In this document: positions 1 through 64,000 of the stretch, piece by piece
Numbering within the stretch: the first letter of the stretch is position 1
Layout of the letters: the number at the start of each line of letters is the position of its first letter
Origin: Promethearchaeota archaeon
GTDB taxonomy: Archaea; Asgardarchaeota; Lokiarchaeia; Sigynarchaeales; SOKP01
Direction: 5' to 3'
NCBI GenBank assembly: GCA_019894875.1
Contig: JAGXNR010000001.1
Location: 1-64,000 of the forward strand
DNA length: 64,000 nt
Made by a program: the position numbers and the translations under genes
Notes under the pieces: generated by a model
Told to the model about the DNA's origin: nothing
The model's input: only the letters and a program-made list of their open reading frames with translations
Databases searched by the model: none

Positions 1-452
1 GTATAGTCATATATTAAACTGTGCAAACTCAAATAGAAATATTGGGGAAACTCATAAAGACTAAAAATCATCCCTGCTATTGAAAAAACAATAATCAATA
101 AAAATAAGGTCTTCGTGCCTAAAAATTGAGTTTGCTTTGTATACAGTTTTTGATTATTCTCAAATGTTTTCAATGTTTTTTTTCGTTCTCGATCCTGTCT
201 TTTTAAATATTTCTTTAATGCCTTTGGACCTTGATCTAAATATTCTTGAGAAGCAGGTTTTTTTCTATCTACATCTTGATAACGTTTCTTTGAGCTTTTT
301 GGGGTGCTCGATACAACTGATACATGCTTCAATTCAAAAGTACATTCATGGTTTTCAGGTAATCTATGTTTCTTACAAAATGTTCCACCACAATATTTAC
401 ATGTAAAAGGCAGGTAACCAATTTGTTCACCACAGAACTCGCAAAATGTCAA
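1..452 (-). CDS. AN1 zinc-finger membrane protein, partial at window edge (possibly rhomboid-like)
   Basis: The reverse strand is open from a TTG at 452 to the window edge (about 150 codons, C-terminus missing). The first 36 residues hold a full AN1 zinc-finger spacing: C4, C7, C17, C20, C25, H28, H34, C36. A lysine-rich linker follows, then a hydrophobic stretch ([15 protein letters not shown]) that looks like a first membrane segment. An in-frame stop lies just upstream and no ATG is available, so TTG is the only standard start. AN1 fingers fused to multi-pass membrane proteases, including rhomboids, are known in archaea; the rhomboid guess is inference because the catalytic part is outside the window. 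It lies directly downstream of another AN1 membrane protease on the same strand. Confidence 0.65.
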
Positions 453-631
453 TATGAATCACAGATGAATTTTTTAATCGCTTCTCTTTATGCAAAAATA
501 ATTAGTACAAATAGTATACTTTTTACAAATTATTATCCTTGATAATTTTTTAGGTTTTTTCTACTATTCTATTTTTTTTTTGATTTCCCAGTTATTATAA
601 AAAGAAGTTTAGATTGAAATTCTACTAAAGA

Positions 632-1597
632 TTAAAGAGTAACACCACCTTGGGTTAGGATCAAAGATACAATCAACATCCCACCAAGAGAAGTTACTAA
701 GAATATGTAAACTTTTTTATTCCATTTCCAAATATTTTGACCATCTAAAATCCCTATAGGGATCATATTAAAGGCACCTAACATAAAATTCAAGTAAGCA
801 GAAATTACAAATAGATAACCTAATGGGCTAAGACTTGAAGGTATTAAAAAGGAAATGATAAATAAAATTAAACCATAAAGGAGATTTACAGATGGTCCAG
901 CTGCTTTACATAAACCTGTTTTTTTACTCACTTTTTCTAACCCTAAAACTACAACTGCACCTGGTAAAGCTAAAGATGGCACAGGAATATTCAATATTCC
1001 TGCAACAAGTGAAAAAACAGTTAAAACCATTCCAAATGTAAGAAGTCTAAACTTCGTTTGTAATTTAAAGTGTTTAGCTACCTGTCGATGCCCAAATTCA
1101 TGAAAAAGAAAGGCAGTCAAGTAGATTCCCGCTAACATAAATGTTGTCCAACCATAACCTATAGCAAATAGAGTAGCATCATAAAAGATCATAACTCCTA
1201 TAATATAAATCAAAACTGAAGCTATTAGAAAATGAATCAGCTCTGATAAATGTGGAAAAAGGATTCCCTTAAACTTTATCCCCGAATCAGGGTCAAAAGC
1301 ATTGACAGGAACTTGAGATTCTTGACGAAACCAAGTATAAGTCCCATCTGTTGTTCCACGAGCTATACCCGGAGATGATAGTTGATAATCCTGTTCTTGA
1401 TGAGTTGGTGAAACTTGAGAATATTCGGTATAGGAAGTAGTAGAAGGTTGCATCTGTTGCATATTAATATTTTCCCTAATTATATTACATTCATGATCTA
1501 TTGGATCTTTATGCAATGAACAATAATTTTGGCCACAGTCACTACAAAAAAAAGGTTCTCCCATAATATCATTCCCACAATGAGCACAGCCTGCCAT
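632..1597 (-). CDS. AN1 zinc finger fused to site-2-protease-like (M50) membrane metallopeptidase
   Basis: 321 residues. An N-terminal AN1 zinc finger (C4, C7, C18, C21, C26, H29, H35, C37) is followed by a Gln/Ser/Thr-rich linker (about 45-110) and then a multi-pass membrane domain. The M50 zinc-binding motif HEFGH lies at about 166-170 inside a hydrophobic segment, and a second conserved element with ILDGQ occurs near residue 285, matching the Asp ligand region of site-2 proteases. M50 peptidases cut substrates within the membrane; here the finger would sit at the cytosolic N-terminus and might recruit substrates, which is inference. ATG start. The partial AN1 membrane protein lies 180 bp downstream on the same strand. 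Confidence 0.85.
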   Translation of the reverse strand: MAGCAHCGNDIMGEPFFCSDCGQNYCSLHKDPIDHECNIIRENINMQQMQPSTTSYTEYSQVSPTHQEQDYQLSSPGIARGTTDGTYTWFRQESQVPVNAFDPDSGIKFKGILFPHLSELIHFLIASVLIYIIGVMIFYDATLFAIGYGWTTFMLAGIYLTAFLFHEFGHRQVAKHFKLQTKFRLLTFGMVLTVFSLVAGILNIPVPSLALPGAVVVLGLEKVSKKTGLCKAAGPSVNLLYGLILFIISFLIPSSLSPLGYLFVISAYLNFMLGAFNMIPIGILDGQNIWKWNKKVYIFLVTSLGGMLIVSLILTQGGVTL

Positions 1598-1785
1598 TCT
1601 TTTAACCTAATCCTAATAAATTATTTTTGTATTTTTTTTAATTAAATATTAAATTCCAAATTTAAAACTTTATTTAGATAATTAAAGAAACTTTTCTCCC
1701 ATACTTATTTACCATTTATTTACTAAATTTTATTAATGTAAAGTCTACTATTTAAGTAGAGTTAAAGGATTTATAAGTGAGCGTA

Positions 1786-1941
1786 ATGAGTGAGGAAGAA
1801 AAAAAAGAAGATGAAGAATCTATAGAAGAGGAACGACAAAAACTAGCTGATCTAGGGGTAGAAAGCACTTGGGATTTATTGTCATCTGGTGAAAAAAAGA
1901 AAGAAGAGCAAGAAAAGAAACCGTTTAGAGGTTTTAAGTAA
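1786..1941 (+). CDS. Small acidic hypothetical protein (51 aa)
   Basis: ATG at 1786 opens a 51-residue frame ending in TAA at 1941. The N-terminus is a Glu/Lys-rich run; the middle reads LADLGVESTWDLLSSGEKKK and the end KPFRGFK. The charged, low-complexity composition suggests a disordered or helical peptide. A TATA-like stretch (tttataagtga) lies about 15 bp upstream and there is no other gene between 1598 and 2281, so expression from its own promoter is plausible. No family recognised. It could be a chance frame, but codon use matches its neighbours. Confidence 0.5.
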   Translation: MSEEEKKEDEESIEEERQKLADLGVESTWDLLSSGEKKKEEQEKKPFRGFK

Positions 1942-2281
1942 CAACTTAAATCTTTCTATAAACTACATCTTTTTTCAATGCATATTTTATTTAATTTACC
2001 TACTTCAATTAAACCCAGTTCCAAAAAGTGAATTCTTACTGAATATATTAGTTTTATAATTTTATATTAAATTCAGTTGGATTAAATATTATTCACACAT
2101 GTATCAATTCACGATGGTATTGATGGGTTTTTTTATTATTAATACATTAGTTTCATAAAAAATTGATACCTTGAAAAAAGTGCTATAAATGGTAGAAGAC
2201 TAACATATTTATCACAATGTAATTATATTTCTAAACACTTAATATAATTATTAGAACTTGTATAGAAAACGGTTGATATAT
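1942..2281. other. Intergenic region without recognised gene
   Basis: This 340-bp AT-rich stretch lies between the small acidic ORF and the zinc-ribbon membrane protein. I see no convincing reading frame, tRNA or array. It presumably contains the promoter of the gene starting at 2282. Confidence 0.4.
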
Positions 2282-2527
2282 ATGAGAAAGGTAAGAAGAA
2301 CAGTGTTTTGCCCTACATGTGAGCGTGAAGTTGTTTTACGCCGAAAGAATTTTGAACATCAATATCATGAGCTACTATGCTTCCTTGTAATCCTAACATT
2401 AGGAGTGGGATTTTTCATATATTACCTTTTAAAATTTAGTAAAAAGCCTAATACTTGTCCCAATTGTGAAACCGAATTTGACTTAGAGGCTCTTCAAGAG
2501 GTTCTAACTAAAAGTAGAGATATTTAA
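2282..2527 (+). CDS. Small zinc-ribbon membrane protein
   Basis: About 81 residues with two CxxC knuckles (CPTC near the N-terminus, CPNC near the C-terminus) separated by a single strongly hydrophobic segment (LLCFLVILTLGVGFFIYYLL) that is probably membrane-spanning. I use the ATG at 2282; a TTG at 2258 would add eight residues. Having half a zinc ribbon on each side of a membrane segment is odd: either the segment is a hairpin returning to the same side or the fold is not a single ribbon. No specific function can be assigned. Confidence 0.6.
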   Translation: MRKVRRTVFCPTCEREVVLRRKNFEHQYHELLCFLVILTLGVGFFIYYLLKFSKKPNTCPNCETEFDLEALQEVLTKSRDI

Positions 2528-2569
2528 TTTCCCAATTTAATAAATTTGGTAAAGAATAGAAAAAGAATT

Positions 2570-2830
2570 CTATTTAATCTTCATTTCCTTTTTGCATCTT
2601 GGGCAAATTTTATCGACTTCAGATAACTGCTTTTTCATAATTATCTTTTGATATTTACATTTCGAATTAGGACATGTAAGAGTATATTTTGTTAACTTAA
2701 TTTTTGGTTTTTCAGGAGTTTTAGCTGTTGTATTTTTACTCTCAATCTTTTTAACTTTACTAGGAGCTGGTTTTTTGCTTTTTGGCTTCTTGTCTGCTTC
2801 CTCTGATTTAAGCCACTTATCTAATCCCAC
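2570..2830 (-). CDS. Lysine-rich protein with C-terminal zinc ribbon
   Basis: 86 residues from a GTG start. The N-terminus (MGLDKWL) is followed by a Lys/Pro/Ser-rich low-complexity linker and then a C-terminal zinc ribbon with CPNSKC and CPRC knuckles. The basic tail-plus-ribbon design suggests nucleic-acid or ribosome association, but no family function is recognised. It lies upstream of the AdoMet synthetase gene's 3' end on the same strand, transcribed away from it. Confidence 0.6.
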   Translation of the reverse strand: MGLDKWLKSEEADKKPKSKKPAPSKVKKIESKNTTAKTPEKPKIKLTKYTLTCPNSKCKYQKIIMKKQLSEVDKICPRCKKEMKIK

Positions 2831-2921
2831 TTAATACTCACTTCAAAAATATCTTATTTTAGTAATAAGGAAAAATCAAGCTTAATATATTGTATAAATA
2901 AAGAGAAAAAAATAAAAATGT

Positions 2922-4166
2922 TTAGAAAACCTGTACTTCTCCTGCGATTAAACGACGGCGTAAATCAAGAAAGCTCTCCTTACTTAGTTTTTCTTCAAAA
3001 ACTTCATTGGCAATCTTTCTTACCGACTCAAAATTAACGTTCTCTGCTTCAATCAATTCTATGGAAGAGATCCAAGGGTCTGTTATAGGTCTACCTATTT
3101 GGGAGAGTAATTTAACATGCGCTTCTAGGATGTCACCTTGACCTCGTTGAAAAATCTCTCTCGCAATTTCTGTACTCAATATATTATACAATTTTCCTAC
3201 ATGATTAACCGGATTTTTTCCACAAACCGCCTCTAAACTCATTGTTCTACAAGGAGTTATGAGGCCATTTGACCTGTTGCCACGTCCTACTTCTCCATCA
3301 TCTCCCGCTTCTGCTGAAGTACCTGTAATAGTAAGATACATCATTCCTTTCTCAATGTTATCTGCGACATTTACTTGACAAGTTACATCTCGTTCTGGAA
3401 TGATATCCGAAGCTAAGTCTAACACAGCGTCTCTAATTTGATTGGTATAACTAACATATTCGCTTGCGTCTTCTATATATTTACTTACCATTGCTGCCGC
3501 TACTGTTATCCCAACTTCATTTCCAATTCTCTGTACCATCACTTTTATATCCTCACCAGAGCCTTTGCATTTCTTCTTGAATTTGTTTGAATTAATCATA
3601 TATTCCGCTTCCAAAGCAATCTTTTCAACATCAGAAAACGGAGCATAACCTACTCCGAAACTGGTATCATTAGAAAGTGGAACCTCTTCACTGTGATGTG
3701 ATTCATCAAAAACTCCGGTTAAATCTATCGATCCTGGTCTAACGGCATAATCAAACTGAATATCTCTGTTTAAATCGAGGTTCCTGAAAATTTCAGATAA
3801 CACTTTACGTTGTGTCTCAATACAGATGGTTGCGACTGGAATATAATCAAGTTTATTAGATCCATCACTACATTCTGTAAGAATTTGATGAATAGCTCGC
3901 CCTACAATAAGAAAATATTGTGGTTGGATGATTAGACCTCCTCCAAATTCAGGTTTTGCAGTTCCTCCAACAAGAGCAGCTTTATCAACATTATGGTGGT
4001 ACACTCTATCGTAATTTTCGAGATAATACACACACAAAGCTCTCGAGCAGGCATCAGCAACAGCATCGCACACTGTGTCAGGATGTCCAACACCTTTCCT
4101 TTCAACAAGCTCCGGAAATTCACTTTTTTCTATTGGTAAAAAACCGGCTTTCGTTACCTTTAACAC
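2922..4166 (-). CDS. mat: S-adenosylmethionine synthetase, archaeal type
   Basis: 414 residues, close to the usual length of about 400 for the archaeal family, which is distinct from bacterial MetK. It makes AdoMet from methionine and ATP in the cytosol. Family signatures are visible: [18 protein letters not shown] near the N-terminus, KAALVGG, a central RIGNEVG, and the glycine/acid-rich [17 protein letters not shown], followed by [12 protein letters not shown]. Start is GTG at 4166; an in-frame TGA two codons upstream excludes a longer form. It is transcribed divergently from the XRE-CBS regulator at 4380. Confidence 0.95.
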
Positions 4167-4379
4167 AAAACATCAACTTCTCTATAGTTCGTTTTTTAAA
4201 TTATTTATTAAAAAGGTCCTTATAGTAAATATTTTTTCCTTCTTAAATGAAAAATGCTATTTTAGCATTTTATTGATCTCCCAAATATTGCATGGTTTAT
4301 ATATTTTGTAATTATAATATGCATAACTGATATATTTTTTATTATAGTTAAAATAAGAAAGATTATTGAGTCAAATAGA

Positions 4380-4952
4380 ATGCAGAAATTGCCAACATTA
4401 AGCGAAATTAAACCCTTAAGAAAGAAATTGGATATAAGCCAAAAAGAGCTTGCTGATGAAATGAAATTAACTCAGTCTACGATCTCAAGAATTGAAAGCG
4501 GTACAGTGGATCCTCCATATTCTAAAGTCAAAAATATATTTGAATATTTAGAGGGTGAACGGATAGCACGAAAGAAATCAAAAAAACACGCTAAAGATAT
4601 AATGACTCGTAAAATTATTTCTATAAAGCCCACTTCATCAATAAGGGATGCTGTAGAATTAATGAATGAACATGGATATTCTCAACTCCCCTTATTAGAG
4701 AAAAATGATAATTTTGGAAGCATTACATCGAAAAAAATTCAGAAAATCATAACCGACAATCCTACGATGCTAGGTGTTGAAGTGTCCCTTATAAAAGAAT
4801 TACCCTTTCCTGAAGTTGATGAGAATTGGAATGTAAAAGACATTTCAGATTTACTTGTAAAATATTCTGCAGTATTGGTAAAAGATGAAACACATAATAT
4901 TGTTGGAATCATTACAGACGCTGATTTTCTCAAGCTCTCTAAAAGTTTTTAA
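4380..4952 (+). CDS. XRE-family HTH regulator with CBS domain pair
   Basis: 190 residues. An N-terminal helix-turn-helix of the Xre/Cro type (KLDISQKELADEMKLTQSTI, residues 16-35, with SRIESG after it) is followed by two CBS repeats (about 73-190; DIMTRKIISIKPTSSIRDAV and GIITDADFLKL are typical edges). CBS pairs usually bind adenosyl ligands such as AMP, ATP or AdoMet, so this is probably a ligand-responsive transcription regulator conserved in archaea. Its promoter region is shared with the divergent AdoMet synthetase gene, so regulation of that gene by an AdoMet-related signal is a testable inference. Confidence 0.85.
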   Translation: MQKLPTLSEIKPLRKKLDISQKELADEMKLTQSTISRIESGTVDPPYSKVKNIFEYLEGERIARKKSKKHAKDIMTRKIISIKPTSSIRDAVELMNEHGYSQLPLLEKNDNFGSITSKKIQKIITDNPTMLGVEVSLIKELPFPEVDENWNVKDISDLLVKYSAVLVKDETHNIVGIITDADFLKLSKSF

Positions 4953-5068
4953 AATATTAAATAAAATCTATGAAAATCGGTAAAACAGAATTGATTTAAA
5001 AAGGAAATAAAACATTAACATCATAAAAAAAATTTATTTATAACTTAACATTTAAGTAATGGGAAACG

Positions 5069-6070
5069 ATGATTAACGCTGTAATTGAAAAAATTAACAA
5101 TTTGTTAAAAAAGGCTAATTTTGAAACCTTTGTTTTGAGTAATTTTGCTACTAAGAAGAGTAAATTTTGTTTTGATTTACTTGTTAAAAAGGATGATGCC
5201 GTGTTTAGTGTTAAGGTTTTTCCTAACATCGATAATTTAAATCCCGCGCTAATTCAAGACATAAAATCATTTTCTCTGATGTTGAAGTCTAAACCTTTAT
5301 TGATAGGAATAAAAAACAGGTATCAAAAATTAGAAGATAATACAATATATGTAAGGGATGGTTTACCATTCATAACATTTAATACGTTTGAGAAGATTCT
5401 GACTAATAACGTTTTCCCCCATATTTTAGCTCGGAGGGGTGGCGGTGTTATATTTATGAATGGGAACTTAATGAAAAAAATAAGAGAAGAACATTCAATA
5501 ACGAGAAAAGAGTTATCTGAGCAGTTGGGAGTAGCCAAGAGGACTGTGAGCGCCTATGAAAATGAAAGTATGCGCCCATCAGAAGAAATGGCTGAAAAGA
5601 TTTTAAGTATCTTGGAGAATAACGCTATATTCAAAAATATCAATATTTTCAAATGGAATATTAAATACGATATGGATGACAGTGAGATTTATGAAGAAAA
5701 AGAGTTAAGTGATTTCGAGGCTCATGTTCAAGATATAATAGAAAATATAGGAATTTCTTCTTATTATTTTTATAAAAAAGGGGCCATACCATTTAAATTG
5801 TCATTATATTCAAATATTAATAATTTCAAGCCAGATGGATTTTATCCTCTCTTCTCTGGTATTTCCGAGGATAAAAATAGATTTGATGAATCAAGTTTTA
5901 AATGCTTAAAAATGTTTACTGATTTTTTTCAGAAAACATCACTGTATATAGTTAATAATAATATTCACATCCCTGATATCTTAAAAACTGATACAATCCC
6001 TATTCTAAAAATCAAAAATTTAGAAGAAGTTGAGGATGAGGGGGAATTTATTGAACTTATTCAAAAATGA
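5069..6070 (+). CDS. Archaeal XRE-type transcriptional regulator (COG1395-like)
   Basis: 333 residues. An N-terminal alpha/beta region (1-125) resembling a restriction-nuclease-like or sensor fold is followed by an HTH (MKKIREEHSITRKELSEQLG, then VAKRTVSAYENE, about 133-165) and a C-terminal domain of similar length. This is the layout of the archaeal putative regulators grouped as COG1395. The stop codon (6068-6070) lies one base before the proposed TTG start of rnhB, so the two are probably co-transcribed. Targets are unknown. Confidence 0.75.
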   Translation: MINAVIEKINNLLKKANFETFVLSNFATKKSKFCFDLLVKKDDAVFSVKVFPNIDNLNPALIQDIKSFSLMLKSKPLLIGIKNRYQKLEDNTIYVRDGLPFITFNTFEKILTNNVFPHILARRGGGVIFMNGNLMKKIREEHSITRKELSEQLGVAKRTVSAYENESMRPSEEMAEKILSILENNAIFKNINIFKWNIKYDMDDSEIYEEKELSDFEAHVQDIIENIGISSYYFYKKGAIPFKLSLYSNINNFKPDGFYPLFSGISEDKNRFDESSFKCLKMFTDFFQKTSLYIVNNNIHIPDILKTDTIPILKIKNLEEVEDEGEFIELIQK

Positions 6071-6071
6071 A

Positions 6072-6761
6072 TTGATTTGTGGTATTGACGAGGCTGGTAG
6101 AATATAATCCGTATCGGATTATATGCCCAAAGGCCCCGTAATTGGCCCTCTTGTCTTATGTGGTGTATGTTTTAAAGAATCCCGTTTATCTTATTTAACA
6201 GAGATTGGCGTCAAAGACTCTAAAAAATTAACTGCTAAAAGGAGGAGAATTTTAGCCAAATTAATAAAGGAATCATGCAGCTCATTCAAAATAATTATCG
6301 TTCCTCCCAATGAAATTGATCAAAGGGAAGAAAAAAGAATTACTCTGAATAGACTAGAAGAACTTAAAATGGCTGAAATTGTTAGAGAATTAAAACCTGA
6401 TTCTATCTATATTGACGCTGTTGATGTAAATGAAACAAGATTCACACAATCAATCCTAAACCTCTTAAATTATCACCCAAAAGAAATCATTTCAAAACAT
6501 AAAGCTGATGACCTTTTTCCCATAGTATCTGCAGCTTCAATTATTGCCAAAGATAAAAGAGACACGTTGATTGAGGAATTAAAGGAAAAATACGGAGATC
6601 TAGGATCTGGATATCCCTCAGATTTAAAAACTATAAATTTTCTTCGGAATTGGATAAAAGAAAAGCAAAACATACCCCCTTTCGCAAGGAAAACCTGGGA
6701 AACAATAAGGAAAATAGTAGATGAAGAATTAGGAAACAGGAAAATAACCGATTTTTTTTAA
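6072..6761 (+). CDS. rnhB: Ribonuclease HII, interrupted by a 30-nt BHB mini-intron
   Basis: RNase HII cleaves RNA in RNA-DNA hybrids and removes misincorporated ribonucleotides. Read straight, the frame begins at TTG 6072 as ICGIDEAGR and then hits TAA after two more bases; a downstream frame starting at 6123 has the rest (GPVIGPLVLCG...). Removing 6101-6130 joins 29 + 631 nt into one 219-residue frame with an intact N-terminus LICGIDEAGRGPVIGPLV, the hallmark catalytic start (Asp6, Glu7). Later catalytic aspartates are present in YIDAVD and HKADDLFP. Length is normal for archaeal RNase HII. It follows the XRE regulator by one base and meets flpA tail to tail with a 4-bp overlap. If the insert were not spliced the protein would lose its active-site Asp-Glu pair. 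Confidence 0.88.
6101..6130 (+). other. Putative BHB mini-intron in rnhB mRNA (30 nt)
   Basis: The 30-nt insert interrupts the Arg codon of DEAGRG (AG|A). It contains a perfect 10-bp inverted repeat, ATATAATCCG and its complement (6102-6111 and 6115-6124) with loop TAT, then GCCC (6125-6128). Predicted layout: helix TGGT/GCCC (three of four pairs, one of them a wobble), bulge AG^A at 6099-6101, hairpin, bulge AA^A at 6129-6131. Cleavage between the second and third bulge bases at both sites gives exactly the exon join that restores the motif. The insert contains an in-frame TAA. Confidence 0.8.
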
Positions 6762-7456
6762 CTTTTCCCATTTTTAACTAATAACACAATATGATTTGCT
6801 GCATATTTGTGTATGTTAATGCTTTCAATAATTTCATATCCTCCCTCTTCAAGAATTTTCTTTTCTTGGGCATATACATATTCGGATTTTTGGATGCTAT
6901 CAATAGATTGAGACTTAACTGCCAGAATTAGTAAACCATTATCTTTTAGATAATAATTGCAATTATTTAAAGCAATTTCAGCTTGGTTTGGTTGAGAAAC
7001 ATCTTGGTAAATTAAATCTATTTTCGAAAATATTGATTTTGCATATTTATCTGGAAATCGAGCATCAGCAAAAATGGGAATAATATTTCTTCTTCGAGTC
7101 GTATTTTGTATCAACTGCCGAATACTTCTTTCAGCAAATTCAACACCGTATATAATACCATTTTTAACGATATCGGAAAGGTGAGAAATAGTAGTTCCAG
7201 AAGAAGCTCCCAAATATAAACAGTTTAAATCATCTTTTAAGAAATTATTGATAGGGTTTTCTAATATTAGAGCTGCTAGTTTACTCCGAAATGGATCCCA
7301 TTCTCTATATTCATTTTCTTTATATTGAGTTATTCGTTCCCCATAAACTCTATTACCTTTGTCTCTATTTCGTGTATAAAGTCTCAATTTTTCTTTAGTT
7401 CCTGAAGTGAAAACATTATAAAATTTGGGGTGATTTTTTATTTCAACTTGCGACAT
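6758..7456 (-). CDS. flpA: Fibrillarin-like rRNA/tRNA 2'-O-methyltransferase
   Basis: 232 residues, the usual length for archaeal fibrillarin. It is the catalytic AdoMet-dependent subunit of C/D-box sRNPs. Fibrillarin signatures include YRTRN-like LRLYTRNRDKGNRVYGE, EYREWDPFRSKLAA, the AdoMet loop LYLGASSGTTISHLSDIV, GVEFAERS and IYQDVSQPNQAEI. It starts 13 bp after nop5 on the same strand, so the pair forms the classic nop5-flpA operon. Its stop overlaps that of rnhB by 4 bp on the opposite strand. Confidence 0.95.
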   Translation of the reverse strand: MSQVEIKNHPKFYNVFTSGTKEKLRLYTRNRDKGNRVYGERITQYKENEYREWDPFRSKLAALILENPINNFLKDDLNCLYLGASSGTTISHLSDIVKNGIIYGVEFAERSIRQLIQNTTRRRNIIPIFADARFPDKYAKSIFSKIDLIYQDVSQPNQAEIALNNCNYYLKDNGLLILAVKSQSIDSIQKSEYVYAQEKKILEEGGYEIIESINIHKYAANHIVLLVKNGKS

Positions 7457-7469
7457 TTACTAAAGTACC

Positions 7470-8672
7470 TCATCTTCCCTTTTTTGGTTTCTTTTTGTTT
7501 CTTTTAATAGGTTCTGCTTTTTTAGGTGGATATGGATATTTAACTTCGATTTCTTTTATTTTTAATTCAATTTCGTTTGATAATCTATCTCCTAAGAATT
7601 CACCGTTAAAGAAATCGACTTTAGCAGCAATTCCAATTTTCCCTGCAACAACTCGAGCAATTTTTCCTCTGTGATGCGCTTTAGCTGACCTTATTTGATT
7701 CCATTGGAATATTAAGCCATGTTTAGGTCTCTTCTCTCCAGTTTTGAGAAAACGATAAAGCGCTTTTTCAGCTCCTAATAATTGTATTCTTGATGCTGGC
7801 ATATAAGCCAGTTTCTTCATACTCCCCGCTTTAGCAATAAGTTTAGCCCCTATTAATGATCCGATAATAGCATTTATGTTAGGAGCAAGCTTTTCCATAA
7901 GATCTTCTAAATTATTTTCTAAATCTTGCCTGTATGAATCTATAGAAATGATTTGATTCGCATAATCCTGAACCATTTTTAAATCAAATTTTGCTCCCAT
8001 AGAATCTGAAGCAAAATTCTGCAAGGCAGTGATTTTTTTCTCGTTTATATCAAAATTTTCTTTTAGATTTTCATAAGTAAATTTTTCCCTTGCTCCTAAT
8101 ATTGATACTAATTTTGCTACAAGAATGTTATCCTCGATAATTTTATCTGTTAATTCTGGAAAATGTAACCCATACCATTCTCTGAGTTGACTTGAAAATA
8201 AGCTTATAGATTTTTTGATTATATCTAGAGTACCGATGATCTGAATAACAATATTATCAGAGTGACCACTAACTTGACTTACCTTTTTCTTTGTCAATTC
8301 TTCGCTAATTTCTTTGTATTGTATGAGAATTTCATCTTTAGTTTTAATGATTCCTATATTTTTTAATTGAGCTTCTAGGTTTAAACGAAAATTCCTAAGT
8401 TCTATTGAGCCACTTTCTAACTGAGTATTATATCCTAATTGTTCTGTTAGTGTTTGTAATTCTTTGTTATCAAATACAAATATATCAAAACCAGAATTCT
8501 TCAATTCAGTTACAAACTCTTGATACTTACTCTGAACAATGCCACCATCAATATCAATATAAAACTGAATAATTTTCTGGTTATCATCTTCAAAATCAAT
8601 AAAATTCAAAATGTTTCCTGTTTCATCAAAAGAGAAAATCCCAACTAAAGTATCTGCTATATATGACTTCAT
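7470..8672 (-). CDS. nop5: Nop5 (Nop56/58-like) C/D-box sRNP protein
   Basis: 400 residues. Scaffold of archaeal C/D-box sRNPs that bridges L7Ae-bound guide RNA and fibrillarin. The N-terminal domain (1-120) is followed by a coiled-coil and the Nop domain with its signature LIGAKLIAKAGSMKKLAYMP (about 272-291) and the adjacent ASRIQLLGAEKALYRFLK and PKHGLIFQ. The C-terminus is a lysine-rich tail (KKAEPIKRNKKKPKKGR), typical of the family. It is immediately upstream of flpA. Confidence 0.95.
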   Translation of the reverse strand: MKSYIADTLVGIFSFDETGNILNFIDFEDDNQKIIQFYIDIDGGIVQSKYQEFVTELKNSGFDIFVFDNKELQTLTEQLGYNTQLESGSIELRNFRLNLEAQLKNIGIIKTKDEILIQYKEISEELTKKKVSQVSGHSDNIVIQIIGTLDIIKKSISLFSSQLREWYGLHFPELTDKIIEDNILVAKLVSILGAREKFTYENLKENFDINEKKITALQNFASDSMGAKFDLKMVQDYANQIISIDSYRQDLENNLEDLMEKLAPNINAIIGSLIGAKLIAKAGSMKKLAYMPASRIQLLGAEKALYRFLKTGEKRPKHGLIFQWNQIRSAKAHHRGKIARVVAGKIGIAAKVDFFNGEFLGDRLSNEIELKIKEIEVKYPYPPKKAEPIKRNKKKPKKGR

Positions 8673-8748
8673 TTTTACGAGAAAATCAGAGACATTTTTT
8701 CGTCATTAATAATTATTATAACATTATAATCATTATTTTCTTAAAAAA

Positions 8749-9675
8749 ATGCTTGAAATAAATCTCTCCGGATTAAAGTTAAAATCTCCTATTATTTTAG
8801 CCTCTGGAATTCTAGGTGTCTCTTATTCTTCAATGAAGAGGGTATTTGATGCCGGGATTGGTGCGGTAACTTCTAAATCAATCGGACCACGACCTAGAAA
8901 AGGTTTTAAAAACCCATCTATCTTAGAGATTTATCCCGGTACGTTTCTTAATGCAGTGGGTCTTGGAAATCCTGGAATTGATAATTTTTTACCTGAAATT
9001 AAAGAAATAAAATCCCTTCAAATCCCCTTAATAGTTAGCGTGTTTGGTGATACAAATGAATCTTATTTAAATGTTGCTACTAAAGCAGAAAAAGCAGGTG
9101 CTGACGCTATAGAGATTAATATTTCTTGTCCACATGCAGAGGTATCATCTATAGGAATAGACAGAGATTTAACTTATTCAGTTGTGAGTACACTCAAAGA
9201 GAAATTGAAAGTCCCACTTTTTGTTAAATTAAATCCCAATATTACTGATATCGGGGAGATCGCTCTAGCTGCTGAAAGTGGTGGTGCTGATGGAGTTGTT
9301 GCGATAAATACTTTAAGTGCTATGGTAATTGATATAAATACTAGGAGACCAATATTGGCTCATGGAAGTGGTGGCCTTTCTGGAAAAGCTATTCATCCGA
9401 TTGCTGTAAAAAAAGTATATGATTTATATAAAGTCTTAAAAATCCCAATAATTGGATGTGGTGGTATCTCTAGTTGGAAGGAGGTAGTTGAATTTATTTT
9501 AGCGGGTGCTTCTGCTGTTCAAATTGGAACAGCTCTTTATAAAGGAGTTGAAATTCTTACTGAAATAAATAATTCATTAACCAACTTTCTAGAAGAAAAT
9601 GGCTATAAATCCATATCTGAATTAATTGGATTAACCCATGAATTTAAAACCCAGGAGGTACCTGATTTTGACTGA
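8749..9675 (+). CDS. pyrD: Dihydroorotate dehydrogenase catalytic subunit (class 1B)
   Basis: 308 residues, standard for the 1B type. It oxidises dihydroorotate to orotate in pyrimidine synthesis with FMN. Visible signatures: PIILASGILG at the N-terminus, the KS motif TSKSIGPRPRKGFKNPS, the active-site region INISCPHAEV (catalytic Cys in NISCPH), VKLNPNITDI, AINTL, GGLSGKAIHPIAV and IIGCGGISSW for flavin phosphate binding. The partner subunit pyrK starts inside its last codons, so the two are translationally coupled. Confidence 0.95.
   Translation: MLEINLSGLKLKSPIILASGILGVSYSSMKRVFDAGIGAVTSKSIGPRPRKGFKNPSILEIYPGTFLNAVGLGNPGIDNFLPEIKEIKSLQIPLIVSVFGDTNESYLNVATKAEKAGADAIEINISCPHAEVSSIGIDRDLTYSVVSTLKEKLKVPLFVKLNPNITDIGEIALAAESGGADGVVAINTLSAMVIDINTRRPILAHGSGGLSGKAIHPIAVKKVYDLYKVLKIPIIGCGGISSWKEVVEFILAGASAVQIGTALYKGVEILTEINNSLTNFLEENGYKSISELIGLTHEFKTQEVPDFD
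9654..9659 (+). promoter_or_regulatory. Shine-Dalgarno site deciding the pyrK start
   Basis: GGAGGT lies inside the 3' end of pyrD, eight bases before TTG 9668. This makes TTG 9668 a better start for pyrK than the in-frame ATG at 9638, which would overlap pyrD by 38 bases. Confidence 0.7.
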
Positions 9676-10516
9676 AAACATCATAAGAACAGTTGTTATA
9701 ACAAATTCTATAGATGAATGTGAAGACATAAAAACTCTATCTTTCAATATGAAAAAGGAGAATACAAACTATATTCCACCAAAACCTGGGCAATTTGTTA
9801 TGATTTGGGTTCCTGGTGTTGATGAAATTCCTATGTCCATATCCGATTGTGATACAAATGGAAATTGGAGTATCACTGTAAAAAATATTGGTGAATGCAC
9901 CAATGCAATTTTTAACCTTAAACCAAGCGATTTTATTGGTGTTAGAGGACCTTTAGGTAACTGGTTTGAACTTCCAGAAGAAAAATCTAAAAATATTTTT
10001 TTAATTGGGGGAGGAATTGGTATGGCTCCTCTTCGGTTTCTTACCAAAGAGCTGTCTAAACGTAAAATTTCCTTTATTCTAATTCAAGGTGCAAAAGTCC
10101 AAAATGAATTAATTTTTACAACTCAATTTCAAATGTTAGACAAGAAATCTACCGATATTTTTTATTGCACTGAGGATGGGAGTTGTGGAACCAAAGGAGT
10201 TGTAACTGAGGCTTTTGAAAGAATTTTGGATACTTACTCAAAAAGGCTATTTTCAAACGCAATAGCTTATACATGTGGTCCTGAAAAAATGATCTATTCT
10301 ATCTATGAAATATGTGAACAAAGGAATATCGAACTCCATGCAAGTCTTGAGCGAATAATGAGATGTGGGTGTGGATTGTGCGGATTATGCGCAATTGACC
10401 CTTTAGGATTATTAGTTTGCAAAGACGGACCTGTTTTTAAATCTGAATCCTTAAAGAAGATGGAAGATTTTGGAAAATTTAGAAGAGATTTTACCGGTAG
10501 GAAAGTAAATTTGTAA
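9668..10516 (+). CDS. pyrK: Dihydroorotate dehydrogenase electron-transfer subunit
   Basis: About 282 residues from TTG 9668. It carries electrons from PyrD to an external acceptor through FAD and a [2Fe-2S] cluster. The FAD-binding part contains PMSISDCD and GPLGNWF; the nucleotide-binding domain contains LIGGGIGMAPLRFL; the C-terminal cluster motif is MRCGCGLCGLCAIDPLG followed by CKDGPVF, a typical PyrK ending. The gene overlaps the end of pyrD by 8 bp with a clear Shine-Dalgarno site. Confidence 0.93.
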   Translation: MTENIIRTVVITNSIDECEDIKTLSFNMKKENTNYIPPKPGQFVMIWVPGVDEIPMSISDCDTNGNWSITVKNIGECTNAIFNLKPSDFIGVRGPLGNWFELPEEKSKNIFLIGGGIGMAPLRFLTKELSKRKISFILIQGAKVQNELIFTTQFQMLDKKSTDIFYCTEDGSCGTKGVVTEAFERILDTYSKRLFSNAIAYTCGPEKMIYSIYEICEQRNIELHASLERIMRCGCGLCGLCAIDPLGLLVCKDGPVFKSESLKKMEDFGKFRRDFTGRKVNL

Positions 10517-10547
10517 AAACCTAATTATACATTGAATATTATTTGAA

Positions 10548-12173
10548 ATGGTAGATGCAAAATCTGATTTTCCTGAAGAAATTAAAAGAGTTTCAAGGGA
10601 AATAATCAAGTTCCTGATTGAGAATCCGCACATCTCTCGGAAAAAAATTACTAATATTAAAGGTAAAATAGGAAAAAAATATAACTTTAAAAAAGTTATA
10701 AAGAATGCCACAATCTTGGATTATGCAACTCCAGAGGAGAAAGAAATTATTCTTCCATTTCTCAAAAGAAGATCTACCAGAACCCTATCTGGTGTCTCTG
10801 TTATAGCTATAATGACAAAACCACTTCCATGTCCCGGAACTTGTATCTACTGTCCAGGACAGAGTTCACAACCCGGTGAAAAAGTAGCTCAATCTTACAC
10901 TGGTCGAGAACCAGCAGCCATGAGATCTATTCATAACAATTATGATCCTTATGAGCAAGTACAAAGTAGGATCAGAGATTTGGAAGTCATCGGTCATACT
11001 GTGGACAAGATTGAGCTTATTTGTATGGGTGGTACATTCTTATCCACTGATATCCAATATCAAAGAGCTTTCATTAAGGGTGCTCTTGAAGGAATTATTG
11101 AACAACGAGTTAATACTCTAGAGGAAGCTAAAAAGCTTGCTGAAACCTCTAAAAGAAGAGTTATAGGAATTACAATTGAAACAAGACCGGATTATTGTAA
11201 AGAAAATCATGTAGACAGAATGCTTAATTATGGGACAACCCGAGTTGAACTTGGTATACAAACCATCTATGACGATATTTATGATTTGGTTAAAAGAGGA
11301 CATAATTCAATTGACAGCATTGAAGCTATTAGAATAGCAAGAGATTCGGGCTTAAAAATTAACGCCCATATTATGCCCAACCTCCCGGGATCAGATTATT
11401 CAAAAGATATTGCATTATTTGATGAATTATATTCCAACCCAGATTACCGTCCCGACATGCTAAAGATTTATCCAACACTAGTAATTAATGGTACAGAATT
11501 ATATGAATGGTGGAAAAAAGGAAAGTACTCCCCGTATTCAGACGAAAAATTAATTGATCTAGTTGCAACTGTTAAAAAAAAACTTCCTCCTTATGTAAGA
11601 ATTCAAAGAATAATGAGGGATATCCCAGCTACTTTAATCGAAGCAGGATGTAAAAATAGCAATTTAAGGCAACTCGTACAAGAAAAGTTAAAAAATTCGG
11701 GAGGAAAATGTAATTGTATAAGATGTCGAGAATATGGTATAAGTACTAAAAACAGTGTTATTGATAAATCTGCCCTAAATGAAATCAAACTCTATAGACA
11801 AGATTATGAAGCTTCTATGGGGACTGAAGTCTTCCTCTCGTATGAAAATAAAAAGGAGGGATACTTGGTTGGTTATTTGCGTTTACGAAAACCCTCTAAA
11901 TGTGCTCATAGACCAGAATTAAACAATGGAAGGACTTTAGTGGTAAGAGAAATTAAAGTTGTAGGTGAATTGGTGCCGAGAGATATGAAACCAAAGTTTT
12001 CTCAAATCCAACATCGAGGATTTGGTAAACTATTAATGAAAAATGCTGAGAAAATTTCATTTGATGAATTTGATGCTGGAAAATTAGCGGTAATTAGCGG
12101 AATTGGAGCTCGGGATTGGTTTTATGAGTTAGGATATAAATTAGATGGAGTATATGTTTCTAAAACTCTTTAA
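10548..12173 (+). CDS. elp3: Elp3-type tRNA uridine-34 modification enzyme (radical SAM + acetyltransferase)
   Basis: 541 residues, the usual archaeal Elp3 length. It installs the carboxymethyl group at C5 of wobble uridine using AdoMet chemistry and acetyl-CoA. The radical-SAM cluster motif PLPCPGTCIYCPGQ lies near residue 95-108, followed by AMRSIHNNYDPYEQV and IELICMGGTFLS; the C-terminal GNAT domain includes LRKPS, IQHRGFGKLLMKNAEKIS and GIGARDWFYELGY. Archaeal Elp3 acts without the other Elongator subunits. It starts 31 bp after pyrK. Confidence 0.95.
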   Translation: MVDAKSDFPEEIKRVSREIIKFLIENPHISRKKITNIKGKIGKKYNFKKVIKNATILDYATPEEKEIILPFLKRRSTRTLSGVSVIAIMTKPLPCPGTCIYCPGQSSQPGEKVAQSYTGREPAAMRSIHNNYDPYEQVQSRIRDLEVIGHTVDKIELICMGGTFLSTDIQYQRAFIKGALEGIIEQRVNTLEEAKKLAETSKRRVIGITIETRPDYCKENHVDRMLNYGTTRVELGIQTIYDDIYDLVKRGHNSIDSIEAIRIARDSGLKINAHIMPNLPGSDYSKDIALFDELYSNPDYRPDMLKIYPTLVINGTELYEWWKKGKYSPYSDEKLIDLVATVKKKLPPYVRIQRIMRDIPATLIEAGCKNSNLRQLVQEKLKNSGGKCNCIRCREYGISTKNSVIDKSALNEIKLYRQDYEASMGTEVFLSYENKKEGYLVGYLRLRKPSKCAHRPELNNGRTLVVREIKVVGELVPRDMKPKFSQIQHRGFGKLLMKNAEKISFDEFDAGKLAVISGIGARDWFYELGYKLDGVYVSKTL

Positions 12174-12516
12174 AAATAATGATTAATACTGCTCATACTA
12201 TACATAAAAAAGAACTCATTTGAATATACCCCCTCCCCCTAATTTTCTTGGAACTGTATCCAAATTCTAATATGATACATTTACATTTAAATCATAATAT
12301 TAGGAATAAATAAATGTAAAATATGAAAAAGCTTATCATCTAGGAAATTTATGAAAAATAAAACAATTAAACTCTTTTTTTGGTAAAATTGTACTATTGA
12401 AAAGTAAAAGTGGGTTATGCTTTCTACTTTCATTTAAAAATTTTTGTTTTTTTATACTTTAATATATAATAAGTTTTATTATATAATTAAGTCAAAAACA
12501 TAGGAATGTTGAAAAA
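12174..12516. other. AT-rich intergenic region upstream of RHH-like gene
   Basis: About 340 bp with a C-run (ccccctcccccta near 12229-12241) after elp3 and a very AT-rich promoter-like zone (TTTAATATATAATAAG) about 40-60 bp before the ATG at 12517. No reading frame or RNA gene seen. Confidence 0.4.
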
Positions 12517-13587
12517 ATGTCATCATCAAAAAAGAAAACAGCTCAACAAACAATTTCTATAAGTCCTGGACTTAAAGATCGGATTGAAAAATATGTCACC
12601 GAAAACCAAAAGAAAAACCCGAAGGATAAAAGGTTTAGAAGTGTCTCCGCTTTTTACACTAATGTCTTGGAAAAAACTATGGATTGTTTTGATAAAGGAA
12701 AAACACTTGATGATTTTGAGAGTTTTGTTGATAGTGACGTGAAAGACTTTTTTGAAGGACTCTCTTTTAATGGCCTTATTCCTTACTACGAAAAGGCAAT
12801 TATATTGAATAGATACCAAAATACTAATCTTGAAAGAAATCCTTTTTTCTACTTCACACTAAGAAGGTTTTATACATCAAGAATGGATCCCTATGATATT
12901 AAGAGTATTAAAAAAATTTTCGATAGAGTTAGAACCTATATTCTTTCTAATAACCTTACTAAAGAATTCCGGTTAGATTTTTTCTCAGGAAAGGGTGAAA
13001 AGAACATAACTGCAGTTTTTGAACAAGTTGGGTTATATAAAAATTTGTCTTTTGAGAATTTTAAATTTACAGCTGGACTTTTTGGCTTATTAGGCGCAAA
13101 AATAACTAATTTTCTTTATTCCAGAGAAGATATTTATTGTAGATTTGACATGAAAATCACAGATTTATTTTATCGAAAAGAGCTTTTAAAAAGAGAAAGG
13201 ATCAAGCTGATGCAACATAATTTATCTCATATTCTAAATTATAATAGAATCGTAGAAGATAAAGACTATTTCCTATGGATGAAGATAGCGGAAGATAAGA
13301 ATGCTTTCATCTCGTTTACTAATGACGAAACTAAACAAGAATGGGTAAAGTTAATAGAAAGTGAAATTGAACAATTTGGGGATAAAGATGATTATCATCT
13401 TAACATATTACGGATTTTTGAGAGATTTCATTGGATCGAAATTGAAAATGAGAAAGAATTATTATTCCGAATTATCCTGGCCAAATCTAACAACCAAAAA
13501 GATATCGATTATTTATTGAAGAATCTTTCCAGAAAGTCAGATATTATAAAGATCAATGGTAAATATCAATTAAAAAAAAAGGAATGA
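12517..13587 (+). CDS. Unknown protein with N-terminal RHH-like region, tandem paralog 1
   Basis: 356 residues. Residues 1-60 read KKKTAQQTISISPGLKDRI followed by EKYV and RFRSVSAFYTNVLEK, which fits a ribbon-helix-helix DNA-binding fold (a beta strand TISIS then two helices) with an insertion between helices. The remaining 290 residues are mixed alpha/beta with no family I recognise; a segment around 170-210 (NLSFENFKFTAGLFGLLGAK) is the best conserved with its paralog at 13937. It is monocistronic, with its own AT-rich promoter region. Likely a lineage-specific regulator; this is inference. Confidence 0.7.
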   Translation: MSSSKKKTAQQTISISPGLKDRIEKYVTENQKKNPKDKRFRSVSAFYTNVLEKTMDCFDKGKTLDDFESFVDSDVKDFFEGLSFNGLIPYYEKAIILNRYQNTNLERNPFFYFTLRRFYTSRMDPYDIKSIKKIFDRVRTYILSNNLTKEFRLDFFSGKGEKNITAVFEQVGLYKNLSFENFKFTAGLFGLLGAKITNFLYSREDIYCRFDMKITDLFYRKELLKRERIKLMQHNLSHILNYNRIVEDKDYFLWMKIAEDKNAFISFTNDETKQEWVKLIESEIEQFGDKDDYHLNILRIFERFHWIEIENEKELLFRIILAKSNNQKDIDYLLKNLSRKSDIIKINGKYQLKKKE

Positions 13588-13936
13588 TAGGCTAAAAAGA
13601 TTAGATCTCGACCCTCAGTATCCCTATTTGTAAATTCCTAGCTTTTTACCTTTATTCACTTAAAGATTCCTGTCATCCCCTTGATTTTATGTCTAATTAA
13701 TATTCATGATCATGAATATTTAAAGTAATATATTAACCTTACAAATCAAAATTATTTAAAAATGCATACTAAAAAAAGAAATGTAAAGAAAATTAGAATA
13801 AATCCCTAATATTGGATAATATGTATTTTGTAAATTAAATAATATTAAAGATATTTTATATTTGGCTTATACGAATTAAAATTATGGTAGATTTTATCTA
13901 CTAAATATTTAAAAATAAAATTAACTTGTAATAATA
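13588..13936. other. Intergenic region between the tandem RHH-like paralogs
   Basis: About 350 bp, no gene seen. It contains a perfect 22-bp palindrome at 13699-13720 (listed separately) and an AT-rich promoter-like zone before the ATG at 13937. Confidence 0.5.
13699..13720. promoter_or_regulatory. Perfect 22-bp palindrome, candidate operator
   Basis: AATATTCATGA followed directly by its exact reverse complement, about 220 bp upstream of the second RHH-like gene. RHH regulators bind palindromes as dimers of dimers, so an operator for one of the flanking paralogs is plausible. No second copy of this palindrome was noticed before the first paralog. Confidence 0.5.
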
Positions 13937-15013
13937 ATGTCATCAAAGAAATTCCTTTCAACAAAAAAAACGGCACAACAAACCATTTCTATTAGTCCCG
14001 CGCTTAAAGATTGGATAAAACGGTATGTACATGTAAATTATAGTAAAAATCAGAAAGATGATCGATTCAAAAGTGTTTCAGCTTTCTATAATCATGTAAT
14101 GGAAAGGATTATGGTTCTATTTAAAAAAGGGAAGACTCTGGACGATCTTGAAAGAGTTGAAGATAAAAAAATTAAAGACTTTTTTGATCGGTTTACCTTT
14201 AAAGCCACCATCCCACTCTATGAAATGGTAATACAGGATCATAAATATTCCCCTTTTTCCTTCGAATTTAATACCCGTTTTTTACTATTGTATTTAGACA
14301 TATTCAAGAGTGAAGTCAAGTCACATAATTTTAAAGATGTCGATATATTTTTCGAAAAGATACGAAGTCGCTTTGCGAAAACCACTGTATCAAAAGATAT
14401 GAGACTAGAATTATCTTTAGGTAAGAATAAAGAACCTGCTAGAGCAACTTTAGAGTTTGTTGGAAAATACAAGAACCTTCATTTTGAAAATTGTAAGTTT
14501 TTTGCAGCAGTTTTTGCAATATTGGGTGTGCGTGTAACCGATTTTATTTATTCACCAGATGATTATTATTGTAGATTGGAACTCCTTGAAACAGATCTTT
14601 TGTTTAATAGTGAAGATCTGGCCAAGAAAGAGAGATTGAAATTAATAGAAGAGAATGTAGAATATATAATAAATTACAATAGGTTGCTTGATGATAAAGA
14701 CTTGTATTTGTGGATGAAACTCGCCGAGGATAATGAAGTTTTTGTATCCTTTAAAAATCAAGCCGTGTTTAATAAATGGATTAAAAATATCGAGGCCCAT
14801 TTACAGAAATTTGGGGAGAAGGAAGAATTTTTAGTAAAAATATTACAGTTCTTTAATAAGCTCCATTGGATTAGAATTGAGAATATTAAGAATCTTTCTT
14901 TTCGAATTGAGCAAGTAATAGAAGAAAATAAAGACCAAAAGAAATATTTATTTAATTATTTCTCTGAGACTTCAAAACTCTCTGAAGTTGAGGGAATCTA
15001 TTACTTGAAATAG
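13937..15013 (+). CDS. Unknown protein with N-terminal RHH-like region, tandem paralog 2
   Basis: 358 residues, colinear with the product of 12517-13587. Shared blocks: KKTAQQTISISP, LKDWI, FKSVSAFYNHVMERIM, KGKTLDDLE near the N-terminus, and NLHFENCKFFAAVFAILGV with FIYSPDDYYCRLEL in the middle. The C-terminal third (NRLLDDKDLYLWMKLAED) is also conserved. Same interpretation: a DNA-binding N-terminus with an unknown sensory or effector body, arising by tandem duplication. Confidence 0.7.
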   Translation: MSSKKFLSTKKTAQQTISISPALKDWIKRYVHVNYSKNQKDDRFKSVSAFYNHVMERIMVLFKKGKTLDDLERVEDKKIKDFFDRFTFKATIPLYEMVIQDHKYSPFSFEFNTRFLLLYLDIFKSEVKSHNFKDVDIFFEKIRSRFAKTTVSKDMRLELSLGKNKEPARATLEFVGKYKNLHFENCKFFAAVFAILGVRVTDFIYSPDDYYCRLELLETDLLFNSEDLAKKERLKLIEENVEYIINYNRLLDDKDLYLWMKLAEDNEVFVSFKNQAVFNKWIKNIEAHLQKFGEKEEFLVKILQFFNKLHWIRIENIKNLSFRIEQVIEENKDQKKYLFNYFSETSKLSEVEGIYYLK

Positions 15014-15185
15014 AATTTCTCCTGCGTATTACTTAAATTGAGAAAATATCGATTCATAATTATATTTGACATAATACCCAAACTTTTTTTGAAAATGATT
15101 ATAAAGTGTGTTACTTGATTAGTTATTGTGCTTTACATTCATTATATCTAAAATTCTTAAGATATTAATTAATATGTGATTTATT

Positions 15186-17099
15186 ATGGAAGGGTTTGAT
15201 TATGAAAAATTGGGGCTTAAATGCGGCTTAGAGATTCATCAGCAACTTAACACAGAAACTAAATTATTTTGTAGGTGTCCTACCAAGCTCCAAGGCACAA
15301 GAGAACCAGACTTTACGGTAAAACGGAATATGCGCCCCGTTCTCTCAGAAATGGGCGTGTACGATGAAGCTATGATTACAGAATACCAAAAAGGAATGGG
15401 AATAACATATGAAGGCTACAACGATGTAGTTTGTACCTATGAACTTGATGATACACCCCCATTTTCTTGCAACACTGATGCAAGAAGGGTAGCTCTACAA
15501 ATCGCATTGCTGCTTAATGCGAATATCATAGAAGAAATGCATGTTGTGAGAAAAAATTACCTAGATGGAAGTGTGCCAGGTGGATTTCAACGTACAATGA
15601 TCTTGGGTACAGATGGTTTCATCACTTTAGACAGAGGTAAAAAAATTCGAATAGAGATATTGAGTTTAGAAGAAGATGCCGCAAGAAAAATTAAGACCGA
15701 GGGAAAAATTAACTTTTTCAGATTAGATCGTCTTGGAATTCCATTGATAGAGGTTACTACTAAACCTGATATAAATACTCCTGAAGAATGTCGAGAAGCT
15801 GCTGAAAGAATCGGATTACTATTATGGTCAACAAAAGTAAAAAAGATTCTCGGTTCCATTCGACAAGATATCAATGTAAGTATTAAATACGGGACAAGAG
15901 TCGAAATAAAGGGAGTTCAAAAACTAGAATGGATACCAATTTTAATAAATCACGAAATTTCACGACAGTTAAAACTCTTTGGAATTAAGGAAGAACTTGA
16001 GAATAGAAAGTTAGAGGAAATAAACCTTAATACCTCCCCCATAGATTTAACTCAAGAATTAACAAAAACAAAATCTAAGTTTATTGCCCAAGGTATTCAA
16101 TCAGGAAAGAAAATCTACGGAATTACCTTCAGTGGATTCAAGGGCATATTTGGTAAAGAATTAATAGAGGATTATAGATTTGGTACGGAAGTTAGCAGTA
16201 AAGTAAAATTAATATCTGGTCTAAAAGGAATAATTCATTCTGATGAGGATTTAACTAAATATAATCTATCTAATGATGATATTAAGAAAATCAAAGAAAA
16301 ACTAGATTTCAACAAAGAAGATTGTTTTGTATTAGTTTTAGGCTCCATGAAAGAAGTGAAAAAAGCCATGGATATCATTATAAAACGAGTAAAATATGCC
16401 TTTAAGGGTGTTCCTCCTGAAACTAGAAAAGCCCTTGAAAATGGAAATACAGAATTTCTAAGAGAACTGCACGGGGGTGCAAGGTTGTATCCCGACACTG
16501 ATACAAAGGCAATTTTCAATTCTGAAGAAGATATTACTGAGATAAAAAAGAATCTCCCAGAATATCCATGGGTTGTTATTAAGCAGTATTCAAAGAAATA
16601 TAAAACTGAAGAAAGGTTGGTAAAAGATCTTATTTTTACTGGAAGACTAAAACTGTTTGATGAATTGATAAAATTATATCCTGATAATTCATCGTTGATC
16701 CTCACAACTTTATTAGAAACTACAATTGCTCTCAGAAGAGAGGGGAAAAACATTGATAACATAGCTGATGATGATTTCTTTGAAATTTTTACGCTTTTGA
16801 AAAAAGGGGAAATTAGTAAAGAGGCAATTGAAGAAATTATGAGCCTTAAGGCAGATTCTACAGAGCTTTCTATTAATCAGATAAGAAAGAAGTTAAAAAT
16901 CGAAAGCATCTCTATAGCTGATCTTCAAAAATTAATTATTGAGATTGTAAATACTAATTCTAATATGATAAAAGAAAAGGGAATTAGAGCAAAAGGACCA
17001 TTAATGGGAGAAGTTATGAAAAAAGTGCGAGGAAAAATAGATGGCGCCATTGTTTCTAAGGAATTAGATAATGCTATAAAAGCAAAAATAGGGAGTTGA
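15186..17099 (+). CDS. gatE: Glutamyl-tRNA(Gln) amidotransferase subunit E
   Basis: 637 residues, typical for GatE. With GatD it converts Glu-tRNA(Gln) to Gln-tRNA(Gln), the archaeal-specific route. The GatB/E cradle signatures are clear: YEKLGLKCGLEIHQQLNT, YELDDTPPF, MHVVRKNYLDGSVPGGFQRT, LEEDAARKI, GIPLIEVTTKPDI and SIRQDINVS. The archaeal AspRS-like insertion follows (about 290-430), then the C-terminal helical/YqeY-like tail (REGKNIDNIADDDFFEI). It is followed directly by gatD. Confidence 0.96.
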   Translation: MEGFDYEKLGLKCGLEIHQQLNTETKLFCRCPTKLQGTREPDFTVKRNMRPVLSEMGVYDEAMITEYQKGMGITYEGYNDVVCTYELDDTPPFSCNTDARRVALQIALLLNANIIEEMHVVRKNYLDGSVPGGFQRTMILGTDGFITLDRGKKIRIEILSLEEDAARKIKTEGKINFFRLDRLGIPLIEVTTKPDINTPEECREAAERIGLLLWSTKVKKILGSIRQDINVSIKYGTRVEIKGVQKLEWIPILINHEISRQLKLFGIKEELENRKLEEINLNTSPIDLTQELTKTKSKFIAQGIQSGKKIYGITFSGFKGIFGKELIEDYRFGTEVSSKVKLISGLKGIIHSDEDLTKYNLSNDDIKKIKEKLDFNKEDCFVLVLGSMKEVKKAMDIIIKRVKYAFKGVPPETRKALENGNTEFLRELHGGARLYPDTDTKAIFNSEEDITEIKKNLPEYPWVVIKQYSKKYKTEERLVKDLIFTGRLKLFDELIKLYPDNSSLILTTLLETTIALRREGKNIDNIADDDFFEIFTLLKKGEISKEAIEEIMSLKADSTELSINQIRKKLKIESISIADLQKLIIEIVNTNSNMIKEKGIRAKGPLMGEVMKKVRGKIDGAIVSKELDNAIKAKIGS

Positions 17100-17104
17100 A
17101 AAAG

Positions 17105-18463
17105 ATGAGTGAAAAATTAAAGGGATATAAAGGAGAAGGAAGAGAGCTTTTAGAAAAGTATAAAATAACCATCTGGGACATTATTCAGATTACTACTGCA
17201 AAAACCAATTATGAAGGCATAATTTTACCCCGAAGTGAATATTCTGCTCCTAATTACATAAATCTTAAGTTAAAAAACAATTATAATGTAGGAATTAAAG
17301 TTTCTGAGATTCAAGAAATAAAAAAGATTGGAAAAAGAGAAGCTTCATATAAAATCCCTGAAAAAAAATTTCCAAAAAATAAAGATCTTCCTAATGTAAC
17401 ACTATTAGGAACTGGGGGAACTGTTGCTTCAAGATTAGATTACACCACTGGAGCAGTAATCCCATCCTTTACGCCAGGAGAATTATTTAGTGCTGTTCCA
17501 GAATTAGCTGAAATATGTAATCTTGAATGTGAAATGGTATTTGAAATCTTATCAGAGAATATGAAACACGATTATTGGCAGAAATTAGCGAAAAAAATCG
17601 AACAGGCAGCCAATTCTGGGGTTGATGGGATTATGATAGGCCATGGTACAGATACAATGTCTTTTACAAGCGCAGCATTGTCATTTATGCTCAAGGACTT
17701 ATCAATACCCGTAGTGTTGGTTGGGAGTCAAAGAAGCTCTGATAGACCTTCCTCCGACGCGGCATTAAATCTAATCAACGCAGCTATCGTTGGTCGCTCT
17801 GATTTGGCTGAAGTAGTTGTTTCAATGATGGGATCTTCTTCTCACGACTATGCTTTAATTCATCGAGGAACGCTTGTAAGAAAAATGCATTCATCTGTCA
17901 GAGACACATTTAGAACAATAGATAGTATCCCATTAGGAATGGTGAGGAATAGAGAAATTAAAATGTTTACCCAAGATTATAAAAAAAGATCAAAATCAGA
18001 AACAAAAGCAATTACTAAGTTCGAAAACAAAATCACTCTAATCTATTCATACCCTGAGATTAATAATGAAATAATCGATTTCTATATTGATAAAGGATAT
18101 AAAGGGATTGTCTTAGCAGGAACTGGATTAGGACATGTACCTACTACCCTTTATGACTCGATTGAAAGAGCAATACAGGAAGAAATAACCATTCTCATGA
18201 CAACTCAAACTCTGCACGGATTTGTAGGAATGAATGTATATTCTACAGGAAGAGAATTGCAAAATATGGGTGTTATCCCTTGTAGGAATCTACTACCGGA
18301 AGTTGGTTTTGTTAAATTAGGTTGGGTATTAGGCCAGACAAATAATCCCGAAGAAATTCGCAAGCTAATTCTCCAAAATATCGCAGGTGAATTTATAGAT
18401 AGAGAACTACCAATTGCTTTTAATTATAACATCGATGATCTTCTTAAAAAAAAAAAATTATAA
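17105..18463 (+). CDS. gatD: Glutamyl-tRNA(Gln) amidotransferase subunit D
   Basis: About 452 residues. GatD is the asparaginase-like subunit that supplies ammonia to GatE. The N-terminal small domain precedes the L-asparaginase fold with both catalytic threonine motifs: LLGTGGTVASRLDYTTGAV and IGHGTDTMSFTSAALS, plus PVVLVGSQRSSDRPSSDAAL. I chose ATG 17105, which has GGGAG about 11 bases upstream, rather than TTG 17096, which overlaps the gatE stop. gatE-gatD form a tight operon. Confidence 0.95.
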   Translation: MSEKLKGYKGEGRELLEKYKITIWDIIQITTAKTNYEGIILPRSEYSAPNYINLKLKNNYNVGIKVSEIQEIKKIGKREASYKIPEKKFPKNKDLPNVTLLGTGGTVASRLDYTTGAVIPSFTPGELFSAVPELAEICNLECEMVFEILSENMKHDYWQKLAKKIEQAANSGVDGIMIGHGTDTMSFTSAALSFMLKDLSIPVVLVGSQRSSDRPSSDAALNLINAAIVGRSDLAEVVVSMMGSSSHDYALIHRGTLVRKMHSSVRDTFRTIDSIPLGMVRNREIKMFTQDYKKRSKSETKAITKFENKITLIYSYPEINNEIIDFYIDKGYKGIVLAGTGLGHVPTTLYDSIERAIQEEITILMTTQTLHGFVGMNVYSTGRELQNMGVIPCRNLLPEVGFVKLGWVLGQTNNPEEIRKLILQNIAGEFIDRELPIAFNYNIDDLLKKKKL

Positions 18464-18535
18464 AATCTCTTCCCCGAAAGAATACCGCAATAAAATTCAT
18501 TCCTTATATTTTACCTCGAATCTTGGCGAAAATGA

Positions 18536-18549
18536 TAAAAAATTTATAG
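18536..18549 (+). promoter_or_regulatory. TATA-box-like element upstream of rpl2
   Basis: AAAAAATTTATAG about 45-58 bp upstream of the rpl2 ATG matches an archaeal TATA box preceded by A-rich BRE-like bases. The distance would give a short leader. No experimental support is available. Confidence 0.4.
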
Positions 18550-18593
18550 TTGAAATAATTTAAATTCATATCCACAAATTATAGTGAAGTTTT

Positions 18594-19316
18594 ATGGGAA
18601 AACGTATACTTGCTCAGCGAAAAGGTAGAGGAAGCTTACCATTTCGATCACCCTCACATCGTCATATAGGTGCTGTGAAATACCGCCCATTTTTAGAAGG
18701 AGAAAATGAATTTACATTTAAAGTTATCGAATTTATACACTCTCCCGGAAGAGGTACCCCAGTTGCGTTAATCAAATACAATGATGATAAAAAATATCTA
18801 TGGCTTCCTCCCGAAGGAATTTTTGAAGGTGAGAAATTCATCCATTCTAAATCCCTAACTGAGATTAGAGTAGGTAATGCCTTACCATTAAAAGAAATCC
18901 CGCTTGGAACCTTAGTTTTTAATATTGAATCTAATCCTCAAGATGGTGGAAAATTCGCAAGATCCTCAGGAGTAGCAGCAATTGTGAGAAATAAATCCGG
19001 AAATAAAGTGGAAATCTTATTCCGTTCGAAAAAAACTAAGTGGATACATGAAAAATGCCTTGCAACCATAGGTGTTGTTGCTGGTGGAGGTCGCACAGAT
19101 AAACCTTTCCTTAAAGCTGGAAATAAATTTCACTCCATTAAATCTAAAGCAATAAAATGGCCTGTGGTTCGTGGAGTCGCTATGAATGCAGTATCCCATC
19201 CTTATGGTGGTGGGGCTAAGCAATCTCCTCATAAATCAACAACTACCTCAAGAAATCGACCACCTGGCAGAAAAGTAGGGCAGATTGCTGCTAGGAGAAC
19301 AGGACATCAAAACTAA
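18594..19316 (+). CDS. rpl2: 50S ribosomal protein L2
   Basis: 240 residues, the archaeal length. L2 binds 23S rRNA near the peptidyl-transferase centre. Signatures: MGKRILAQRKGRG at the N-terminus, GRGTPVALIKY, and the C-terminal conserved block RGVAMNAVSHPYGGG followed by GRKVGQIAARRTG. Notably it stands alone here, outside the usual S10 ribosomal operon, with its own promoter and with tfb convergent downstream. Confidence 0.97.
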   Translation: MGKRILAQRKGRGSLPFRSPSHRHIGAVKYRPFLEGENEFTFKVIEFIHSPGRGTPVALIKYNDDKKYLWLPPEGIFEGEKFIHSKSLTEIRVGNALPLKEIPLGTLVFNIESNPQDGGKFARSSGVAAIVRNKSGNKVEILFRSKKTKWIHEKCLATIGVVAGGGRTDKPFLKAGNKFHSIKSKAIKWPVVRGVAMNAVSHPYGGGAKQSPHKSTTTSRNRPPGRKVGQIAARRTGHQN

Positions 19317-19492
19317 AGAAATAATATTCTAAATTAAGCAATTCAATCAATTTTGAAGCTTTAATTCATTTTAGAACTAAAATTAATATAAATTACCTTT
19401 AAATTTATGAAAGTAAACATTTAATTTCTAAAATAACTGAAAAAACTAACCTCTCGACCCTTAGCCTTATTAAAAAAAGAAAAACAATAATA

Positions 19493-20383
19493 TTAGATCG
19501 TTTTAAAATTGAAACTAATATGTTGTAAAAATTCCTTATATCTTGAACGAAGAGTTACTTCTGTCACTCCTATAACTTTTGAAATGTCCTTCTGACTTAT
19601 TTTCCGGTTTTTTAGCTTAGCCACTAAATAAATCGATCCAGCACATAATCCTTTTGGATCTTTGCCGCAAATTGATGTGTTTTCAATGAAAGTCTTTAAT
19701 ACTTTAATTGCCTCCTTCTCGACATGAATATTGAGCCCTAAATCCGCACAATATCTCGGAATTAATGCAACCGGATCAATATGTGGTGATTTTAAGTTCA
19801 GTTCTCGTACTAAAATTTTATAACATTTCTTTACAATGTTATCATTAATCGAAGCCTCATCTAATATCTCCTGTAATGTTATTGGAACTCTCTCCTGCTT
19901 GCATACATAATAAGCACATGCCGCAATCATCCCATTTATAGACCTTCCCCGTAATAAGTTCTTCTTAAAAACCTCTTTGTAAAGACGAACCGCTGCCTTC
20001 TTCACACGCTCAGGAAAATTTAAATTGCCGCCAATTCTCTTTAACTCAGTTATGGCTATTAACATATTCCTCTTTTCCCATGATAGATGCGTGTTCCATT
20101 TAGCTGCCCTCCTTAAATCAGGATTCTTGATCATCTTCCTATCAATGATAGTACTCAACCCAATATCTGGCATTAAAATAGATATAGGGCAGCCTGTCCG
20201 TTCTTTTTTATCCTTCTCCGACTTTGAATAGGCTCTTATACCGCTATGAGAAATGTCTACTTCTTTCTCACCTACAACTAAACCGCATTGCTGGCAAACT
20301 GTCTCCCCTCTTTGGTGGATGGAAATGGTAGACCCGCCACATTCTGGACAAAAACTTGTCTGTGGTATTATTTCAACGACCAT
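19493..20383 (-). CDS. tfb: Transcription initiation factor B (TFB)
   Basis: 296 residues. Recruits RNA polymerase to TBP-bound promoters. The N-terminal zinc ribbon has C12, C15, C30, C33 (CPECGGS and CQQCGLVVGE), followed by the B-finger/linker and two cyclin repeats (about 110-200 and 205-296; RGRSINGMIAACAYYVCKQE and GKDPKGLCAGSIYLVAKLK). The C-terminal HTH with SQKDISKVIGVTEVTLRSRY matches the BRE-reading helix. A 25-bp inverted repeat lies about 80 bp upstream of its start. Confidence 0.95.
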   Translation of the reverse strand: MVVEIIPQTSFCPECGGSTISIHQRGETVCQQCGLVVGEKEVDISHSGIRAYSKSEKDKKERTGCPISILMPDIGLSTIIDRKMIKNPDLRRAAKWNTHLSWEKRNMLIAITELKRIGGNLNFPERVKKAAVRLYKEVFKKNLLRGRSINGMIAACAYYVCKQERVPITLQEILDEASINDNIVKKCYKILVRELNLKSPHIDPVALIPRYCADLGLNIHVEKEAIKVLKTFIENTSICGKDPKGLCAGSIYLVAKLKNRKISQKDISKVIGVTEVTLRSRYKEFLQHISFNFKTI

Positions 20384-21049
20384 ATTATTTACCTTATCCC
20401 AAATCTTAAGTTTTAAATTTTTTTTTAATGTTGATAAACATTATTTTTTCACACACACTACAAATAATCTTTTTTGTGTTAAAAAAGATTTGTTTCGTGT
20501 TAAAAATTTATATTCGTTATAATAAAAAATGTCATTCATCTATATAAATGTTATCTTTTTTTATTATTTTTAGTTAACAAATTATCTAGATAAAGCCATT
20601 TTCTGAATTTGTTGTAATATATATAAGTATTTGATTAAAAAAAACTACGAATGATTTCTTATTCAAATATAATATTATCCACATATTAGATATTTTTGGT
20701 AAAAAGATTTGAAAAGAGAAAAATTTGTCGGGATTTAGGGCTAAAAAAAGGGTGAATTAATTTTTGTACTACATAAACGTAAACTCTTTTTATCTATCAA
20801 ATCCCTTTAATCAAGCCTAAAATAGGTGTTTTTGTTGTTAAACCTTTATTTGACCTTTAAAGAATTTGTGGTAAAAAAAATCTCTAAAGAATTTGTATGA
20901 ATAATTTATTTTTTAGAATAGATGCAGTAAAACAGAGACTAGGATAGATTAAAAAGATAACTACTGGTGGATAGAATTGATAATCCTATTTATTATTGCA
21001 ATACTGAAGAAGGTTGCTCTTTTTTCCTTAACAACCAAAAAGATTAGAG
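20384..21049. other. Long intergenic region upstream of tfb
   Basis: About 665 bp without a credible reading frame. It holds an inverted repeat at 20466-20490 and a direct repeat TAAAGAATTTGT near 20858 and 20884. The GC content rises slightly around 20720-20770, but I cannot support an RNA gene from sequence alone. Confidence 0.4.
20466..20490. repeat. Inverted repeat upstream of tfb
   Basis: AATCTTTTTT, a 5-base spacer GTGTT, then the exact complement AAAAAAGATT. It lies 83-107 bp upstream of the tfb start, in the promoter zone. It could be an operator or, read toward tfb, a hairpin; T-rich stems alone do not distinguish the two. Confidence 0.45.
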
Positions 21050-21511
21050 TTAGGAGTTTTCAGCCTTCTCCTTCTCACTTTTTATAGATACTTTTTTAAT
21101 ATTCTCCAATCTTGTGGAGAGATTTGTTTTTTTCATATATTGAGAAAGGTCTTTCTTCAATTCATCTTGAGTATTCAACGATTTTGACTTTTGGAGCCTT
21201 TCTGTAAAGTTATTCATTTCATTTTCAATGTTGGTATTAGTAATATTGGTATTGTCAAGATTAGAATTTTTTTCAATAGGAAGTGTCGTGATAAACGAAT
21301 TTGAAAGATCCTTAATTATTCGGTCTTTAATAGGATCAGGTTTCCCATATCTATGTCCAGTAAAAGTGCACTCAACGAGCTTTTCGTTATCTAATTTGTA
21401 ATAAGAACATCTACGGCAGTATAAATCTTGTAAATATAAATTTGTTTTAGGACATAGAATTAAATCTATTCCAATTTTATTCGGTCTAATCGCTATCTTT
21501 TTAACGTTCAT
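21050..21511 (-). CDS. Hypothetical protein with N-terminal cysteine cluster
   Basis: 153 residues. The N-terminal third has C20, C32, C35 and C48 (LILCPKT, YCRRCSYY, ECTFTGH), probably binding one zinc ion. The rest is hydrophilic, Asn/Lys/Glu-rich and probably helical or disordered. A strongly AT-rich promoter region lies upstream (21512-21700). No family recognised. Confidence 0.6.
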   Translation of the reverse strand: MNVKKIAIRPNKIGIDLILCPKTNLYLQDLYCRRCSYYKLDNEKLVECTFTGHRYGKPDPIKDRIIKDLSNSFITTLPIEKNSNLDNTNITNTNIENEMNNFTERLQKSKSLNTQDELKKDLSQYMKKTNLSTRLENIKKVSIKSEKEKAENS

Positions 21512-21893
21512 CCCAAGCTTCTCTTTAATAACCTATGATAAAAATGATTTGAGTATTACAGTGATCGTCTCAAATCACAAAATAATTATATTATTGTAAT
21601 GAAAATTGAGAATTATAAATTTATTTGTGCTTTCCTTATATTATGACCTAATATTATAATCAATACTTTTTTTACCACAAATTTAGGATATATAAAAATT
21701 TAGTATAAAAAATGAGCTATTTTCTTTATTCATATTGACATCTCACAAATATTACCTAATAAAAAAACATTAAATACAAGTTCTTTTATTAAGTGTTCAA
21801 CAAAAACTAATAACATCATTTAGTGGTCAAAAAATTCCTTCCCAAAAGAAACTGGAGAACACATCCGACAAAACGAATGATAATCCAGATGAC

Positions 21894-22781
21894 ATGGATC
21901 TAATTAAGATTGATAATAATTCTATTGAGAAGACTGAAGAAATGAAACGATATGAAGATGAAACAGGGAGATATTCTGTATGGCGAGGTATAGTAACAGA
22001 AGGATTTAAGAAGTGGCAACGAGGCGAAAAAATTTATCATCGAGAAAAAGAACGAATTTCACTTTATGTATCCAATGATACTAAAATAAAATGGTTGGAA
22101 TATACTAAAAGTGATGGTACAACAATTTCTAAGTTGATAAGGGAAGCTGTTGAGTCATTTATTGAAAGTCGAGGGAATCTAGGTGGTAATAATTTATCTA
22201 TGTTAGATCCCCAAACAATTTCCAATATTTCTCATACATTAAAAGAGCCTTTAACTTCGATTAAAGGGTATTCGCAATTACTTATCGAAAATTACCGAGA
22301 AAAACTAAATGACCAAGTGTTAGAGACTGTAAAAAATATATTTGAGCAGAGCATTCTTCTCGAAAAAAAAATAATTAATATTTTAGACAACATTAAAGTT
22401 GAACCTGAGCATGAAGTCTTATTGATTGAAGATGATCTCGCAACTATTCGTCTTATTAAGAGTTATTTTGAAAGTAAAGGTATTAAATGTAAAGGAGTTG
22501 TAAGTGGTTCGAAAGGATTGGAAGAATTAGGAAATGCTATTCCAAAACTAATATTATTAGACATTATTTTACCAGATTTAAGTGGATATGATATTTGTAA
22601 AACCATAAAATCTGATAAAGAATATAAAAATATTCCTGTCTTTTTCTTAACAGCAATAGCGGGTTCTGAAGTACAAAGGAACTTAGCAGAAACTAAAGCA
22701 GATGGCTATATCTTAAAACCTTTTAATTTTTCTGATTTTGAAGTTATCTTCGATATTTTAAAAGGTAAAAGAATCGAGTAA
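21894..22781 (+). CDS. RHH DNA-binding / HisKA-like / receiver fusion protein, paralog 1
   Basis: 295 residues from ATG 21894. Order: a short N-terminal block (YSVWRGIVTEGFKKW), an RHH-like segment ERISLYVSNDTKIKWLEY followed by TISKLIREAVESFIE (53-91), a HisKA-like dimerisation helix with H-box NISHTLKEPLTSIKGYSQLL (His113), and a receiver domain (174-290) with acidic pocket E179/D180/D181, phospho-acceptor D223 (LLDIILPDLSG), T253 and K275 (YILKP). No HATPase domain is present. The frame stays open upstream to an ATT at 21834; the true start may be there. This looks like a DNA-binding response regulator carrying its own phospho-histidine helix. Confidence 0.75.
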   Translation: MDLIKIDNNSIEKTEEMKRYEDETGRYSVWRGIVTEGFKKWQRGEKIYHREKERISLYVSNDTKIKWLEYTKSDGTTISKLIREAVESFIESRGNLGGNNLSMLDPQTISNISHTLKEPLTSIKGYSQLLIENYREKLNDQVLETVKNIFEQSILLEKKIINILDNIKVEPEHEVLLIEDDLATIRLIKSYFESKGIKCKGVVSGSKGLEELGNAIPKLILLDIILPDLSGYDICKTIKSDKEYKNIPVFFLTAIAGSEVQRNLAETKADGYILKPFNFSDFEVIFDILKGKRIE

Positions 22782-23222
22782 AATTACTCCCTTAATGTTA
22801 TTGGTTATTAAAATTATAAGTAAAAGCTCTATTATTCATTCTTTCAATATCTAAGAATAGCAATTAAGAGGATAATACAATAATATTTATATTTTAAAGT
22901 AAGATATTTAAAATGATAAAAAACTACAAAATAGTGTAAACAATTATTTAGTGAATGAGTTATTTTATAAAAAAAAGGATTAAACTATATCAATAGTTAT
23001 CAATTTTAAATAATAGTATAACAAATTATTAATTAGAGAGATTTTACATATTTATACAAAGCAATTATTCAAAAAGAAAGAGGGGGAAAAGAAATTCCAA
23101 AAGAGAAAAACAGCAATAATGATAAAGATTCTATAGATCTTGAAGAAGAATTTGAAAAGTTAAGCTTCTCGGATAAAGAAATTGCTAACCTAGATCTAAA
23201 TAGTGAGAAAATTAAAGAGTTA
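22782..23222. other. Intergenic region and possible 5' extension of the downstream gene
   Basis: The first 250 bp are AT-rich with no gene. From 23030 the frame of the next gene is open without ATG, GTG or TTG; it may be coding from an ATT at 23094, which follows a GGGGG-rich Shine-Dalgarno-like stretch at about 23081-23086. Confidence 0.4.
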
Positions 23223-24056
23223 ATGGCGCTTTACCAAGAGAGAACTGATAAATATGCAATTTGGCGTGGTTCTATAACCGAAGGTTTTAAGAAATGGTTA
23301 AAAGGTGAAAAAATATATGACCGAGATAAAGAAAGAATCTCTCTTTATGTGTCAGAAGGAACTAAAACAAAATGGCAAGATTTTAAAGAGTCCCATGAAT
23401 ATTCGACAATATCTGCTTTAATCAGAGATAGTGTAGATTATTATATTGAACAAAAATCCGATTTTTTAAGTGGGGGGTTACAGGGGATGAATGAAAAAAC
23501 TATTTCTAATATATCACATGCATTAAAAGAACCATTAACAACTATAAAGGGATTTAGTCAATTACTTTTAGAAAATTACAAAGAAGAATTAGATTCCGAA
23601 GTACTATCAACAATCAAGAACATTTTTGACCAGTCTATGCTTCTTGAGAACAAAATTATTAGTATTCTCGATAACATTAAAACAGATGACGTTGAACATC
23701 AGTATGATATCCTCTTAATTGAAGATGATCTTGCCACAATTAGGCTATTAACAAGTTACTTTGAAAGTAAGGGCTATAAATGTAAGGGAGTAGTTAGTGG
23801 CACGAAAGGTTTGCAAGAAATAAGAGGAGGTTTGCCTAAATTGATATTGTTAGATATAATCTTGCCAGACATCTCGGGTTATGAAATATGCAAAATGATT
23901 AAAGACCATAATAAATACAAAGAAGTGCCGATTTTCTTATTGACAGCTATCCCTGGGTCGGAAGTCGAAAAGAAAATGTCCGAAACGAGAGCAGATGGAT
24001 ATATCTTGAAACCATTTGATTTTTCTGATTTTGAAATATTATTCCAATATATTTAA
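23223..24056 (+). CDS. RHH DNA-binding / HisKA-like / receiver fusion protein, paralog 2
   Basis: 277 residues from ATG 23223, the same design as 21894-22781: YAIWRGSITEGFKKW, RHH-like ERISLYVSEGTKTKW, H-box NISHALKEPLTTIKGFSQLL, and receiver LLIEDDLATIRLL, LLDIILPDISGYEI, LTAIPGS, YILKPFDFSDF. No histidine-kinase ATPase domain. The open frame runs upstream to an ATT codon at 23094 in a position equivalent to paralog 1 (both continue with a Pro codon), so about 43 acidic residues could precede the ATG. Tandem duplication suggests a regulator pair with overlapping targets. Confidence 0.75.
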   Translation: MALYQERTDKYAIWRGSITEGFKKWLKGEKIYDRDKERISLYVSEGTKTKWQDFKESHEYSTISALIRDSVDYYIEQKSDFLSGGLQGMNEKTISNISHALKEPLTTIKGFSQLLLENYKEELDSEVLSTIKNIFDQSMLLENKIISILDNIKTDDVEHQYDILLIEDDLATIRLLTSYFESKGYKCKGVVSGTKGLQEIRGGLPKLILLDIILPDISGYEICKMIKDHNKYKEVPIFLLTAIPGSEVEKKMSETRADGYILKPFDFSDFEILFQYI

Positions 24057-24075
24057 ATCCACTAAGTTTAAACCA

Positions 24076-25251
24076 TTAACTATTTTCTAAGTTTTCAAAA
24101 TATTTAGAATCATGCCCTTTCAAGGCATCTGCAAGAACTAAACATAACTTCTCTAATATTTTTGTATCGATTTTATCAAGTGTATCTTGAGGAGTATGCA
24201 TATAATCATAGACCTCCACCTCACCAATTCCAAATCCGTGAAGACCTTTATTTCCTAAAAAACCTCCATCAGAATGAGTACCAAAAACCCTATTAGTAAT
24301 GTAATGCCTGATCGTAAGATTTCTGTTGTTATTCAGAAGCAAAGAATCAATATCTTTAGCATTATCACCTTCTTTTCCTCCGGGAAATAGATATACGTGT
24401 TTAGCTATGGATTCAAAATTGAACATAATCGATTTATCGGGATTAAGGTTTTTCATATTGTTATAAAAATTCTTAACTCCCATTGTTCCGCATTCTTCAG
24501 CTCCAGTGAATAGAAACCATAAATTATAATTTTGCAATCTATTTTCAGGAATACTATAATAGTGTGCCAGCTCTAAATTGCACGCAATACCAGAAGCATT
24601 ATCAATAGCACCTACGGAACTATTATCTGTAGTGTTAAGAAGTAAGAGGGAAGTAACAAACACGTTTGCTATTAAAGGAAACAACCCGATAATAAAAAAT
24701 ATTAGTTCAAATCCTATTAATATCACATTTTTAAGGAATATAACGAAAATTAGAATAGTTGACGAGGAGATCCAAAGTTTAATTATTCTTATACGGGTAT
24801 TAATCTTGAATCTTTGTCCCTTGGAATCTAAATGACTCATAAACATGATAATTCTGTCATTATTTTCTCTATTATTTGATGTAGGTTTTATCTTTACAAG
24901 AAGATTTTGTGAATTTAATTGTTTAAGAAATCGAATTTTTTCAGGTTTTCTTGTCAATATGATTAATGCCATCAATAAGCTTAATAAAATGATGATAAAA
25001 ACCAAAAATAGATTCATATAAATATTCAAGTATAACATTAATAAAATTAAGGAAGTGGATAGAAATGCGATTTTAGGATATAATCTCGAATAAAATGAGC
25101 TAAATGTAAAATCTTGAACTTCAAATTCCAGGTTCAAATTCTCTATCTCTTGTTTTACTATATTAAATGCTTTGAGTTCAAATTCAGTTCCAGATAATCG
25201 AGGAAAAGCAATTTTATCAAGGGTTCTTTTAATTCGGGCTTCTTCAATCAT
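24076..25251 (-). CDS. M28-family membrane-anchored zinc aminopeptidase
   Basis: 391 residues. M28 metal ligands are visible in order: MFMSHLDSKGQ (His), VGAIDNASGIA (Asp), FTGAEECGTMG (Glu-Glu), and HSDGGFLG with a late HTPQDT. Hydrophobic segments at about 60-110 and 165-205 (ILLLMLYL..., LIFVIFLKNVILIGF...) are predicted membrane helices placed before and inside the peptidase region, an architecture seen in membrane-bound M28 peptidases. Substrate unknown. Ends 20 bp from the receiver-protein gene, convergent. Confidence 0.85.
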   Translation of the reverse strand: MIEEARIKRTLDKIAFPRLSGTEFELKAFNIVKQEIENLNLEFEVQDFTFSSFYSRLYPKIAFLSTSLILLMLYLNIYMNLFLVFIIILLSLLMALIILTRKPEKIRFLKQLNSQNLLVKIKPTSNNRENNDRIIMFMSHLDSKGQRFKINTRIRIIKLWISSSTILIFVIFLKNVILIGFELIFFIIGLFPLIANVFVTSLLLLNTTDNSSVGAIDNASGIACNLELAHYYSIPENRLQNYNLWFLFTGAEECGTMGVKNFYNNMKNLNPDKSIMFNFESIAKHVYLFPGGKEGDNAKDIDSLLLNNNRNLTIRHYITNRVFGTHSDGGFLGNKGLHGFGIGEVEVYDYMHTPQDTLDKIDTKILEKLCLVLADALKGHDSKYFENLENS

Positions 25252-25393
25252 ATTTTTAATAATCTTAAAAGCAATTCTTATTTAAATCTTCTGAGCTCTA
25301 ATCTAAACTTTTACTTTTTCAATTAAAAAGTATCTAATTTTTTATAATTGTAATACTTTATTCACTCAATAATTAATTTTGGAATGAAAATAG

Positions 25394-25467
25394 CGGGCTA
25401 TGAGGGAATCGAACCCCCGACCGTCAGGTTAAGAGCCTGCTGCGCTACCTGCCTGCGCTAATAGCCC
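25394..25467 (-). tRNA. tRNA-Lys (CTT)
   Basis: 74 nt, cloverleaf on the reverse strand. Acceptor GGGCTAT pairs with ATAGCCC, D-arm GCGC/GCGC, anticodon loop CTCTTAA with CTT at 34-36, T-arm GGGGG-TTCGATT-CCCTC, discriminator G. The 27:43 pair is G-A. No intron and no encoded CCA. Confidence 0.93.
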
Positions 25468-25493
25468 TATATAAACACCAATTAATCCAAATA

Positions 25494-25595
25494 CGCAGAT
25501 GGAGGGACTCGAACCCCCGAGCGCTCCCGCGCACTGGCTTGCTTGATTGCATCAAATACTCAAGGCCAGCGTCTTACCAGCTAGGCTACATCTGC
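25494..25595 (-). tRNA. tRNA-Ser (TGA) with a 19-nt intron at 37/38
   Basis: Acceptor GCAGATG pairs with CATCTGC, discriminator G and a long variable arm (GCGCGGGAGCGC) mark a serine tRNA. The anticodon stem CTGGC/GCCAG encloses CTTGAG then 19 intron bases then A, giving anticodon TGA. The intron lies at the canonical position. The gene is 27 bp upstream of tRNA-Lys on the same strand. Confidence 0.92.
25540..25558 (-). other. tRNA-Ser intron (19 nt, canonical BHB)
   Basis: Removing these bases gives a 7-base anticodon loop. The BHB is textbook: exon CTTG pairs perfectly with intron CAAG; bulges AG^T and CA^A; the inner intron helix is ATT/AAT. It serves as an internal reference for the other introns in this window. 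Confidence 0.9.
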
Positions 25596-25773
25596 TGAGT
25601 TAAAATAAATTTTGGTGTAATTTTTTAAAATAATTTGATTCTAATAAAATAGATTATATATAGCAAAATAAATGTTTTTTTATTTTTCTCCTTATATCTA
25701 TTGAGCTCTCCCCTAGTTTTAAGTAAAATATAAATTTTATGGTACATTGATTTTTACTTGAGATGGAAAAAAT

Positions 25774-26262
25774 ATGAGCGGAGCAAAAGATTTTCGTTAT
25801 TTGATACCTGAGAGTTTGTTTCAGGACATTACGCAAAAATGTGCAGAGGAGTATCCCTCAATTTGCCACGGGTGGTTATTTGCCGAGAGAAAAGAGAACT
25901 TCGGTATTTGTACAAAATTTACTATGAATACTGATTTGCGTAAGACTAAGGTTCATGTTAAACCAAGAAGCTGGATGAGATATAAAAAGTCTAAGATTTA
26001 CAATATGCGGAAATTCAAGGAGGAACTTAACGTGGACATCGTTTGGCAATGGCACAGCCACCCTAGTGGAAATGAGAAGTTACACGCTATTGACAAGAGA
26101 ATCCTGAAGTACCTATCAAACGGAGTTATGATAATTATAATTCCAGCAGCACCTGATAGAGAACCAGAACAAAAAGCACATCTGGTTGGGTGGTACTACG
26201 ATAAACGCTACACGAAAAAGCCAATCATAGAAAAAATGGTTTTCGAAATAATTTCTGAATAA
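25774..26262 (+). CDS. JAMM/MPN-type metalloprotease-like protein
   Basis: 162 residues. The core motif is HSHPSGNEKLHAID: His94-x-His96 followed at the right distance by Asp107, as in JAMM deubiquitinase-type peptidases, but the usual Ser of HxHx7SxxD is His104. A Glu that could be the catalytic base occurs near residue 39 (FAERK). JAMM proteins in archaea include SAMP/ubiquitin-like processing enzymes; Asgard genomes often encode ubiquitin systems, so deconjugation is plausible, not proven. Its last 35 bases and downstream spacer are duplicated at 27764-27890. Confidence 0.75.
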   Translation: MSGAKDFRYLIPESLFQDITQKCAEEYPSICHGWLFAERKENFGICTKFTMNTDLRKTKVHVKPRSWMRYKKSKIYNMRKFKEELNVDIVWQWHSHPSGNEKLHAIDKRILKYLSNGVMIIIIPAAPDREPEQKAHLVGWYYDKRYTKKPIIEKMVFEIISE

Positions 26263-26352
26263 ACCAAATTCTTTTTCTCTTATTTTTTAGATAAAATATA
26301 TGAAACCATATTTTTTATAAAAATTTTAAAATTTTAGTTCGTTATATTGAAA
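26226..26352 (+). repeat. Direct repeat copy A: JAMM gene 3' end plus downstream spacer
   Basis: Contains the last codons of the JAMM gene and about 90 bp downstream (AAACCAAATTCTTTTTCTCT ... TTCGTTATATTGAAA). A diverged copy in the same orientation lies at 27764-27890; together they bracket the LOR/SDH gene. Confidence 0.8.
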
Positions 26353-26456
26353 TTCGATCATTTGTAGCTCTTTTGCTATATTATAAAAAATTTTTAAATT
26401 AAAAAACAAATTTTAATTTTCTATCATTCAATAATTCAACCACTAAAGTGAATTAA

Positions 26457-27674
26457 ATGATTTCAAGAAACATAGAATTAAAAGGACATATTATCGATTC
26501 TCTAATTCTCCCGAGAGTTTTTGAGAAAATAATGAACTTAAGCGGTGAATTTAACGTACTTGAATTTGACATTGGCAAACATAAAACCGATGAAAGTTAT
26601 GCGATTCTTGAAGTTATCGGTAAAGATAAAAAACATTTAGATGATATAATCAACCAATTGCATGTCTTTGGAGCCATTGAAGTAAAACCAAAAGAGATTA
26701 AAATTGAGCAAGTTCAAAAGGATAAAGTACTTCCAGATTATTTCTATTCAACAACGCATCATCCTTCTCTATGTTATTACAATCATACCTGGATAGAAGT
26801 TCAGGATACAGAGATGGATTGCGCAATTGTGGTAAATATTGAAGAAAATAGCGCCAGATGTGTGAAAATTTCGAATATCAAAAAAGGAGATAATGTTGTA
26901 GTGGGTATAAATGGTATTCGAGTGATCCCCCCACCCAGATCTCGTAAAAAAGAGGTTTTTGAATTTATGTCTAGCAATGTCTCTACAGAAAAACCTCTAC
27001 ATTATCTTATAAAAAAAATTTCTGAAGAGATATTAAAAGCAAAGGGAGGCGTCGCAGTGGTATCTGGACCGGCAGTTATTCATACGGGAGCTTCAAAATA
27101 TCTTGCAGAATTAATACATAATGGTTATGTGGATATTTTTCTTGGGGGAAACGCAGTTGCAGTTCATGATATAGAACTTGCATTGTTTGGGACTTCACTG
27201 GGCGTTCATATCGAAACAGCTGAAGCAAGAGAGGGCGGTCATAGACATCATTTATACGCAATTAATGAAATAAGGAAGGTCGGTTCCATAAAAAAAGCTG
27301 TCGAAACAGGATTGTTAAAAGAAGGGATAATGTATGAATGTATAAAAAATAACATCCCCTTCGTTCTAGCAGGGTCTATAAGAGATGATGGACCGCTTCC
27401 AGAGGTAATTACAGATGTTATGCAAGCACAGAACGAAATGCGTAAATTATTGAAGGGAGCAAAGCTCGTATTGATGTTATCTACTATGTTGCACTCAATC
27501 GCAGTCGGTAATATGCTACCTTCAACTATAAAAACTATATGTATTGATATTAATCCAACTGCGGTTACAAAACTGATGGATAGAGGTTCACAACAAACTC
27601 TTGGACTAGTTACCGATGTTAGCTCGTTTTTAGCTGTTTTAATGTCTGTGCTAAATAATAAGAACACTAAATAA
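26457..27674 (+). CDS. LOR/SDH-domain enzyme, archaeal ornithine-cyclodeaminase-like
   Basis: 405 residues. The N-terminal domain (1-95) is the LOR/SDH conserved region; the rest matches the archaeal TIGR00300-type enzymes with motifs VVNIEENSARCVKISNIKKG, GGVAVVSGPAVIHTGASKYL, FLGGNAVAVHDIE, EGGHRHHLYAIN and PFVLAGSIRDDGPLPEV. Archaeal members have been linked to ornithine cyclodeaminase activity with NAD; the exact substrate here is inferred. The gene stands alone between two copies of the JAMM gene's 3' end, as if inserted there. Confidence 0.75.
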   Translation: MISRNIELKGHIIDSLILPRVFEKIMNLSGEFNVLEFDIGKHKTDESYAILEVIGKDKKHLDDIINQLHVFGAIEVKPKEIKIEQVQKDKVLPDYFYSTTHHPSLCYYNHTWIEVQDTEMDCAIVVNIEENSARCVKISNIKKGDNVVVGINGIRVIPPPRSRKKEVFEFMSSNVSTEKPLHYLIKKISEEILKAKGGVAVVSGPAVIHTGASKYLAELIHNGYVDIFLGGNAVAVHDIELALFGTSLGVHIETAEAREGGHRHHLYAINEIRKVGSIKKAVETGLLKEGIMYECIKNNIPFVLAGSIRDDGPLPEVITDVMQAQNEMRKLLKGAKLVLMLSTMLHSIAVGNMLPSTIKTICIDINPTAVTKLMDRGSQQTLGLVTDVSSFLAVLMSVLNNKNTK

Positions 27675-27763
27675 TCGAAATAAGAATTTATAGAATTCTC
27701 TAATGACTACACTTAGCTCTTCCCGAGCAGAAAGCATATCAGGTTGATTGTATGATAAGTTTA

Positions 27764-27890
27764 ATTAGAAAAAATAGTTTTCGAACTAATTTCCGAATAA
27801 ACCAAATTCTTTTTCTCTTATTTTTTTGATAAAAAGCATAAAACCATATTTTATAATAAAATATTAAAATTTTAATTCGTTATATTGAAA
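27764..27890 (+). repeat. Direct repeat copy B: truncated JAMM 3' end plus spacer
   Basis: A remnant of the last codons (TTAGAAAAAATAGTTTTCGA...) and the same downstream spacer as copy A, with scattered substitutions. It has no start and no upstream coding part, so it is a gene-end fragment. The copy separation is 1.54 kb and the tRNA-Ser(GCT) gene starts 31 bp downstream. Confidence 0.8.
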
Positions 27891-27920
27891 ATAGAACATA
27901 TTAAATCTTAATCAAAACAT

Positions 27921-28003
27921 GCAATCGTCGCTTAGCTTGGTAGAGCGCTGGATTGCTAATCCAGTGTCCAACGGATACGTGGGTTCGAATCCCACCGATT
28001 GCG
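27921..28003 (+). tRNA. tRNA-Ser (GCT)
   Basis: 83 nt. Acceptor GCAATCG/CGATTGC, anticodon stem CTGGA/TCCAG with loop TTGCTAA (GCT), long variable arm TGTCCAACGGATACG, T-loop TTCGAAT, discriminator G. No intron. Confidence 0.95.
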
Positions 28004-28018
28004 TTGATTAATATTTAA

Positions 28019-28121
28019 GGGCCAGTGGTCTAGTGGTTATGGTTCAATTTTCACGAAAAATTGAATAATAGACGCCTCGCTTACACCGAGGAAATCGGGA
28101 GTTCAAACCTCTCCTGGCCCA
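28019..28121 (+). tRNA. tRNA-Val (TAC) with a 30-nt intron in the D arm
   Basis: Acceptor GGGCCAG/CTGGCCC, anticodon stem CCTCG/CGAGG with loop CTTACAC (TAC), T-arm GGGAG-TTCAAAC-CTCTC wobble-paired, discriminator A at 28121. The D arm is interrupted by 28042-28071; removal gives a normal tRNA of 73 nt. The three bases after the discriminator happen to read CCA. Confidence 0.93.
28042..28071 (+). other. tRNA-Val D-arm intron (30 nt, BHB)
   Basis: The hairpin TTCAATTTT/AAAATTGAA with loop CACGA is flanked by bulges TG^G and AG^A and a four-pair helix GTTA/TAAT (one wobble). Cleavage between bulge bases 2 and 3 joins GTTATG to ACGCC, giving a normal D arm. The position is about 23/24, not the usual 37/38. 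Confidence 0.88.
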
Positions 28122-28150
28122 CCAATACTTTACTCTTACTGAATAATTTG

Positions 28151-28252
28151 CGAATTCTTTAGGGTAATAAGGAACAAAATTTACAATTTTTTAGCTCAGC
28201 CCCAATATGAGAAATTATACCTGGAGCTTTAGAATCTTCCTTTAGTAATACC
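28151..28252. repeat. Degraded copy 3 of the DUF2110-like gene 3' end
   Basis: Similar to the 3' end of the gene at 30573-31358 and to the fragment at 29361, in the same orientation, but with more substitutions and an indel-like tract (AGGGTAATAAGGAACAAAAT). It ends abruptly at ACCA, where a tRNA-Ser-like fragment begins. Confidence 0.75.
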
Positions 28253-28272
28253 AACGGATACGTGAGATCGAA
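28251..28272 (+). repeat. tRNA-Ser(GCT) fragment
   Basis: CCAACGGATACGTG followed by AGATCG repeats the variable-arm/T-arm part of the tRNA-Ser(GCT) gene at 27974-27995. It is fused to the degraded DUF2110 fragment; a second tRNA-like snippet (AATCCCACC) occurs near 28301. Confidence 0.6.
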
Positions 28273-28317
28273 AAGAAATGTTTTTTAGCATATTCTAGAA
28301 AATCCCACCCTGAGCAC

Positions 28318-29073
28318 TCATATATTAAATTTATTAGTTTGAAGCGTATCATGATGTCTCCTTTCACTAAGGAACTCTTCCCGTTTAGAAGAAAGCATTC
28401 TTTTCTTGATCATGAAATTTTGTAAAATAGCTTGTTCTTCTTTATAATCCTTAATGATACTAAATTTTGGAAACCAGAGATCCATCTCGAAATCTTCGAA
28501 GATTGTTTTGATCTTTAAAGCTTTTGGTTCGATTTCGACGATGGTTCCCTTAACAATGTCGTGAGTTAATCTCAACTTCTGACGCTGTTCTTCTTCGCGG
28601 TTCTTTTTGGCATGTTCTCGTTGTTCTTTTTCTCGTTCCAATTTTTTGTAATTTAAATAATCTTCAAGCGAAGTGGTTGGATCTAATTTGTCAACGTCTA
28701 TTTCATTCTTGACACGCGTGACAATTGAGTTCGGATCTTTTAAACCTTCTAAGGCAGCTACAACTTCTTTGTAAGATGATAATTGCAAAGCATACTTTTC
28801 AAGCTTGCTAATTAACCTAGTTTTTAATTCTCCGTTAATTGATCTATCTGGGAAGTTTAACTTCCAAATAGAATAATCGGAAAGCAGGTAGGCATCTGGC
28901 CTGTTAAACCCAACTGCGTTTCGATACATGCTATTCTTTATTTGTCGTTCTTCAAATGTTTGTTGTTCAAACAATATTAGCAAACACGCGTCCATAAATG
29001 AGTCATCATTCTTTATTATATCCAAAACGCGGTCTCTTAATTTTAATTGAGTTTTTTTACTCAATAAATTCAT
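28318..29073 (-). CDS. Unknown coiled-coil-rich protein
   Basis: 251 residues. The N-terminal 80 residues are mixed (DIIKNDDSFMDACLLILFEQ, then DAYLLSDYSIWKLNFPDRSI), the middle (about 125-175) is a highly charged Glu/Lys/Arg helix that is probably coiled coil, and the end is an OB/KOW-like beta region (IVKGTIVEIEPKALKIKTI) followed by a basic helix. No family recognised. It sits between two fragments of the DUF2110 gene's 3' end, which suggests it arrived by insertion. Confidence 0.6.
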   Translation of the reverse strand: MNLLSKKTQLKLRDRVLDIIKNDDSFMDACLLILFEQQTFEERQIKNSMYRNAVGFNRPDAYLLSDYSIWKLNFPDRSINGELKTRLISKLEKYALQLSSYKEVVAALEGLKDPNSIVTRVKNEIDVDKLDPTTSLEDYLNYKKLEREKEQREHAKKNREEEQRQKLRLTHDIVKGTIVEIEPKALKIKTIFEDFEMDLWFPKFSIIKDYKEEQAILQNFMIKKRMLSSKREEFLSERRHHDTLQTNKFNI

Positions 29074-29360
29074 CCCCCATTAATTGAATTGAGTTTGCGG
29101 TATTCAGGTATACAATATTTAATTTTGTATAGTATAATGACTTGTTTTATCGTTTTGTCACCTATAAGGTCTAAAACAATAGTAATAATATATAAAAAAC
29201 TGTTAAAGAAATAATGAATATGCTCTGGGATTGATTAATGAATTAATACCAAATATATAAAACACACACACACTTAGTAATTATGCTAAAGATGCCTTAA
29301 AAGCAATTAAAAAAATCGATAAAATTATCTTAGAAACTTTTAAGATCTAATTGAATAAAG
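29074..29360. other. Intergenic region with CA-repeat and possible coding remnant
   Basis: About 290 bp. A short ACACACACAC tract occurs near 29262, and a 20-codon remnant reading AKDALKAIKKIDKIILETF precedes a stop at about 29350. No intact gene. Confidence 0.35.
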
Positions 29361-29508
29361 TTCGAATTCTTTGGGGTCGTAGCGTGCTAAATTTACAATT
29401 TTCTAACTCTTTTTCAATATGTGAAATTGTACCTGGGGCAGTAGAATCTGTCTTTAGTAATACCATATTTTCTAAAAATCCGAATTTTTTAACGGTTTCA
29501 ATATTTGA
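29361..29508 (-). pseudogene. Copy 2 of the DUF2110-like gene 3' end (gene fragment)
   Basis: The reverse strand encodes FGFLENMVLLKTDSTAPGTI, then SHIEKELENCKFSTLRPQRI and a stop, matching the last 46 residues of the intact gene at 30573-31358 with conservative changes. No upstream part is present. The protein-level similarity with many silent differences suggests the fragment came from a diverged homolog. Confidence 0.8.
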
Positions 29509-29686
29509 CAGTCAGGTTCAACCTTTTAAAAAAAAAATAGGATGTTAATATCTCAAGGGAGAGACATTACATAATTTTTGGCATAATAGGACCACCATGA
29601 AACATACTATATACTTGAAATAAATATATTTATTTGACACTAAAAAATGAATTTAAAATGAATTCTTCATTAAAAATAATGGGCAA

Positions 29687-30514
29687 ATGGAAAAATCGAT
29701 AAAATTCTCTATCTTCTCAAACTATATTTTTCGTCTATTTTGGTTTTTTTCTAAACGAGTTTCTTATTTTGAGAATTTTTTTAGGTTCTTAAGATTATTT
29801 TCATTTAATTCTACTGGGGATTCAATGGATCTTCTTGGAACTGCTTTATTGGATCTTTATTCTAATAATTTGAGATCAAAATTTATTTTTCATCAACATT
29901 GTTTACAAAAAAAATTTAATGCATACAGATATGAAGTAGATTTAGGAAGGTATTTTAGGACTCGGCAAGATCTAACTTCTTTAGAAAATAAACTAATAGA
30001 TTTATCTTATGGAAATATTCTTGATATAGGTTCAAATACAGGATATTACATACCCTTTTTAATGGATAAAGGAACCACGACAGGTATTGAAATTTCATCA
30101 AAAATAAACGATATAGCTAAGAAAAATGGATTACATAATTGTATTACTGGAGATATTTTCAAGTATAAATTCAATAAGAAGTTTGACACAATTACAATGA
30201 TGGAAAGCGATATTGTGCTATCAGGAACACTCTATAGACTAAAAAAATTGCTAAAAATTTTTTTCAAGCTACTAAATATGAACGGTCAAGTCTTATTGAT
30301 AATGAAAAATATTCAAACATTGAAATACTGGCGTGTTGTATACACTCCTAATTATAATGATTGTTTCGGAATCCCATTTAAACTTTTGTACTTAAATATA
30401 ATTTTCCTTAAAAAACTTGCAGAAAGATTTAATTTTCAATTTATTCTTATTGGGAAAGAGGGTTCACCTGAACGACCCTTCTATCTTATAAGGTTAGTGA
30501 AGTCACTTAAATAA
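29687..30514 (+). CDS. Class I AdoMet-dependent methyltransferase
   Basis: 275 residues. Motif I ILDIGSNTGYYIPFL (about 110-125), motif II TGIEISSKI, and a post-I/IV region TGDIFKYKFNKKFDTITMME support a Rossmann-fold methyltransferase. The N-terminal 50 residues are hydrophobic and aromatic (YIFRLFWFFSKRVSYFENFF) and may associate with membrane. Substrate unknown. The gene is AT-rich and is bracketed by a gene-end fragment at 29361 and the intact DUF2110-like gene, consistent with insertion. Confidence 0.75.
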   Translation: MEKSIKFSIFSNYIFRLFWFFSKRVSYFENFFRFLRLFSFNSTGDSMDLLGTALLDLYSNNLRSKFIFHQHCLQKKFNAYRYEVDLGRYFRTRQDLTSLENKLIDLSYGNILDIGSNTGYYIPFLMDKGTTTGIEISSKINDIAKKNGLHNCITGDIFKYKFNKKFDTITMMESDIVLSGTLYRLKKLLKIFFKLLNMNGQVLLIMKNIQTLKYWRVVYTPNYNDCFGIPFKLLYLNIIFLKKLAERFNFQFILIGKEGSPERPFYLIRLVKSLK

Positions 30515-30572
30515 ATATTAATAATTAATTAGTTATTTAGATTAAATCTTCTCAGATCAGTACTACTTTCAC

Positions 30573-31358
30573 CTAAAGAAATAATCTCCTAATTCTTTGG
30601 GGTCGTAGCGCGCTAAATTTACAATTTTCTAAATCTTTACCAATTTCTGAGATTATACCAGGGGCGTTAGAATCCGTCTTTAGTAATACCATATTTTCTA
30701 AAAATCCGAATCTCTTAACAGTAATAATGTCTCGGAAGTGACCTTTTCTAGCTATCACTTTTTTAAATTGTCCTTTTGTTTCCCCGCTTAAAAGAAGAGC
30801 TTCAAGGTTTTCGTCTAAAATCTTTTTAAATAATTCTAGGGTAATTGGAGCTAGTTCTCCTTGTGCTTTTAAGTTGTCCCTATCAATTTTAAGAATCTTT
30901 ACATGAACAGGAAAATGATCAATAAAATCATAGGCGTTAATTATTTGGTTTAAAGATTTTTCCATCCCACGGCATAATTGCTCTCGAAGTGTATGTAGAT
31001 TTATCAAAACTTCTACTTTGGGATTCATAATAGCACAATCTACAAATAATCCGAAACCTACTTTACCCACTTCAGTAAGATTACCTTTATAAATTGCTCC
31101 TTCAGTAGTGTCTTTAAATTCCGTTATACTTCCAATTTCTTTTTTCAAAATATTCTGCATAAAAACTTCTTCAGGACCACTGATTGAAACTTCGAATCTT
31201 TTATCGAATTCCCGTAATTTTTTTATTTCTAAAGAAGTATCAGGAAATCCTTTAACGCGTTCGTTTAAATATTTTAGATATCTCAGATAAACGTCTTCTT
31301 TTTTCCTTTCTTTAGGGGCATAATAAATTTGGTCAAATAAAACAAGAGTTTTTACCAT
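30573..31358 (-). CDS. DUF2110-like conserved archaeal protein
   Basis: About 261 residues from ATG 31358 (a GTG at 31367 would add three). The N-terminus MVKTLVLFDQIYY and the end ENCKFSALRPQRIRRLFL resemble the archaeal DUF2110 family, whose function is not established. The protein is soluble with no obvious catalytic motif. The last ~46 codons occur twice more, as fragments at 29361-29508 and 28151-28252, about 1.2 kb apart, all in the same orientation. Confidence 0.65.
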   Translation of the reverse strand: MVKTLVLFDQIYYAPKERKKEDVYLRYLKYLNERVKGFPDTSLEIKKLREFDKRFEVSISGPEEVFMQNILKKEIGSITEFKDTTEGAIYKGNLTEVGKVGFGLFVDCAIMNPKVEVLINLHTLREQLCRGMEKSLNQIINAYDFIDHFPVHVKILKIDRDNLKAQGELAPITLELFKKILDENLEALLLSGETKGQFKKVIARKGHFRDIITVKRFGFLENMVLLKTDSNAPGIISEIGKDLENCKFSALRPQRIRRLFL

Positions 31359-31535
31359 GATGAACACAAAATATTTGGAAACAGAAGGAATTTAAGTATT
31401 TTAATATGTGGGAGGTAAAATACTTTTCTCATCTCAACCAAATATAGTATTTTTGTTTCTAAAAAGACTTAAATTACAATATTATTATTTTTCTATGTAA
31501 CTAAAAACAGAATTAATTTGTAAGATGAAAAAAGT

Positions 31536-31907
31536 ATGGAAGAACAAAAATTTCATTCATTAGTCGAAGCTCTAAGAGAGCAAGAAGGAATTGAAGAAAT
31601 ATTCCTTTTGAATAGTGAAGGTGATATCACTTATAAGTCAGGAGATTTTCAATTGACTAATGAAGATGCTAAAGCTATTCTTACTGCATGGAAGACGAAA
31701 GAACCCGCTGTTATGTTTCAAAATTATCGATTTGCCGTCTTAAAAAATGATGAGATCCAACTTGCTGCTCGAAACATAGTTGGAGGAAAAGGTAATATTA
31801 TTGGCTCAATTACAAAGGAAGGAGATTATCTTGTTGCTCATACTCGAGATGAAGGTTTGATAATTTTAGAATGGTCAATTTTTATTAATAAAGTTGCATG
31901 GTCTTAA
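31536..31907 (+). CDS. Small roadblock/longin-like domain protein
   Basis: 123 residues, a single domain. The pattern IEEIFLLNSEGDITYKSGDF followed by WKTKEPAVMFQNYRFAVLK and IIGSITKEGDYLVAHT fits the alternating strand-helix order of roadblock/LC7 or longin-like modules that regulate small GTPases; such proteins are abundant in Asgard archaea. The family call is by pattern only. It has its own AT-rich upstream region and lies 240 bp before the proteasome operon on the same strand. Confidence 0.55.
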   Translation: MEEQKFHSLVEALREQEGIEEIFLLNSEGDITYKSGDFQLTNEDAKAILTAWKTKEPAVMFQNYRFAVLKNDEIQLAARNIVGGKGNIIGSITKEGDYLVAHTRDEGLIILEWSIFINKVAWS

Positions 31908-32129
31908 AATCCTCTAAGATACTGATTATTATAATTAACGCTGTTTAACCTTTCCTTTCAATCAAATTTTCCCCTTTTTTTAAAATATTTAAACAAAATA
32001 TTTATTTCATAATTTATTACTACTTGTTAACTAAGTAAATTAAAAAATAAAAAAATAATATAAATATAAAGAAGTAATTAAATAGGATAAAATCTTTCAG
32101 GATTTTATTTAAATATATAAATACGTATC

Positions 32130-32134
32130 GGAGG
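32130..32134 (+). promoter_or_regulatory. Shine-Dalgarno site of psmA
   Basis: GGAGG 12 bases before the psmA ATG at 32147, at the head of the superoperon. AT-rich TATA-like sequence (TAATATAAATATAAAG) lies upstream at about 32057-32072. Confidence 0.6.
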
Positions 32135-32146
32135 ATAATAAAAAAA

Positions 32147-32869
32147 ATGTTTCAACAAGCAGGTCGAGGTTACGACATGGCCATCACTCAATTTTCGCCT
32201 GAGGGCCGACTTTTCCAAGTCGAGTATGCCATAGAAGCAGTTCGTCGTGGGACGACTGCTGTCGTGTGCAGGAATAATCAATCTGTTGCTTTTGCTGTGG
32301 AGAAAAAGAGTTCTGAGCTTCAAGAAGTTATTGGTTCGGAGAAAATTTTTAAGATTGACGACCATATTGGAGTCGCCATCTCAGGTTTGACAGCTGACGC
32401 CCGGGTATTGATAGATCGCGCCAGGATTCAAGCCCAAGTTAATTTGTTAAATTATGATGAAAAAATATCCGTGAAGGACAGCACTCTAAATATCTGCGAG
32501 TATAAGCAAGTTTTTACCCAAAATGCGGGTGTAAGACCTTTTGGTGTTTCATTCCTAATTGCTGGTATTGACTCAGAAGGACCTAGACTTTACTTAACAG
32601 ATCCCAGTGGTGCTTTTTGGAACTATTTCGCGTTTGCAATAGGAGCCAACGCGGCTGAAGCAAGAGCTTATCTTGAGGAACATTATAATGAAGATATGAG
32701 TGATGAGGAATTAAAATTATTACCCTTAAGAACTCTGAAAGAACTAATGGGTGAATCTTTAAATAAGACCACCTGTGATGTAGCCTTTATAATGAAAGAA
32801 GATAAAACTTTTAAGCTTTTAAGTTTAGATGAAAAGGAAGAGTTGTTAAATAAGATTACAACTTCCTAA
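32147..32869 (+). CDS. psmA: 20S proteasome alpha subunit
   Basis: 240 residues. Forms the outer heptameric rings of the proteasome that gate substrate entry. The alpha-type N-terminus is diagnostic: RGYDMAITQFSPEGRLFQVE followed by YAIEAV; no N-terminal Thr active site. Later VAISGLTADARVLIDRAR and YNEDMSDEELKLLPLRTL are typical. First gene of the conserved archaeal superoperon that continues with SBDS and the exosome. Confidence 0.97.
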   Translation: MFQQAGRGYDMAITQFSPEGRLFQVEYAIEAVRRGTTAVVCRNNQSVAFAVEKKSSELQEVIGSEKIFKIDDHIGVAISGLTADARVLIDRARIQAQVNLLNYDEKISVKDSTLNICEYKQVFTQNAGVRPFGVSFLIAGIDSEGPRLYLTDPSGAFWNYFAFAIGANAAEARAYLEEHYNEDMSDEELKLLPLRTLKELMGESLNKTTCDVAFIMKEDKTFKLLSLDEKEELLNKITTS

Positions 32870-32982
32870 AATAGAATTTAAGATATCAAGATTATAGCTC
32901 TTTATGTTTATCAATTAAAAGAAAGACAAAGGAAAGGGTAGAAATCAAGCGTAATTTAGTTATAGTTTAAGGAAGTTATATT

Positions 32983-33786
32983 ATGATCGATCGACCAACT
33001 GACCGGGCAAGAATTGATTTAGGCGGGTATATCATCGGAAAGATTGAGAAATCAGGCAGACGTTTTGAAATGTTACTGGATCCAGAGAAAGCTTGGGAAG
33101 CGAAGAAAATAATTCGAGAAGAAATCGAAAAACGTTTAAAAGTAGGAAATGAAAAATCAAGATTAAGTATTGATGAAATATTAAACAGTAATAAAATTGA
33201 TTTGGAACTAATTTTTGAAAGTTTCACGGTATTTGAAGACTTAAGGAGAGGAAAAAAAGCGACGGATGGTGATATGGAAGTTGTTTTTGATACAAGTGAT
33301 GGGAGAAGAATTGCGGGGCAAATCTTAATCAGTGGAGAAATGAATTGGACTAAAACTCAAAGAGAAGAGGAGAGAAATAAGAAATTGAAGCAAATTATTA
33401 CGATAATTAGCAAAAATGCTATTAATCCTCAGAATAAGAAACCTCATCCCTATCAAAGAATAGAGAAGGCAATCGAAGAAGCTAATGTTAAAATTGATTT
33501 AATGAAGAATGCTGAAGAACAAGTCGATGATGTTGTCAAAGGTATTCGATCTATTATTCCTATTCGCATGGAACAAGTGGAAATAGCATTAAAACTACCT
33601 TCAGCCTTTACCGCTAAGGGATATAATATAGTAGCTCAACTAGCTCAAATCAAGAATGAAGAGTGGCAATCTGATGGCTCTTGGGTCTCGGTTGTTAGTT
33701 TACCTGCGGGACTGCAAATGGAATTAATTGATAAATTAAATAAACTCACGCATGGGAGAGTTCAAGCCAAATTTTTAAAATCCTGA
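32983..33786 (+). CDS. Ribosome maturation protein SDO1/SBDS
   Basis: 267 residues. SBDS helps release the anti-association factor from 60S-type subunits in eukaryotes. N-terminal FYSH domain (1-95; LDPEKAWEAKKI, EIFESFTVFEDLRRGKKA), helical middle, C-terminal ferredoxin-like domain. The ISKNAINPQNKKPHPYQRIE segment is the conserved domain-2 signature. It lies between psmA and rrp4, its usual archaeal position. Confidence 0.95.
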   Translation: MIDRPTDRARIDLGGYIIGKIEKSGRRFEMLLDPEKAWEAKKIIREEIEKRLKVGNEKSRLSIDEILNSNKIDLELIFESFTVFEDLRRGKKATDGDMEVVFDTSDGRRIAGQILISGEMNWTKTQREEERNKKLKQIITIISKNAINPQNKKPHPYQRIEKAIEEANVKIDLMKNAEEQVDDVVKGIRSIIPIRMEQVEIALKLPSAFTAKGYNIVAQLAQIKNEEWQSDGSWVSVVSLPAGLQMELIDKLNKLTHGRVQAKFLKS

Positions 33787-33870
33787 TCTGAAATTATTTA
33801 GTTACTTCTTGTTATATTATTTTTTTGCAATGATTAGGTTATAACAAAGAAAAAGAGAGTGTGAGTAATT

Positions 33871-34701
33871 ATGGAAAATGAAACAGATGATAAATTTATA
33901 GAAGAAAACATAGAAGAAGAAGATTATGAAGAATTCAGTGATGAGGAGGCTTTACGAGAGGTTGTTGTACCTGGAGAAGTATTGACAGAAGATACAAAAA
34001 CCTTCTTACCTGGCAGAGGGACAATATATAATAAAGAAAGAAATAAAATAATTTCATTAAATATTGGTCTAAAACAAATCAGCAAGAATTATATTAATGT
34101 AATACCTCTTAGGGGTTTCTACACACCTAAGCCTGGTGATAAAGTTATAGCTCTTGTTGTTGATAAAAATCCTGTTAAGTACAGATGTGATATCAACGCA
34201 AAAGATTTTGGAACCCTCAAACCTAAAAATACAATAAAAAAGGATAAATCAAGATCTTTCAGAGGAAGTAGCGGTGGTAGAGGAAGAGACGGTGGCGGTG
34301 GTTATAATCGTGAAGACATGAATACCGATAAATACAAAATAGGAGATATTTTAATAGTAAAAATCCTATCCGCTGATCGAGTCAACAAGCCTGAACTAAC
34401 CACAGTCGGAAAGTATTTGGGGATAAGGAATAATGGGATAGTAATTTCAATAGATCCACCAAAGATCCCAAGGGTTATTGGTCGTAGTGGCTCAATGATT
34501 AAGATGTTAAAGAACTTGACGAAATGTAACATATTTGTCACTCAAAATGGGCGCATTTGGATAAAAGGGGAAGACCTTGCTCATGAAAGACTTTTGATAG
34601 AATCAATAAATAAGATAGAAAATGAAGCACACACAGTAGGTTTAACAGATCGAATGCAAGAATTTATTATGAATGAAATAAAAATAAGAGGTTTGGTATA
34701 A
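33871..34701 (+). CDS. rrp4: Exosome subunit Rrp4
   Basis: 276 residues, RNA-binding cap of the archaeal exosome. An acidic N-terminal extension (1-35) precedes the N-terminal domain (VVPGEVL, LPGRGTIY), an S1 domain, and a KH domain with IPRVIGRSGSMIKML. Unusual: a Gly/Arg/Ser-rich linker (SFRGSSGGRGRDGGGGYNR, about 130-148) is inserted in the S1 region, like an RGG segment, and could add RNA affinity. The stop abuts the rrp41 ATG. Confidence 0.93.
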   Translation: MENETDDKFIEENIEEEDYEEFSDEEALREVVVPGEVLTEDTKTFLPGRGTIYNKERNKIISLNIGLKQISKNYINVIPLRGFYTPKPGDKVIALVVDKNPVKYRCDINAKDFGTLKPKNTIKKDKSRSFRGSSGGRGRDGGGGYNREDMNTDKYKIGDILIVKILSADRVNKPELTTVGKYLGIRNNGIVISIDPPKIPRVIGRSGSMIKMLKNLTKCNIFVTQNGRIWIKGEDLAHERLLIESINKIENEAHTVGLTDRMQEFIMNEIKIRGLV

Positions 34702-35478
34702 ATGCCGTTAGTTATTAAAGATATATATCCTGAGAAACTTTTGCGTAAGGATGGAAAAAGGCTTGATGGGAGAGACTTAGATGAAGTAAGACCCATCAAG
34801 ATGGAAGTTGGTGTAATTAAAAATGCAGATGGATCTGCTTACTTAGAATGGGGCAATAACAAAATTTTTGCTGCTGTTTATGGACCGAGAGAAGTACATC
34901 CTCATCATTTAGCTAAACCAGATCGGGGGGTTCTAAGAGTATTTTATAGGATGGCAACTTTTTCAGTTTTTGATAGAAAAAGACCGGCTCCAGGACGTAG
35001 AGAAAAAGAAATCTCTATGGTTGTAGCAGATTGTTTAGAACCAATTCTATTTCTAGAATTATATCCAGGAACGAGCTTTGAAGTATATATTGAAGTAATG
35101 GATGCAGATGGCGGAACTAGATGTGCGAGCACTACGGTAGCAGCTTTAGCTTTAGCCGATGCTGGGATCCCTATGAAAAGTTTAGTTACAGCTTTAGCTG
35201 TAGGTAAAATTGACGGAAAAAAAGTCGTAGATCTTTCTGGAATTGAGGATAAAGCTGGTGAGGCAGATTTACCAGTTGCTATTACATGGTATAACGAAGA
35301 AATCTCGCTATTACAATTCGATGGGGATATAAATTTAGATGAAATGACTGACTTATTAGAGAAAGCAAAAGAAGCCTTAAGCAAAATACATCAGATGCAA
35401 TTAGATGTATTAAAAAGTAAATACATTTCCCTACAAGGAGAAAGTACAAATGAAACAAGTAAAGAGGGTGAAAAGTAA
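34702..35478 (+). CDS. rrp41: Exosome subunit Rrp41 (catalytic RNase PH-like)
   Basis: 258 residues. Phosphorolytic 3'-5' exoribonuclease subunit. RLDGRDLDEVRPI, EWGNNKIFAAVYGPRE, RVFYRMATFSVFDRKRPAPG and the catalytic/phosphate region MDADGGTRCASTTVAALALA are intact, as expected of the active subunit. Begins immediately after the rrp4 stop; rrp42 follows two bases after its end. Confidence 0.96.
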   Translation: MPLVIKDIYPEKLLRKDGKRLDGRDLDEVRPIKMEVGVIKNADGSAYLEWGNNKIFAAVYGPREVHPHHLAKPDRGVLRVFYRMATFSVFDRKRPAPGRREKEISMVVADCLEPILFLELYPGTSFEVYIEVMDADGGTRCASTTVAALALADAGIPMKSLVTALAVGKIDGKKVVDLSGIEDKAGEADLPVAITWYNEEISLLQFDGDINLDEMTDLLEKAKEALSKIHQMQLDVLKSKYISLQGESTNETSKEGEK

Positions 35479-35480
35479 AA

Positions 35481-36308
35481 ATGATGGATGTTAAACGTAT
35501 CATCTCAAGAATTGAAAAGAATTATATTAAATCGAACTTGAGAAAAGAAGAACGGATTGATGGGCGTGGTCTTTGGGATTACCGGGAGATTGACATTAAA
35601 AGTGATATTATAGCTTCAGCTGAAGGTTCTGCTGACGTGTTATTAGGAGAAACAAGGATAATCACAGGTTTAAAATACGAAGTTGGAGCACCTTTTCCAG
35701 ATCTTCCAAATGAAGGTGTTTGTACTGTTATGGCAGAGTTACTCCCATTAGCATCTCCATTGTTTGAAAGAGGTCCTCCTGATGAACAATCAATAGAATT
35801 AGCTAGGGTAGTTGATCGAGGAATTCGACATGCAGATTGTGTTCAGACTAAAAAACTTTGTATTAAAGAGAAGGAAGCTGTCTATATACTTTTCCTTGAT
35901 ATGTACGTGATGAATCACGATGGTAATTTAATTGATGCTGGAGCAATAAGTGCGTTAACCACATTACTTTCTGCACACGTTCCTGAAGGTGTAATTGGAG
36001 ATGACGGTCTAGAATGGACAGGTAAGTACTTAACAGGAAAGGATATAGTAAATGAGTTACCATTAGCATTAACTTTTGGGAAAATTGATAATATTATTTT
36101 CTTAGATCCTAAGTTGCCTGAAGAATTGGTTTGTGAAGGTAAAATCTCAATATCGGTCACAGAAAACAAAATAACTTCTATTCAAAAGAGTGGAGCTGCG
36201 ACATTTTCAATTGATGAAATCAATATGATATGTAAAAAATCAATGGAAATTGGCCAAAAATTAAGAAAACAGTTAAATCTATTGCAGTATCATTCTTCAA
36301 TTAAATAA
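35481..36308 (+). CDS. rrp42: Exosome subunit Rrp42
   Basis: 275 residues. Non-catalytic RNase PH-like partner of Rrp41 in the hexameric ring. Signatures: KEERIDGRGLWDYREI, GSADVLLGETRIITGLKYEV, LPLASPLFERGPPDEQSIEL and ARVVDRGIRH. Conserved catalytic Asp of Rrp41 is replaced in the corresponding MNHDGNLIDAGAISALTTLL block. Last of the exosome trio. Confidence 0.95.
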   Translation: MMDVKRIISRIEKNYIKSNLRKEERIDGRGLWDYREIDIKSDIIASAEGSADVLLGETRIITGLKYEVGAPFPDLPNEGVCTVMAELLPLASPLFERGPPDEQSIELARVVDRGIRHADCVQTKKLCIKEKEAVYILFLDMYVMNHDGNLIDAGAISALTTLLSAHVPEGVIGDDGLEWTGKYLTGKDIVNELPLALTFGKIDNIIFLDPKLPEELVCEGKISISVTENKITSIQKSGAATFSIDEINMICKKSMEIGQKLRKQLNLLQYHSSIK

Positions 36309-36370
36309 AATCATTTTTTAATTATTTTTTTATTATATTTTTATTATATTTTGTAATTTTTTGTCATTTT
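36309..36370 (+). terminator. T-rich tract after rrp42
   Basis: Several T-runs (TTTTTTAATTATTTTTTTATT ends etc.) follow the rrp42 stop, resembling archaeal oligo-T termination signals. A 290-bp gene-free gap with its own AT-rich promoter zone then precedes rpl37ae, so the superoperon may be split in two transcripts here. Confidence 0.45.
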
Positions 36371-36600
36371 GTAAGGGATATGGGTTTATTTATTTTAGTG
36401 GATATTCTTACTATCTTTAAACAAGTATCAATCCCCCTTGAATTGAATTATTTAATTTATATTATTGAAAAATTTCCTTTATTTGTAGATGGTCTTAAAA
36501 GTAAACTAAATAACATTTTATTGGGAAATATATAAGGGTTTTTAGAAAAATTTATAGTTTATCCTATATTAAAAATTACATCAATTATTAAAAACTGACT

Positions 36601-36897
36601 TTGATTAAATTGGGAAAAACAAAAAAAGTTGGTGCCACAGGAAAATATGGGGCGAAATTTGGGAGTACTTTACGTAAAAGAACTCGTTTAATTTTAGAAA
36701 AAATGAAAGGAGATTCTATATGCCCTAAATGTCTGACTAAAGGTACTACACATAGAATATCAACAGGAATTTGGCATTGTAAAAAATGCGATGCACGATT
36801 TACTGGTGGAGCTTATTATATCGAAACTCCTCGTGGTGCTGAATCTTTCCGAATCAGTAAACGTAAGCAAAGAGAATTAGAAGCAATAGAAGAATAA
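36601..36897 (+). CDS. rpl37ae: 50S ribosomal protein L37Ae
   Basis: 98 residues from TTG 36601 (a TTG at 36613 is an alternative). The zinc ribbon CPKC...CKKC (SICPKCLTKGTTHRISTGIW then HCKKCDARFTGGAYYIET) is the L37Ae signature, and KTKKVGATGKYGAKFGS is the usual N-terminus. Its stop overlaps the pcc1 start (TAATG). The RNA polymerase subunit P gene that often follows it in archaea is absent. Confidence 0.94.
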   Translation: MIKLGKTKKVGATGKYGAKFGSTLRKRTRLILEKMKGDSICPKCLTKGTTHRISTGIWHCKKCDARFTGGAYYIETPRGAESFRISKRKQRELEAIEE

Positions 36898-37169
36898 TGA
36901 GTCAAAATAGAATTTTTTCAATTGAATCATGTATAGAGTTAAAATTTAATGATTCTGAGACACGAGATATATCTTATAATTCATTTATTCCGGAGATAGA
37001 AAAGTTACAAACTAATCGGGCTAAAGTTTTAGTCGAGAAAAAAAACTCTAACATTCTTAATTTCAAGATTGAGAGTAATGACATCACAGCTTTTCGAGCA
37101 TCGATTAACGAAATTATAAATTTCGGAAAAATAATTGAAAATACTATAAATATAACAGAAATTTCTTAA
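36897..37169 (+). CDS. pcc1: KEOPS complex subunit Pcc1
   Basis: 90 residues, the normal size. Pcc1 dimerises Kae1 in KEOPS, which makes t6A37 in tRNA. The pattern ESCIELKFNDSETRDISYNS ... FKIESNDITAFRASINEII matches the Pcc1 fold with the typical D-x-x-A-x-R-A-x-x-N helix. Overlaps the rpl37ae stop by one base. Another KEOPS subunit, Cgi121, lies at 41165 in the same gene string. Confidence 0.88.
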   Translation: MSQNRIFSIESCIELKFNDSETRDISYNSFIPEIEKLQTNRAKVLVEKKNSNILNFKIESNDITAFRASINEIINFGKIIENTINITEIS

Positions 37170-37224
37170 TAAAAAGAATAATACAACAATAAAATAACAA
37201 ATACTGAAAAAGGGAAAAGAAATT

Positions 37225-37590
37225 ATGACAATAAATCTTGATGATTTAGATGAAGAACAGAGAAATAAAATCCAAAATTTAGCCAACTTACAACAAACTT
37301 ATGAAATTATTGAAACGCAACGAAGACAAACAGAATCTCATCTAAGAGAAACAGAATTTGCTATCGAAGAGTTGGATAAAGTTAACTCTGATGATACACA
37401 AGTATACAAATCCTTAGGTGGAATTCTTGTATTGAGTGAGAAAAATAAGCTTCTTGATGAAAAAAAAAGTCTAAAAGTTACTCTGGAAATGAGGTTGAAA
37501 ACATTAGACCAGAAAAAATCAAGATTGGAAAATCAAATAAAAACGTTAACTAGTTCAATTCAGACTGATCTTCAAAATAAAGGTTCCTAA
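37225..37590 (+). CDS. pfdB: Prefoldin beta subunit
   Basis: 121 residues. Beta prefoldin: two long coiled-coil helices (LANLQQTYEIIETQRRQTES and KKSLKVTLEMRLKTLDQKKS) linked by a beta hairpin (VYKSLGGILVLSEKNKL). Prefoldin passes unfolded chains to the thermosome. Its place after pcc1 is standard for archaea. Confidence 0.93.
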   Translation: MTINLDDLDEEQRNKIQNLANLQQTYEIIETQRRQTESHLRETEFAIEELDKVNSDDTQVYKSLGGILVLSEKNKLLDEKKSLKVTLEMRLKTLDQKKSRLENQIKTLTSSIQTDLQNKGS

Positions 37591-37598
37591 ACAACTTT

Positions 37599-38621
37599 AT
37601 GTTAAATTTTAATTATGAAGATTTTTTATCCTACTTGAAAGGCAAAAAAATCCTGATTACAACTCATGATCTAGTAGATATTGACGGTCTTGCTTCTTGC
37701 TTTGCTTTAAAGTTTTTCTTAACTAAACAACTTAACAAACCAACCGTTTCAATTTTTTTCTCAGAATTATCAAAACTTACTAGAATTTATATGGAAAAAT
37801 TTAATGAGAAATTTCCTGAATTTATTTTTTCTTACAAGAAGGATGTTGACCTGTCTAATTACGATATCTGTTTAATAATTGATGCAAACGAAGTTAGTCA
37901 AATAAGATTTAACCTTAAAAATGATACCTTACAATTAGGAATTCCTTATATTATCATTGATCATCACCACTATAATGAAGTTAACTTGAATAGTGAGAAT
38001 TTAGGTTCCCTAAATTTAATAGATGATAATTTTTCTTCTACCGTTGAAATTATCTTGAATTTGTTTCAGCACTATTCTCAGAAATTACCTCTCCCTTATA
38101 AATATCTCATGAGCACCGCAATTTTAACGGATTCTGGCTTTTTTAAATATGGAAATAATAATACTATAAAAAATATAAGTATTTTATTAGATGAAGATTT
38201 AAATTTTCAAGAAATAAGATTAATGTTGAATAGAGAAATCGATATCTCTGAAAGAATAGCACATATTAAGGGTTTGCAGAGAGTAAAATTAATTCGTGAA
38301 GGAAATTATTTAATTGGGATTACTAATGTCAGTAGTTTTGGTGCTAAGGTTGCCAATACTCTAATTAAAATCGGTTTCGATATCAGTATTATTCATTCAA
38401 AGGACAAGGGACAGAAAACTATCAATAGCAGAGCTAAAAAAAGTATATGTTTAAAAACAGGTTTACATATGGGGACAATATTTGAAGAAATATCAGAGAA
38501 ATTCGGGGGATATGGTGGTGGGCATGATGGTGCTGCGGCATTGACCTTTGATGCGGATTTAGATATAATATTGAAAAAAATTATTGAGAAGATAAAACAA
38601 GTGTTACGATCTAAATTTTAA
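37599..38621 (+). CDS. DHH-family phosphoesterase
   Basis: 340 residues. DHH motifs in order: THDLVDIDGLASCFAL, LIIDANE, the signature IIIDHHHYNE, TAILTDSGFF; and DHHA1 motif GGYGGGHDGAAALTF at the C-terminus. Likely a manganese-dependent nuclease or phosphatase of the RecJ/NrnA type; substrate not determined. It begins nine bases after prefoldin beta, a neighbourhood often conserved in archaea. Confidence 0.9.
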   Translation: MLNFNYEDFLSYLKGKKILITTHDLVDIDGLASCFALKFFLTKQLNKPTVSIFFSELSKLTRIYMEKFNEKFPEFIFSYKKDVDLSNYDICLIIDANEVSQIRFNLKNDTLQLGIPYIIIDHHHYNEVNLNSENLGSLNLIDDNFSSTVEIILNLFQHYSQKLPLPYKYLMSTAILTDSGFFKYGNNNTIKNISILLDEDLNFQEIRLMLNREIDISERIAHIKGLQRVKLIREGNYLIGITNVSSFGAKVANTLIKIGFDISIIHSKDKGQKTINSRAKKSICLKTGLHMGTIFEEISEKFGGYGGGHDGAAALTFDADLDIILKKIIEKIKQVLRSKF

Positions 38622-38671
38622 TTAATAAAAGATTATTATAATTCAAAATTGAAAATCGATTTACTGTAAGC

Positions 38672-39526
38672 ATGGATTTAATAAGATTTGAAAATTTCTT
38701 TTATCGCTATAAAGGAAATGAGGAATATGCCTTAAACAATATTAATTTAAAAATTGAAAAAGAAGAAAATTTCATATTACTCTGTGGAGAAACAGGATCT
38801 GGAAAAACAACATTAATTAAATGCATGAATGGATTAATTCCGCAATTTTATTCGGGTTTTTACAAGGGTAGTGTATATATTAATGAGATTAACACAGTTG
38901 AGACATCCATTGCAAATTTATCGACTGAAGTGGGCATAGTCTTTCAAAATCCAGAGAACCAGTTAATTGCTATGAATGTAGAGCACGAAATAGCATTTGG
39001 GTTAGAAAATCTTGGTATCCCTCGAAAAGAAATAGCTCAAAAAATTGAAGATAGTGCTTCTTTGACTGAAATTGAACACCTTCTTGATAAAGCACCGTTT
39101 GAATTAAGTGGTGGGGAACAACAGCGTGTAGCAATTGCCTCAATTTTAGTATTAGAACCGAAAGTTATTATCTTAGATGAGCCCACTGCCTTATTAGATC
39201 CCCAAATGGCAAGAAAGATCATTCATCTCTTAAAAGAGATCCAATTAGAAAGGAAAATTACAATTTTGATAAGTGAACATCGATTGGATTTGTTACTCCC
39301 GTTCGCTGACCAAATGATCTTGATGAAAAATGGGAGTGTTATTGAACATGATTCTCTTGAAATTGTTTTTAATGGAAACAACTTCCAAAATTTAAATTTA
39401 AACAAACCGGTGATATATACAATTTTCAAGAAATTAAAAGAAGAAAATTTATTTGAAGGACAGATTCCTACTTCTATTCCAGAAGCAGTAAATTCTTTAA
39501 AAACATATCGTTTAAATAATTGGTGA
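38672..39526 (+). CDS. ecfA1: ECF transporter ATPase (EcfA-type) 1
   Basis: 284 residues. Energy-coupling-factor ABC ATPase: Walker A GETGSGKTTLIKC, Q-loop VFQNPENQLIA, signature LSGGEQQRVAIAS, Walker B VIILDEPTALLD, H-loop ISEHRLD. Followed by ecfA2 and ecfT. These modules import vitamins or metal ions with a substrate-binding S component, which is not encoded nearby. Confidence 0.92.
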   Translation: MDLIRFENFFYRYKGNEEYALNNINLKIEKEENFILLCGETGSGKTTLIKCMNGLIPQFYSGFYKGSVYINEINTVETSIANLSTEVGIVFQNPENQLIAMNVEHEIAFGLENLGIPRKEIAQKIEDSASLTEIEHLLDKAPFELSGGEQQRVAIASILVLEPKVIILDEPTALLDPQMARKIIHLLKEIQLERKITILISEHRLDLLLPFADQMILMKNGSVIEHDSLEIVFNGNNFQNLNLNKPVIYTIFKKLKEENLFEGQIPTSIPEAVNSLKTYRLNNW

Positions 39527-39555
39527 GATAAATAAGTACAGAATTACCCCTGATA

Positions 39556-40395
39556 ATGTTAAAAGATGTAGTGTATACTTACCCAAATGGTACTACTGCA
39601 TTAAAAGAAATCAATTTAAACATTTACAGAGGGGAATTCGTTGGAATAATGGGTAAAAACGGAGCAGGTAAGACAACACTAATCCGAACCTTAAATGGAT
39701 TAATAAGACCTACACAAGGCAATATCTATATTAATAACAACAATATTTATAACACTACTATTGCAACGTTATCAAAAACAGTAGGATTAATATTTCAAAA
39801 TGCTTCTCATCAACTTTTTGCAAACACTGTAGAGGACGAAATTAAATTTTCGTTAAGGAGTTTTAATTTAAATAAAGAAGAGAGCCAGAAAAAAATAAAT
39901 GAAATTCTAAACCAGTTTGATCTTGAGAAATATAGAAATAGATCTCCTCTTAATCTGTCTGGCGGGGAATCAAAAAAATTAGCTATTGCTTCAATATTTT
40001 GTAGAGATCCAGATATTTTAGTATTCGATGAACCCACTTTAGGTCAAGACGCTAAAGAAATTGATTTTTTTTTGAAATTAATCAAAAAAGAAAGAGAAAA
40101 TAACAAAACAGTAATAGTCATTACTCATAATGTTGAATTCGCTTTTGAATATATACCTAGGACAATTTTAATGGCAGATGGGAATATAATTGCAGATGGT
40201 CCTACCCAAAAAGTATTAAATAATGAGAAGTTGGTGGTGAAATCTTCATTAGTATTACCACAATCTCGAGAATTATCTTTAGCTTTACAATCAGAGGGAT
40301 TTCAAAATACAGATAACCTACTTTCTACATCTGATGCAACGGACTACTTAATACAATTTTTTAAAAACAATATTAGAAGGACTCAAGAGGGATAA
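39556..40395 (+). CDS. ecfA2: ECF transporter ATPase (EcfA-type) 2
   Basis: 279 residues. Walker A GKNGAGKTTLIRT, Q-loop IFQNASHQLFA, signature LSGGESKKLAIAS, Walker B ILVFDEPTLGQD, H-loop ITHNVEF. The ATG at 39556 is used, though the frame is open a further nine codons upstream. Pairs with EcfA1 as the heterodimeric motor. Six bases separate it from ecfT. Confidence 0.92.
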   Translation: MLKDVVYTYPNGTTALKEINLNIYRGEFVGIMGKNGAGKTTLIRTLNGLIRPTQGNIYINNNNIYNTTIATLSKTVGLIFQNASHQLFANTVEDEIKFSLRSFNLNKEESQKKINEILNQFDLEKYRNRSPLNLSGGESKKLAIASIFCRDPDILVFDEPTLGQDAKEIDFFLKLIKKERENNKTVIVITHNVEFAFEYIPRTILMADGNIIADGPTQKVLNNEKLVVKSSLVLPQSRELSLALQSEGFQNTDNLLSTSDATDYLIQFFKNNIRRTQEG

Positions 40396-40400
40396 ATAGA

Positions 40401-41168
40401 ATGTCTTTAGAATTTCTTAACGCCTTTAAATTCATGAGAAAAGAATCATTCTTACATAATTTAGATCCTCGAGCTAAATTATTTCTAGCGATAGTTTATA
40501 CAATTGTAGCATTATTATTCAACCAAATCATCCCTTTATTCCTAATTTTATTGAGCCTAGTCCCACTAGTAGTAATCGGGAAAATTTTTAGACAATGGAT
40601 TAAAAGCATACGGGGATTATCTTTTTTGGTCATTTTTATAATTATTTTGAATACATTATTCATTTCTCTATCTTTTGCAATTGCCATGATATTGAGAATT
40701 TTCATTATGATCTCTGCATTTTCAATCTTTTTTTTAACAGTAGATCCAAACAACTTAGCACTTTCTTTAATATCTATGAAAATTCCATATGAATTTGCCT
40801 TCTCTTTCTCCTTAGCATTTAGATTTGTACCAACAATCGCAAAAGAAGCGCAAAATATAATGGATGCTCAACAAAGCAGAGGGTATGAGATGCAAGAAAA
40901 AGGACTTATTAACCAAATTAAAAATCTTTTTCCTTTATTAATTCCATTAATCATTTGTTCAATAAGAAGAGCGTTTAATGTAGCTGAAGCTCTAGAATCA
41001 AGAGCGTTTGGAAGTAAAAAAGAACGTTCCTATTATTATATCATTAAATATTCTTTCAAAGATTGGATTTTTACTCTCTATTTAGTACTTTTTCTTATAC
41101 TTTTTATTGTTTTAAGGATCCAGTTTAATTTAATGCCTGAATTCTTTTCATGGAGTTTGCCTGTATGA
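40401..41168 (+). CDS. ecfT: ECF transporter transmembrane component (EcfT)
   Basis: 255 residues. Starts LDPRAKLFLAIVYTIVALLF, has about five membrane segments, and carries the coupling-helix motifs with Ala-Arg-Gly-like patterns (DAQQSRGYEM and EALESRAFGS) that dock on the ATPases. Its TGA overlaps the cgi121 ATG (ATGA). Confidence 0.92.
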   Translation: MSLEFLNAFKFMRKESFLHNLDPRAKLFLAIVYTIVALLFNQIIPLFLILLSLVPLVVIGKIFRQWIKSIRGLSFLVIFIIILNTLFISLSFAIAMILRIFIMISAFSIFFLTVDPNNLALSLISMKIPYEFAFSFSLAFRFVPTIAKEAQNIMDAQQSRGYEMQEKGLINQIKNLFPLLIPLIICSIRRAFNVAEALESRAFGSKKERSYYYIIKYSFKDWIFTLYLVLFLILFIVLRIQFNLMPEFFSWSLPV

Positions 41169-41854
41169 TTGAAAAAGATTTTAATATTAAACTAATGGAT
41201 TTACATTACTATGTTGGAATTAATCAAATAAAAATTGAATTGGATCAATTTTTAGAAGCTTATAAGATACGTAATGTTGAAGAAGCATTAAATTATTTAT
41301 TTAAAATAATAGAAGAACTTCAAAATAAACATAATGAATTGATAATACAAGTTATTAGAGAAACTTATGTGTTAAACCAAGATCATATGTTTGTGGCATG
41401 TTATTATTTGCAAAAAGCATTATTTCATGATACTCTTATATCCAACAAGAAAAATATTGAATTGCTATTATATTTATCAACTCATAGGCAAATAAGTAAG
41501 GGTATTAAAACATTTGGTGTTGATGCTAGAGAGTTAAAAAAGGGAACATTTATAATCTGCATTATCTCACCAATTAACAACCTAAGCTTGATAAATAATG
41601 AGATTTTGGAAGCTTTAAAGGCTACCGAGATAGAAATATCCATAAATGATTTAACGTCTGAGAAGATCAAAGAAATAATTCATTTTTATGAATTTTCAGA
41701 ACTACAGATCAAATCTGTATTAAATTCTTATGGAATTAAAAACATCAATTTTGAAGAACCAAGAAATAATTTACTTGATTTATCATTTGCTGTATTCGAT
41801 TTAATATGTGAGAAAATGGCACTCCTGAATTTAGAGAAAATAAGATTAGGTTAA
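41165..41854 (+). CDS. cgi121: KEOPS complex subunit Cgi121
   Basis: 229 residues from the ATG at 41165, which overlaps the ecfT stop (an ATG at 41150 is in frame but overlaps more). The N-terminal half is unusual; the C-terminal half has the Cgi121/TPRKB pattern: LLYLSTHRQISKGIKTFGVD, KKGTFIICII, then a helix pair (ISINDLTSEKIKEIIHFYEF). Cgi121 binds tRNA CCA ends in KEOPS. Location after an ECF module is unexpected, but in the same strand string as pcc1. Confidence 0.8.
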   Translation: MIEKDFNIKLMDLHYYVGINQIKIELDQFLEAYKIRNVEEALNYLFKIIEELQNKHNELIIQVIRETYVLNQDHMFVACYYLQKALFHDTLISNKKNIELLLYLSTHRQISKGIKTFGVDARELKKGTFIICIISPINNLSLINNEILEALKATEIEISINDLTSEKIKEIIHFYEFSELQIKSVLNSYGIKNINFEEPRNNLLDLSFAVFDLICEKMALLNLEKIRLG

Positions 41855-41861
41855 ATAATTA

Positions 41862-42377
41862 TTAATCTACTTTATGAATAATGTCTTTCTTCTGCAAGAA
41901 AGATACACCGCTGAAATTACCTAAAATTTCTATCCTAATCACTTTATCTGGATTCTCAAGATCAACTTTGTTATTTATTCCTGAAGCCAATCGTTCGATA
42001 AGTGCATTTCTTTCTATATTCTTATGTTTTCTGCGTTTTAATACTATTTTAAAAGAATCTCGTTCCTTAATAAAGGTTTTATAATGATTTTGTATCAAAT
42101 TTGTCAATGTTTTGAGGTTAGATTCACACACAAAATCTATCGGGATAATTTTCAAGATATATTGGAAAAAGTGGGGATTCTCTTTCAAAATTTTTTGAAT
42201 TTTTCGAATCATCATTTTAGCATCTATCTCAGTTAACGCAGTTATTAATCCGGGAAACGTTAAACTTGATATAATTGGATAAGTATCACCACATATTAAT
42301 AGAGTAAACCATAACTCTGTACTAGCATTCGTTTCATTATATCTGGAAGTTGAGATTAATAAATTGAAATTTTTTAT
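41862..42377 (-). CDS. THUMP-domain RNA-binding protein (Tan1-like), non-AUG start
   Basis: The frame is coding over about 171 residues. The C-terminal THUMP part contains ILKIIPIDFVCESNLKTLTN, SFKIVLKRRKHKNIERN and VRIEILGNFSGVSFL; the N-terminal part reads NFNLLISTSRYNETNASTEL ... CGDTYPIISSLTFPGLITAL, as in Tan1-type tRNA acetylation cofactors. The first ATG is only at 42215, inside the conserved region. Upstream of that the frame remains open to 42377, where ATA follows TAA and GAGAGTGGTG. So either AUA initiates or the start is unusual in another way. Ends 7 bp from cgi121, convergent; downstream of sua5. Confidence 0.75.
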   Translation of the reverse strand: MKNFNLLISTSRYNETNASTELWFTLLICGDTYPIISSLTFPGLITALTEIDAKMMIRKIQKILKENPHFFQYILKIIPIDFVCESNLKTLTNLIQNHYKTFIKERDSFKIVLKRRKHKNIERNALIERLASGINNKVDLENPDKVIRIEILGNFSGVSFLQKKDIIHKVD

Positions 42378-42391
42378 TTACACCACTCTCA

Positions 42392-43051
42392 CTATTTAGA
42401 CAAAAAATCTAAAATCTCTTCTTTAGGGATCTTACCTATTCTTAAAAACTTTGGTATCGGTGTTGTACAGTCTACAATTGTTGTTGAAAGTTGGGATTTT
42501 GACTTCCCACTATCAATAATTAAATCAATTGGGCTTAGTATTTTCTTTGCAACCTCTTCACCACTAATACAGGGAGGTTCCCCAGAATAGTTAGCTGAAG
42601 TTCCGATTATAACTCCTAAGTGTCCTTTCGATTTCAAAATATTTAAAATTTCCAGAATAATTTCATTCTCCGGAACTCGTAACCCGATTGTATTTTTATT
42701 AGCAGTAACTTCTGGTGGTATTATATTTTGGGCATTCTTTTTTAATATTAGTGTTAACTGACCTGGCCAATATCGTCTGGCCAATTTATACGCTAAGTCA
42801 TTAAATTCAGCGATTTTTAAAACTTCTTCAATATCAGAAGCCAATAATAGGAATCCTTTAGATTTATCTCGATACTTTATATCAAACAATCTATTGATTA
42901 CATTTAAATTTAAAGGGTTACCCCCAATTCCATAAACTGAATTTGTGGGAAAGGCAATTATTTTACCTTCTATAATATTTTCAACAGCTATCTCTAAATA
43001 GAAGGTTATTTCCTTAAGGGCTTTACCCCCGAGCTTTATTAAAAATCCCAT
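42392..43051 (-). CDS. sua5: Threonylcarbamoyl-AMP synthase (Sua5/TsaC)
   Basis: 219 residues. Makes the threonylcarbamoyl adenylate used by KEOPS for t6A37. Motifs: GKIIAFPTNSVYGIGGNPLN, KYRDKSKGFLLLAS, RYWPGQLTLILKK, TIGLRVPEN, GVIIGTSANYSGEPPC and LIIDSG. Short TsaC-like form without the C-terminal Sua5 domain. Functional neighbour of pcc1 and cgi121 on the opposite strand. Confidence 0.94.
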   Translation of the reverse strand: MGFLIKLGGKALKEITFYLEIAVENIIEGKIIAFPTNSVYGIGGNPLNLNVINRLFDIKYRDKSKGFLLLASDIEEVLKIAEFNDLAYKLARRYWPGQLTLILKKNAQNIIPPEVTANKNTIGLRVPENEIILEILNILKSKGHLGVIIGTSANYSGEPPCISGEEVAKKILSPIDLIIDSGKSKSQLSTTIVDCTTPIPKFLRIGKIPKEEILDFLSK

Positions 43052-43207
43052 GAATATTAGCTAAGTTTGTTCTATATAAAAATTCATTAAATTGAAAAAA
43101 TCAGTATTAATTATAAATTTGTTTTATTAGATTATAAGTAGTGATATTGGTCCACAAAGAAATCAAATGTACAAAAAATAAAAAGTGTTGATTGAAAAAG
43201 ATATAAT

Positions 43208-44149
43208 TTATTTTGGATATTGTTCTTGACAACTTAATTCTACAGCTATTCGTTCCCAATTATGATCTAAATGTTCTTGAAGTTCTATTAAATCTTTTTC
43301 AGAAATTTGTGAGAATCTTTTTTGCTTAGAAAGATAATCGACTAAAGGGGTTCTCTTAGATGCCTCTGTTAAAGATTTACTCTTTTTAGATAGTGTCATA
43401 ATGCCATTTTCAACCTCAAATAATATCCATGAACCCGATTTTACAGCTAATCGCGCAACTTCAATTTCATTTTCAGAATTGAATCCCCAACCAGGAGGGC
43501 AAGGTGCTAAAATATGGATATATTTACAACCTTTAATTGATTTCGCTTTCTTAAATTTATCGTATAAATCAAGTGGTTCGCTAATACTGCAGGTCGCAAC
43601 ATAGGGTATTTCGTGAGCAGCTAATATAGCTGGCAGGTTTTTCTTAAACCTATCTTTTCCAAGAGTTGTGGTGGTAGTTATTGCTCCGTGAGGTGTGCTT
43701 GACGAACGTTGAATTCCAGTGTTCATATATGCCTCGTTATCATAACAACAATATATGATATCTGTATTCCTTTCTGCCGCTCCACTTAGCCCTTGAATGC
43801 CTATGTCTGCAGTACCTCCATCTCCCGCAAATACTAAAGTTGTTATTTCTTCCCATCCTCTGTTTGGGAATTTATGAGCTTTTGCATCAAAGGCAGCCTT
43901 CATACCTGTGGCAGCTGCAGCTCCAGCCGCAAATGCCATATTAGTAAATGGGAAATTTGGTGCCGCTTTAGGCCATAATCCAATGACAACATTTAAACAT
44001 GAAGCGGGAGTTACAAGTGCTGTATTAGGACCTAAAGCTTTCATTGCCCATCTAAGTGCAATTTCAAGACCGCAACCAGCACAGCAAGAGTTTCCCGGGA
44101 GGAAAAACTCTTCTTGACATGAATCTAACGCTTCTTTTAATTTTACCAT
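43208..44149 (-). CDS. porB: Pyruvate:ferredoxin oxidoreductase beta subunit
   Basis: 313 residues. TPP-binding subunit. Cysteines for the proximal [4Fe-4S] cluster and TPP motif are visible: PGNSCCAGCGLEIALRW, TLVFAGDGGTADIGIQGLSG and CYDNEAYMNTGIQRSSSTPH. The archaeal four-subunit enzyme oxidises pyruvate to acetyl-CoA with ferredoxin. Last gene in the por string (gamma, delta, alpha, beta), 3 bp after porA. Confidence 0.95.
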   Translation of the reverse strand: MVKLKEALDSCQEEFFLPGNSCCAGCGLEIALRWAMKALGPNTALVTPASCLNVVIGLWPKAAPNFPFTNMAFAAGAAAATGMKAAFDAKAHKFPNRGWEEITTLVFAGDGGTADIGIQGLSGAAERNTDIIYCCYDNEAYMNTGIQRSSSTPHGAITTTTTLGKDRFKKNLPAILAAHEIPYVATCSISEPLDLYDKFKKAKSIKGCKYIHILAPCPPGWGFNSENEIEVARLAVKSGSWILFEVENGIMTLSKKSKSLTEASKRTPLVDYLSKQKRFSQISEKDLIELQEHLDHNWERIAVELSCQEQYPK

Positions 44150-44152
44150 CTA

Positions 44153-45409
44153 TTATTCAACCTCCAATAATCCATCCCAGAGTGTTCCATTTATTATATC
44201 TTTTGGAAGCTCTCCAGTTTCATTTAAATTAACTAACATTTTTAATTGCTTTTTTTGTTGTTCCAGGGATACCTCTCTTCCTCCTAATCCATTAATGATT
44301 GGCAATACCTTCGCTGTTTCCTCCGTATCATGTAAAGCAGCTTTAACTTCACAACTAACCGGACCTCCTGTTTGCGATCCGAATGCAGTTGCTCTATCAA
44401 TTATTCCAACAAGCTCAATTTTTTTAATCGAACTTATTATATCTTCTACGGGAAATGGTCGAAAGTGCCTTAATTTTACCATACCAACTTTATATCCTTC
44501 TTCCCTCACATCATCAACAGCTTGTTCCATTTGTAATGCTAAATCCCCATAGATTACAACACCTACTTTAGCATCATTCATTTTATATTCTTGAATTAAG
44601 CCGTTTCCATAATTTCTTCCAAAAACTTTCTCAAATTCAATAGCAACTTCTTTAATTTTTTCCTTTGCTTTTATATGGGCATTGTGAAGTTTCATCCTAA
44701 ACTCATAGTAAAACCCGGAAGGCATAATAAGATTTCCAAACATCATAGGTCTTTTAGGATCCATCCATATATGAGGCCATCCCTCTTCTCCAGGTAAGGC
44801 TGGTAAAAATGAATCAACAAGATCTTGGTCTTCGATGATAACTGGTTTTGACGTATGGGATAAAATAAAACCACCATACGCAATAAATTTTGGAAGCAAT
44901 ATCTCGTGATCTTCACATAATTTATAAGACATTAAAATTTCATCATAAATTTCCTGATGAGAGGCACAAAATGAACTCATCCATCCCGTGTCTCTTTGAC
45001 TTAATACATCAGTAAAGTCAGCCCAAATATTCCACGGAGGCGCCGGAGCGCGAGAAGCAATCGCAACAACAATCGGAAGTCTCGCTCCAGCAGCCCAGTG
45101 AATCATTTCATGGGCATAAAATATACCTTGGCCAGAGGTAGCAGTGAACGTTCTCGTCCCTGCTTTACTAGCACCTACAACCGCGGCAAAGACGCTATGC
45201 TCGGATTCAACCCTAATATATTGAGTTCCAGGCATTTCACCTTTATCTGCAAATTCAGATAATTTTTCTACAACAGTTGTTTGAGGTGTTATTGGATATG
45301 CACTGATTACCTGAACTCGTGCTGATTTCGCAGCATAAGCTGCGGCTACATTTCCTTTAATAATTTTAGTTTCTCTTTCTTGGATAAAATCCTTTTGGGC
45401 TTCAACCAT
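44153..45409 (-). CDS. porA: Pyruvate:ferredoxin oxidoreductase alpha subunit
   Basis: 418 residues. Pyrimidine-binding domain of the enzyme: KGNVAAAYAAKSARVQVISA then YPITPQTTVVEKLSEF, ESEHSVFAAVVGASKAGTRT, FTATSGQGIFYAHEMI. The C-terminal domain has VGMVKLRHFRPFPVEDI. Overlaps porD by 8 bp, implying translational coupling. Confidence 0.95.
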   Translation of the reverse strand: MVEAQKDFIQERETKIIKGNVAAAYAAKSARVQVISAYPITPQTTVVEKLSEFADKGEMPGTQYIRVESEHSVFAAVVGASKAGTRTFTATSGQGIFYAHEMIHWAAGARLPIVVAIASRAPAPPWNIWADFTDVLSQRDTGWMSSFCASHQEIYDEILMSYKLCEDHEILLPKFIAYGGFILSHTSKPVIIEDQDLVDSFLPALPGEEGWPHIWMDPKRPMMFGNLIMPSGFYYEFRMKLHNAHIKAKEKIKEVAIEFEKVFGRNYGNGLIQEYKMNDAKVGVVIYGDLALQMEQAVDDVREEGYKVGMVKLRHFRPFPVEDIISSIKKIELVGIIDRATAFGSQTGGPVSCEVKAALHDTEETAKVLPIINGLGGREVSLEQQKKQLKMLVNLNETGELPKDIINGTLWDGLLEVE

Positions 45410-45755
45410 CGTTTATTTCACTCTCTCTTATCATTTCAATTGTATTTGATGGACATTCCTTTGCGCAAATTCCGCAACCTTTGCAGTACTCAAGCTGAAT
45501 TTCAAAAGAGCCATCTTCTTTCCTTCTGATTACGCCTTCTGGACAATACATCCAACATATACCGCATTGATTACATCCTTCCTTAATTACAGGTCTAAAA
45601 GTTCTCCAATCACCTGTAGCACCTATACTCCCCTCTATTGGCAAAGATATAGGAATTGGGGGTAATTCTTCCCAATTTTTATAGTCTTGAACTTTTGGAC
45701 GCTCTTTTCTTGATTTATTAATTTTTTTCCATTTTTCTGATTTTGAATTCGACAT
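45402..45755 (-). CDS. porD: Pyruvate:ferredoxin oxidoreductase delta subunit (ferredoxin)
   Basis: 117 residues with two [4Fe-4S] motifs, CNQCGICWMYCPEG and CKGCGICAKECPS, that pass electrons from the TPP site to ferredoxin. The basic N-terminal ~35 residues are an extension. Between porG and porA in the standard gene order. Confidence 0.95.
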   Translation of the reverse strand: MSNSKSEKWKKINKSRKERPKVQDYKNWEELPPIPISLPIEGSIGATGDWRTFRPVIKEGCNQCGICWMYCPEGVIRRKEDGSFEIQLEYCKGCGICAKECPSNTIEMIRESEINDG

Positions 45756-45756
45756 T

Positions 45757-46335
45757 TTAACTCTCTCTTACAGATTCGTAAGCATCTCTAGCGACACTCA
45801 TATTTTTTTCTGCTTTATCTATTCCATATTCTTTTTTGATTACTTTTTCCATAATATTTAAATCATAATAACCGGTGACCTTACCAAAAGCCCCTAACAT
45901 AGGTATATTTAAAATAGGGCCACTAGAGTGCATGAATTCTTTTTTTATGCATATACCTGTAGCATCAACAATAAAAATCCTAATATTTTGTGGTAATCCT
46001 TCTGTATCTATTGGATCAGGGCTATTCACGATAAGTGTGACTCCATCTTTTATGGTTGCTTTAATTTTTGGTATATCTAATAGTGAGATATCAAATAATA
46101 AAAGATAATCTGGATTTACTACACTATCATAGGTTTTAATGGGTTTTTTCATTGAGATTTTTGAAAATGCTTGTATCGGTGCTCCCCTTCTTTCTGCTCC
46201 GATAATAGGGATTGCAATAGTATCAATAAAACCCTTTTCAAATGCCATCTCCGCCAAAAGTTGACTTGCGGTTATACAAGTTTGACCACCTCTACAATGC
46301 ATAGATATTTCTATAATTTTTTCATCTAAAGACAT
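45757..46335 (-). CDS. porG: Pyruvate:ferredoxin oxidoreductase gamma subunit
   Basis: 192 residues. EISMHCRGGQTCITASQLLA and GAERRGAPIQAFSKI are the gamma-subunit signatures; it binds coenzyme A in related enzymes. First gene in the operon with a good Shine-Dalgarno site. Confidence 0.95.
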   Translation of the reverse strand: MSLDEKIIEISMHCRGGQTCITASQLLAEMAFEKGFIDTIAIPIIGAERRGAPIQAFSKISMKKPIKTYDSVVNPDYLLLFDISLLDIPKIKATIKDGVTLIVNSPDPIDTEGLPQNIRIFIVDATGICIKKEFMHSSGPILNIPMLGAFGKVTGYYDLNIMEKVIKKEYGIDKAEKNMSVARDAYESVRES

Positions 46336-46346
46336 TTTTTTATCTT

Positions 46347-46352
46347 CCTCCT
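46347..46352 (-). promoter_or_regulatory. Shine-Dalgarno site of porG
   Basis: AGGAGG on the reverse strand, 11 bases before the porG ATG at 46335, one of the strongest ribosome-binding sites in the window and fitting a highly expressed metabolic operon. Confidence 0.6.
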
Positions 46353-46564
46353 ACTGTTATTCTGGAGTAAACTATACTTATTTCTTTATATCTGTAAAAA
46401 TAATGATCAATAAAAAATTTTCGAAATAAAAATATAATCTAAAGGGTTTTTATTGTAATAGATCATTCGTCCTAAATTTTAATCCAAAAGGAACAAAAAT
46501 GATGATAGTTTTATTTAATAATTAGACTAACTCTTAACTTATAGATACTTCGGAATTAGTTAAT

Positions 46565-47116
46565 ATGTCACAAGACGAATTTTCAATCAAATGTCCCGCT
46601 TGTAAGCAAGGTATTATTAAATTGAATAAAACAGTGTATGATTTACCTGATAAAGATAAAATGCTCATTTTGAAATTTGAATGTGATAAATGTAGTTTTC
46701 TTAAAAATGATATTATCCCTCTTACGACAAATTTAGACTCGGGAATAATGACACTTGAAGTTACTAATGAAGCAGATCTCAAATCAAAAATATATCGCTC
46801 TCCTATGGGGAAAATAGAAATTCCCGAGCTTGAGTTGGCGGTAGAACCAGGTCCGAGAGCAGATTTTTATTATACTAATGTGGAAGGTATATTAGTTCGT
46901 TTTGAAAATGCAGTTTCAATTTATAGGAATAGTCTTGAGGAAGATGATCAACAAATCCTTGAAATTGAGGATCTTCTTAAAGATTTGAAAGAAGCAATGA
47001 GAGGACGATTAAAATTCACACTAAAAATCACCGACACTCAAGGGGGGAGTTATATCATTCCACATGATAAATCAAAATATAAGTTTGAAAAATTTACGAA
47101 TAATGAATTAAATTAA
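46565..47116 (+). CDS. ZPR1-type zinc-finger protein
   Basis: 183 residues. One ZPR1 module: zinc finger CPACKQG ... FECDKCSFLKND, followed by the A-domain beta barrel with LDSGIMTLEV, IYRSPMGKIEIPELELAVEP, and FTLKITDTQGGSYI. In eukaryotes ZPR1 is a chaperone for elongation factor eEF1A; archaeal proteins carry a single module. It lies 61 bp before phosphofructokinase on the same strand. Confidence 0.88.
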   Translation: MSQDEFSIKCPACKQGIIKLNKTVYDLPDKDKMLILKFECDKCSFLKNDIIPLTTNLDSGIMTLEVTNEADLKSKIYRSPMGKIEIPELELAVEPGPRADFYYTNVEGILVRFENAVSIYRNSLEEDDQQILEIEDLLKDLKEAMRGRLKFTLKITDTQGGSYIIPHDKSKYKFEKFTNNELN

Positions 47117-47177
47117 ATATAAAATATGACTTTATCATAATGTTTTATTAAATCAATTCTATTATGTGTGAAAAGTG

Positions 47178-48393
47178 ATGGGAAATCAAATAAAAAGAAT
47201 TGGAATTTTAACGGGCGGCGGAGCCATGTTCAAGACTTTCCTTGACTGTCGTATACTGCCCTGGTTTGAATTCTGTTCTCTATGGAATCATGCTTAAAGC
47301 TTATGATGTAGGTGTTGAATGCGTTGGAATCCTTAAAGGATGGAAAGGATTTATAGAAAATAAGACTATTCCATTGAAAATCAGTGAACATGATGACCTA
47401 CATACTGTTGGTGGAACGATTTTATTTACAAGTAGAACTAATCCTTTTAATGGCACTGATTCAAAGGAAGAAAAGGCAAAAAAATTAGCAAAACAATTTG
47501 ATATTTTGGGCATTGATGCTCTAATTGCTATCGGTGGAGATTTAAAATAAGATATATTTTAAACTAAAGACGATACTCTTGGAGTGGCCGATACTATATA
47601 TCAACTTACTAATGCCAAAGTAGTAGGATGTCCTAAGACCATAGATAACGATTTGGCTGGAACTCATTATACATTTGGGTTCTGGAGCTCGGTACAACTA
47701 GCCTCCAACGCAATGGATAATCTTACAACTACTGCACGTTCACATCAAAGAGTCTTTATTGTTGAAATAATGGGAAGAGACGCGGGTTTTCTAACTATGT
47801 ATAGTGGAATCTCTGCTGGAGCAGATATAATTTTAATTCCTGAGACACCATTTGATCTAGAGAAAGATATAATTGACGTTTTAAAAAGTAGAGTTAATGC
47901 GGGTTATAAATATCATATTATAGCTACATCTGAAGGGGCATACCCAAATTCTGAATCATTAAATCGAGATTTTAAAACAATATCAAAGAAAACGTTAGAT
48001 AAAATGCCAAAAGATACATTTGGCAATCCTCTCTTAGCAAAATTAAATATATCTCAAATAATCGTTGACGAATTGAACTTAAGAGATGACTTAAAACAAG
48101 ACTTTCAGAGAAATGGAGTGGATTTTGAATGTCGAAGTGTAGTTCTTGGGCATACTATGCGCGCGGGAACACCAAATTCATTTGATAGGATTTTAGGGTT
48201 AAGATTTGGACTAGCAGCAATGAAGCTTGTTTTGGAGGGTGATTTTGGTAAAATGGTATCACTCAAAGGGAATAAAATTAAAACAATTTCTCTCTCAGAA
48301 GGAGTAAAAAAAAAATATATTACACCTGATAATGATAAAATGGAATTACGCGATTTACTAGTGAAAATTAGGTATTTATCAAAACAGAAATAG
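47178..48393 (+). CDS. pfkA: Phosphofructokinase, PPi-type residues, interrupted by two BHB mini-introns
   Basis: ATG 47178 begins IKRIGILTGGG, then the frame is broken at 47224-47254 and again at 47540-47569. Joining 47178-47223, 47255-47539 and 47570-48393 gives 1155 nt, a single 384-residue frame with all family motifs: GGGDCPGLNSV (13-23), GGDDTLGVADTI (109-120), PKTIDNDLAGTHYTFGF, IVEIMGRDAGFLTMYSG, ETPFDLEKD and LGHTMRAGTPNSFDRILG. The second Asp of GGDDT and Lys of PKTIDND are the residues that favour pyrophosphate over ATP in this family, so a reversible PPi-PFK is predicted. Without splicing no full-length protein can be made. Confidence 0.88.
47224..47254 (+). other. Putative BHB mini-intron 1 in pfkA mRNA (31 nt)
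   Basis: Lies inside the first Asp codon of GGGDCPG (G|AC). Layout: exon GCGG pairs with intron TCGT (two wobbles); bulges AG^C and AT^A; inner hairpin of eight pairs, CAGTCAAG (with two bulged U) and CTTGACTG, loop ACTTTC. Its length of 31 shifts the reading frame. Confidence 0.8.
47540..47569 (+). other. Putative BHB mini-intron 2 in pfkA mRNA (30 nt)
   Basis: Lies inside the first Asp codon of GGDDT. Hairpin TTTAAAATA/TATTTTAAA with loop AGATA, both bulges AG^A, middle helix GTGG/CTAA (three of four pairs), and a perfect 5-bp exon helix TATCG/CGATA outside. The insert has an in-frame TAA; removal restores GGDDTLG. Confidence 0.85.
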
Positions 48394-48418
48394 AATTAAA
48401 TTTTCCTATTTTCATTAT

Positions 48419-49663
48419 TTAACCAAAGTGTTTTTCTTCTTCCGCTTCTGAATCTATAGCATCTTGTTCTACGTCGCGACCTAACCATTTCTCACTTAAT
48501 ATTTCTTTATAATATTCATGTTGAATTATTAAATTCATGATTTCAGTTGTCCCTGTCCAAATCTCACCTAATCTTGCATCTCGTAACAACCTTTCAATAG
48601 GATACACGGTAGTATAGCCTATTCCCCCCATTATCTGCATTGCATTATTTATTACTTTCCAGCAGGCTTTTGTCGAAAACTTCTTTGATTCGGAAACTAA
48701 TCTTCTCTGTAAAGAAGCTGGAGCCCGGGCATCAATACTCTTTGCGGTATTATAAATCATCGCTCTTACAGCGTCTAATAGGGTAATGGAATCAGAAATT
48801 TTAAAACTCACTCCTTGAAAGTTCTTAATTACCTGCCCAAAAGCTTTTCTTTTGGTACTATACTTAGTAGCAATCCTAAGGCAAGCTCTAGCAAGTCCAA
48901 TAAAGCCAGATGCAGTAGTTAATCTCTCGGGAACCATCATTTGATAAAAAATCTGTCCTCCTGCTCCTTCATTAAGAATAATATTTTCCTTTGGAACTTC
49001 TACATCATTAAATCGTATACGTCCTGCACCTCCCCCACGAGTACCCAGCAATCCGAAAAGATATTCTACTTTTATATCATCATTTCTGTCAACAATAAAT
49101 AAACTTAGGGAATTACGTGAATCTACCTCTGTGTTTAGGTTTGTTTTGGCATATACTAAGAAGAAATCAGCACCTTCTGCACCTACCACGAACCTTTTTT
49201 CCCCATTTAAGATGTAGTTGTCTCCCTTCTTTTTCGCGGTACAAGTAGCCCCAAAGAAATCGGATCCTCCTCTCGGTTCAGTTAAAGCCTCTGCTGTAAA
49301 TTTAATCCCTTCACACATTGGTTTGAGATATTTCTGTTTCTGATCTTCTGTTCCAAATTTATTAAGAGCTTCCCCACAAATACTTGGTAATGAAAATAAA
49401 CATGCAAGGGAACTCCCTAATACCCCAATTTCTTCTAGAGCAATAACCTCACTCTCCCAATTTAATCCACGTCCTCCATATTTTTTAGGAAATCTTATCC
49501 CTATTAAGTTTTGCCTCGCTAATGACTTTAAATACTCTGTAGGGTATTGGATCTCATCTTTGTCTAATTTTTTTAATAGAGAGGGAGGAACTGCATTTTT
49601 TACAAACTCCCGAACCTCATCCCTAAATTTTCGATTATCTTCACTTAATAAATAGTCATACAT
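48419..49663 (-). CDS. Acyl-CoA dehydrogenase
   Basis: About 414 residues from ATG 49663, preceded by AAGGAGT at seven bases; a GTG at 49672 would overlap this site. FAD enzyme introducing a trans double bond in acyl-CoA. Motifs: AEALTEPRGGSDFFGATCTA (the first signature), GLLGTRGGGAGRIRFNDVEV, MVPERLTTASGFIGLARACL, MGGIGYTTVYPIERLLRDAR and GEIWTGTTEIMNLI. Substrate range unknown. Convergent with pfkA. Confidence 0.93.
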   Translation of the reverse strand: MYDYLLSEDNRKFRDEVREFVKNAVPPSLLKKLDKDEIQYPTEYLKSLARQNLIGIRFPKKYGGRGLNWESEVIALEEIGVLGSSLACLFSLPSICGEALNKFGTEDQKQKYLKPMCEGIKFTAEALTEPRGGSDFFGATCTAKKKGDNYILNGEKRFVVGAEGADFFLVYAKTNLNTEVDSRNSLSLFIVDRNDDIKVEYLFGLLGTRGGGAGRIRFNDVEVPKENIILNEGAGGQIFYQMMVPERLTTASGFIGLARACLRIATKYSTKRKAFGQVIKNFQGVSFKISDSITLLDAVRAMIYNTAKSIDARAPASLQRRLVSESKKFSTKACWKVINNAMQIMGGIGYTTVYPIERLLRDARLGEIWTGTTEIMNLIIQHEYYKEILSEKWLGRDVEQDAIDSEAEEEKHFG

Positions 49664-49915
49664 AATCTTCACTCCTTAAATATTAAACAAATATACTAAG
49701 GAAAGGTAATATAAAATATTTAATACATTTTCGTGAAACGCATCTTTCACGAAAATTTGATTTAAGAAAATTTTATTAAAATTCCCTATTATTCAAACTT
49801 CAAGTATAGTTCAACAATTTAATCTATATATATTAAAGATCATTATGCAAAACAGAATTAGCATTAAAAATCTTTATTTAAAAAAATTATCCCGTTTTTA
49901 TATTCCAGAGGTGAC

Positions 49916-51193
49916 TTGAAAGTTCTCATAAAATTTAAACAAACATATAAAAGTTATCCCAATGCTTTTAAAGTGCTGACTCTCGCTACTTTCATTGATA
50001 TGCTTGGATTTTTCTTATTAATTCCCTTTTATGCACTGTATATAACCGAACATTTTGGCGTAGGTATGACTCAAGTTGGATTTCTGTTCTCTCTTTTCGC
50101 AGTAGGAAATATAATTGGTGGTATGATCGGAGGGGCGTTAGCCGACAGATATGGTCGACGTTTGATGGTCTTGATTGGTTTGGTTGCAAGCGGAATAGGA
50201 AATGTATTATTAGGATTTGTCAACGATCTGAATCTCTTTTTTGTAATTTCAGCAATTTTAGGTTTGGTGAGTAATTTTGGTCGTCCAGCACGTCAGGCAA
50301 TGGTTGTTGATATCCTCCCCAAGGAAAAACAGGCAGAAGGATTTGGAATTCTACGTATAGCTTTTAATATTTCAGCAACAATCGGTCCTATTCTTGGTGG
50401 ATTTTTAGCAACCCAATCTTATATGTCTTTATTTATCACAGATGCTGCGAGTAGTATTATTACAGCTATCATTGTGTATCTCGTCATTCCGGAGACGAAA
50501 CCTGAAACACTTGATGATGAATCTGAAGAAACAGTAATGAAGAGCTTTATAGGGTACAAAGAGGTGTTAAAAGACGGAATATTTATGTTATTTATCTCTG
50601 TGTCTGCTATTATGGTATTAGTATATATGCAAATGAATAGCACTCTGTCTGTATTCTTACGGGATGTTCATGCATTTCCCGTACAATCTTTTAGCTTGTT
50701 ATTAAGTATGAATGCACTTATGGTGGTAATATTTCAATTCTGGATAGCCAAGAAGATTTCAAAATATGATCCTATGAAGATGATGGCTTTTGGGACCCTT
50801 TTTTATATGATCGGTTTTGGTATGTATGGTTTTATCGCTGAACCATATCTGTTTTTCATCGCAATGGTGATTATTACCGTGGGAGAGATGATTGTGACAC
50901 CAGTTGGACAGGTTGCGGCTGCTTCTTTTGCTCCTGAAGATAAACGAGGACGATACATGGCAATTTACAGTTTCCAATGGACTATTCCAAATCTGTTTGG
51001 GATTATAGGCGCTGGGTTAGTTATGGAGAATCTTGGACCAAACTGGGTGTGGTATTTGGCGGGGATCTTGAGTTTAATTTCAGTTATAGGATTTTGGCTA
51101 CTTAGTTTTGCCTATAAAAATCGTTTATTAAAAGAAAGGAAATCAATTAATGAAGAAGAGAAAATAACTACTCTACCTCGAATACAATCTTAA
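49916..51193 (+). CDS. Major facilitator superfamily transporter
   Basis: 425 residues with about 12 hydrophobic segments. The MFS loop 2-3 motif GGALADRYGRRLMVLIG is clear, and a second-half FAPEDKRGRYMAIYSFQW supports the drug/sugar efflux subclass. TTG 49916 is used; GAGGTGA lies only one base upstream, so the exact start is uncertain. Substrate unknown. Its last 26 bases overlap the end of the convergent gene 51168-52316. Confidence 0.88.
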   Translation: MKVLIKFKQTYKSYPNAFKVLTLATFIDMLGFFLLIPFYALYITEHFGVGMTQVGFLFSLFAVGNIIGGMIGGALADRYGRRLMVLIGLVASGIGNVLLGFVNDLNLFFVISAILGLVSNFGRPARQAMVVDILPKEKQAEGFGILRIAFNISATIGPILGGFLATQSYMSLFITDAASSIITAIIVYLVIPETKPETLDDESEETVMKSFIGYKEVLKDGIFMLFISVSAIMVLVYMQMNSTLSVFLRDVHAFPVQSFSLLLSMNALMVVIFQFWIAKKISKYDPMKMMAFGTLFYMIGFGMYGFIAEPYLFFIAMVIITVGEMIVTPVGQVAAASFAPEDKRGRYMAIYSFQWTIPNLFGIIGAGLVMENLGPNWVWYLAGILSLISVIGFWLLSFAYKNRLLKERKSINEEEKITTLPRIQS

Positions 51194-52316
51194 TATATTC
51201 ATATTTAGAATTAAGTAATTTCAGAACATTTTGAGTAAATGATCTTAAATTTATAACATGCTTAGGTTTTTCATCTCTTTGTTCAATTATGAATTCATGT
51301 AACATATTTCTGGTTGCTTCTGGACCATTTTTCTCAAGATATTTTTGCCAATTAATCGAGGATCTACAGATTCTTTCTAATGCTTCATCAGGATAATTAT
51401 TTTTGTTAAAAATTTTATCATGATACTTATTTAAAACAATACTAATCCGATCTATATGATCAGCAATGCCTTCGGAATATCGACAAAAACTAATTATATT
51501 TGATGTAATCCTAGAGCTTCTAGTATTTGTGGTAGCTTCAAAAGATTCCCAGACATTATTCCACTCATCCGTATGATTCTTATTTAATTCATTACTATAA
51601 AGAACCACATTGATTAAATCATTGAGATCAACATCAAATCCTCTTTTTAGTTTTTTAATGAAAATTTCTCTAAGGTTCGTTCCCTCGAAGTAATTTTCAT
51701 TCACAAAATCAAGTAAGTTGTTAAGGTTATCCGCTGTACACACAGCTTCATGTAGTACTTCACTTGTATTGGTATCAAACCATTCTAGAATTTTTTCCCA
51801 TTGATTTGCTTCTTTATTTTTTACCCAGTCCATTTGTTTTAAAGCCTGGTCTAGCAAGCTCACTTGAAACGTAAAAAAGTTAATTGAACCAGTAAAGCGT
51901 TTTCTCCTCCAATCGCTAGTTGTATATTTCCCTAGATATAATTTCATAGCACCTCGTACTAATGATTTTTTACCGTTTTTCAAAGCAATATTGGCATCCT
52001 CATAGTAGAAGGAACTTATATTTTCAGAGCATTCAACGATATAGTTCAAAACTTTTCTAACTTCTGCTGCTACGATATCTGAAGGGATTTCCCCATCTGA
52101 GGGGTATATTAGGGCTTCACCTTCTAAAAATGTGTTAAACAATTCAAAATCATCATCTGGAATTATATAAGAAGAAGTTTTAAACAATTGCTTGCTAAAT
52201 CTGTAATGCATATAACCATTATCGTCAATTCTAGTTTTATGATCAATAGGGGATACATCTCTAAGTTTATCACCTTCTTGAATAGTATCTGCTTTTAAAT
52301 CCCAAATCCCTTCCAT
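51168..52316 (-). CDS. Unknown protein, tandem paralog A
   Basis: 382 residues, soluble. Shares blocks with the neighbour at 52427: IWDLKADTIQEGDKLRDVSP, YPSDGEIPSDIVAAEVR, LYLGKYTTSDWRRKRFTGSI, LKRGFDVDLNDLINVVLYSN, and NTRSSRITSNIISFCRYSEG. The C-terminus (NVLKLLNSKYEYIKIVFEVE) resembles the paralog's end. Helix-rich; no recognised domain or catalytic motif. Possibly lineage-specific. Confidence 0.65.
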   Translation of the reverse strand: MEGIWDLKADTIQEGDKLRDVSPIDHKTRIDDNGYMHYRFSKQLFKTSSYIIPDDDFELFNTFLEGEALIYPSDGEIPSDIVAAEVRKVLNYIVECSENISSFYYEDANIALKNGKKSLVRGAMKLYLGKYTTSDWRRKRFTGSINFFTFQVSLLDQALKQMDWVKNKEANQWEKILEWFDTNTSEVLHEAVCTADNLNNLLDFVNENYFEGTNLREIFIKKLKRGFDVDLNDLINVVLYSNELNKNHTDEWNNVWESFEATTNTRSSRITSNIISFCRYSEGIADHIDRISIVLNKYHDKIFNKNNYPDEALERICRSSINWQKYLEKNGPEATRNMLHEFIIEQRDEKPKHVINLRSFTQNVLKLLNSKYEYIKIVFEVE

Positions 52317-52426
52317 TTACCAACAACTAACTAGATGTGCAACAATGATTATTTTATTAAATATATATTTCTCTTAAAACAATTCGATTATTTTATGCTA
52401 AGAATATTTTATTAAATAAGGAAATC

Positions 52427-53578
52427 TTATTTTTCTATTTCAAAAACTACTTTAGCGTTCTTAATTCTGGAATTCAAAAGATCTAGCACTTTATCTGCAA
52501 AGTGCTTGAGATTTTTAGAATAGTATCGTTTGAAATAACCTTGTTCAAAAATATAGTTATGAATCATTTCCCTAGTTATGTCTAGACCATGCCTTTTTAG
52601 ATATTTTTGCCAATGAATTGATACATGAGTAATTTTAATAATTTTTTGATCTGGATATATTGTTTGATCAAAAATCAAATCGTGGAGTTTAATTAGTATA
52701 TTCCCTACTCTTTCAAGATAATCTGCAATTGAATGAGAATACCTAACTAGGGTTATCAAATTTGAAATAGTTCTTGTACTTCGAGTGTTAGCACCCTCTT
52801 CAAAAGCATCCCACGCTTCATACCATTCATCAACCGCAAAACCTTCTGCTTTATTAAAAATCATTGCAACATTAATGATATCGCTAATGTCGACATCATG
52901 TCCTCTTTTAATTTTCTTACGAAAAATATCCTTCAATGTAGTGCCTTCAAGATAACTTCCCCCACCAAAATCTAGAGCTTGATTAATGTCATTGGATGCA
53001 ATAAGCATAAGGGTTTCTCTTTCATTCGTAGTAGGATTGTCCCAATAAACTTTCTTTTCCCACTCTCTAGTAACTTTATTTTTTACCCATCCCGTCTTTC
53101 TTAAAACATGCTCTAATAAATCAACCTCATGAACCCAAAAATCTATATCATCAGTAAAACGCTTCCTTCTCCAATCTCTTGTAGTATATTTACCTAAATA
53201 TAATTTAACAGTCCCTCTAAGTAAATCAAATGTACTATTTTTCAATAATTCAAATGCTTCTTTATGATAAACGGCCTTAGGATCTTTGGATATATCTGTA
53301 ATCCCCTTTAAAATATCTCTAGCTTCCCCCGCAACTATATCAGTAGGGATATTTCCATCAGAAGGATATTCCCTTGAACCTCCATTTATGAATTTTTGAA
53401 AAAGTGTGATATCATTTGAGGGGACACTATATCTAGGATTATTAAACATAATTTTATCAAATACATAATGTGTAAATCCCTCATTATCCACATTCGTTTT
53501 ATTATGTAAAGGAGAAATATCTCTTAGTCTATCTCCTTTCTCTACAGTATCTGCTTTAGTATCCCAAATTATAGTCAT
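52427..53578 (-). CDS. Unknown protein, tandem paralog B
   Basis: 383 residues. Colinear with the product of 51168-52316: IWDTKADTVEKGDRLRDISP, YPSDGNIPTDIVAGEAR, LYLGKYTTRDWRRKRFTDDI, RGHDVDISDIINVAMIFNKA and NTRSTRTISNLITLVRYSHS. Lengths are nearly identical, so this is a whole-gene tandem duplication with considerable divergence. No known family; conserved YTTxDWRRKRFT and PSDGxIPxDIVA blocks are the best search handles. Confidence 0.65.
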   Translation of the reverse strand: MTIIWDTKADTVEKGDRLRDISPLHNKTNVDNEGFTHYVFDKIMFNNPRYSVPSNDITLFQKFINGGSREYPSDGNIPTDIVAGEARDILKGITDISKDPKAVYHKEAFELLKNSTFDLLRGTVKLYLGKYTTRDWRRKRFTDDIDFWVHEVDLLEHVLRKTGWVKNKVTREWEKKVYWDNPTTNERETLMLIASNDINQALDFGGGSYLEGTTLKDIFRKKIKRGHDVDISDIINVAMIFNKAEGFAVDEWYEAWDAFEEGANTRSTRTISNLITLVRYSHSIADYLERVGNILIKLHDLIFDQTIYPDQKIIKITHVSIHWQKYLKRHGLDITREMIHNYIFEQGYFKRYYSKNLKHFADKVLDLLNSRIKNAKVVFEIEK

Positions 53579-53665
53579 ATGAGATATTAAAATGAATGAA
53601 ATCTTTAAAAATTATTAATTTAAAATATAAAATTTATTTTTAAACATTGACTCTATTGATAATGT

Positions 53666-54346
53666 ATGAGTAATTTTTTTAATGTGAAATTATTTACTCC
53701 TTGGGATTCTCTAAATTCAAAAACTCTAACTCAAGTGAAGCTTTTTTCATTGCAAAATATTTTCAAATCATTTCCTGTAATTGAACCTGAGTTTTTTGAT
53801 GATCTTCTCTCAAACTTGTATAAATTCAAGCATTATTCATGGACTGAATGTGTTAAAAGAATAGTTGGTCCAAAGACTGAGGATTATGATATATCCAGTT
53901 TTAACTTTATTTGGGCTTATGATGACCAAAATCGCATGTATCAATTCTTGTTTCAAAAAATCGAAGAAAAAAAGACTTCTCAAGCAATTTTGGTAGCTCT
54001 GGCTCCTCCAGAATTAGGCAAATTGTTTAAACAATATAAGGATGAAGCCATTTTACGCATATTATCTTTACTGAATAATCCAAAAAAAATGAAATTTGTA
54101 ATGGTTTTAGCACCAGAAGGAAAATCTATTGCCGAAGAACAACAATTTTTTCAAGTAGGTAACAAAGATTTAGAGAAATTGAAATTCAATGCCATGCTTA
54201 AGCAGATGCCAAACATAAAAGGAAAATGGTTTCCCGAATATTCACCACGATGTCCCAGTTGCAATAGGGTTATCGTAGAAATAAAAGGATTTAATGTGGG
54301 GCTTCTTAAATTAAAATGTCCCTATTGTGGGTGCCAAACAAGTTAA
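53666..54346 (+). CDS. Hypothetical protein with C-terminal zinc ribbon
   Basis: 226 residues. The body is mixed alpha/beta (FNFIWAYDDQNRMYQFLFQK, AILVALAPPELGKLFKQYKD), and the C-terminus is a zinc ribbon CPSCNRVI ... KLKCPYCGC. No family recognised. Divergent from paralog B of the unknown pair with an 88-bp gap that must hold both promoters. Confidence 0.65.
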   Translation: MSNFFNVKLFTPWDSLNSKTLTQVKLFSLQNIFKSFPVIEPEFFDDLLSNLYKFKHYSWTECVKRIVGPKTEDYDISSFNFIWAYDDQNRMYQFLFQKIEEKKTSQAILVALAPPELGKLFKQYKDEAILRILSLLNNPKKMKFVMVLAPEGKSIAEEQQFFQVGNKDLEKLKFNAMLKQMPNIKGKWFPEYSPRCPSCNRVIVEIKGFNVGLLKLKCPYCGCQTS

Positions 54347-54485
54347 TATTAAACGAAATTCGTAAAAAGATACAAAGGATTAGGAAAATTCTACTCTTTT
54401 TTCAAAATCTATAATAATGATTTTTATTCAATCATTGGATATATAAATTATTAATAGAACTAAAAAAATAGAAAGTAATTCAATT

Positions 54486-56021
54486 TTGTTTGTTGCAACC
54501 TTAGATTTAGGAACAACTGGATGTAGAACATTTATTTTCGATTTAGCTGGGACAATAATTGCAGGCGATTACCAAGAATGGGAAAGTTACTATCCTTCTC
54601 CATCATATGTTGAGCAAGATGCAAATATTTGGTGGGACTCAATCAAAAAAACAATTGAACGAGCAATTAAAAAGAGCGGAATTGATAAAACTGATATCGT
54701 GAGCCTTTCAGTTACTAATCAACGTGAAACTATTGTTCCCGTTGATAAAGAAGGCAATCCCCTTCATAATGCATTAGTTTGGCAGGATAGACGAACGATT
54801 GATCAGGTAGAGTTCATTGAGAAAGTAGTAGGAATTGATAGAGTTTATAAAACTACGGGTTTAACAATCGATCCTTATTTCTCTGCTACAAAAATCCTGT
54901 GGTTCAAAGATAGAAAACCAGAGATTTACAAAAAAACTCATAAATTTCTTCTTGTTTCAGATTTCATAATTCATAAGCTAACTGGTAATTTTTATACTGA
55001 TTTCTCAAATGCCTCACGAACTATGTTATTTGATATAAATAATTTGCAATATTCTGATGAGATTGCTTCTGCTTTAGAAATCGATTTGGATAAAATGCCA
55101 GAAGCATTAACTAGTGGTATAGATATAGGAGAAATGATTACTGATGAGACTTTATTCGATAAGAAAACTTTGGTAGTTACAGGGGCGGGAGATCAGCAAT
55201 CTGCGGCTTTAGGTGTAGGTGTTGTTACTCCTGGAGAAATGAAATGTACAACTGGAACAGGTAGTTTTATCCTTGCATTTTTAAATAAGCCAAATTTCGA
55301 TCCACAGAAACGTGTCTTATGTAGTTGCCATGCTGTTCCTGGTACTTGGGTTCAAGAAGCTAGTATCTTTACATCTGGGGCGACCCTTCGATGGTTTAGA
55401 GATCAAGTTGGTCAAGTTGAGAGCACTTTAGCTAAGGAAAATGGTCAAGATCCATATGATTTAATAACTGCTCAAGCTGAAGAATCGCCTATGGGCGCAA
55501 ACGGCTTAGTTTTAATACCACACCTAGTTGGAGCAGGAGCACCACATTGGAATCCTCATGCAAGGGGAATATTATTTGGCCTAGCGTTAGGTCATCAACG
55601 TAAGGATATATACAGAGCTGTGCTTGAAGGAGTTGCTTTTGAAATTCGTAAAAATATCGAAGTCTTTAAAGAAATTGGAATAGAACCCAAGGAACTGAAA
55701 TTAACTGGTGGAGGTTCACGTTCAGATTTATGGAATCAAATTTATGCAGATGTTCTGGGAGTTACATGCGTAAGATATGTGATTGAAGAAGCAACTTCTC
55801 TTGGAGCTGCAATACTGGCTGCTTCAGGAGCAGGATTATTTTCAGATATCTCAAAAGCTGCTGAAAACCTGTGTAAAGTAGAAAAAAAATGGATTCCTCA
55901 TGAAGGTCATAACAAATTCTATGAAAAGATGTATAATTTTTCAAATGACTTGTATAAGCTACTGAAAAATCAAAATATGTATAGAAAGTTAAGTGAGATC
56001 ATCTCGAATGAAGTCAAATAA
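54486..56021 (+). CDS. FGGY-family carbohydrate kinase, glycerol-kinase-like
   Basis: 511 residues from TTG 54486. FGGY kinases phosphorylate glycerol or sugars. VATLDLGTTGCRTFIFD (phosphate-1), SVTNQRETIVPVDKEG and ALVWQDRRT, TGLTIDPYFSATKILWF resemble glycerol kinase; the C-terminal FGGY signature region is GGGSRSDLWNQIYADVLG. The middle (TGTGSFILAF) is nearer to other FGGY kinases, so substrate specificity is open. No glycerol dehydrogenase or transporter beside it. Confidence 0.8.
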   Translation: MFVATLDLGTTGCRTFIFDLAGTIIAGDYQEWESYYPSPSYVEQDANIWWDSIKKTIERAIKKSGIDKTDIVSLSVTNQRETIVPVDKEGNPLHNALVWQDRRTIDQVEFIEKVVGIDRVYKTTGLTIDPYFSATKILWFKDRKPEIYKKTHKFLLVSDFIIHKLTGNFYTDFSNASRTMLFDINNLQYSDEIASALEIDLDKMPEALTSGIDIGEMITDETLFDKKTLVVTGAGDQQSAALGVGVVTPGEMKCTTGTGSFILAFLNKPNFDPQKRVLCSCHAVPGTWVQEASIFTSGATLRWFRDQVGQVESTLAKENGQDPYDLITAQAEESPMGANGLVLIPHLVGAGAPHWNPHARGILFGLALGHQRKDIYRAVLEGVAFEIRKNIEVFKEIGIEPKELKLTGGGSRSDLWNQIYADVLGVTCVRYVIEEATSLGAAILAASGAGLFSDISKAAENLCKVEKKWIPHEGHNKFYEKMYNFSNDLYKLLKNQNMYRKLSEIISNEVK

Positions 56022-56290
56022 TACGCGACTTATCATATTTTTTTTATGAACTTTTGTCTTAATCATCAATTTTATATAGTTAAATTGTTATTTTTTCTAT
56101 AATCAATATTACTTAGTGTTGTTTGGACGATATTTTTCTAAAAAACTCTGACCAAACTATCTTGGAATTTAAGAAAAATAAAACTCAGTATTCGAAAATA
56201 AAAATATGAAACAAAAATTCGTCCACGATTAAAAAAAAGTAAGATAATAACAAGATTCAAAATACCATTAATGATTTGGATGTGAGAAAT

Positions 56291-56899
56291 ATGGAAAATA
56301 CTTCTATTGCCCCTATAAGAGAATTTAGTAAATCACAGAAAATTGTCGCTGGAGTTTTCTATATAATGATTGTAATTGCTAGTCTCGCCTCTCTGGGAGG
56401 GGTGATATGGACTCTTGCTGATATATTTATTGGACCTACTGGGAAATTCCAATTGTTTTTAGAACTAAATTTAGGATATAAAATTGCTATGGTTGGTGGG
56501 TTTTTAGCAGGACTATTTTTCCTACTTGTATTCTTTTTTGGGCTTTTCAAAAAATCTTCACGTTCCCTCATCGGTTTTATTTATAAAAAAAGGGAGCTTG
56601 AGGAAAAGTATAAAAATCGAACAGGCGTAAAAATTGCAGCCGGTGGATTATTGTTAAGTGTCATAGTTATTATTTTTGGCGTAATTTTAGCCATCATTTG
56701 GGATGTGTTGGCCGGACCAGGAGGATCATTTTCAGATATTACTTTTTTAAGTAGCACAGGACCTTGGGTTTTAATCATAGGAATTGGTATCTTTCTTTTA
56801 GTTGGATCTGCTCTTTTTATGATATATTTTTGGAAAAATGGCTATTATATAATTTTGAAAATCATGGGTGCGCTAGAGAAAGAAGATAAAAAAAAGTAA
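56291..56899 (+). CDS. Hypothetical four-helix membrane protein
   Basis: About 202 residues from ATG 56291, preceded at four bases by GGATGTGAG, a Shine-Dalgarno-like site (TTG 56276 would add five residues). Four hydrophobic segments: about 25-50, 68-92, 115-142 and 158-182, in two similar halves each with a Trp-x-x-(A/L)-D or Trp-D-V-L-A-G-P-G-G loop (TLADIFIGPTGKF and VLAGPGGSFSD). This suggests an internal duplication. Function unknown. Confidence 0.65.
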   Translation: MENTSIAPIREFSKSQKIVAGVFYIMIVIASLASLGGVIWTLADIFIGPTGKFQLFLELNLGYKIAMVGGFLAGLFFLLVFFFGLFKKSSRSLIGFIYKKRELEEKYKNRTGVKIAAGGLLLSVIVIIFGVILAIIWDVLAGPGGSFSDITFLSSTGPWVLIIGIGIFLLVGSALFMIYFWKNGYYIILKIMGALEKEDKKK

Positions 56900-57051
56900 A
56901 TCGATCATCAAATAAGAAATATTACAATTTTTTATTTTTATATTCTTTTTAAATCACTAATCTTTTGCTCTTATCATTTTTTTAATTCCTTCTGGTTTAT
57001 TTAATGATTAAACTATTTTTTTAGTTAATCAGAGATTACTAAATTAGAAAA

Positions 57052-58578
57052 ATGGCTATAAAAATTGGCACAGTTTTCAATTATCTTCAATTACCCGATG
57101 TATCACAATTCCCCTTCGTTATCAGTAAAAGAAAAGATGAAATTTTTATCCAAAAAGGACTATTTGTTTATACATATTCCGATGAGGGATTTTTAATCGG
57201 GGTCATTGAGCGAATTGTTCTTTTAAATGAATATTTTACCGATGCTTTAACAATTAAAGCCTATAATGACAGTAATAATCCAAACATATTAAAAGGACTA
57301 TTTCCAAGTGAAGATTTTGAATTTGCAATTGGTATTGTAAAATGTCTAGGTTTAATAAACTTCAAGGGTGAATCAGAAAAGGAGATTAAGAAGATCTTAA
57401 GAATGACATATCCTGCTAGTCCTGGAAGAGATGTTAATATTCTAGAAGAAGAACTACTAAATCAATTCATTGGTTTTTCCAGAGAAGATGGACTTAGCGT
57501 AGGTAAGGTTAAAGTTTCCAATATGGATGCAAAAATAAATATTAATAGGTTGTTGAATAAGCATTTTGCAATTCTTTCTATTTCCGGTGGTGGTAAAAGC
57601 TATCTCACATCGGTTCTCATTGAAGAATTATTAACAAGAGATGAGAAATATGGCACACCTGCGATTATCCTTTTTGATGTACATGGTGAATATCTTTATT
57701 TAAAAGAAACACCGGAATTAAAAGAGAAAGTAAGTATTCAAGATGCTTCCTATTTTCAAATTGCAGTTCCTAAAATGTCGGGCTACTCTTTTAAAAAATA
57801 TCAAGAAGACATTTCAAACGTTCAAGTGCGTGAATTATCAAAATACATCAAAAAATTGAAGATAAGAGATGATAAGAGAGGACGTTATACTATAAGTGAT
57901 ATTATTAACCAAATTGAGGAAGAACCTGATGGAAATAAAAGCACACGCCAAGCTTTAATAGGTTGGTTATCTGATTTAGAACGGTTAACTTTATTCGGTC
58001 CCCAAGAAAATCCTATTTTAGATAAAATAATTGAAAAACAGAAAATCACAATTTTCAACCTTCAAAAAGAGATAAGCATTAGAAAAAAACAAATTATTGT
58101 TGATTATATTTGTGATCGATTATTTAAATTAAGAAGGATGGATAAAATTCCCCCGTTTTTACTTATTGTTGAAGAAGCACATCAGTTTTGTCCTGAGGCA
58201 GCTCATTCCAAATCAATTTCGAAACCTATAATTGAGATGATTGCACGAGAAGGAAGAAAGTTCATGTCATGCTTATGTCTGATTAGTCAAAGACCGAAGA
58301 GATTAAGTACTACGGCTCTTTCACAATGTAATTCAAAAATAGTGTTAAATATAAAAAATCCATATGATTTAAAGCATCTTATGGACAGTTCTGAGGCAAT
58401 TACTAAAGAATATACCACCATGATCTCAAGTTTAGGTGTAGGTGAAATGTTATTGATGGGAAATGCAGTAAACTATCCTGTTTTTATTGATATACGAGAG
58501 AGAAAATATAAATCTGAAACAGACAAAATATCACTATCTCAGGTTTGTTTGAATTGGGAAAAAAAACAATTAAATTAA
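57052..58578 (+). CDS. HerA-like hexameric ATPase (DUF87/FtsK-HerA family)
   Basis: 508 residues. N-terminal HAS-barrel-like beta domain (1-150) then RecA-like core: Walker A LSISGGGKSYLTSVLIEEL, conserved FDVHGEYLYL, Walker B PPFLLIVEEAHQFCPE, and sensor region CLISQRPKRLSTTALSQCNS with the arginine finger. HerA with NurA resects DNA ends; no nurA gene adjoins, so the role could be another DNA-pumping job. Overlaps the end of the small wHTH-like gene by 9 bp, convergent. Confidence 0.85.
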   Translation: MAIKIGTVFNYLQLPDVSQFPFVISKRKDEIFIQKGLFVYTYSDEGFLIGVIERIVLLNEYFTDALTIKAYNDSNNPNILKGLFPSEDFEFAIGIVKCLGLINFKGESEKEIKKILRMTYPASPGRDVNILEEELLNQFIGFSREDGLSVGKVKVSNMDAKININRLLNKHFAILSISGGGKSYLTSVLIEELLTRDEKYGTPAIILFDVHGEYLYLKETPELKEKVSIQDASYFQIAVPKMSGYSFKKYQEDISNVQVRELSKYIKKLKIRDDKRGRYTISDIINQIEEEPDGNKSTRQALIGWLSDLERLTLFGPQENPILDKIIEKQKITIFNLQKEISIRKKQIIVDYICDRLFKLRRMDKIPPFLLIVEEAHQFCPEAAHSKSISKPIIEMIAREGRKFMSCLCLISQRPKRLSTTALSQCNSKIVLNIKNPYDLKHLMDSSEAITKEYTTMISSLGVGEMLLMGNAVNYPVFIDIRERKYKSETDKISLSQVCLNWEKKQLN

Positions 58579-58851
58579 ATCTGTTATAAGTCCTTCCCTT
58601 ATTGCTTTGGTACGTTTATTAAAAACAATCATTTTTTTGTTCTTAGAAACCCGAAAAACATTGATTATTCCCATACTCTCCATTTTCATAAATAATTCTT
58701 CTAAAATTAAACTATTAATATGTGGGAATTCTTTTTTTAAGAGCTCTTCAAGACGTTTATCTAAAATTTCTCCTTTGTTTTTAATTAAGAGATCCATGAC
58801 TGAATTTATAATCGGCTTTTGATTCCAATGACTAGATTCGATATTAATCAC
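58570..58851 (-). CDS. Small winged-helix-like hypothetical protein
   Basis: 93 residues, helical with a final beta pair (INVFRVSKNKKMIVFNKRT), in keeping with a winged helix. The sequence from SVMDLLIKNKGEILDKRLEE to LEELFMKMESMGII has helix-turn-helix spacing. No family recognised. It sits 70 bp downstream of the cdc48 stop on the same strand and may be co-transcribed. Confidence 0.55.
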   Translation of the reverse strand: MINIESSHWNQKPIINSVMDLLIKNKGEILDKRLEELLKKEFPHINSLILEELFMKMESMGIINVFRVSKNKKMIVFNKRTKAIREGLITDLI

Positions 58852-58920
58852 CTAATGATTTTATTTGGTTTAATTATTCTATAATTGATAATATTTTCTT
58901 TCTAAATAATTTTACTTACA

Positions 58921-61164
58921 TTATACGAATAGTCTGTCTTCTTTTTTGTCTTCAATTCTTCTACTTTTTAATTTTTCACCGAATTTTTCATACCAATCTA
59001 TTATTTCTTTAGTCATGGAAGGATGTATGTCTTGTCTAGAGTCTTTAAAATGGTCTGCTGTGACTTTTCTTGCTCTTATATTTTCTCTAAGAGCTGACAT
59101 CGCAGCTTCACGACACCACGTCTCTATATCCGCACCAGAAAATCCCTCAGTGAGTTCAGCTAATTGTTCAATGTTTATATTCGATGCAAGAGGCATTTCT
59201 TTTGTAAATATTTTAAGGATTTCAATTCTTGCTTTTTTTTCCGGTGCAGGAACCAACAATATACGATCAATTCTTCCAGGTCTGATCAGCGCAGGATCTA
59301 AAATATCAGGACGGTTGGTTGCGGCAATTACGACGATATCTTTCATCACTTCTAATCCATCCAGTTCAGTTAAAAATTGAGATAGAACTTTTTCAGATAC
59401 TCCCGAATCAGATGTGTGCCTTCCACGACTCGGTGCTATTGAATCGAATTCATCAAAAAAGATAATACATGGTGCAGCCATTTTTGCTTTCCTAAATACT
59501 TCTCTTATTGCTTTTTCACTTTCTCCAACCCATTTAGATAGAAGTTCTGGTCCTTTTATTGATATAAAATTAGCTTTACTCTCAGTTGCTACCGCTCTTG
59601 CAAGTAAGGTTTTACCACATCCGGGAGGTCCATATAGCAAAATTCCTTTCGGTGGTCTAATTCCCATACGTGTAAATATAGCTGGGTTAGATAATGGCCA
59701 TTCCACAGCCTCAACTAACCGTTGTTTTAATTCTTCTAAACCTCCTACCTGATCCCAAGGTACATTTGGAACTTCGACAAATACTTCTCTTATTCCAGAA
59801 GGTAATACTTCTTTTAAGGCTGATTCGAAATCATCTTTTGTTACCTCAATTTGTTCTAATAATTCTGGATCAATTATCTCTGATTCTAAATCTATATGAG
59901 GTAAATACCTTCTTAATGCAGCCATCGCTGCTTCGCGAGCGACAGCAGATATATCTGCCCCAACAAACCCATGAGTTATCTGTGAAAATTCTTTTAATGA
60001 AATCTTCTTATCCAAGGGCATATTACGCGTGTGAATTTGAAAAATCTCTAACCTTCCCTTTTCATTTGGTACTTTTATCTCAATTTCACGATCAAATCTT
60101 CCGGGTCTCCTTAGAGCAGGATCCAAGCTATTGGGTCTATTGGTTGCTCCAATGACAATTACCTTTCCTCTTCCATGCAAACCGTCCATTAAGGCTAAAA
60201 GTTGAGCAACTACTCGACGCTCCACTTCTCCAGTAACCGTTTCTCTCTTTGGAGCAATAGCATCTATTTCATCAATAAATATTATAGATGGGCTCTTTTC
60301 TTCAGCCTCAATAAAAAGTTTACGTAATTTTTTCTCAGATTCACCATAAAATTTACTCATAATTTCTGGTCCATTTATTGATATAAAATGTGCTTCACTC
60401 TCATTAGCAACAGCTTTAGCTAGTAAAGTCTTCCCACAACCTGGCGGACCTCTTAGTAATACCCCTTTTGGGGGATCTATTCCTAAACGCTTAAATAAAG
60501 AAGGGTGTCTCAAAGGTAATTCAACCATTTCTCTTACACGCTGGATTTCTCTATCAAGACCGCCAACTTCTTCATAAGTAATATAACCAACCCCAGTTTC
60601 AACATCTTCGGTAACTTTTTCACTAATATTCAGAATTGTATCTTGTGTTATTTTGCATACAGTGTTCGGTCTCATGCTAATTACTTTAAAAATAATTTCT
60701 CTACTGATCCCTAAAGATATGAAAACAAAATCATCAAGAGTTATTGGATAGTTATTTAGTTTTCTTTTAACAAAACTTTCAAACCGTGGAGTATTTCTTA
60801 ATTTTACACTTGATGGTGCCAAAACTATATTTTGGGCGACTTCTGCTATTACTTTACGAATTTCTAATGTGTCGTCAATTCTTATTCCTGTGTTCTTCTG
60901 TAATCTTGAATCAACACGAACAATTCCTAAACCATTATCTTGAGGGTAACTTGGCCATGCTATCCCCGCACTCTGTTTTTTTCCAATAACTTCAAGGCAA
61001 TCACCTGTTTGAATGTTCAATTTTTCCATAGTTTTTTGATCAATTCGGATTATATTCTTCCCAATATCTCTTTTTTTAGCTTTTTGGACCCTTAAAACGA
61101 CACTCGGAGCCTCTTTATCCTCTTCCTTTGTATCTTCATCCTCTTTATTATCTTTCGACGACAT
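58921..61164 (-). CDS. cdc48: Cdc48/VCP-like AAA+ ATPase
   Basis: 747 residues, normal. Unfoldase that feeds the proteasome. The N domain (24-200, double-psi barrel then four-stranded part) is followed by two AAA modules: D1 Walker [21 protein letters not shown], Walker [17 protein letters not shown]2 Walker [21 protein letters not shown], Walker [16 protein letters not shown], and pore-loop aromatic [14 protein letters not shown]. The C-terminus ends KKEDRLFV, with a hydrophobic last residue pair like the HbYX-type tails that open the proteasome, though not an exact HbYX. Confidence 0.95.
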
Positions 61165-61254
61165 AATATTTCGTTTATAAGAAAATATTTTTCAACTAAT
61201 ATCTTGAATTAATAATTCTGTAAAAATTTTTCTGTTTTTTTTTATAGATAATCT

Positions 61255-62310
61255 TTAAGATTTTTTAAGAAAATCATCTAGAGATACTTGAACTTTTGAT
61301 GAATCTAATTTCCTTAAACGATCTAAAGCATTTTGCACCCTCTGTCTTGAGAAATTATGCTGTTCTATTAACAATTCCTCAATTCTTTCAAAGTTTATTT
61401 TTTTAGATTTTGGTCTATTGTAATCCTTTTTTACATCAGGAAGTAAAAAAATTTCTTTTACCTGTTCAATGAGTTTAAGATCTAAATCAATTTCTTTATT
61501 ACCTACTTTAACTTTATTTTTTAATATATTTTCAATAGAACCAAATTTTTTTATTAAATCTAAGGCAGTCTTTTGACCAATACCCTTGATTCCTGGGAAA
61601 AAATCATTACCAATTAAAATTCCCATTTCAACTAATTGCTCACGAGTTACATCTAAATTCTTTAAAAATTTCGATAATGAAACATATTCTATGTCTAAGG
61701 TAACGGTTGTATCTTTCACTTTTTTAATTCGATTAATGGCGAAATTCCGAAGTAACCTCTCACCCCCAAATAATAATGTGTCATAATCTTGAGAAGCACA
61801 AGCCCAAGCATCCCCAACTTCAACCATATATGCTGATTGAGCTTCTCCTTCAGAGCTAGCTTGAATTATTGGGATACCCATAGATTCAACTAATTTTTTA
61901 CTCTCCTCTATCATGTCTGCATCAAGTTTAGATGTCATTTGTGCAAATTTCTTTGCTTCTTTAAAATCTTCAGCATCTTGAGCTTCGATCATTTTCTTTT
62001 GAGCTTCTTTCTTAATTTTTTTCCGTTCTTTAATAGTGTCTAACTTTAATTCAGAAGAAATCCCATCAAAAACATAAATTGGTTTGATATTATGCTCTAA
62101 AAAGTTTATACTCCTATAGAACAATCCTGAAAGATGCGAAGTTATATTTCCTTGGTAATCTTTTAGAGGTGTTCCATCTCGTTGCCGGATTATGGCTAAA
62201 AATTGATAAATTGTGTTAAACGCATCAATGCTTATTGTTTTATTAAAGAGGTTATCAAATGTTATCGTTCTTTTGACTTCATTTACTAATTCATTGATTT
62301 TTAATCCCAT
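61255..62310 (-). CDS. fen1: Flap endonuclease 1
   Basis: 351 residues. Cuts 5' flaps during Okazaki-fragment maturation. N and I nuclease regions: SIDAFNTIYQFLAIIRQRDG, KPIYVFDG, EGEAQSAYMVEVGDAWACAS (with QDYDTLLFGG), GNDFFPGIKGIGQKTALDLI. The C-terminus QVSLDDFLKK is a PIP box for PCNA binding. RNase HII, its usual partner in primer removal, is at 6072. Confidence 0.95.
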   Translation of the reverse strand: MGLKINELVNEVKRTITFDNLFNKTISIDAFNTIYQFLAIIRQRDGTPLKDYQGNITSHLSGLFYRSINFLEHNIKPIYVFDGISSELKLDTIKERKKIKKEAQKKMIEAQDAEDFKEAKKFAQMTSKLDADMIEESKKLVESMGIPIIQASSEGEAQSAYMVEVGDAWACASQDYDTLLFGGERLLRNFAINRIKKVKDTTVTLDIEYVSLSKFLKNLDVTREQLVEMGILIGNDFFPGIKGIGQKTALDLIKKFGSIENILKNKVKVGNKEIDLDLKLIEQVKEIFLLPDVKKDYNRPKSKKINFERIEELLIEQHNFSRQRVQNALDRLRKLDSSKVQVSLDDFLKKS

Positions 62311-62379
62311 TTTCGCATTTTTACCTCTTTTTCACTCTTACAATCATAAAATATGATTTAAATTATATAATTACCACCA

Positions 62380-62925
62380 TTATAATTCTTTACTTTTTGG
62401 TCTTCTTCTTAATTGAGAGCCACATATTTCACATTTTTTCTTTAAGTCCTCTGCTTTAAAAGTCTTTTGACAAAACGAGCAATAAACTTCCCAAATGATT
62501 TTTGTATCAATTCCTTCCTTGTATAACGGTGAATAGGGAACATTCAATTCAGAACATACATTTTCAATTGAATAGTCATCTGAAAAAAGAATTACATTCT
62601 GATCCTTAGTATCGATTAGTTCAATAGCTAAAGCAATAAGATCTTTATCGGCTTCTGATAATGCTTTAAAATCCCCAGTTTTCTTTGCCTTCCTTTCAAC
62701 AACTTTAGAATACTTCTCTAAGGGAGATTTAATAATGAGCTTTTTATTATCCAGAGCAACATGTATTCTGTTTAAAATATTTCTATTCTTATCTTTATAT
62801 CTTTTAACTTCAATTTCTTCGATAATCATGGGAGTAGTATAAATTGTTCCTAGTACTAAATTAAGCTCTAATCCTTTTAGAAAGATATTCGTATCAAAAA
62901 CCAAATGTGAAACTTTATTATTCAT
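62380..62925 (-). CDS. nob1: Nob1-like endoribonuclease (PIN domain plus zinc ribbon)
   Basis: About 181 residues from ATG 62925, with CAGAGGAA nine bases upstream; ATG 62952 is an in-frame alternative overlapping nadK. The PIN domain has LVFDTNIFLKG, ALSEADKDLIALAIELID and ILFSDDYSIENV with the acidic residues of the active site; the C-terminal zinc ribbon is CSFCQKTFKAED and CEICGSQL. Nob1 makes the 3' end of 16S rRNA. Follows nadK directly. Confidence 0.9.
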   Translation of the reverse strand: MNNKVSHLVFDTNIFLKGLELNLVLGTIYTTPMIIEEIEVKRYKDKNRNILNRIHVALDNKKLIIKSPLEKYSKVVERKAKKTGDFKALSEADKDLIALAIELIDTKDQNVILFSDDYSIENVCSELNVPYSPLYKEGIDTKIIWEVYCSFCQKTFKAEDLKKKCEICGSQLRRRPKSKEL

Positions 62926-62932
62926 ATTATTA

Positions 62933-63841
62933 TTATTCCTCTGGACTATCATCCAAAGGTACTCTGACCGTTCCTATAATTTTCTTTCTTAAACGAGAAT
63001 AGTAACTTCTACTAAATCGAATAAACTTATTTTTAGTATTTGATTTACGAATTCTGATTTTTGTATTAGGAGCAACTCTTTTTATTATACGCTGTCCATC
63101 GATAACAATTTTTGCATCTAACCGTGGTCTTAAAAGCTGAATATCAACAATTGAATCAAGTGAAACTATAATTGGTTTTAATCCCGACCCCGCAAAACTA
63201 TTTAAAGGTGTAATTTGCATAACATCTAGACTGGGATTAACAATTGCCCCTCCCGCACTTAAATTATAAGCCGTGGACCCTGTTGATGTAGAAATAATTA
63301 CACCATCCAAATAACTTCGATTAAGAAATACATTGTTTATCTTTATTGATACTTGTAAGACTTTGGAACTTTTAGAAGATATAATTAACACCTCATTCAA
63401 CGCATCACTTAACCTAATTTCATCAGAGTTTTTCACGATATAAGGTGTTATTTTCGAACATAGTTCATATTTATAATCACCATTTAATACCTTTGTAAGG
63501 TCATTAAAAATAGTTCTTTCACTCGACTCATCTAAGAAACCTATAGAACCAACATTTACCCCTAAAATAGGGGGAGGATCTCGTTGAGATAAGCCATTAG
63601 CAACTCGTAATACAGAACCATCACCACCGATGATTACAATAAATTTTATATTTTTATCAGTCATCTCACTTAAATCCAAGCCATTATGTGGGAAAATTTT
63701 AGGCGCAATTCTCGTTTCTAAAGAAACTACTTCCCCCTTCTGAACCAAAAAATCAAAAACTCTCTTTGCTAACTTAACTGCTCTTTCTGAATCCAGTCTA
63801 CAAGCTAAAGCAATAGTTTTATTTTCCATAATTCCTTGCAT
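62933..63841 (-). CDS. nadK: NAD kinase
   Basis: 302 residues. Phosphorylates NAD to NADP. GGDGSVLRVAN, NVGSIGFLDESS, SYLDGVIISTSTGSTAYNLS followed by AGGAIVNP are the family motifs. An ATG at 63829 is a possible shorter start. The C-terminal tail (KIRIRKSNTKNKFIRFSRSY) is basic. Probably transcribed with nob1, whose start lies within its last codons or just after. Confidence 0.93.
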   Translation of the reverse strand: MQGIMENKTIALACRLDSERAVKLAKRVFDFLVQKGEVVSLETRIAPKIFPHNGLDLSEMTDKNIKFIVIIGGDGSVLRVANGLSQRDPPPILGVNVGSIGFLDESSERTIFNDLTKVLNGDYKYELCSKITPYIVKNSDEIRLSDALNEVLIISSKSSKVLQVSIKINNVFLNRSYLDGVIISTSTGSTAYNLSAGGAIVNPSLDVMQITPLNSFAGSGLKPIIVSLDSIVDIQLLRPRLDAKIVIDGQRIIKRVAPNTKIRIRKSNTKNKFIRFSRSYYSRLRKKIIGTVRVPLDDSPEE

Positions 63842-64000
63842 TTTGAAATGAATTCTTACCTAATTAATCAATATCAAATCTTGATCCAAAAAATAAAGGA
63901 TGATCTTGAAATTAAAATTAATGATTTTTCATCTTTATAATCTTCAAAACGGAACTAGTTCGTGAAAACTCTATTTATAAGTGTTTTTCCAGCTAGTTGC
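63842..64000. other. Window edge, upstream region of nadK
   Basis: 159 bp with a TATA-like TCTATTTATAAGTG near 63971-63984 reading to the right, probably the promoter of a gene beyond the window. No coding part visible. Confidence 0.35.

Follow-up and report, generated by a model that had tools for sequence, protein, structure and literature searches.

Short inserts that interrupt rnhB once and pfkA twice in the 64,000-nucleotide stretch of DNA analysed here (the window), and that recur at the same codons in relatives, are in our assessment best explained, with high confidence, as archaeal BHB introns in protein-coding mRNA. In the proposed mechanism, exon bases just 5' of the 5' site would pair over 4 bp with intron bases just 5' of the 3' site, leaving two 3-base bulges. 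The tRNA splicing endonuclease (alpha + beta) would cut each bulge between bases 2 and 3, and RtcB would ligate the exons after cleavage; the intron hairpin would close the structure, and exon–exon pairs may steady it. From comparison of sequences we infer that the RNA is cut, the exons joined and the spliced mRNA translated, and comparison strongly supports the original prediction that the tRNA endonuclease would remove BHB introns from mRNA.

Results

Inserts in rnhB and pfkA of the window

The positions and lengths originally predicted for the inserts (30 nucleotides in rnhB, 31 and 30 in pfkA) were confirmed, with 6101 and 47569 being exact intron ends (Table 1). The rnhB insert contains an in-frame TAA and splits an Arg codon (AG|A); its exact excision restores GIDEAG-R-GP, and the spliced protein matches Pfam RNase_HII (1-198 of 199). 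The first pfkA insert (I1) shifts the frame and the second (I2) contains an in-frame stop. Both split an Asp codon (G|AC), and exact excision restores GGG-D-CPG at I1 and GG-D-DTLG at I2, to give a protein that matches Pfam PFK (1-276 of 277) and is up to 89% identical to proteins of Lokiarchaeota MAGs, which marks the window as Lokiarchaeal. We take all three restored motifs to be active-site motifs. The list of open reading frames starts rnhB inside the intron, at 6123; truncated gene calls at these introns, as had been foreseen, are plausible.

Table 1. Features of the interrupted protein genes and of the tRNA gene in the window.
Feature	Position	Strand	Remarks
rnhB exon 1	6051..6100	+	TTG taken as start; encodes ...CGIDEAG + AG, first two bases of Arg codon
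Predicted BHB intron of rnhB, 30 nt	6101..6130	+	Same-site insert in 27/46 readable rnhB genes
rnhB exon 2, RNase HII	6131..6761	+	Spliced protein 226 aa, PF01351
tRNA-Ser(UGA) gene	25494..25595	-	Rfam, clover-leaf scan, BHB solution; absent from ARAGORN list
Predicted BHB intron of tRNA-Ser(UGA), 19 nt	25540..25558	-	Position 37/38; CTTG:CAAG, AG|T, CA|A
pfkA exon 1	47178..47223	+	Ends ...ILTGGG + G of Asp codon
Predicted BHB intron 1 of pfkA (I1), 31 nt	47224..47254	+	In 10/48 genes
pfkA exon 2	47255..47539	+	Ends ...IAIGG + G of Asp codon
Predicted BHB-like intron 2 of pfkA (I2), 30 nt	47540..47569	+	In 8/48 genes
pfkA exon 3	47570..48393	+	Spliced protein 384 aa, PF00365

The rnhB intron has the bulges AG|A (5') and AA|A (3'), a middle helix TGGT:GCCC with three of four positions paired, and a hairpin, ATATAATCC/GGATTATAT, whose predicted stem is AT-rich, with 10 bp and a loop of 3. 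A by-hand reading of the middle helix as GGTA:TGCC was rejected, since it needs an out-of-frame 28-nucleotide cut and homologues show TGGT:RYYA. In pfkA, I1 combines AG|C and AT|A with a fully paired middle helix, GCGG:TCGT, and a predicted stem of 5 bp (TCAAG/CTTGA, loop of 6). I2 combines AG|A and AG|A with GTGG:CTAA (3/4 paired in the window) and a hairpin, TTTAAAATA/TATTTTAAA, with an AT-rich predicted stem of 8 bp and a loop of 5. The AT-rich 8-10-bp hairpin with a loop of 3-6 bases that had been ascribed to all of these introns thus describes rnhB and I2, but not I1, with its stem of 5 bp. Read by eye, I2 also has an outer helix of exon–exon pairs, TATCG:CGATA, which may be part of the cause of fixed codons in I2 carriers.

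Distribution of the inserts among relatives

A protein search matched rnhB in 47 of 50 relatives' genomes. Counting the window, the site was readable in 46 genes, 27 with an insert at the same codon and 19 without; the insert is exactly 30 nucleotides long in 26 of the 27, and in the remaining copy (L094) it is 28 nucleotides long with no predicted hairpin. Across the phylum, 217 of 227 genomes were matched, and among the matches listed at least 33 rnhB rows have an internal stop and about 30-45 extra bases, nine of them (G144, G145, G147-G151, G155 and G157) known from the match table alone. All of these interrupted rows, among the matches listed, have at least 61% identity, that is, they are the Loki-like rows. 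Three distant rows (G209, G197 and G196, 45-50% identity) have one stop and only about 3 extra bases.

Among the 48 pfkA genes compared, a set that left out L028, L036, L045, L046 and L052, six carry both introns and 36 carry neither. Two further families have inserts of similar size. Three of 37 near-full-length nadE matches have a 30-nucleotide insert; the site was read in 31 loci, two of which have the insert, plus L289. An ORF beside rtcB, noticed at a locus chosen for rtcB and without a match in a Pfam search, has a 29-30-nucleotide insert in four of 41 close matches, including a split one. Stops in the copies of this ORF in G002 and G049 were rejected as introns, as they precede the conserved protein start. 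Intron lengths over all five sites range from 28 to 31 nucleotides.

Fit to the BHB structure and covariation

For the pairing test, the cut was fixed by protein homology, and 4-base pairing was then scored for each distance before both cuts. At the canonical distance of 2, the 27 rnhB introns have a mean of 3.67/4 (other distances at most 1.89), while the three nadE copies and the four copies of the ORF beside rtcB each have a mean of 4.00/4, with 3.00 at distance 1 for the ORF. The 10 copies of pfkA I1 also score 4.00/4, and equally so at distance 5 because of a GGCGGCGG repeat, so that pairing alone leaves their register unfixed. For the eight copies of pfkA I2 the mean is 2.62/4, weak but still the best, the next being 2.12. 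A 4-base middle helix between two 3-base bulges, as originally predicted, therefore holds for I1 (4/4 in 10/10 copies) and for rnhB (3/4 in the window, 4/4 in 18/27 copies), as it does for nadE (3/3) and the ORF (4/4 copies), but is weak in I2, in which two or three of the four pairs form in the eight copies and never all four (0/8); I2 would be a relaxed BHB form. Four of the five sites have AG|N as their 5' border, nadE having AT|N, and the 3' side is mostly AN|A. At all five sites the cuts compatible with homology include the bond between bulge bases 2 and 3; in some copies of rnhB, I2 and the ORF the border slides by 1-3 nucleotides, so that the fit chooses among few options.

Compensatory change was counted for rnhB alone, and it was present. 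The alignment began with 25 rows, L088 (identical to L087 in this stretch) and L094 (28 nucleotides) being omitted; L090 was removed since MAFFT gapped it, which left 24 of the 27 introns. Nine of 17 pairs have changed on both sides, with 16 such cells, a level reached by none of 500 shuffles, which ignore relatedness; slid pairing partners gave at most four pairs and nine cells with double change. Both the hairpin and the exon–intron middle helix covary, and variants of the latter change in step (TGGT:ACCA, TGGG:CCTA, AGGG:CCTT). Pairing fails at 18-36 in 11 of 24 rows and at 5-49 in 13 of 24.

These data bear on programmed translational bypassing, in which the ribosome would skip the hairpin insert and leave the RNA uncut. 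A short, stop-containing hairpin within a protein gene does resemble bypass elements, such as those of T4 gene 60 and the yeast mitochondrial byps. The rnhB and pfkA inserts, however, split codons (AG|A, G|AC), and skipping whole codons would therefore lose the conserved Arg or Asp; moreover, the take-off codon in rnhB is AGA, whereas the triplet that precedes the landing site varies (AAA, ATA, ACA), and bypassing does not predict the exon–intron covariation of the middle helix. We consider it very improbable.

Splicing machinery and tRNA introns in relatives

Equally improbable, in our estimate, is that the inserts are introns removed by self-splicing or by a nuclease other than EndA. The departure of pfkA I2 from a strict BHB would suit such a reading, but the bulge geometry fits EndA substrates and relatives have tRNA introns of like size (see below); for self-splicing, 28-31 nucleotides lies below the size of ribozyme introns and is, to our knowledge, too short for any known one.

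A check for EndA and RtcB genes and for the EndA subunit type, proposed originally, was run on relatives. EndA (PF01974) was found in all 17 genomes searched, in two copies in 13 of them; a second EndA was not found in the other 4 of the 17 MAGs. One kind resembles chain 3p1z_B of Aeropyrum (A. pernix) and keeps Tyr, His and Lys at the aligned places, which we assume to be the catalytic residues, and the other has no His at the aligned place. RtcB was found in 14 of the 17 genomes and not found in the MAGs of the other three. The relatives thus have a two-subunit splicing endonuclease, alpha + beta, presumably in the form of a heterotetramer.

A tRNA-Val gene with a 30-nucleotide intron, cited originally as a further member of the class, was not found in the window by ARAGORN, Rfam or an intron-tolerant clover-leaf scan requiring a perfect T stem; tRNA-Ser(UGA) was found instead, with a predicted intron of 19 nucleotides. 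This intron is the second-ranked BHB solution, the first-ranked one leaving a product of only 56 nucleotides. The search for BHB solutions covered twelve tRNA genes, the one in the window and 11 from loci of G003, G017 and G028. Ten have a BHB solution of 19-32 nucleotides that leaves 71-83 nucleotides, and for two of the 12 (L139 and L155) no BHB solution was found. For the tRNA genes of the relatives, the top BHB solutions imply introns of 22-32 nucleotides, and the notion of one size class shared by mRNA and tRNA introns therefore holds in outline, without its tRNA-Val example.

Integrity of the interrupted genes

Exon 2 of rnhB is open for 208-215 codons in 26 of 27 copies, the remaining copy being cut by a contig end, and 50-62% of its changes in six pairs compared fall at third positions. 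A second close rnhB was not found in the 50 genomes, where weak second matches occur only in G001 and G005. Pseudogenes, or assembly or sequencing faults, which broken gene calls and the MAG origin of the relatives might suggest, are the least probable explanation of all, given same-site inserts in many separate assemblies (of exactly 30 nucleotides in 26 of 27 rnhB copies), open downstream exons that change mainly at third positions, and no second close copy of rnhB in the 50 genomes. Same-codon inserts in many genomes, together with the covariation in rnhB, are more than chance.

Number of introns per genome

A scan of 2.7 Mb by homology ended with four families that carry introns, namely rnhB, pfkA, nadE and the ORF beside rtcB. 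The sample comprised 2151 ORFs of at least 100 aa, antisense frames included, of which 1092 matched another sequence (1075 when matches of at least 97% identity, possible duplicates of the same stretch, were set aside). Four stretches (G003s, G028s, G041s and G039s) with 597 matched ORFs added one new family, nadE. For a genome assumed to have 3500 genes, this rate corresponds to about 6 introns (Poisson range about 0.1 to 33), a figure from stretches that are non-random (G028s was selected for its rnhB, and rnhB and pfkA lie on the G041 and G039 contigs) and from a scan that detects only introns missing from some homologue. Other inserts were judged by eye to be antisense, at alignment ends or weak, and a split at 230079 of G028s was rejected as an intron, as it reads as two adjacent genes.

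Ab initio scans, at limited power, turned up 3-base bulges hardly more often, if at all, than bulge-size controls. A strict BHB rule gave one site in 0.86 Mb and recovered no known intron. With AG| borders there were 56 sites, inside the range of other dinucleotides (43-192), with rnhB and pfkA I2 as the two top sites of the window; when any bulge was allowed, 58 top-scoring sites were obtained for 3-base bulges versus 51, 51 and 47 for 2-, 4- and 5-base controls. Before reading-frame conditions, the AG| rule passes 29 and the any-bulge rule 20 of 52 known intron copies. The hundreds of introns per genome originally envisaged are not borne out; the data suggest a handful to a few tens.

Intron history

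On a tree of 45 rnhB rows (L097 left out), intron presence requires six changes versus 14.6 in shuffles; the rnhB intron therefore looks old within the Loki group and mostly vertically inherited. The pfkA tree was built from codons not near the introns; on it, nine changes are needed for I1 and seven for I2, and the four intron states together need 11, versus 11.6 in shuffles. Third-position identity near I1 is 0.78 between carriers and 0.36 between carriers and non-carriers, compared with 0.49 among carriers over the body of the gene; the corresponding values for I2 are 0.74, 0.38 and 0.52. This scatter over the gene tree, with flanking exon codons shared by carriers, points to lateral spread of the pfkA introns, which look to have been gained or lost via recombination tracts that include flanking exon codons. 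Base-pairing constraint may be a partial cause of the likeness beside the introns.

A single comparison illustrates the pattern. The pfkA genes L033 and L048 are 98.9% identical over codons 150-384 and often differ up to about codon 26, a region in which I1 is present in L033 and absent from L048; over codons 11-24, L033 equals L023 at all but one codon. Gene conversion carrying the intron with its exon flanks would leave such a pattern.

Discussion

Of the traits of mobile introns, patchy distribution and co-conversion of flanking exons are found in pfkA; an encoded homing endonuclease was not found in these introns of only 28-31 nucleotides, and viral contigs gave no matches to two intron patterns. 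We tentatively suggest, at somewhat less than an even chance, that mobile mRNA introns of a minimal, non-coding class, about 30 nucleotides long, occur in the Loki group in or beside codons of conserved active-site motifs; they would be removed by a borrowed tRNA splicing endonuclease and RtcB and would spread between lineages together with co-adapted exon flanks, with neither a ribozyme nor an encoded endonuclease. The flanks would travel with the intron because an intron transferred without its matching exon codons would no longer be spliceable.

Lokiarchaea are often compared with the ancestors of our own cells. If our interpretation is correct, tRNA machinery splices protein genes in the closest archaeal kin of eukaryotes. 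Breaks in the genes of these MAGs would then fall at sites that can be predicted, and the ways in which introns are gained, lost and passed between lineages would be open to codon-by-codon study in a system without a spliceosome.

The closest known counterpart is the cbf5 pre-mRNA intron of Crenarchaeota, which is of BHB type, 16-44 nucleotides long and cut between the second and third bulge bases, interrupts a catalytic-residue codon, has been lost in some lineages and goes with a hetero-oligomeric EndA (PMC2738675). The introns described here resemble it in all these respects: BHB-type structure, predicted cut position, size, codon disruption, lineage loss and hetero-oligomeric EndA. They differ in their host genes and phylum, in occupying several gene families and in the signs of lateral exon-tract movement in pfkA; the cbf5 location itself is not shared, since in each of 19 Loki genomes the TruB_N part reads through without a stop. 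Haloferax HVO_1309 has a BHB intron in its 5' UTR (PMC7714728); this is an EndA substrate in mRNA, as the Loki introns would be, but those lie within coding sequence. The same source, from 2020, states that only one further archaeal BHB mRNA intron had been reported, in cbf5 (PMC7714728).

Archaeal tRNA introns, present in 92-95% of tRNA genes in three wetland Asgard genomes (PMC11291895), would share the removal machinery and, in relatives, share a similar size, but have tRNA hosts. Archaeal rRNA introns, many with homing endonuclease genes (PMC6125680; PMC2738675), share BHB borders and, on our reading, lateral mobility; they are longer and often coding, unlike the Loki introns, which at 28-31 nucleotides are too small to contain an ORF. 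The putative introns of an archaeal virus (Peng et al., as cited in PMC2738675; splicing not demonstrated) are likewise tiny insertions in archaeal protein genes, but of 12 bp. Among the literature matches listed, none reports mRNA introns in Asgard archaea by its title or the start of its abstract, preprints and most subscription journals being outside the scope of the search. The mechanism is the known archaeal one; new, as far as those matches extend, are the host genes and phylum, the presence in several gene families and the spread between lineages.

Predicted introns in protein-coding genes

The ORF that adjoins rtcB, which is conserved in Loki genomes and had no match in Pfam, carries a predicted intron in 4 of its 41 close matches. 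In nadE of relative G029 (locus L289), Ser rather than Gly is found past the predicted splice junction, so that either the cut or the residue differs at this locus. Among the matches listed, the distant rnhB matches in G209, G197 and G196 (45-50% identity) contain one stop and only about 3 extra bases. Three pairs of adjacent genes in the window (12517-15013, 21894-24056 and 51168-53578) look paralogous by eye.

Positions of predicted intron-bearing features
Feature	Source	Position	Strand
tRNA-Ser(UGA), predicted 19-nt canonical BHB intron	window	25494-25595	(-)
ORF beside rtcB	L125	about 640	
ORF beside rtcB	L286		
ORF beside rtcB	L287		
ORF beside rtcB	L288		

tRNA introns

The tRNA-Ser(UGA) was absent from the ARAGORN listing of the window. 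Two loci of relative G028 (L133 and L152, each at 1501-1603) contain tRNA introns of approximately 28-32 nt, apparently sited 3' of the anticodon stem rather than at the usual 37/38 position.
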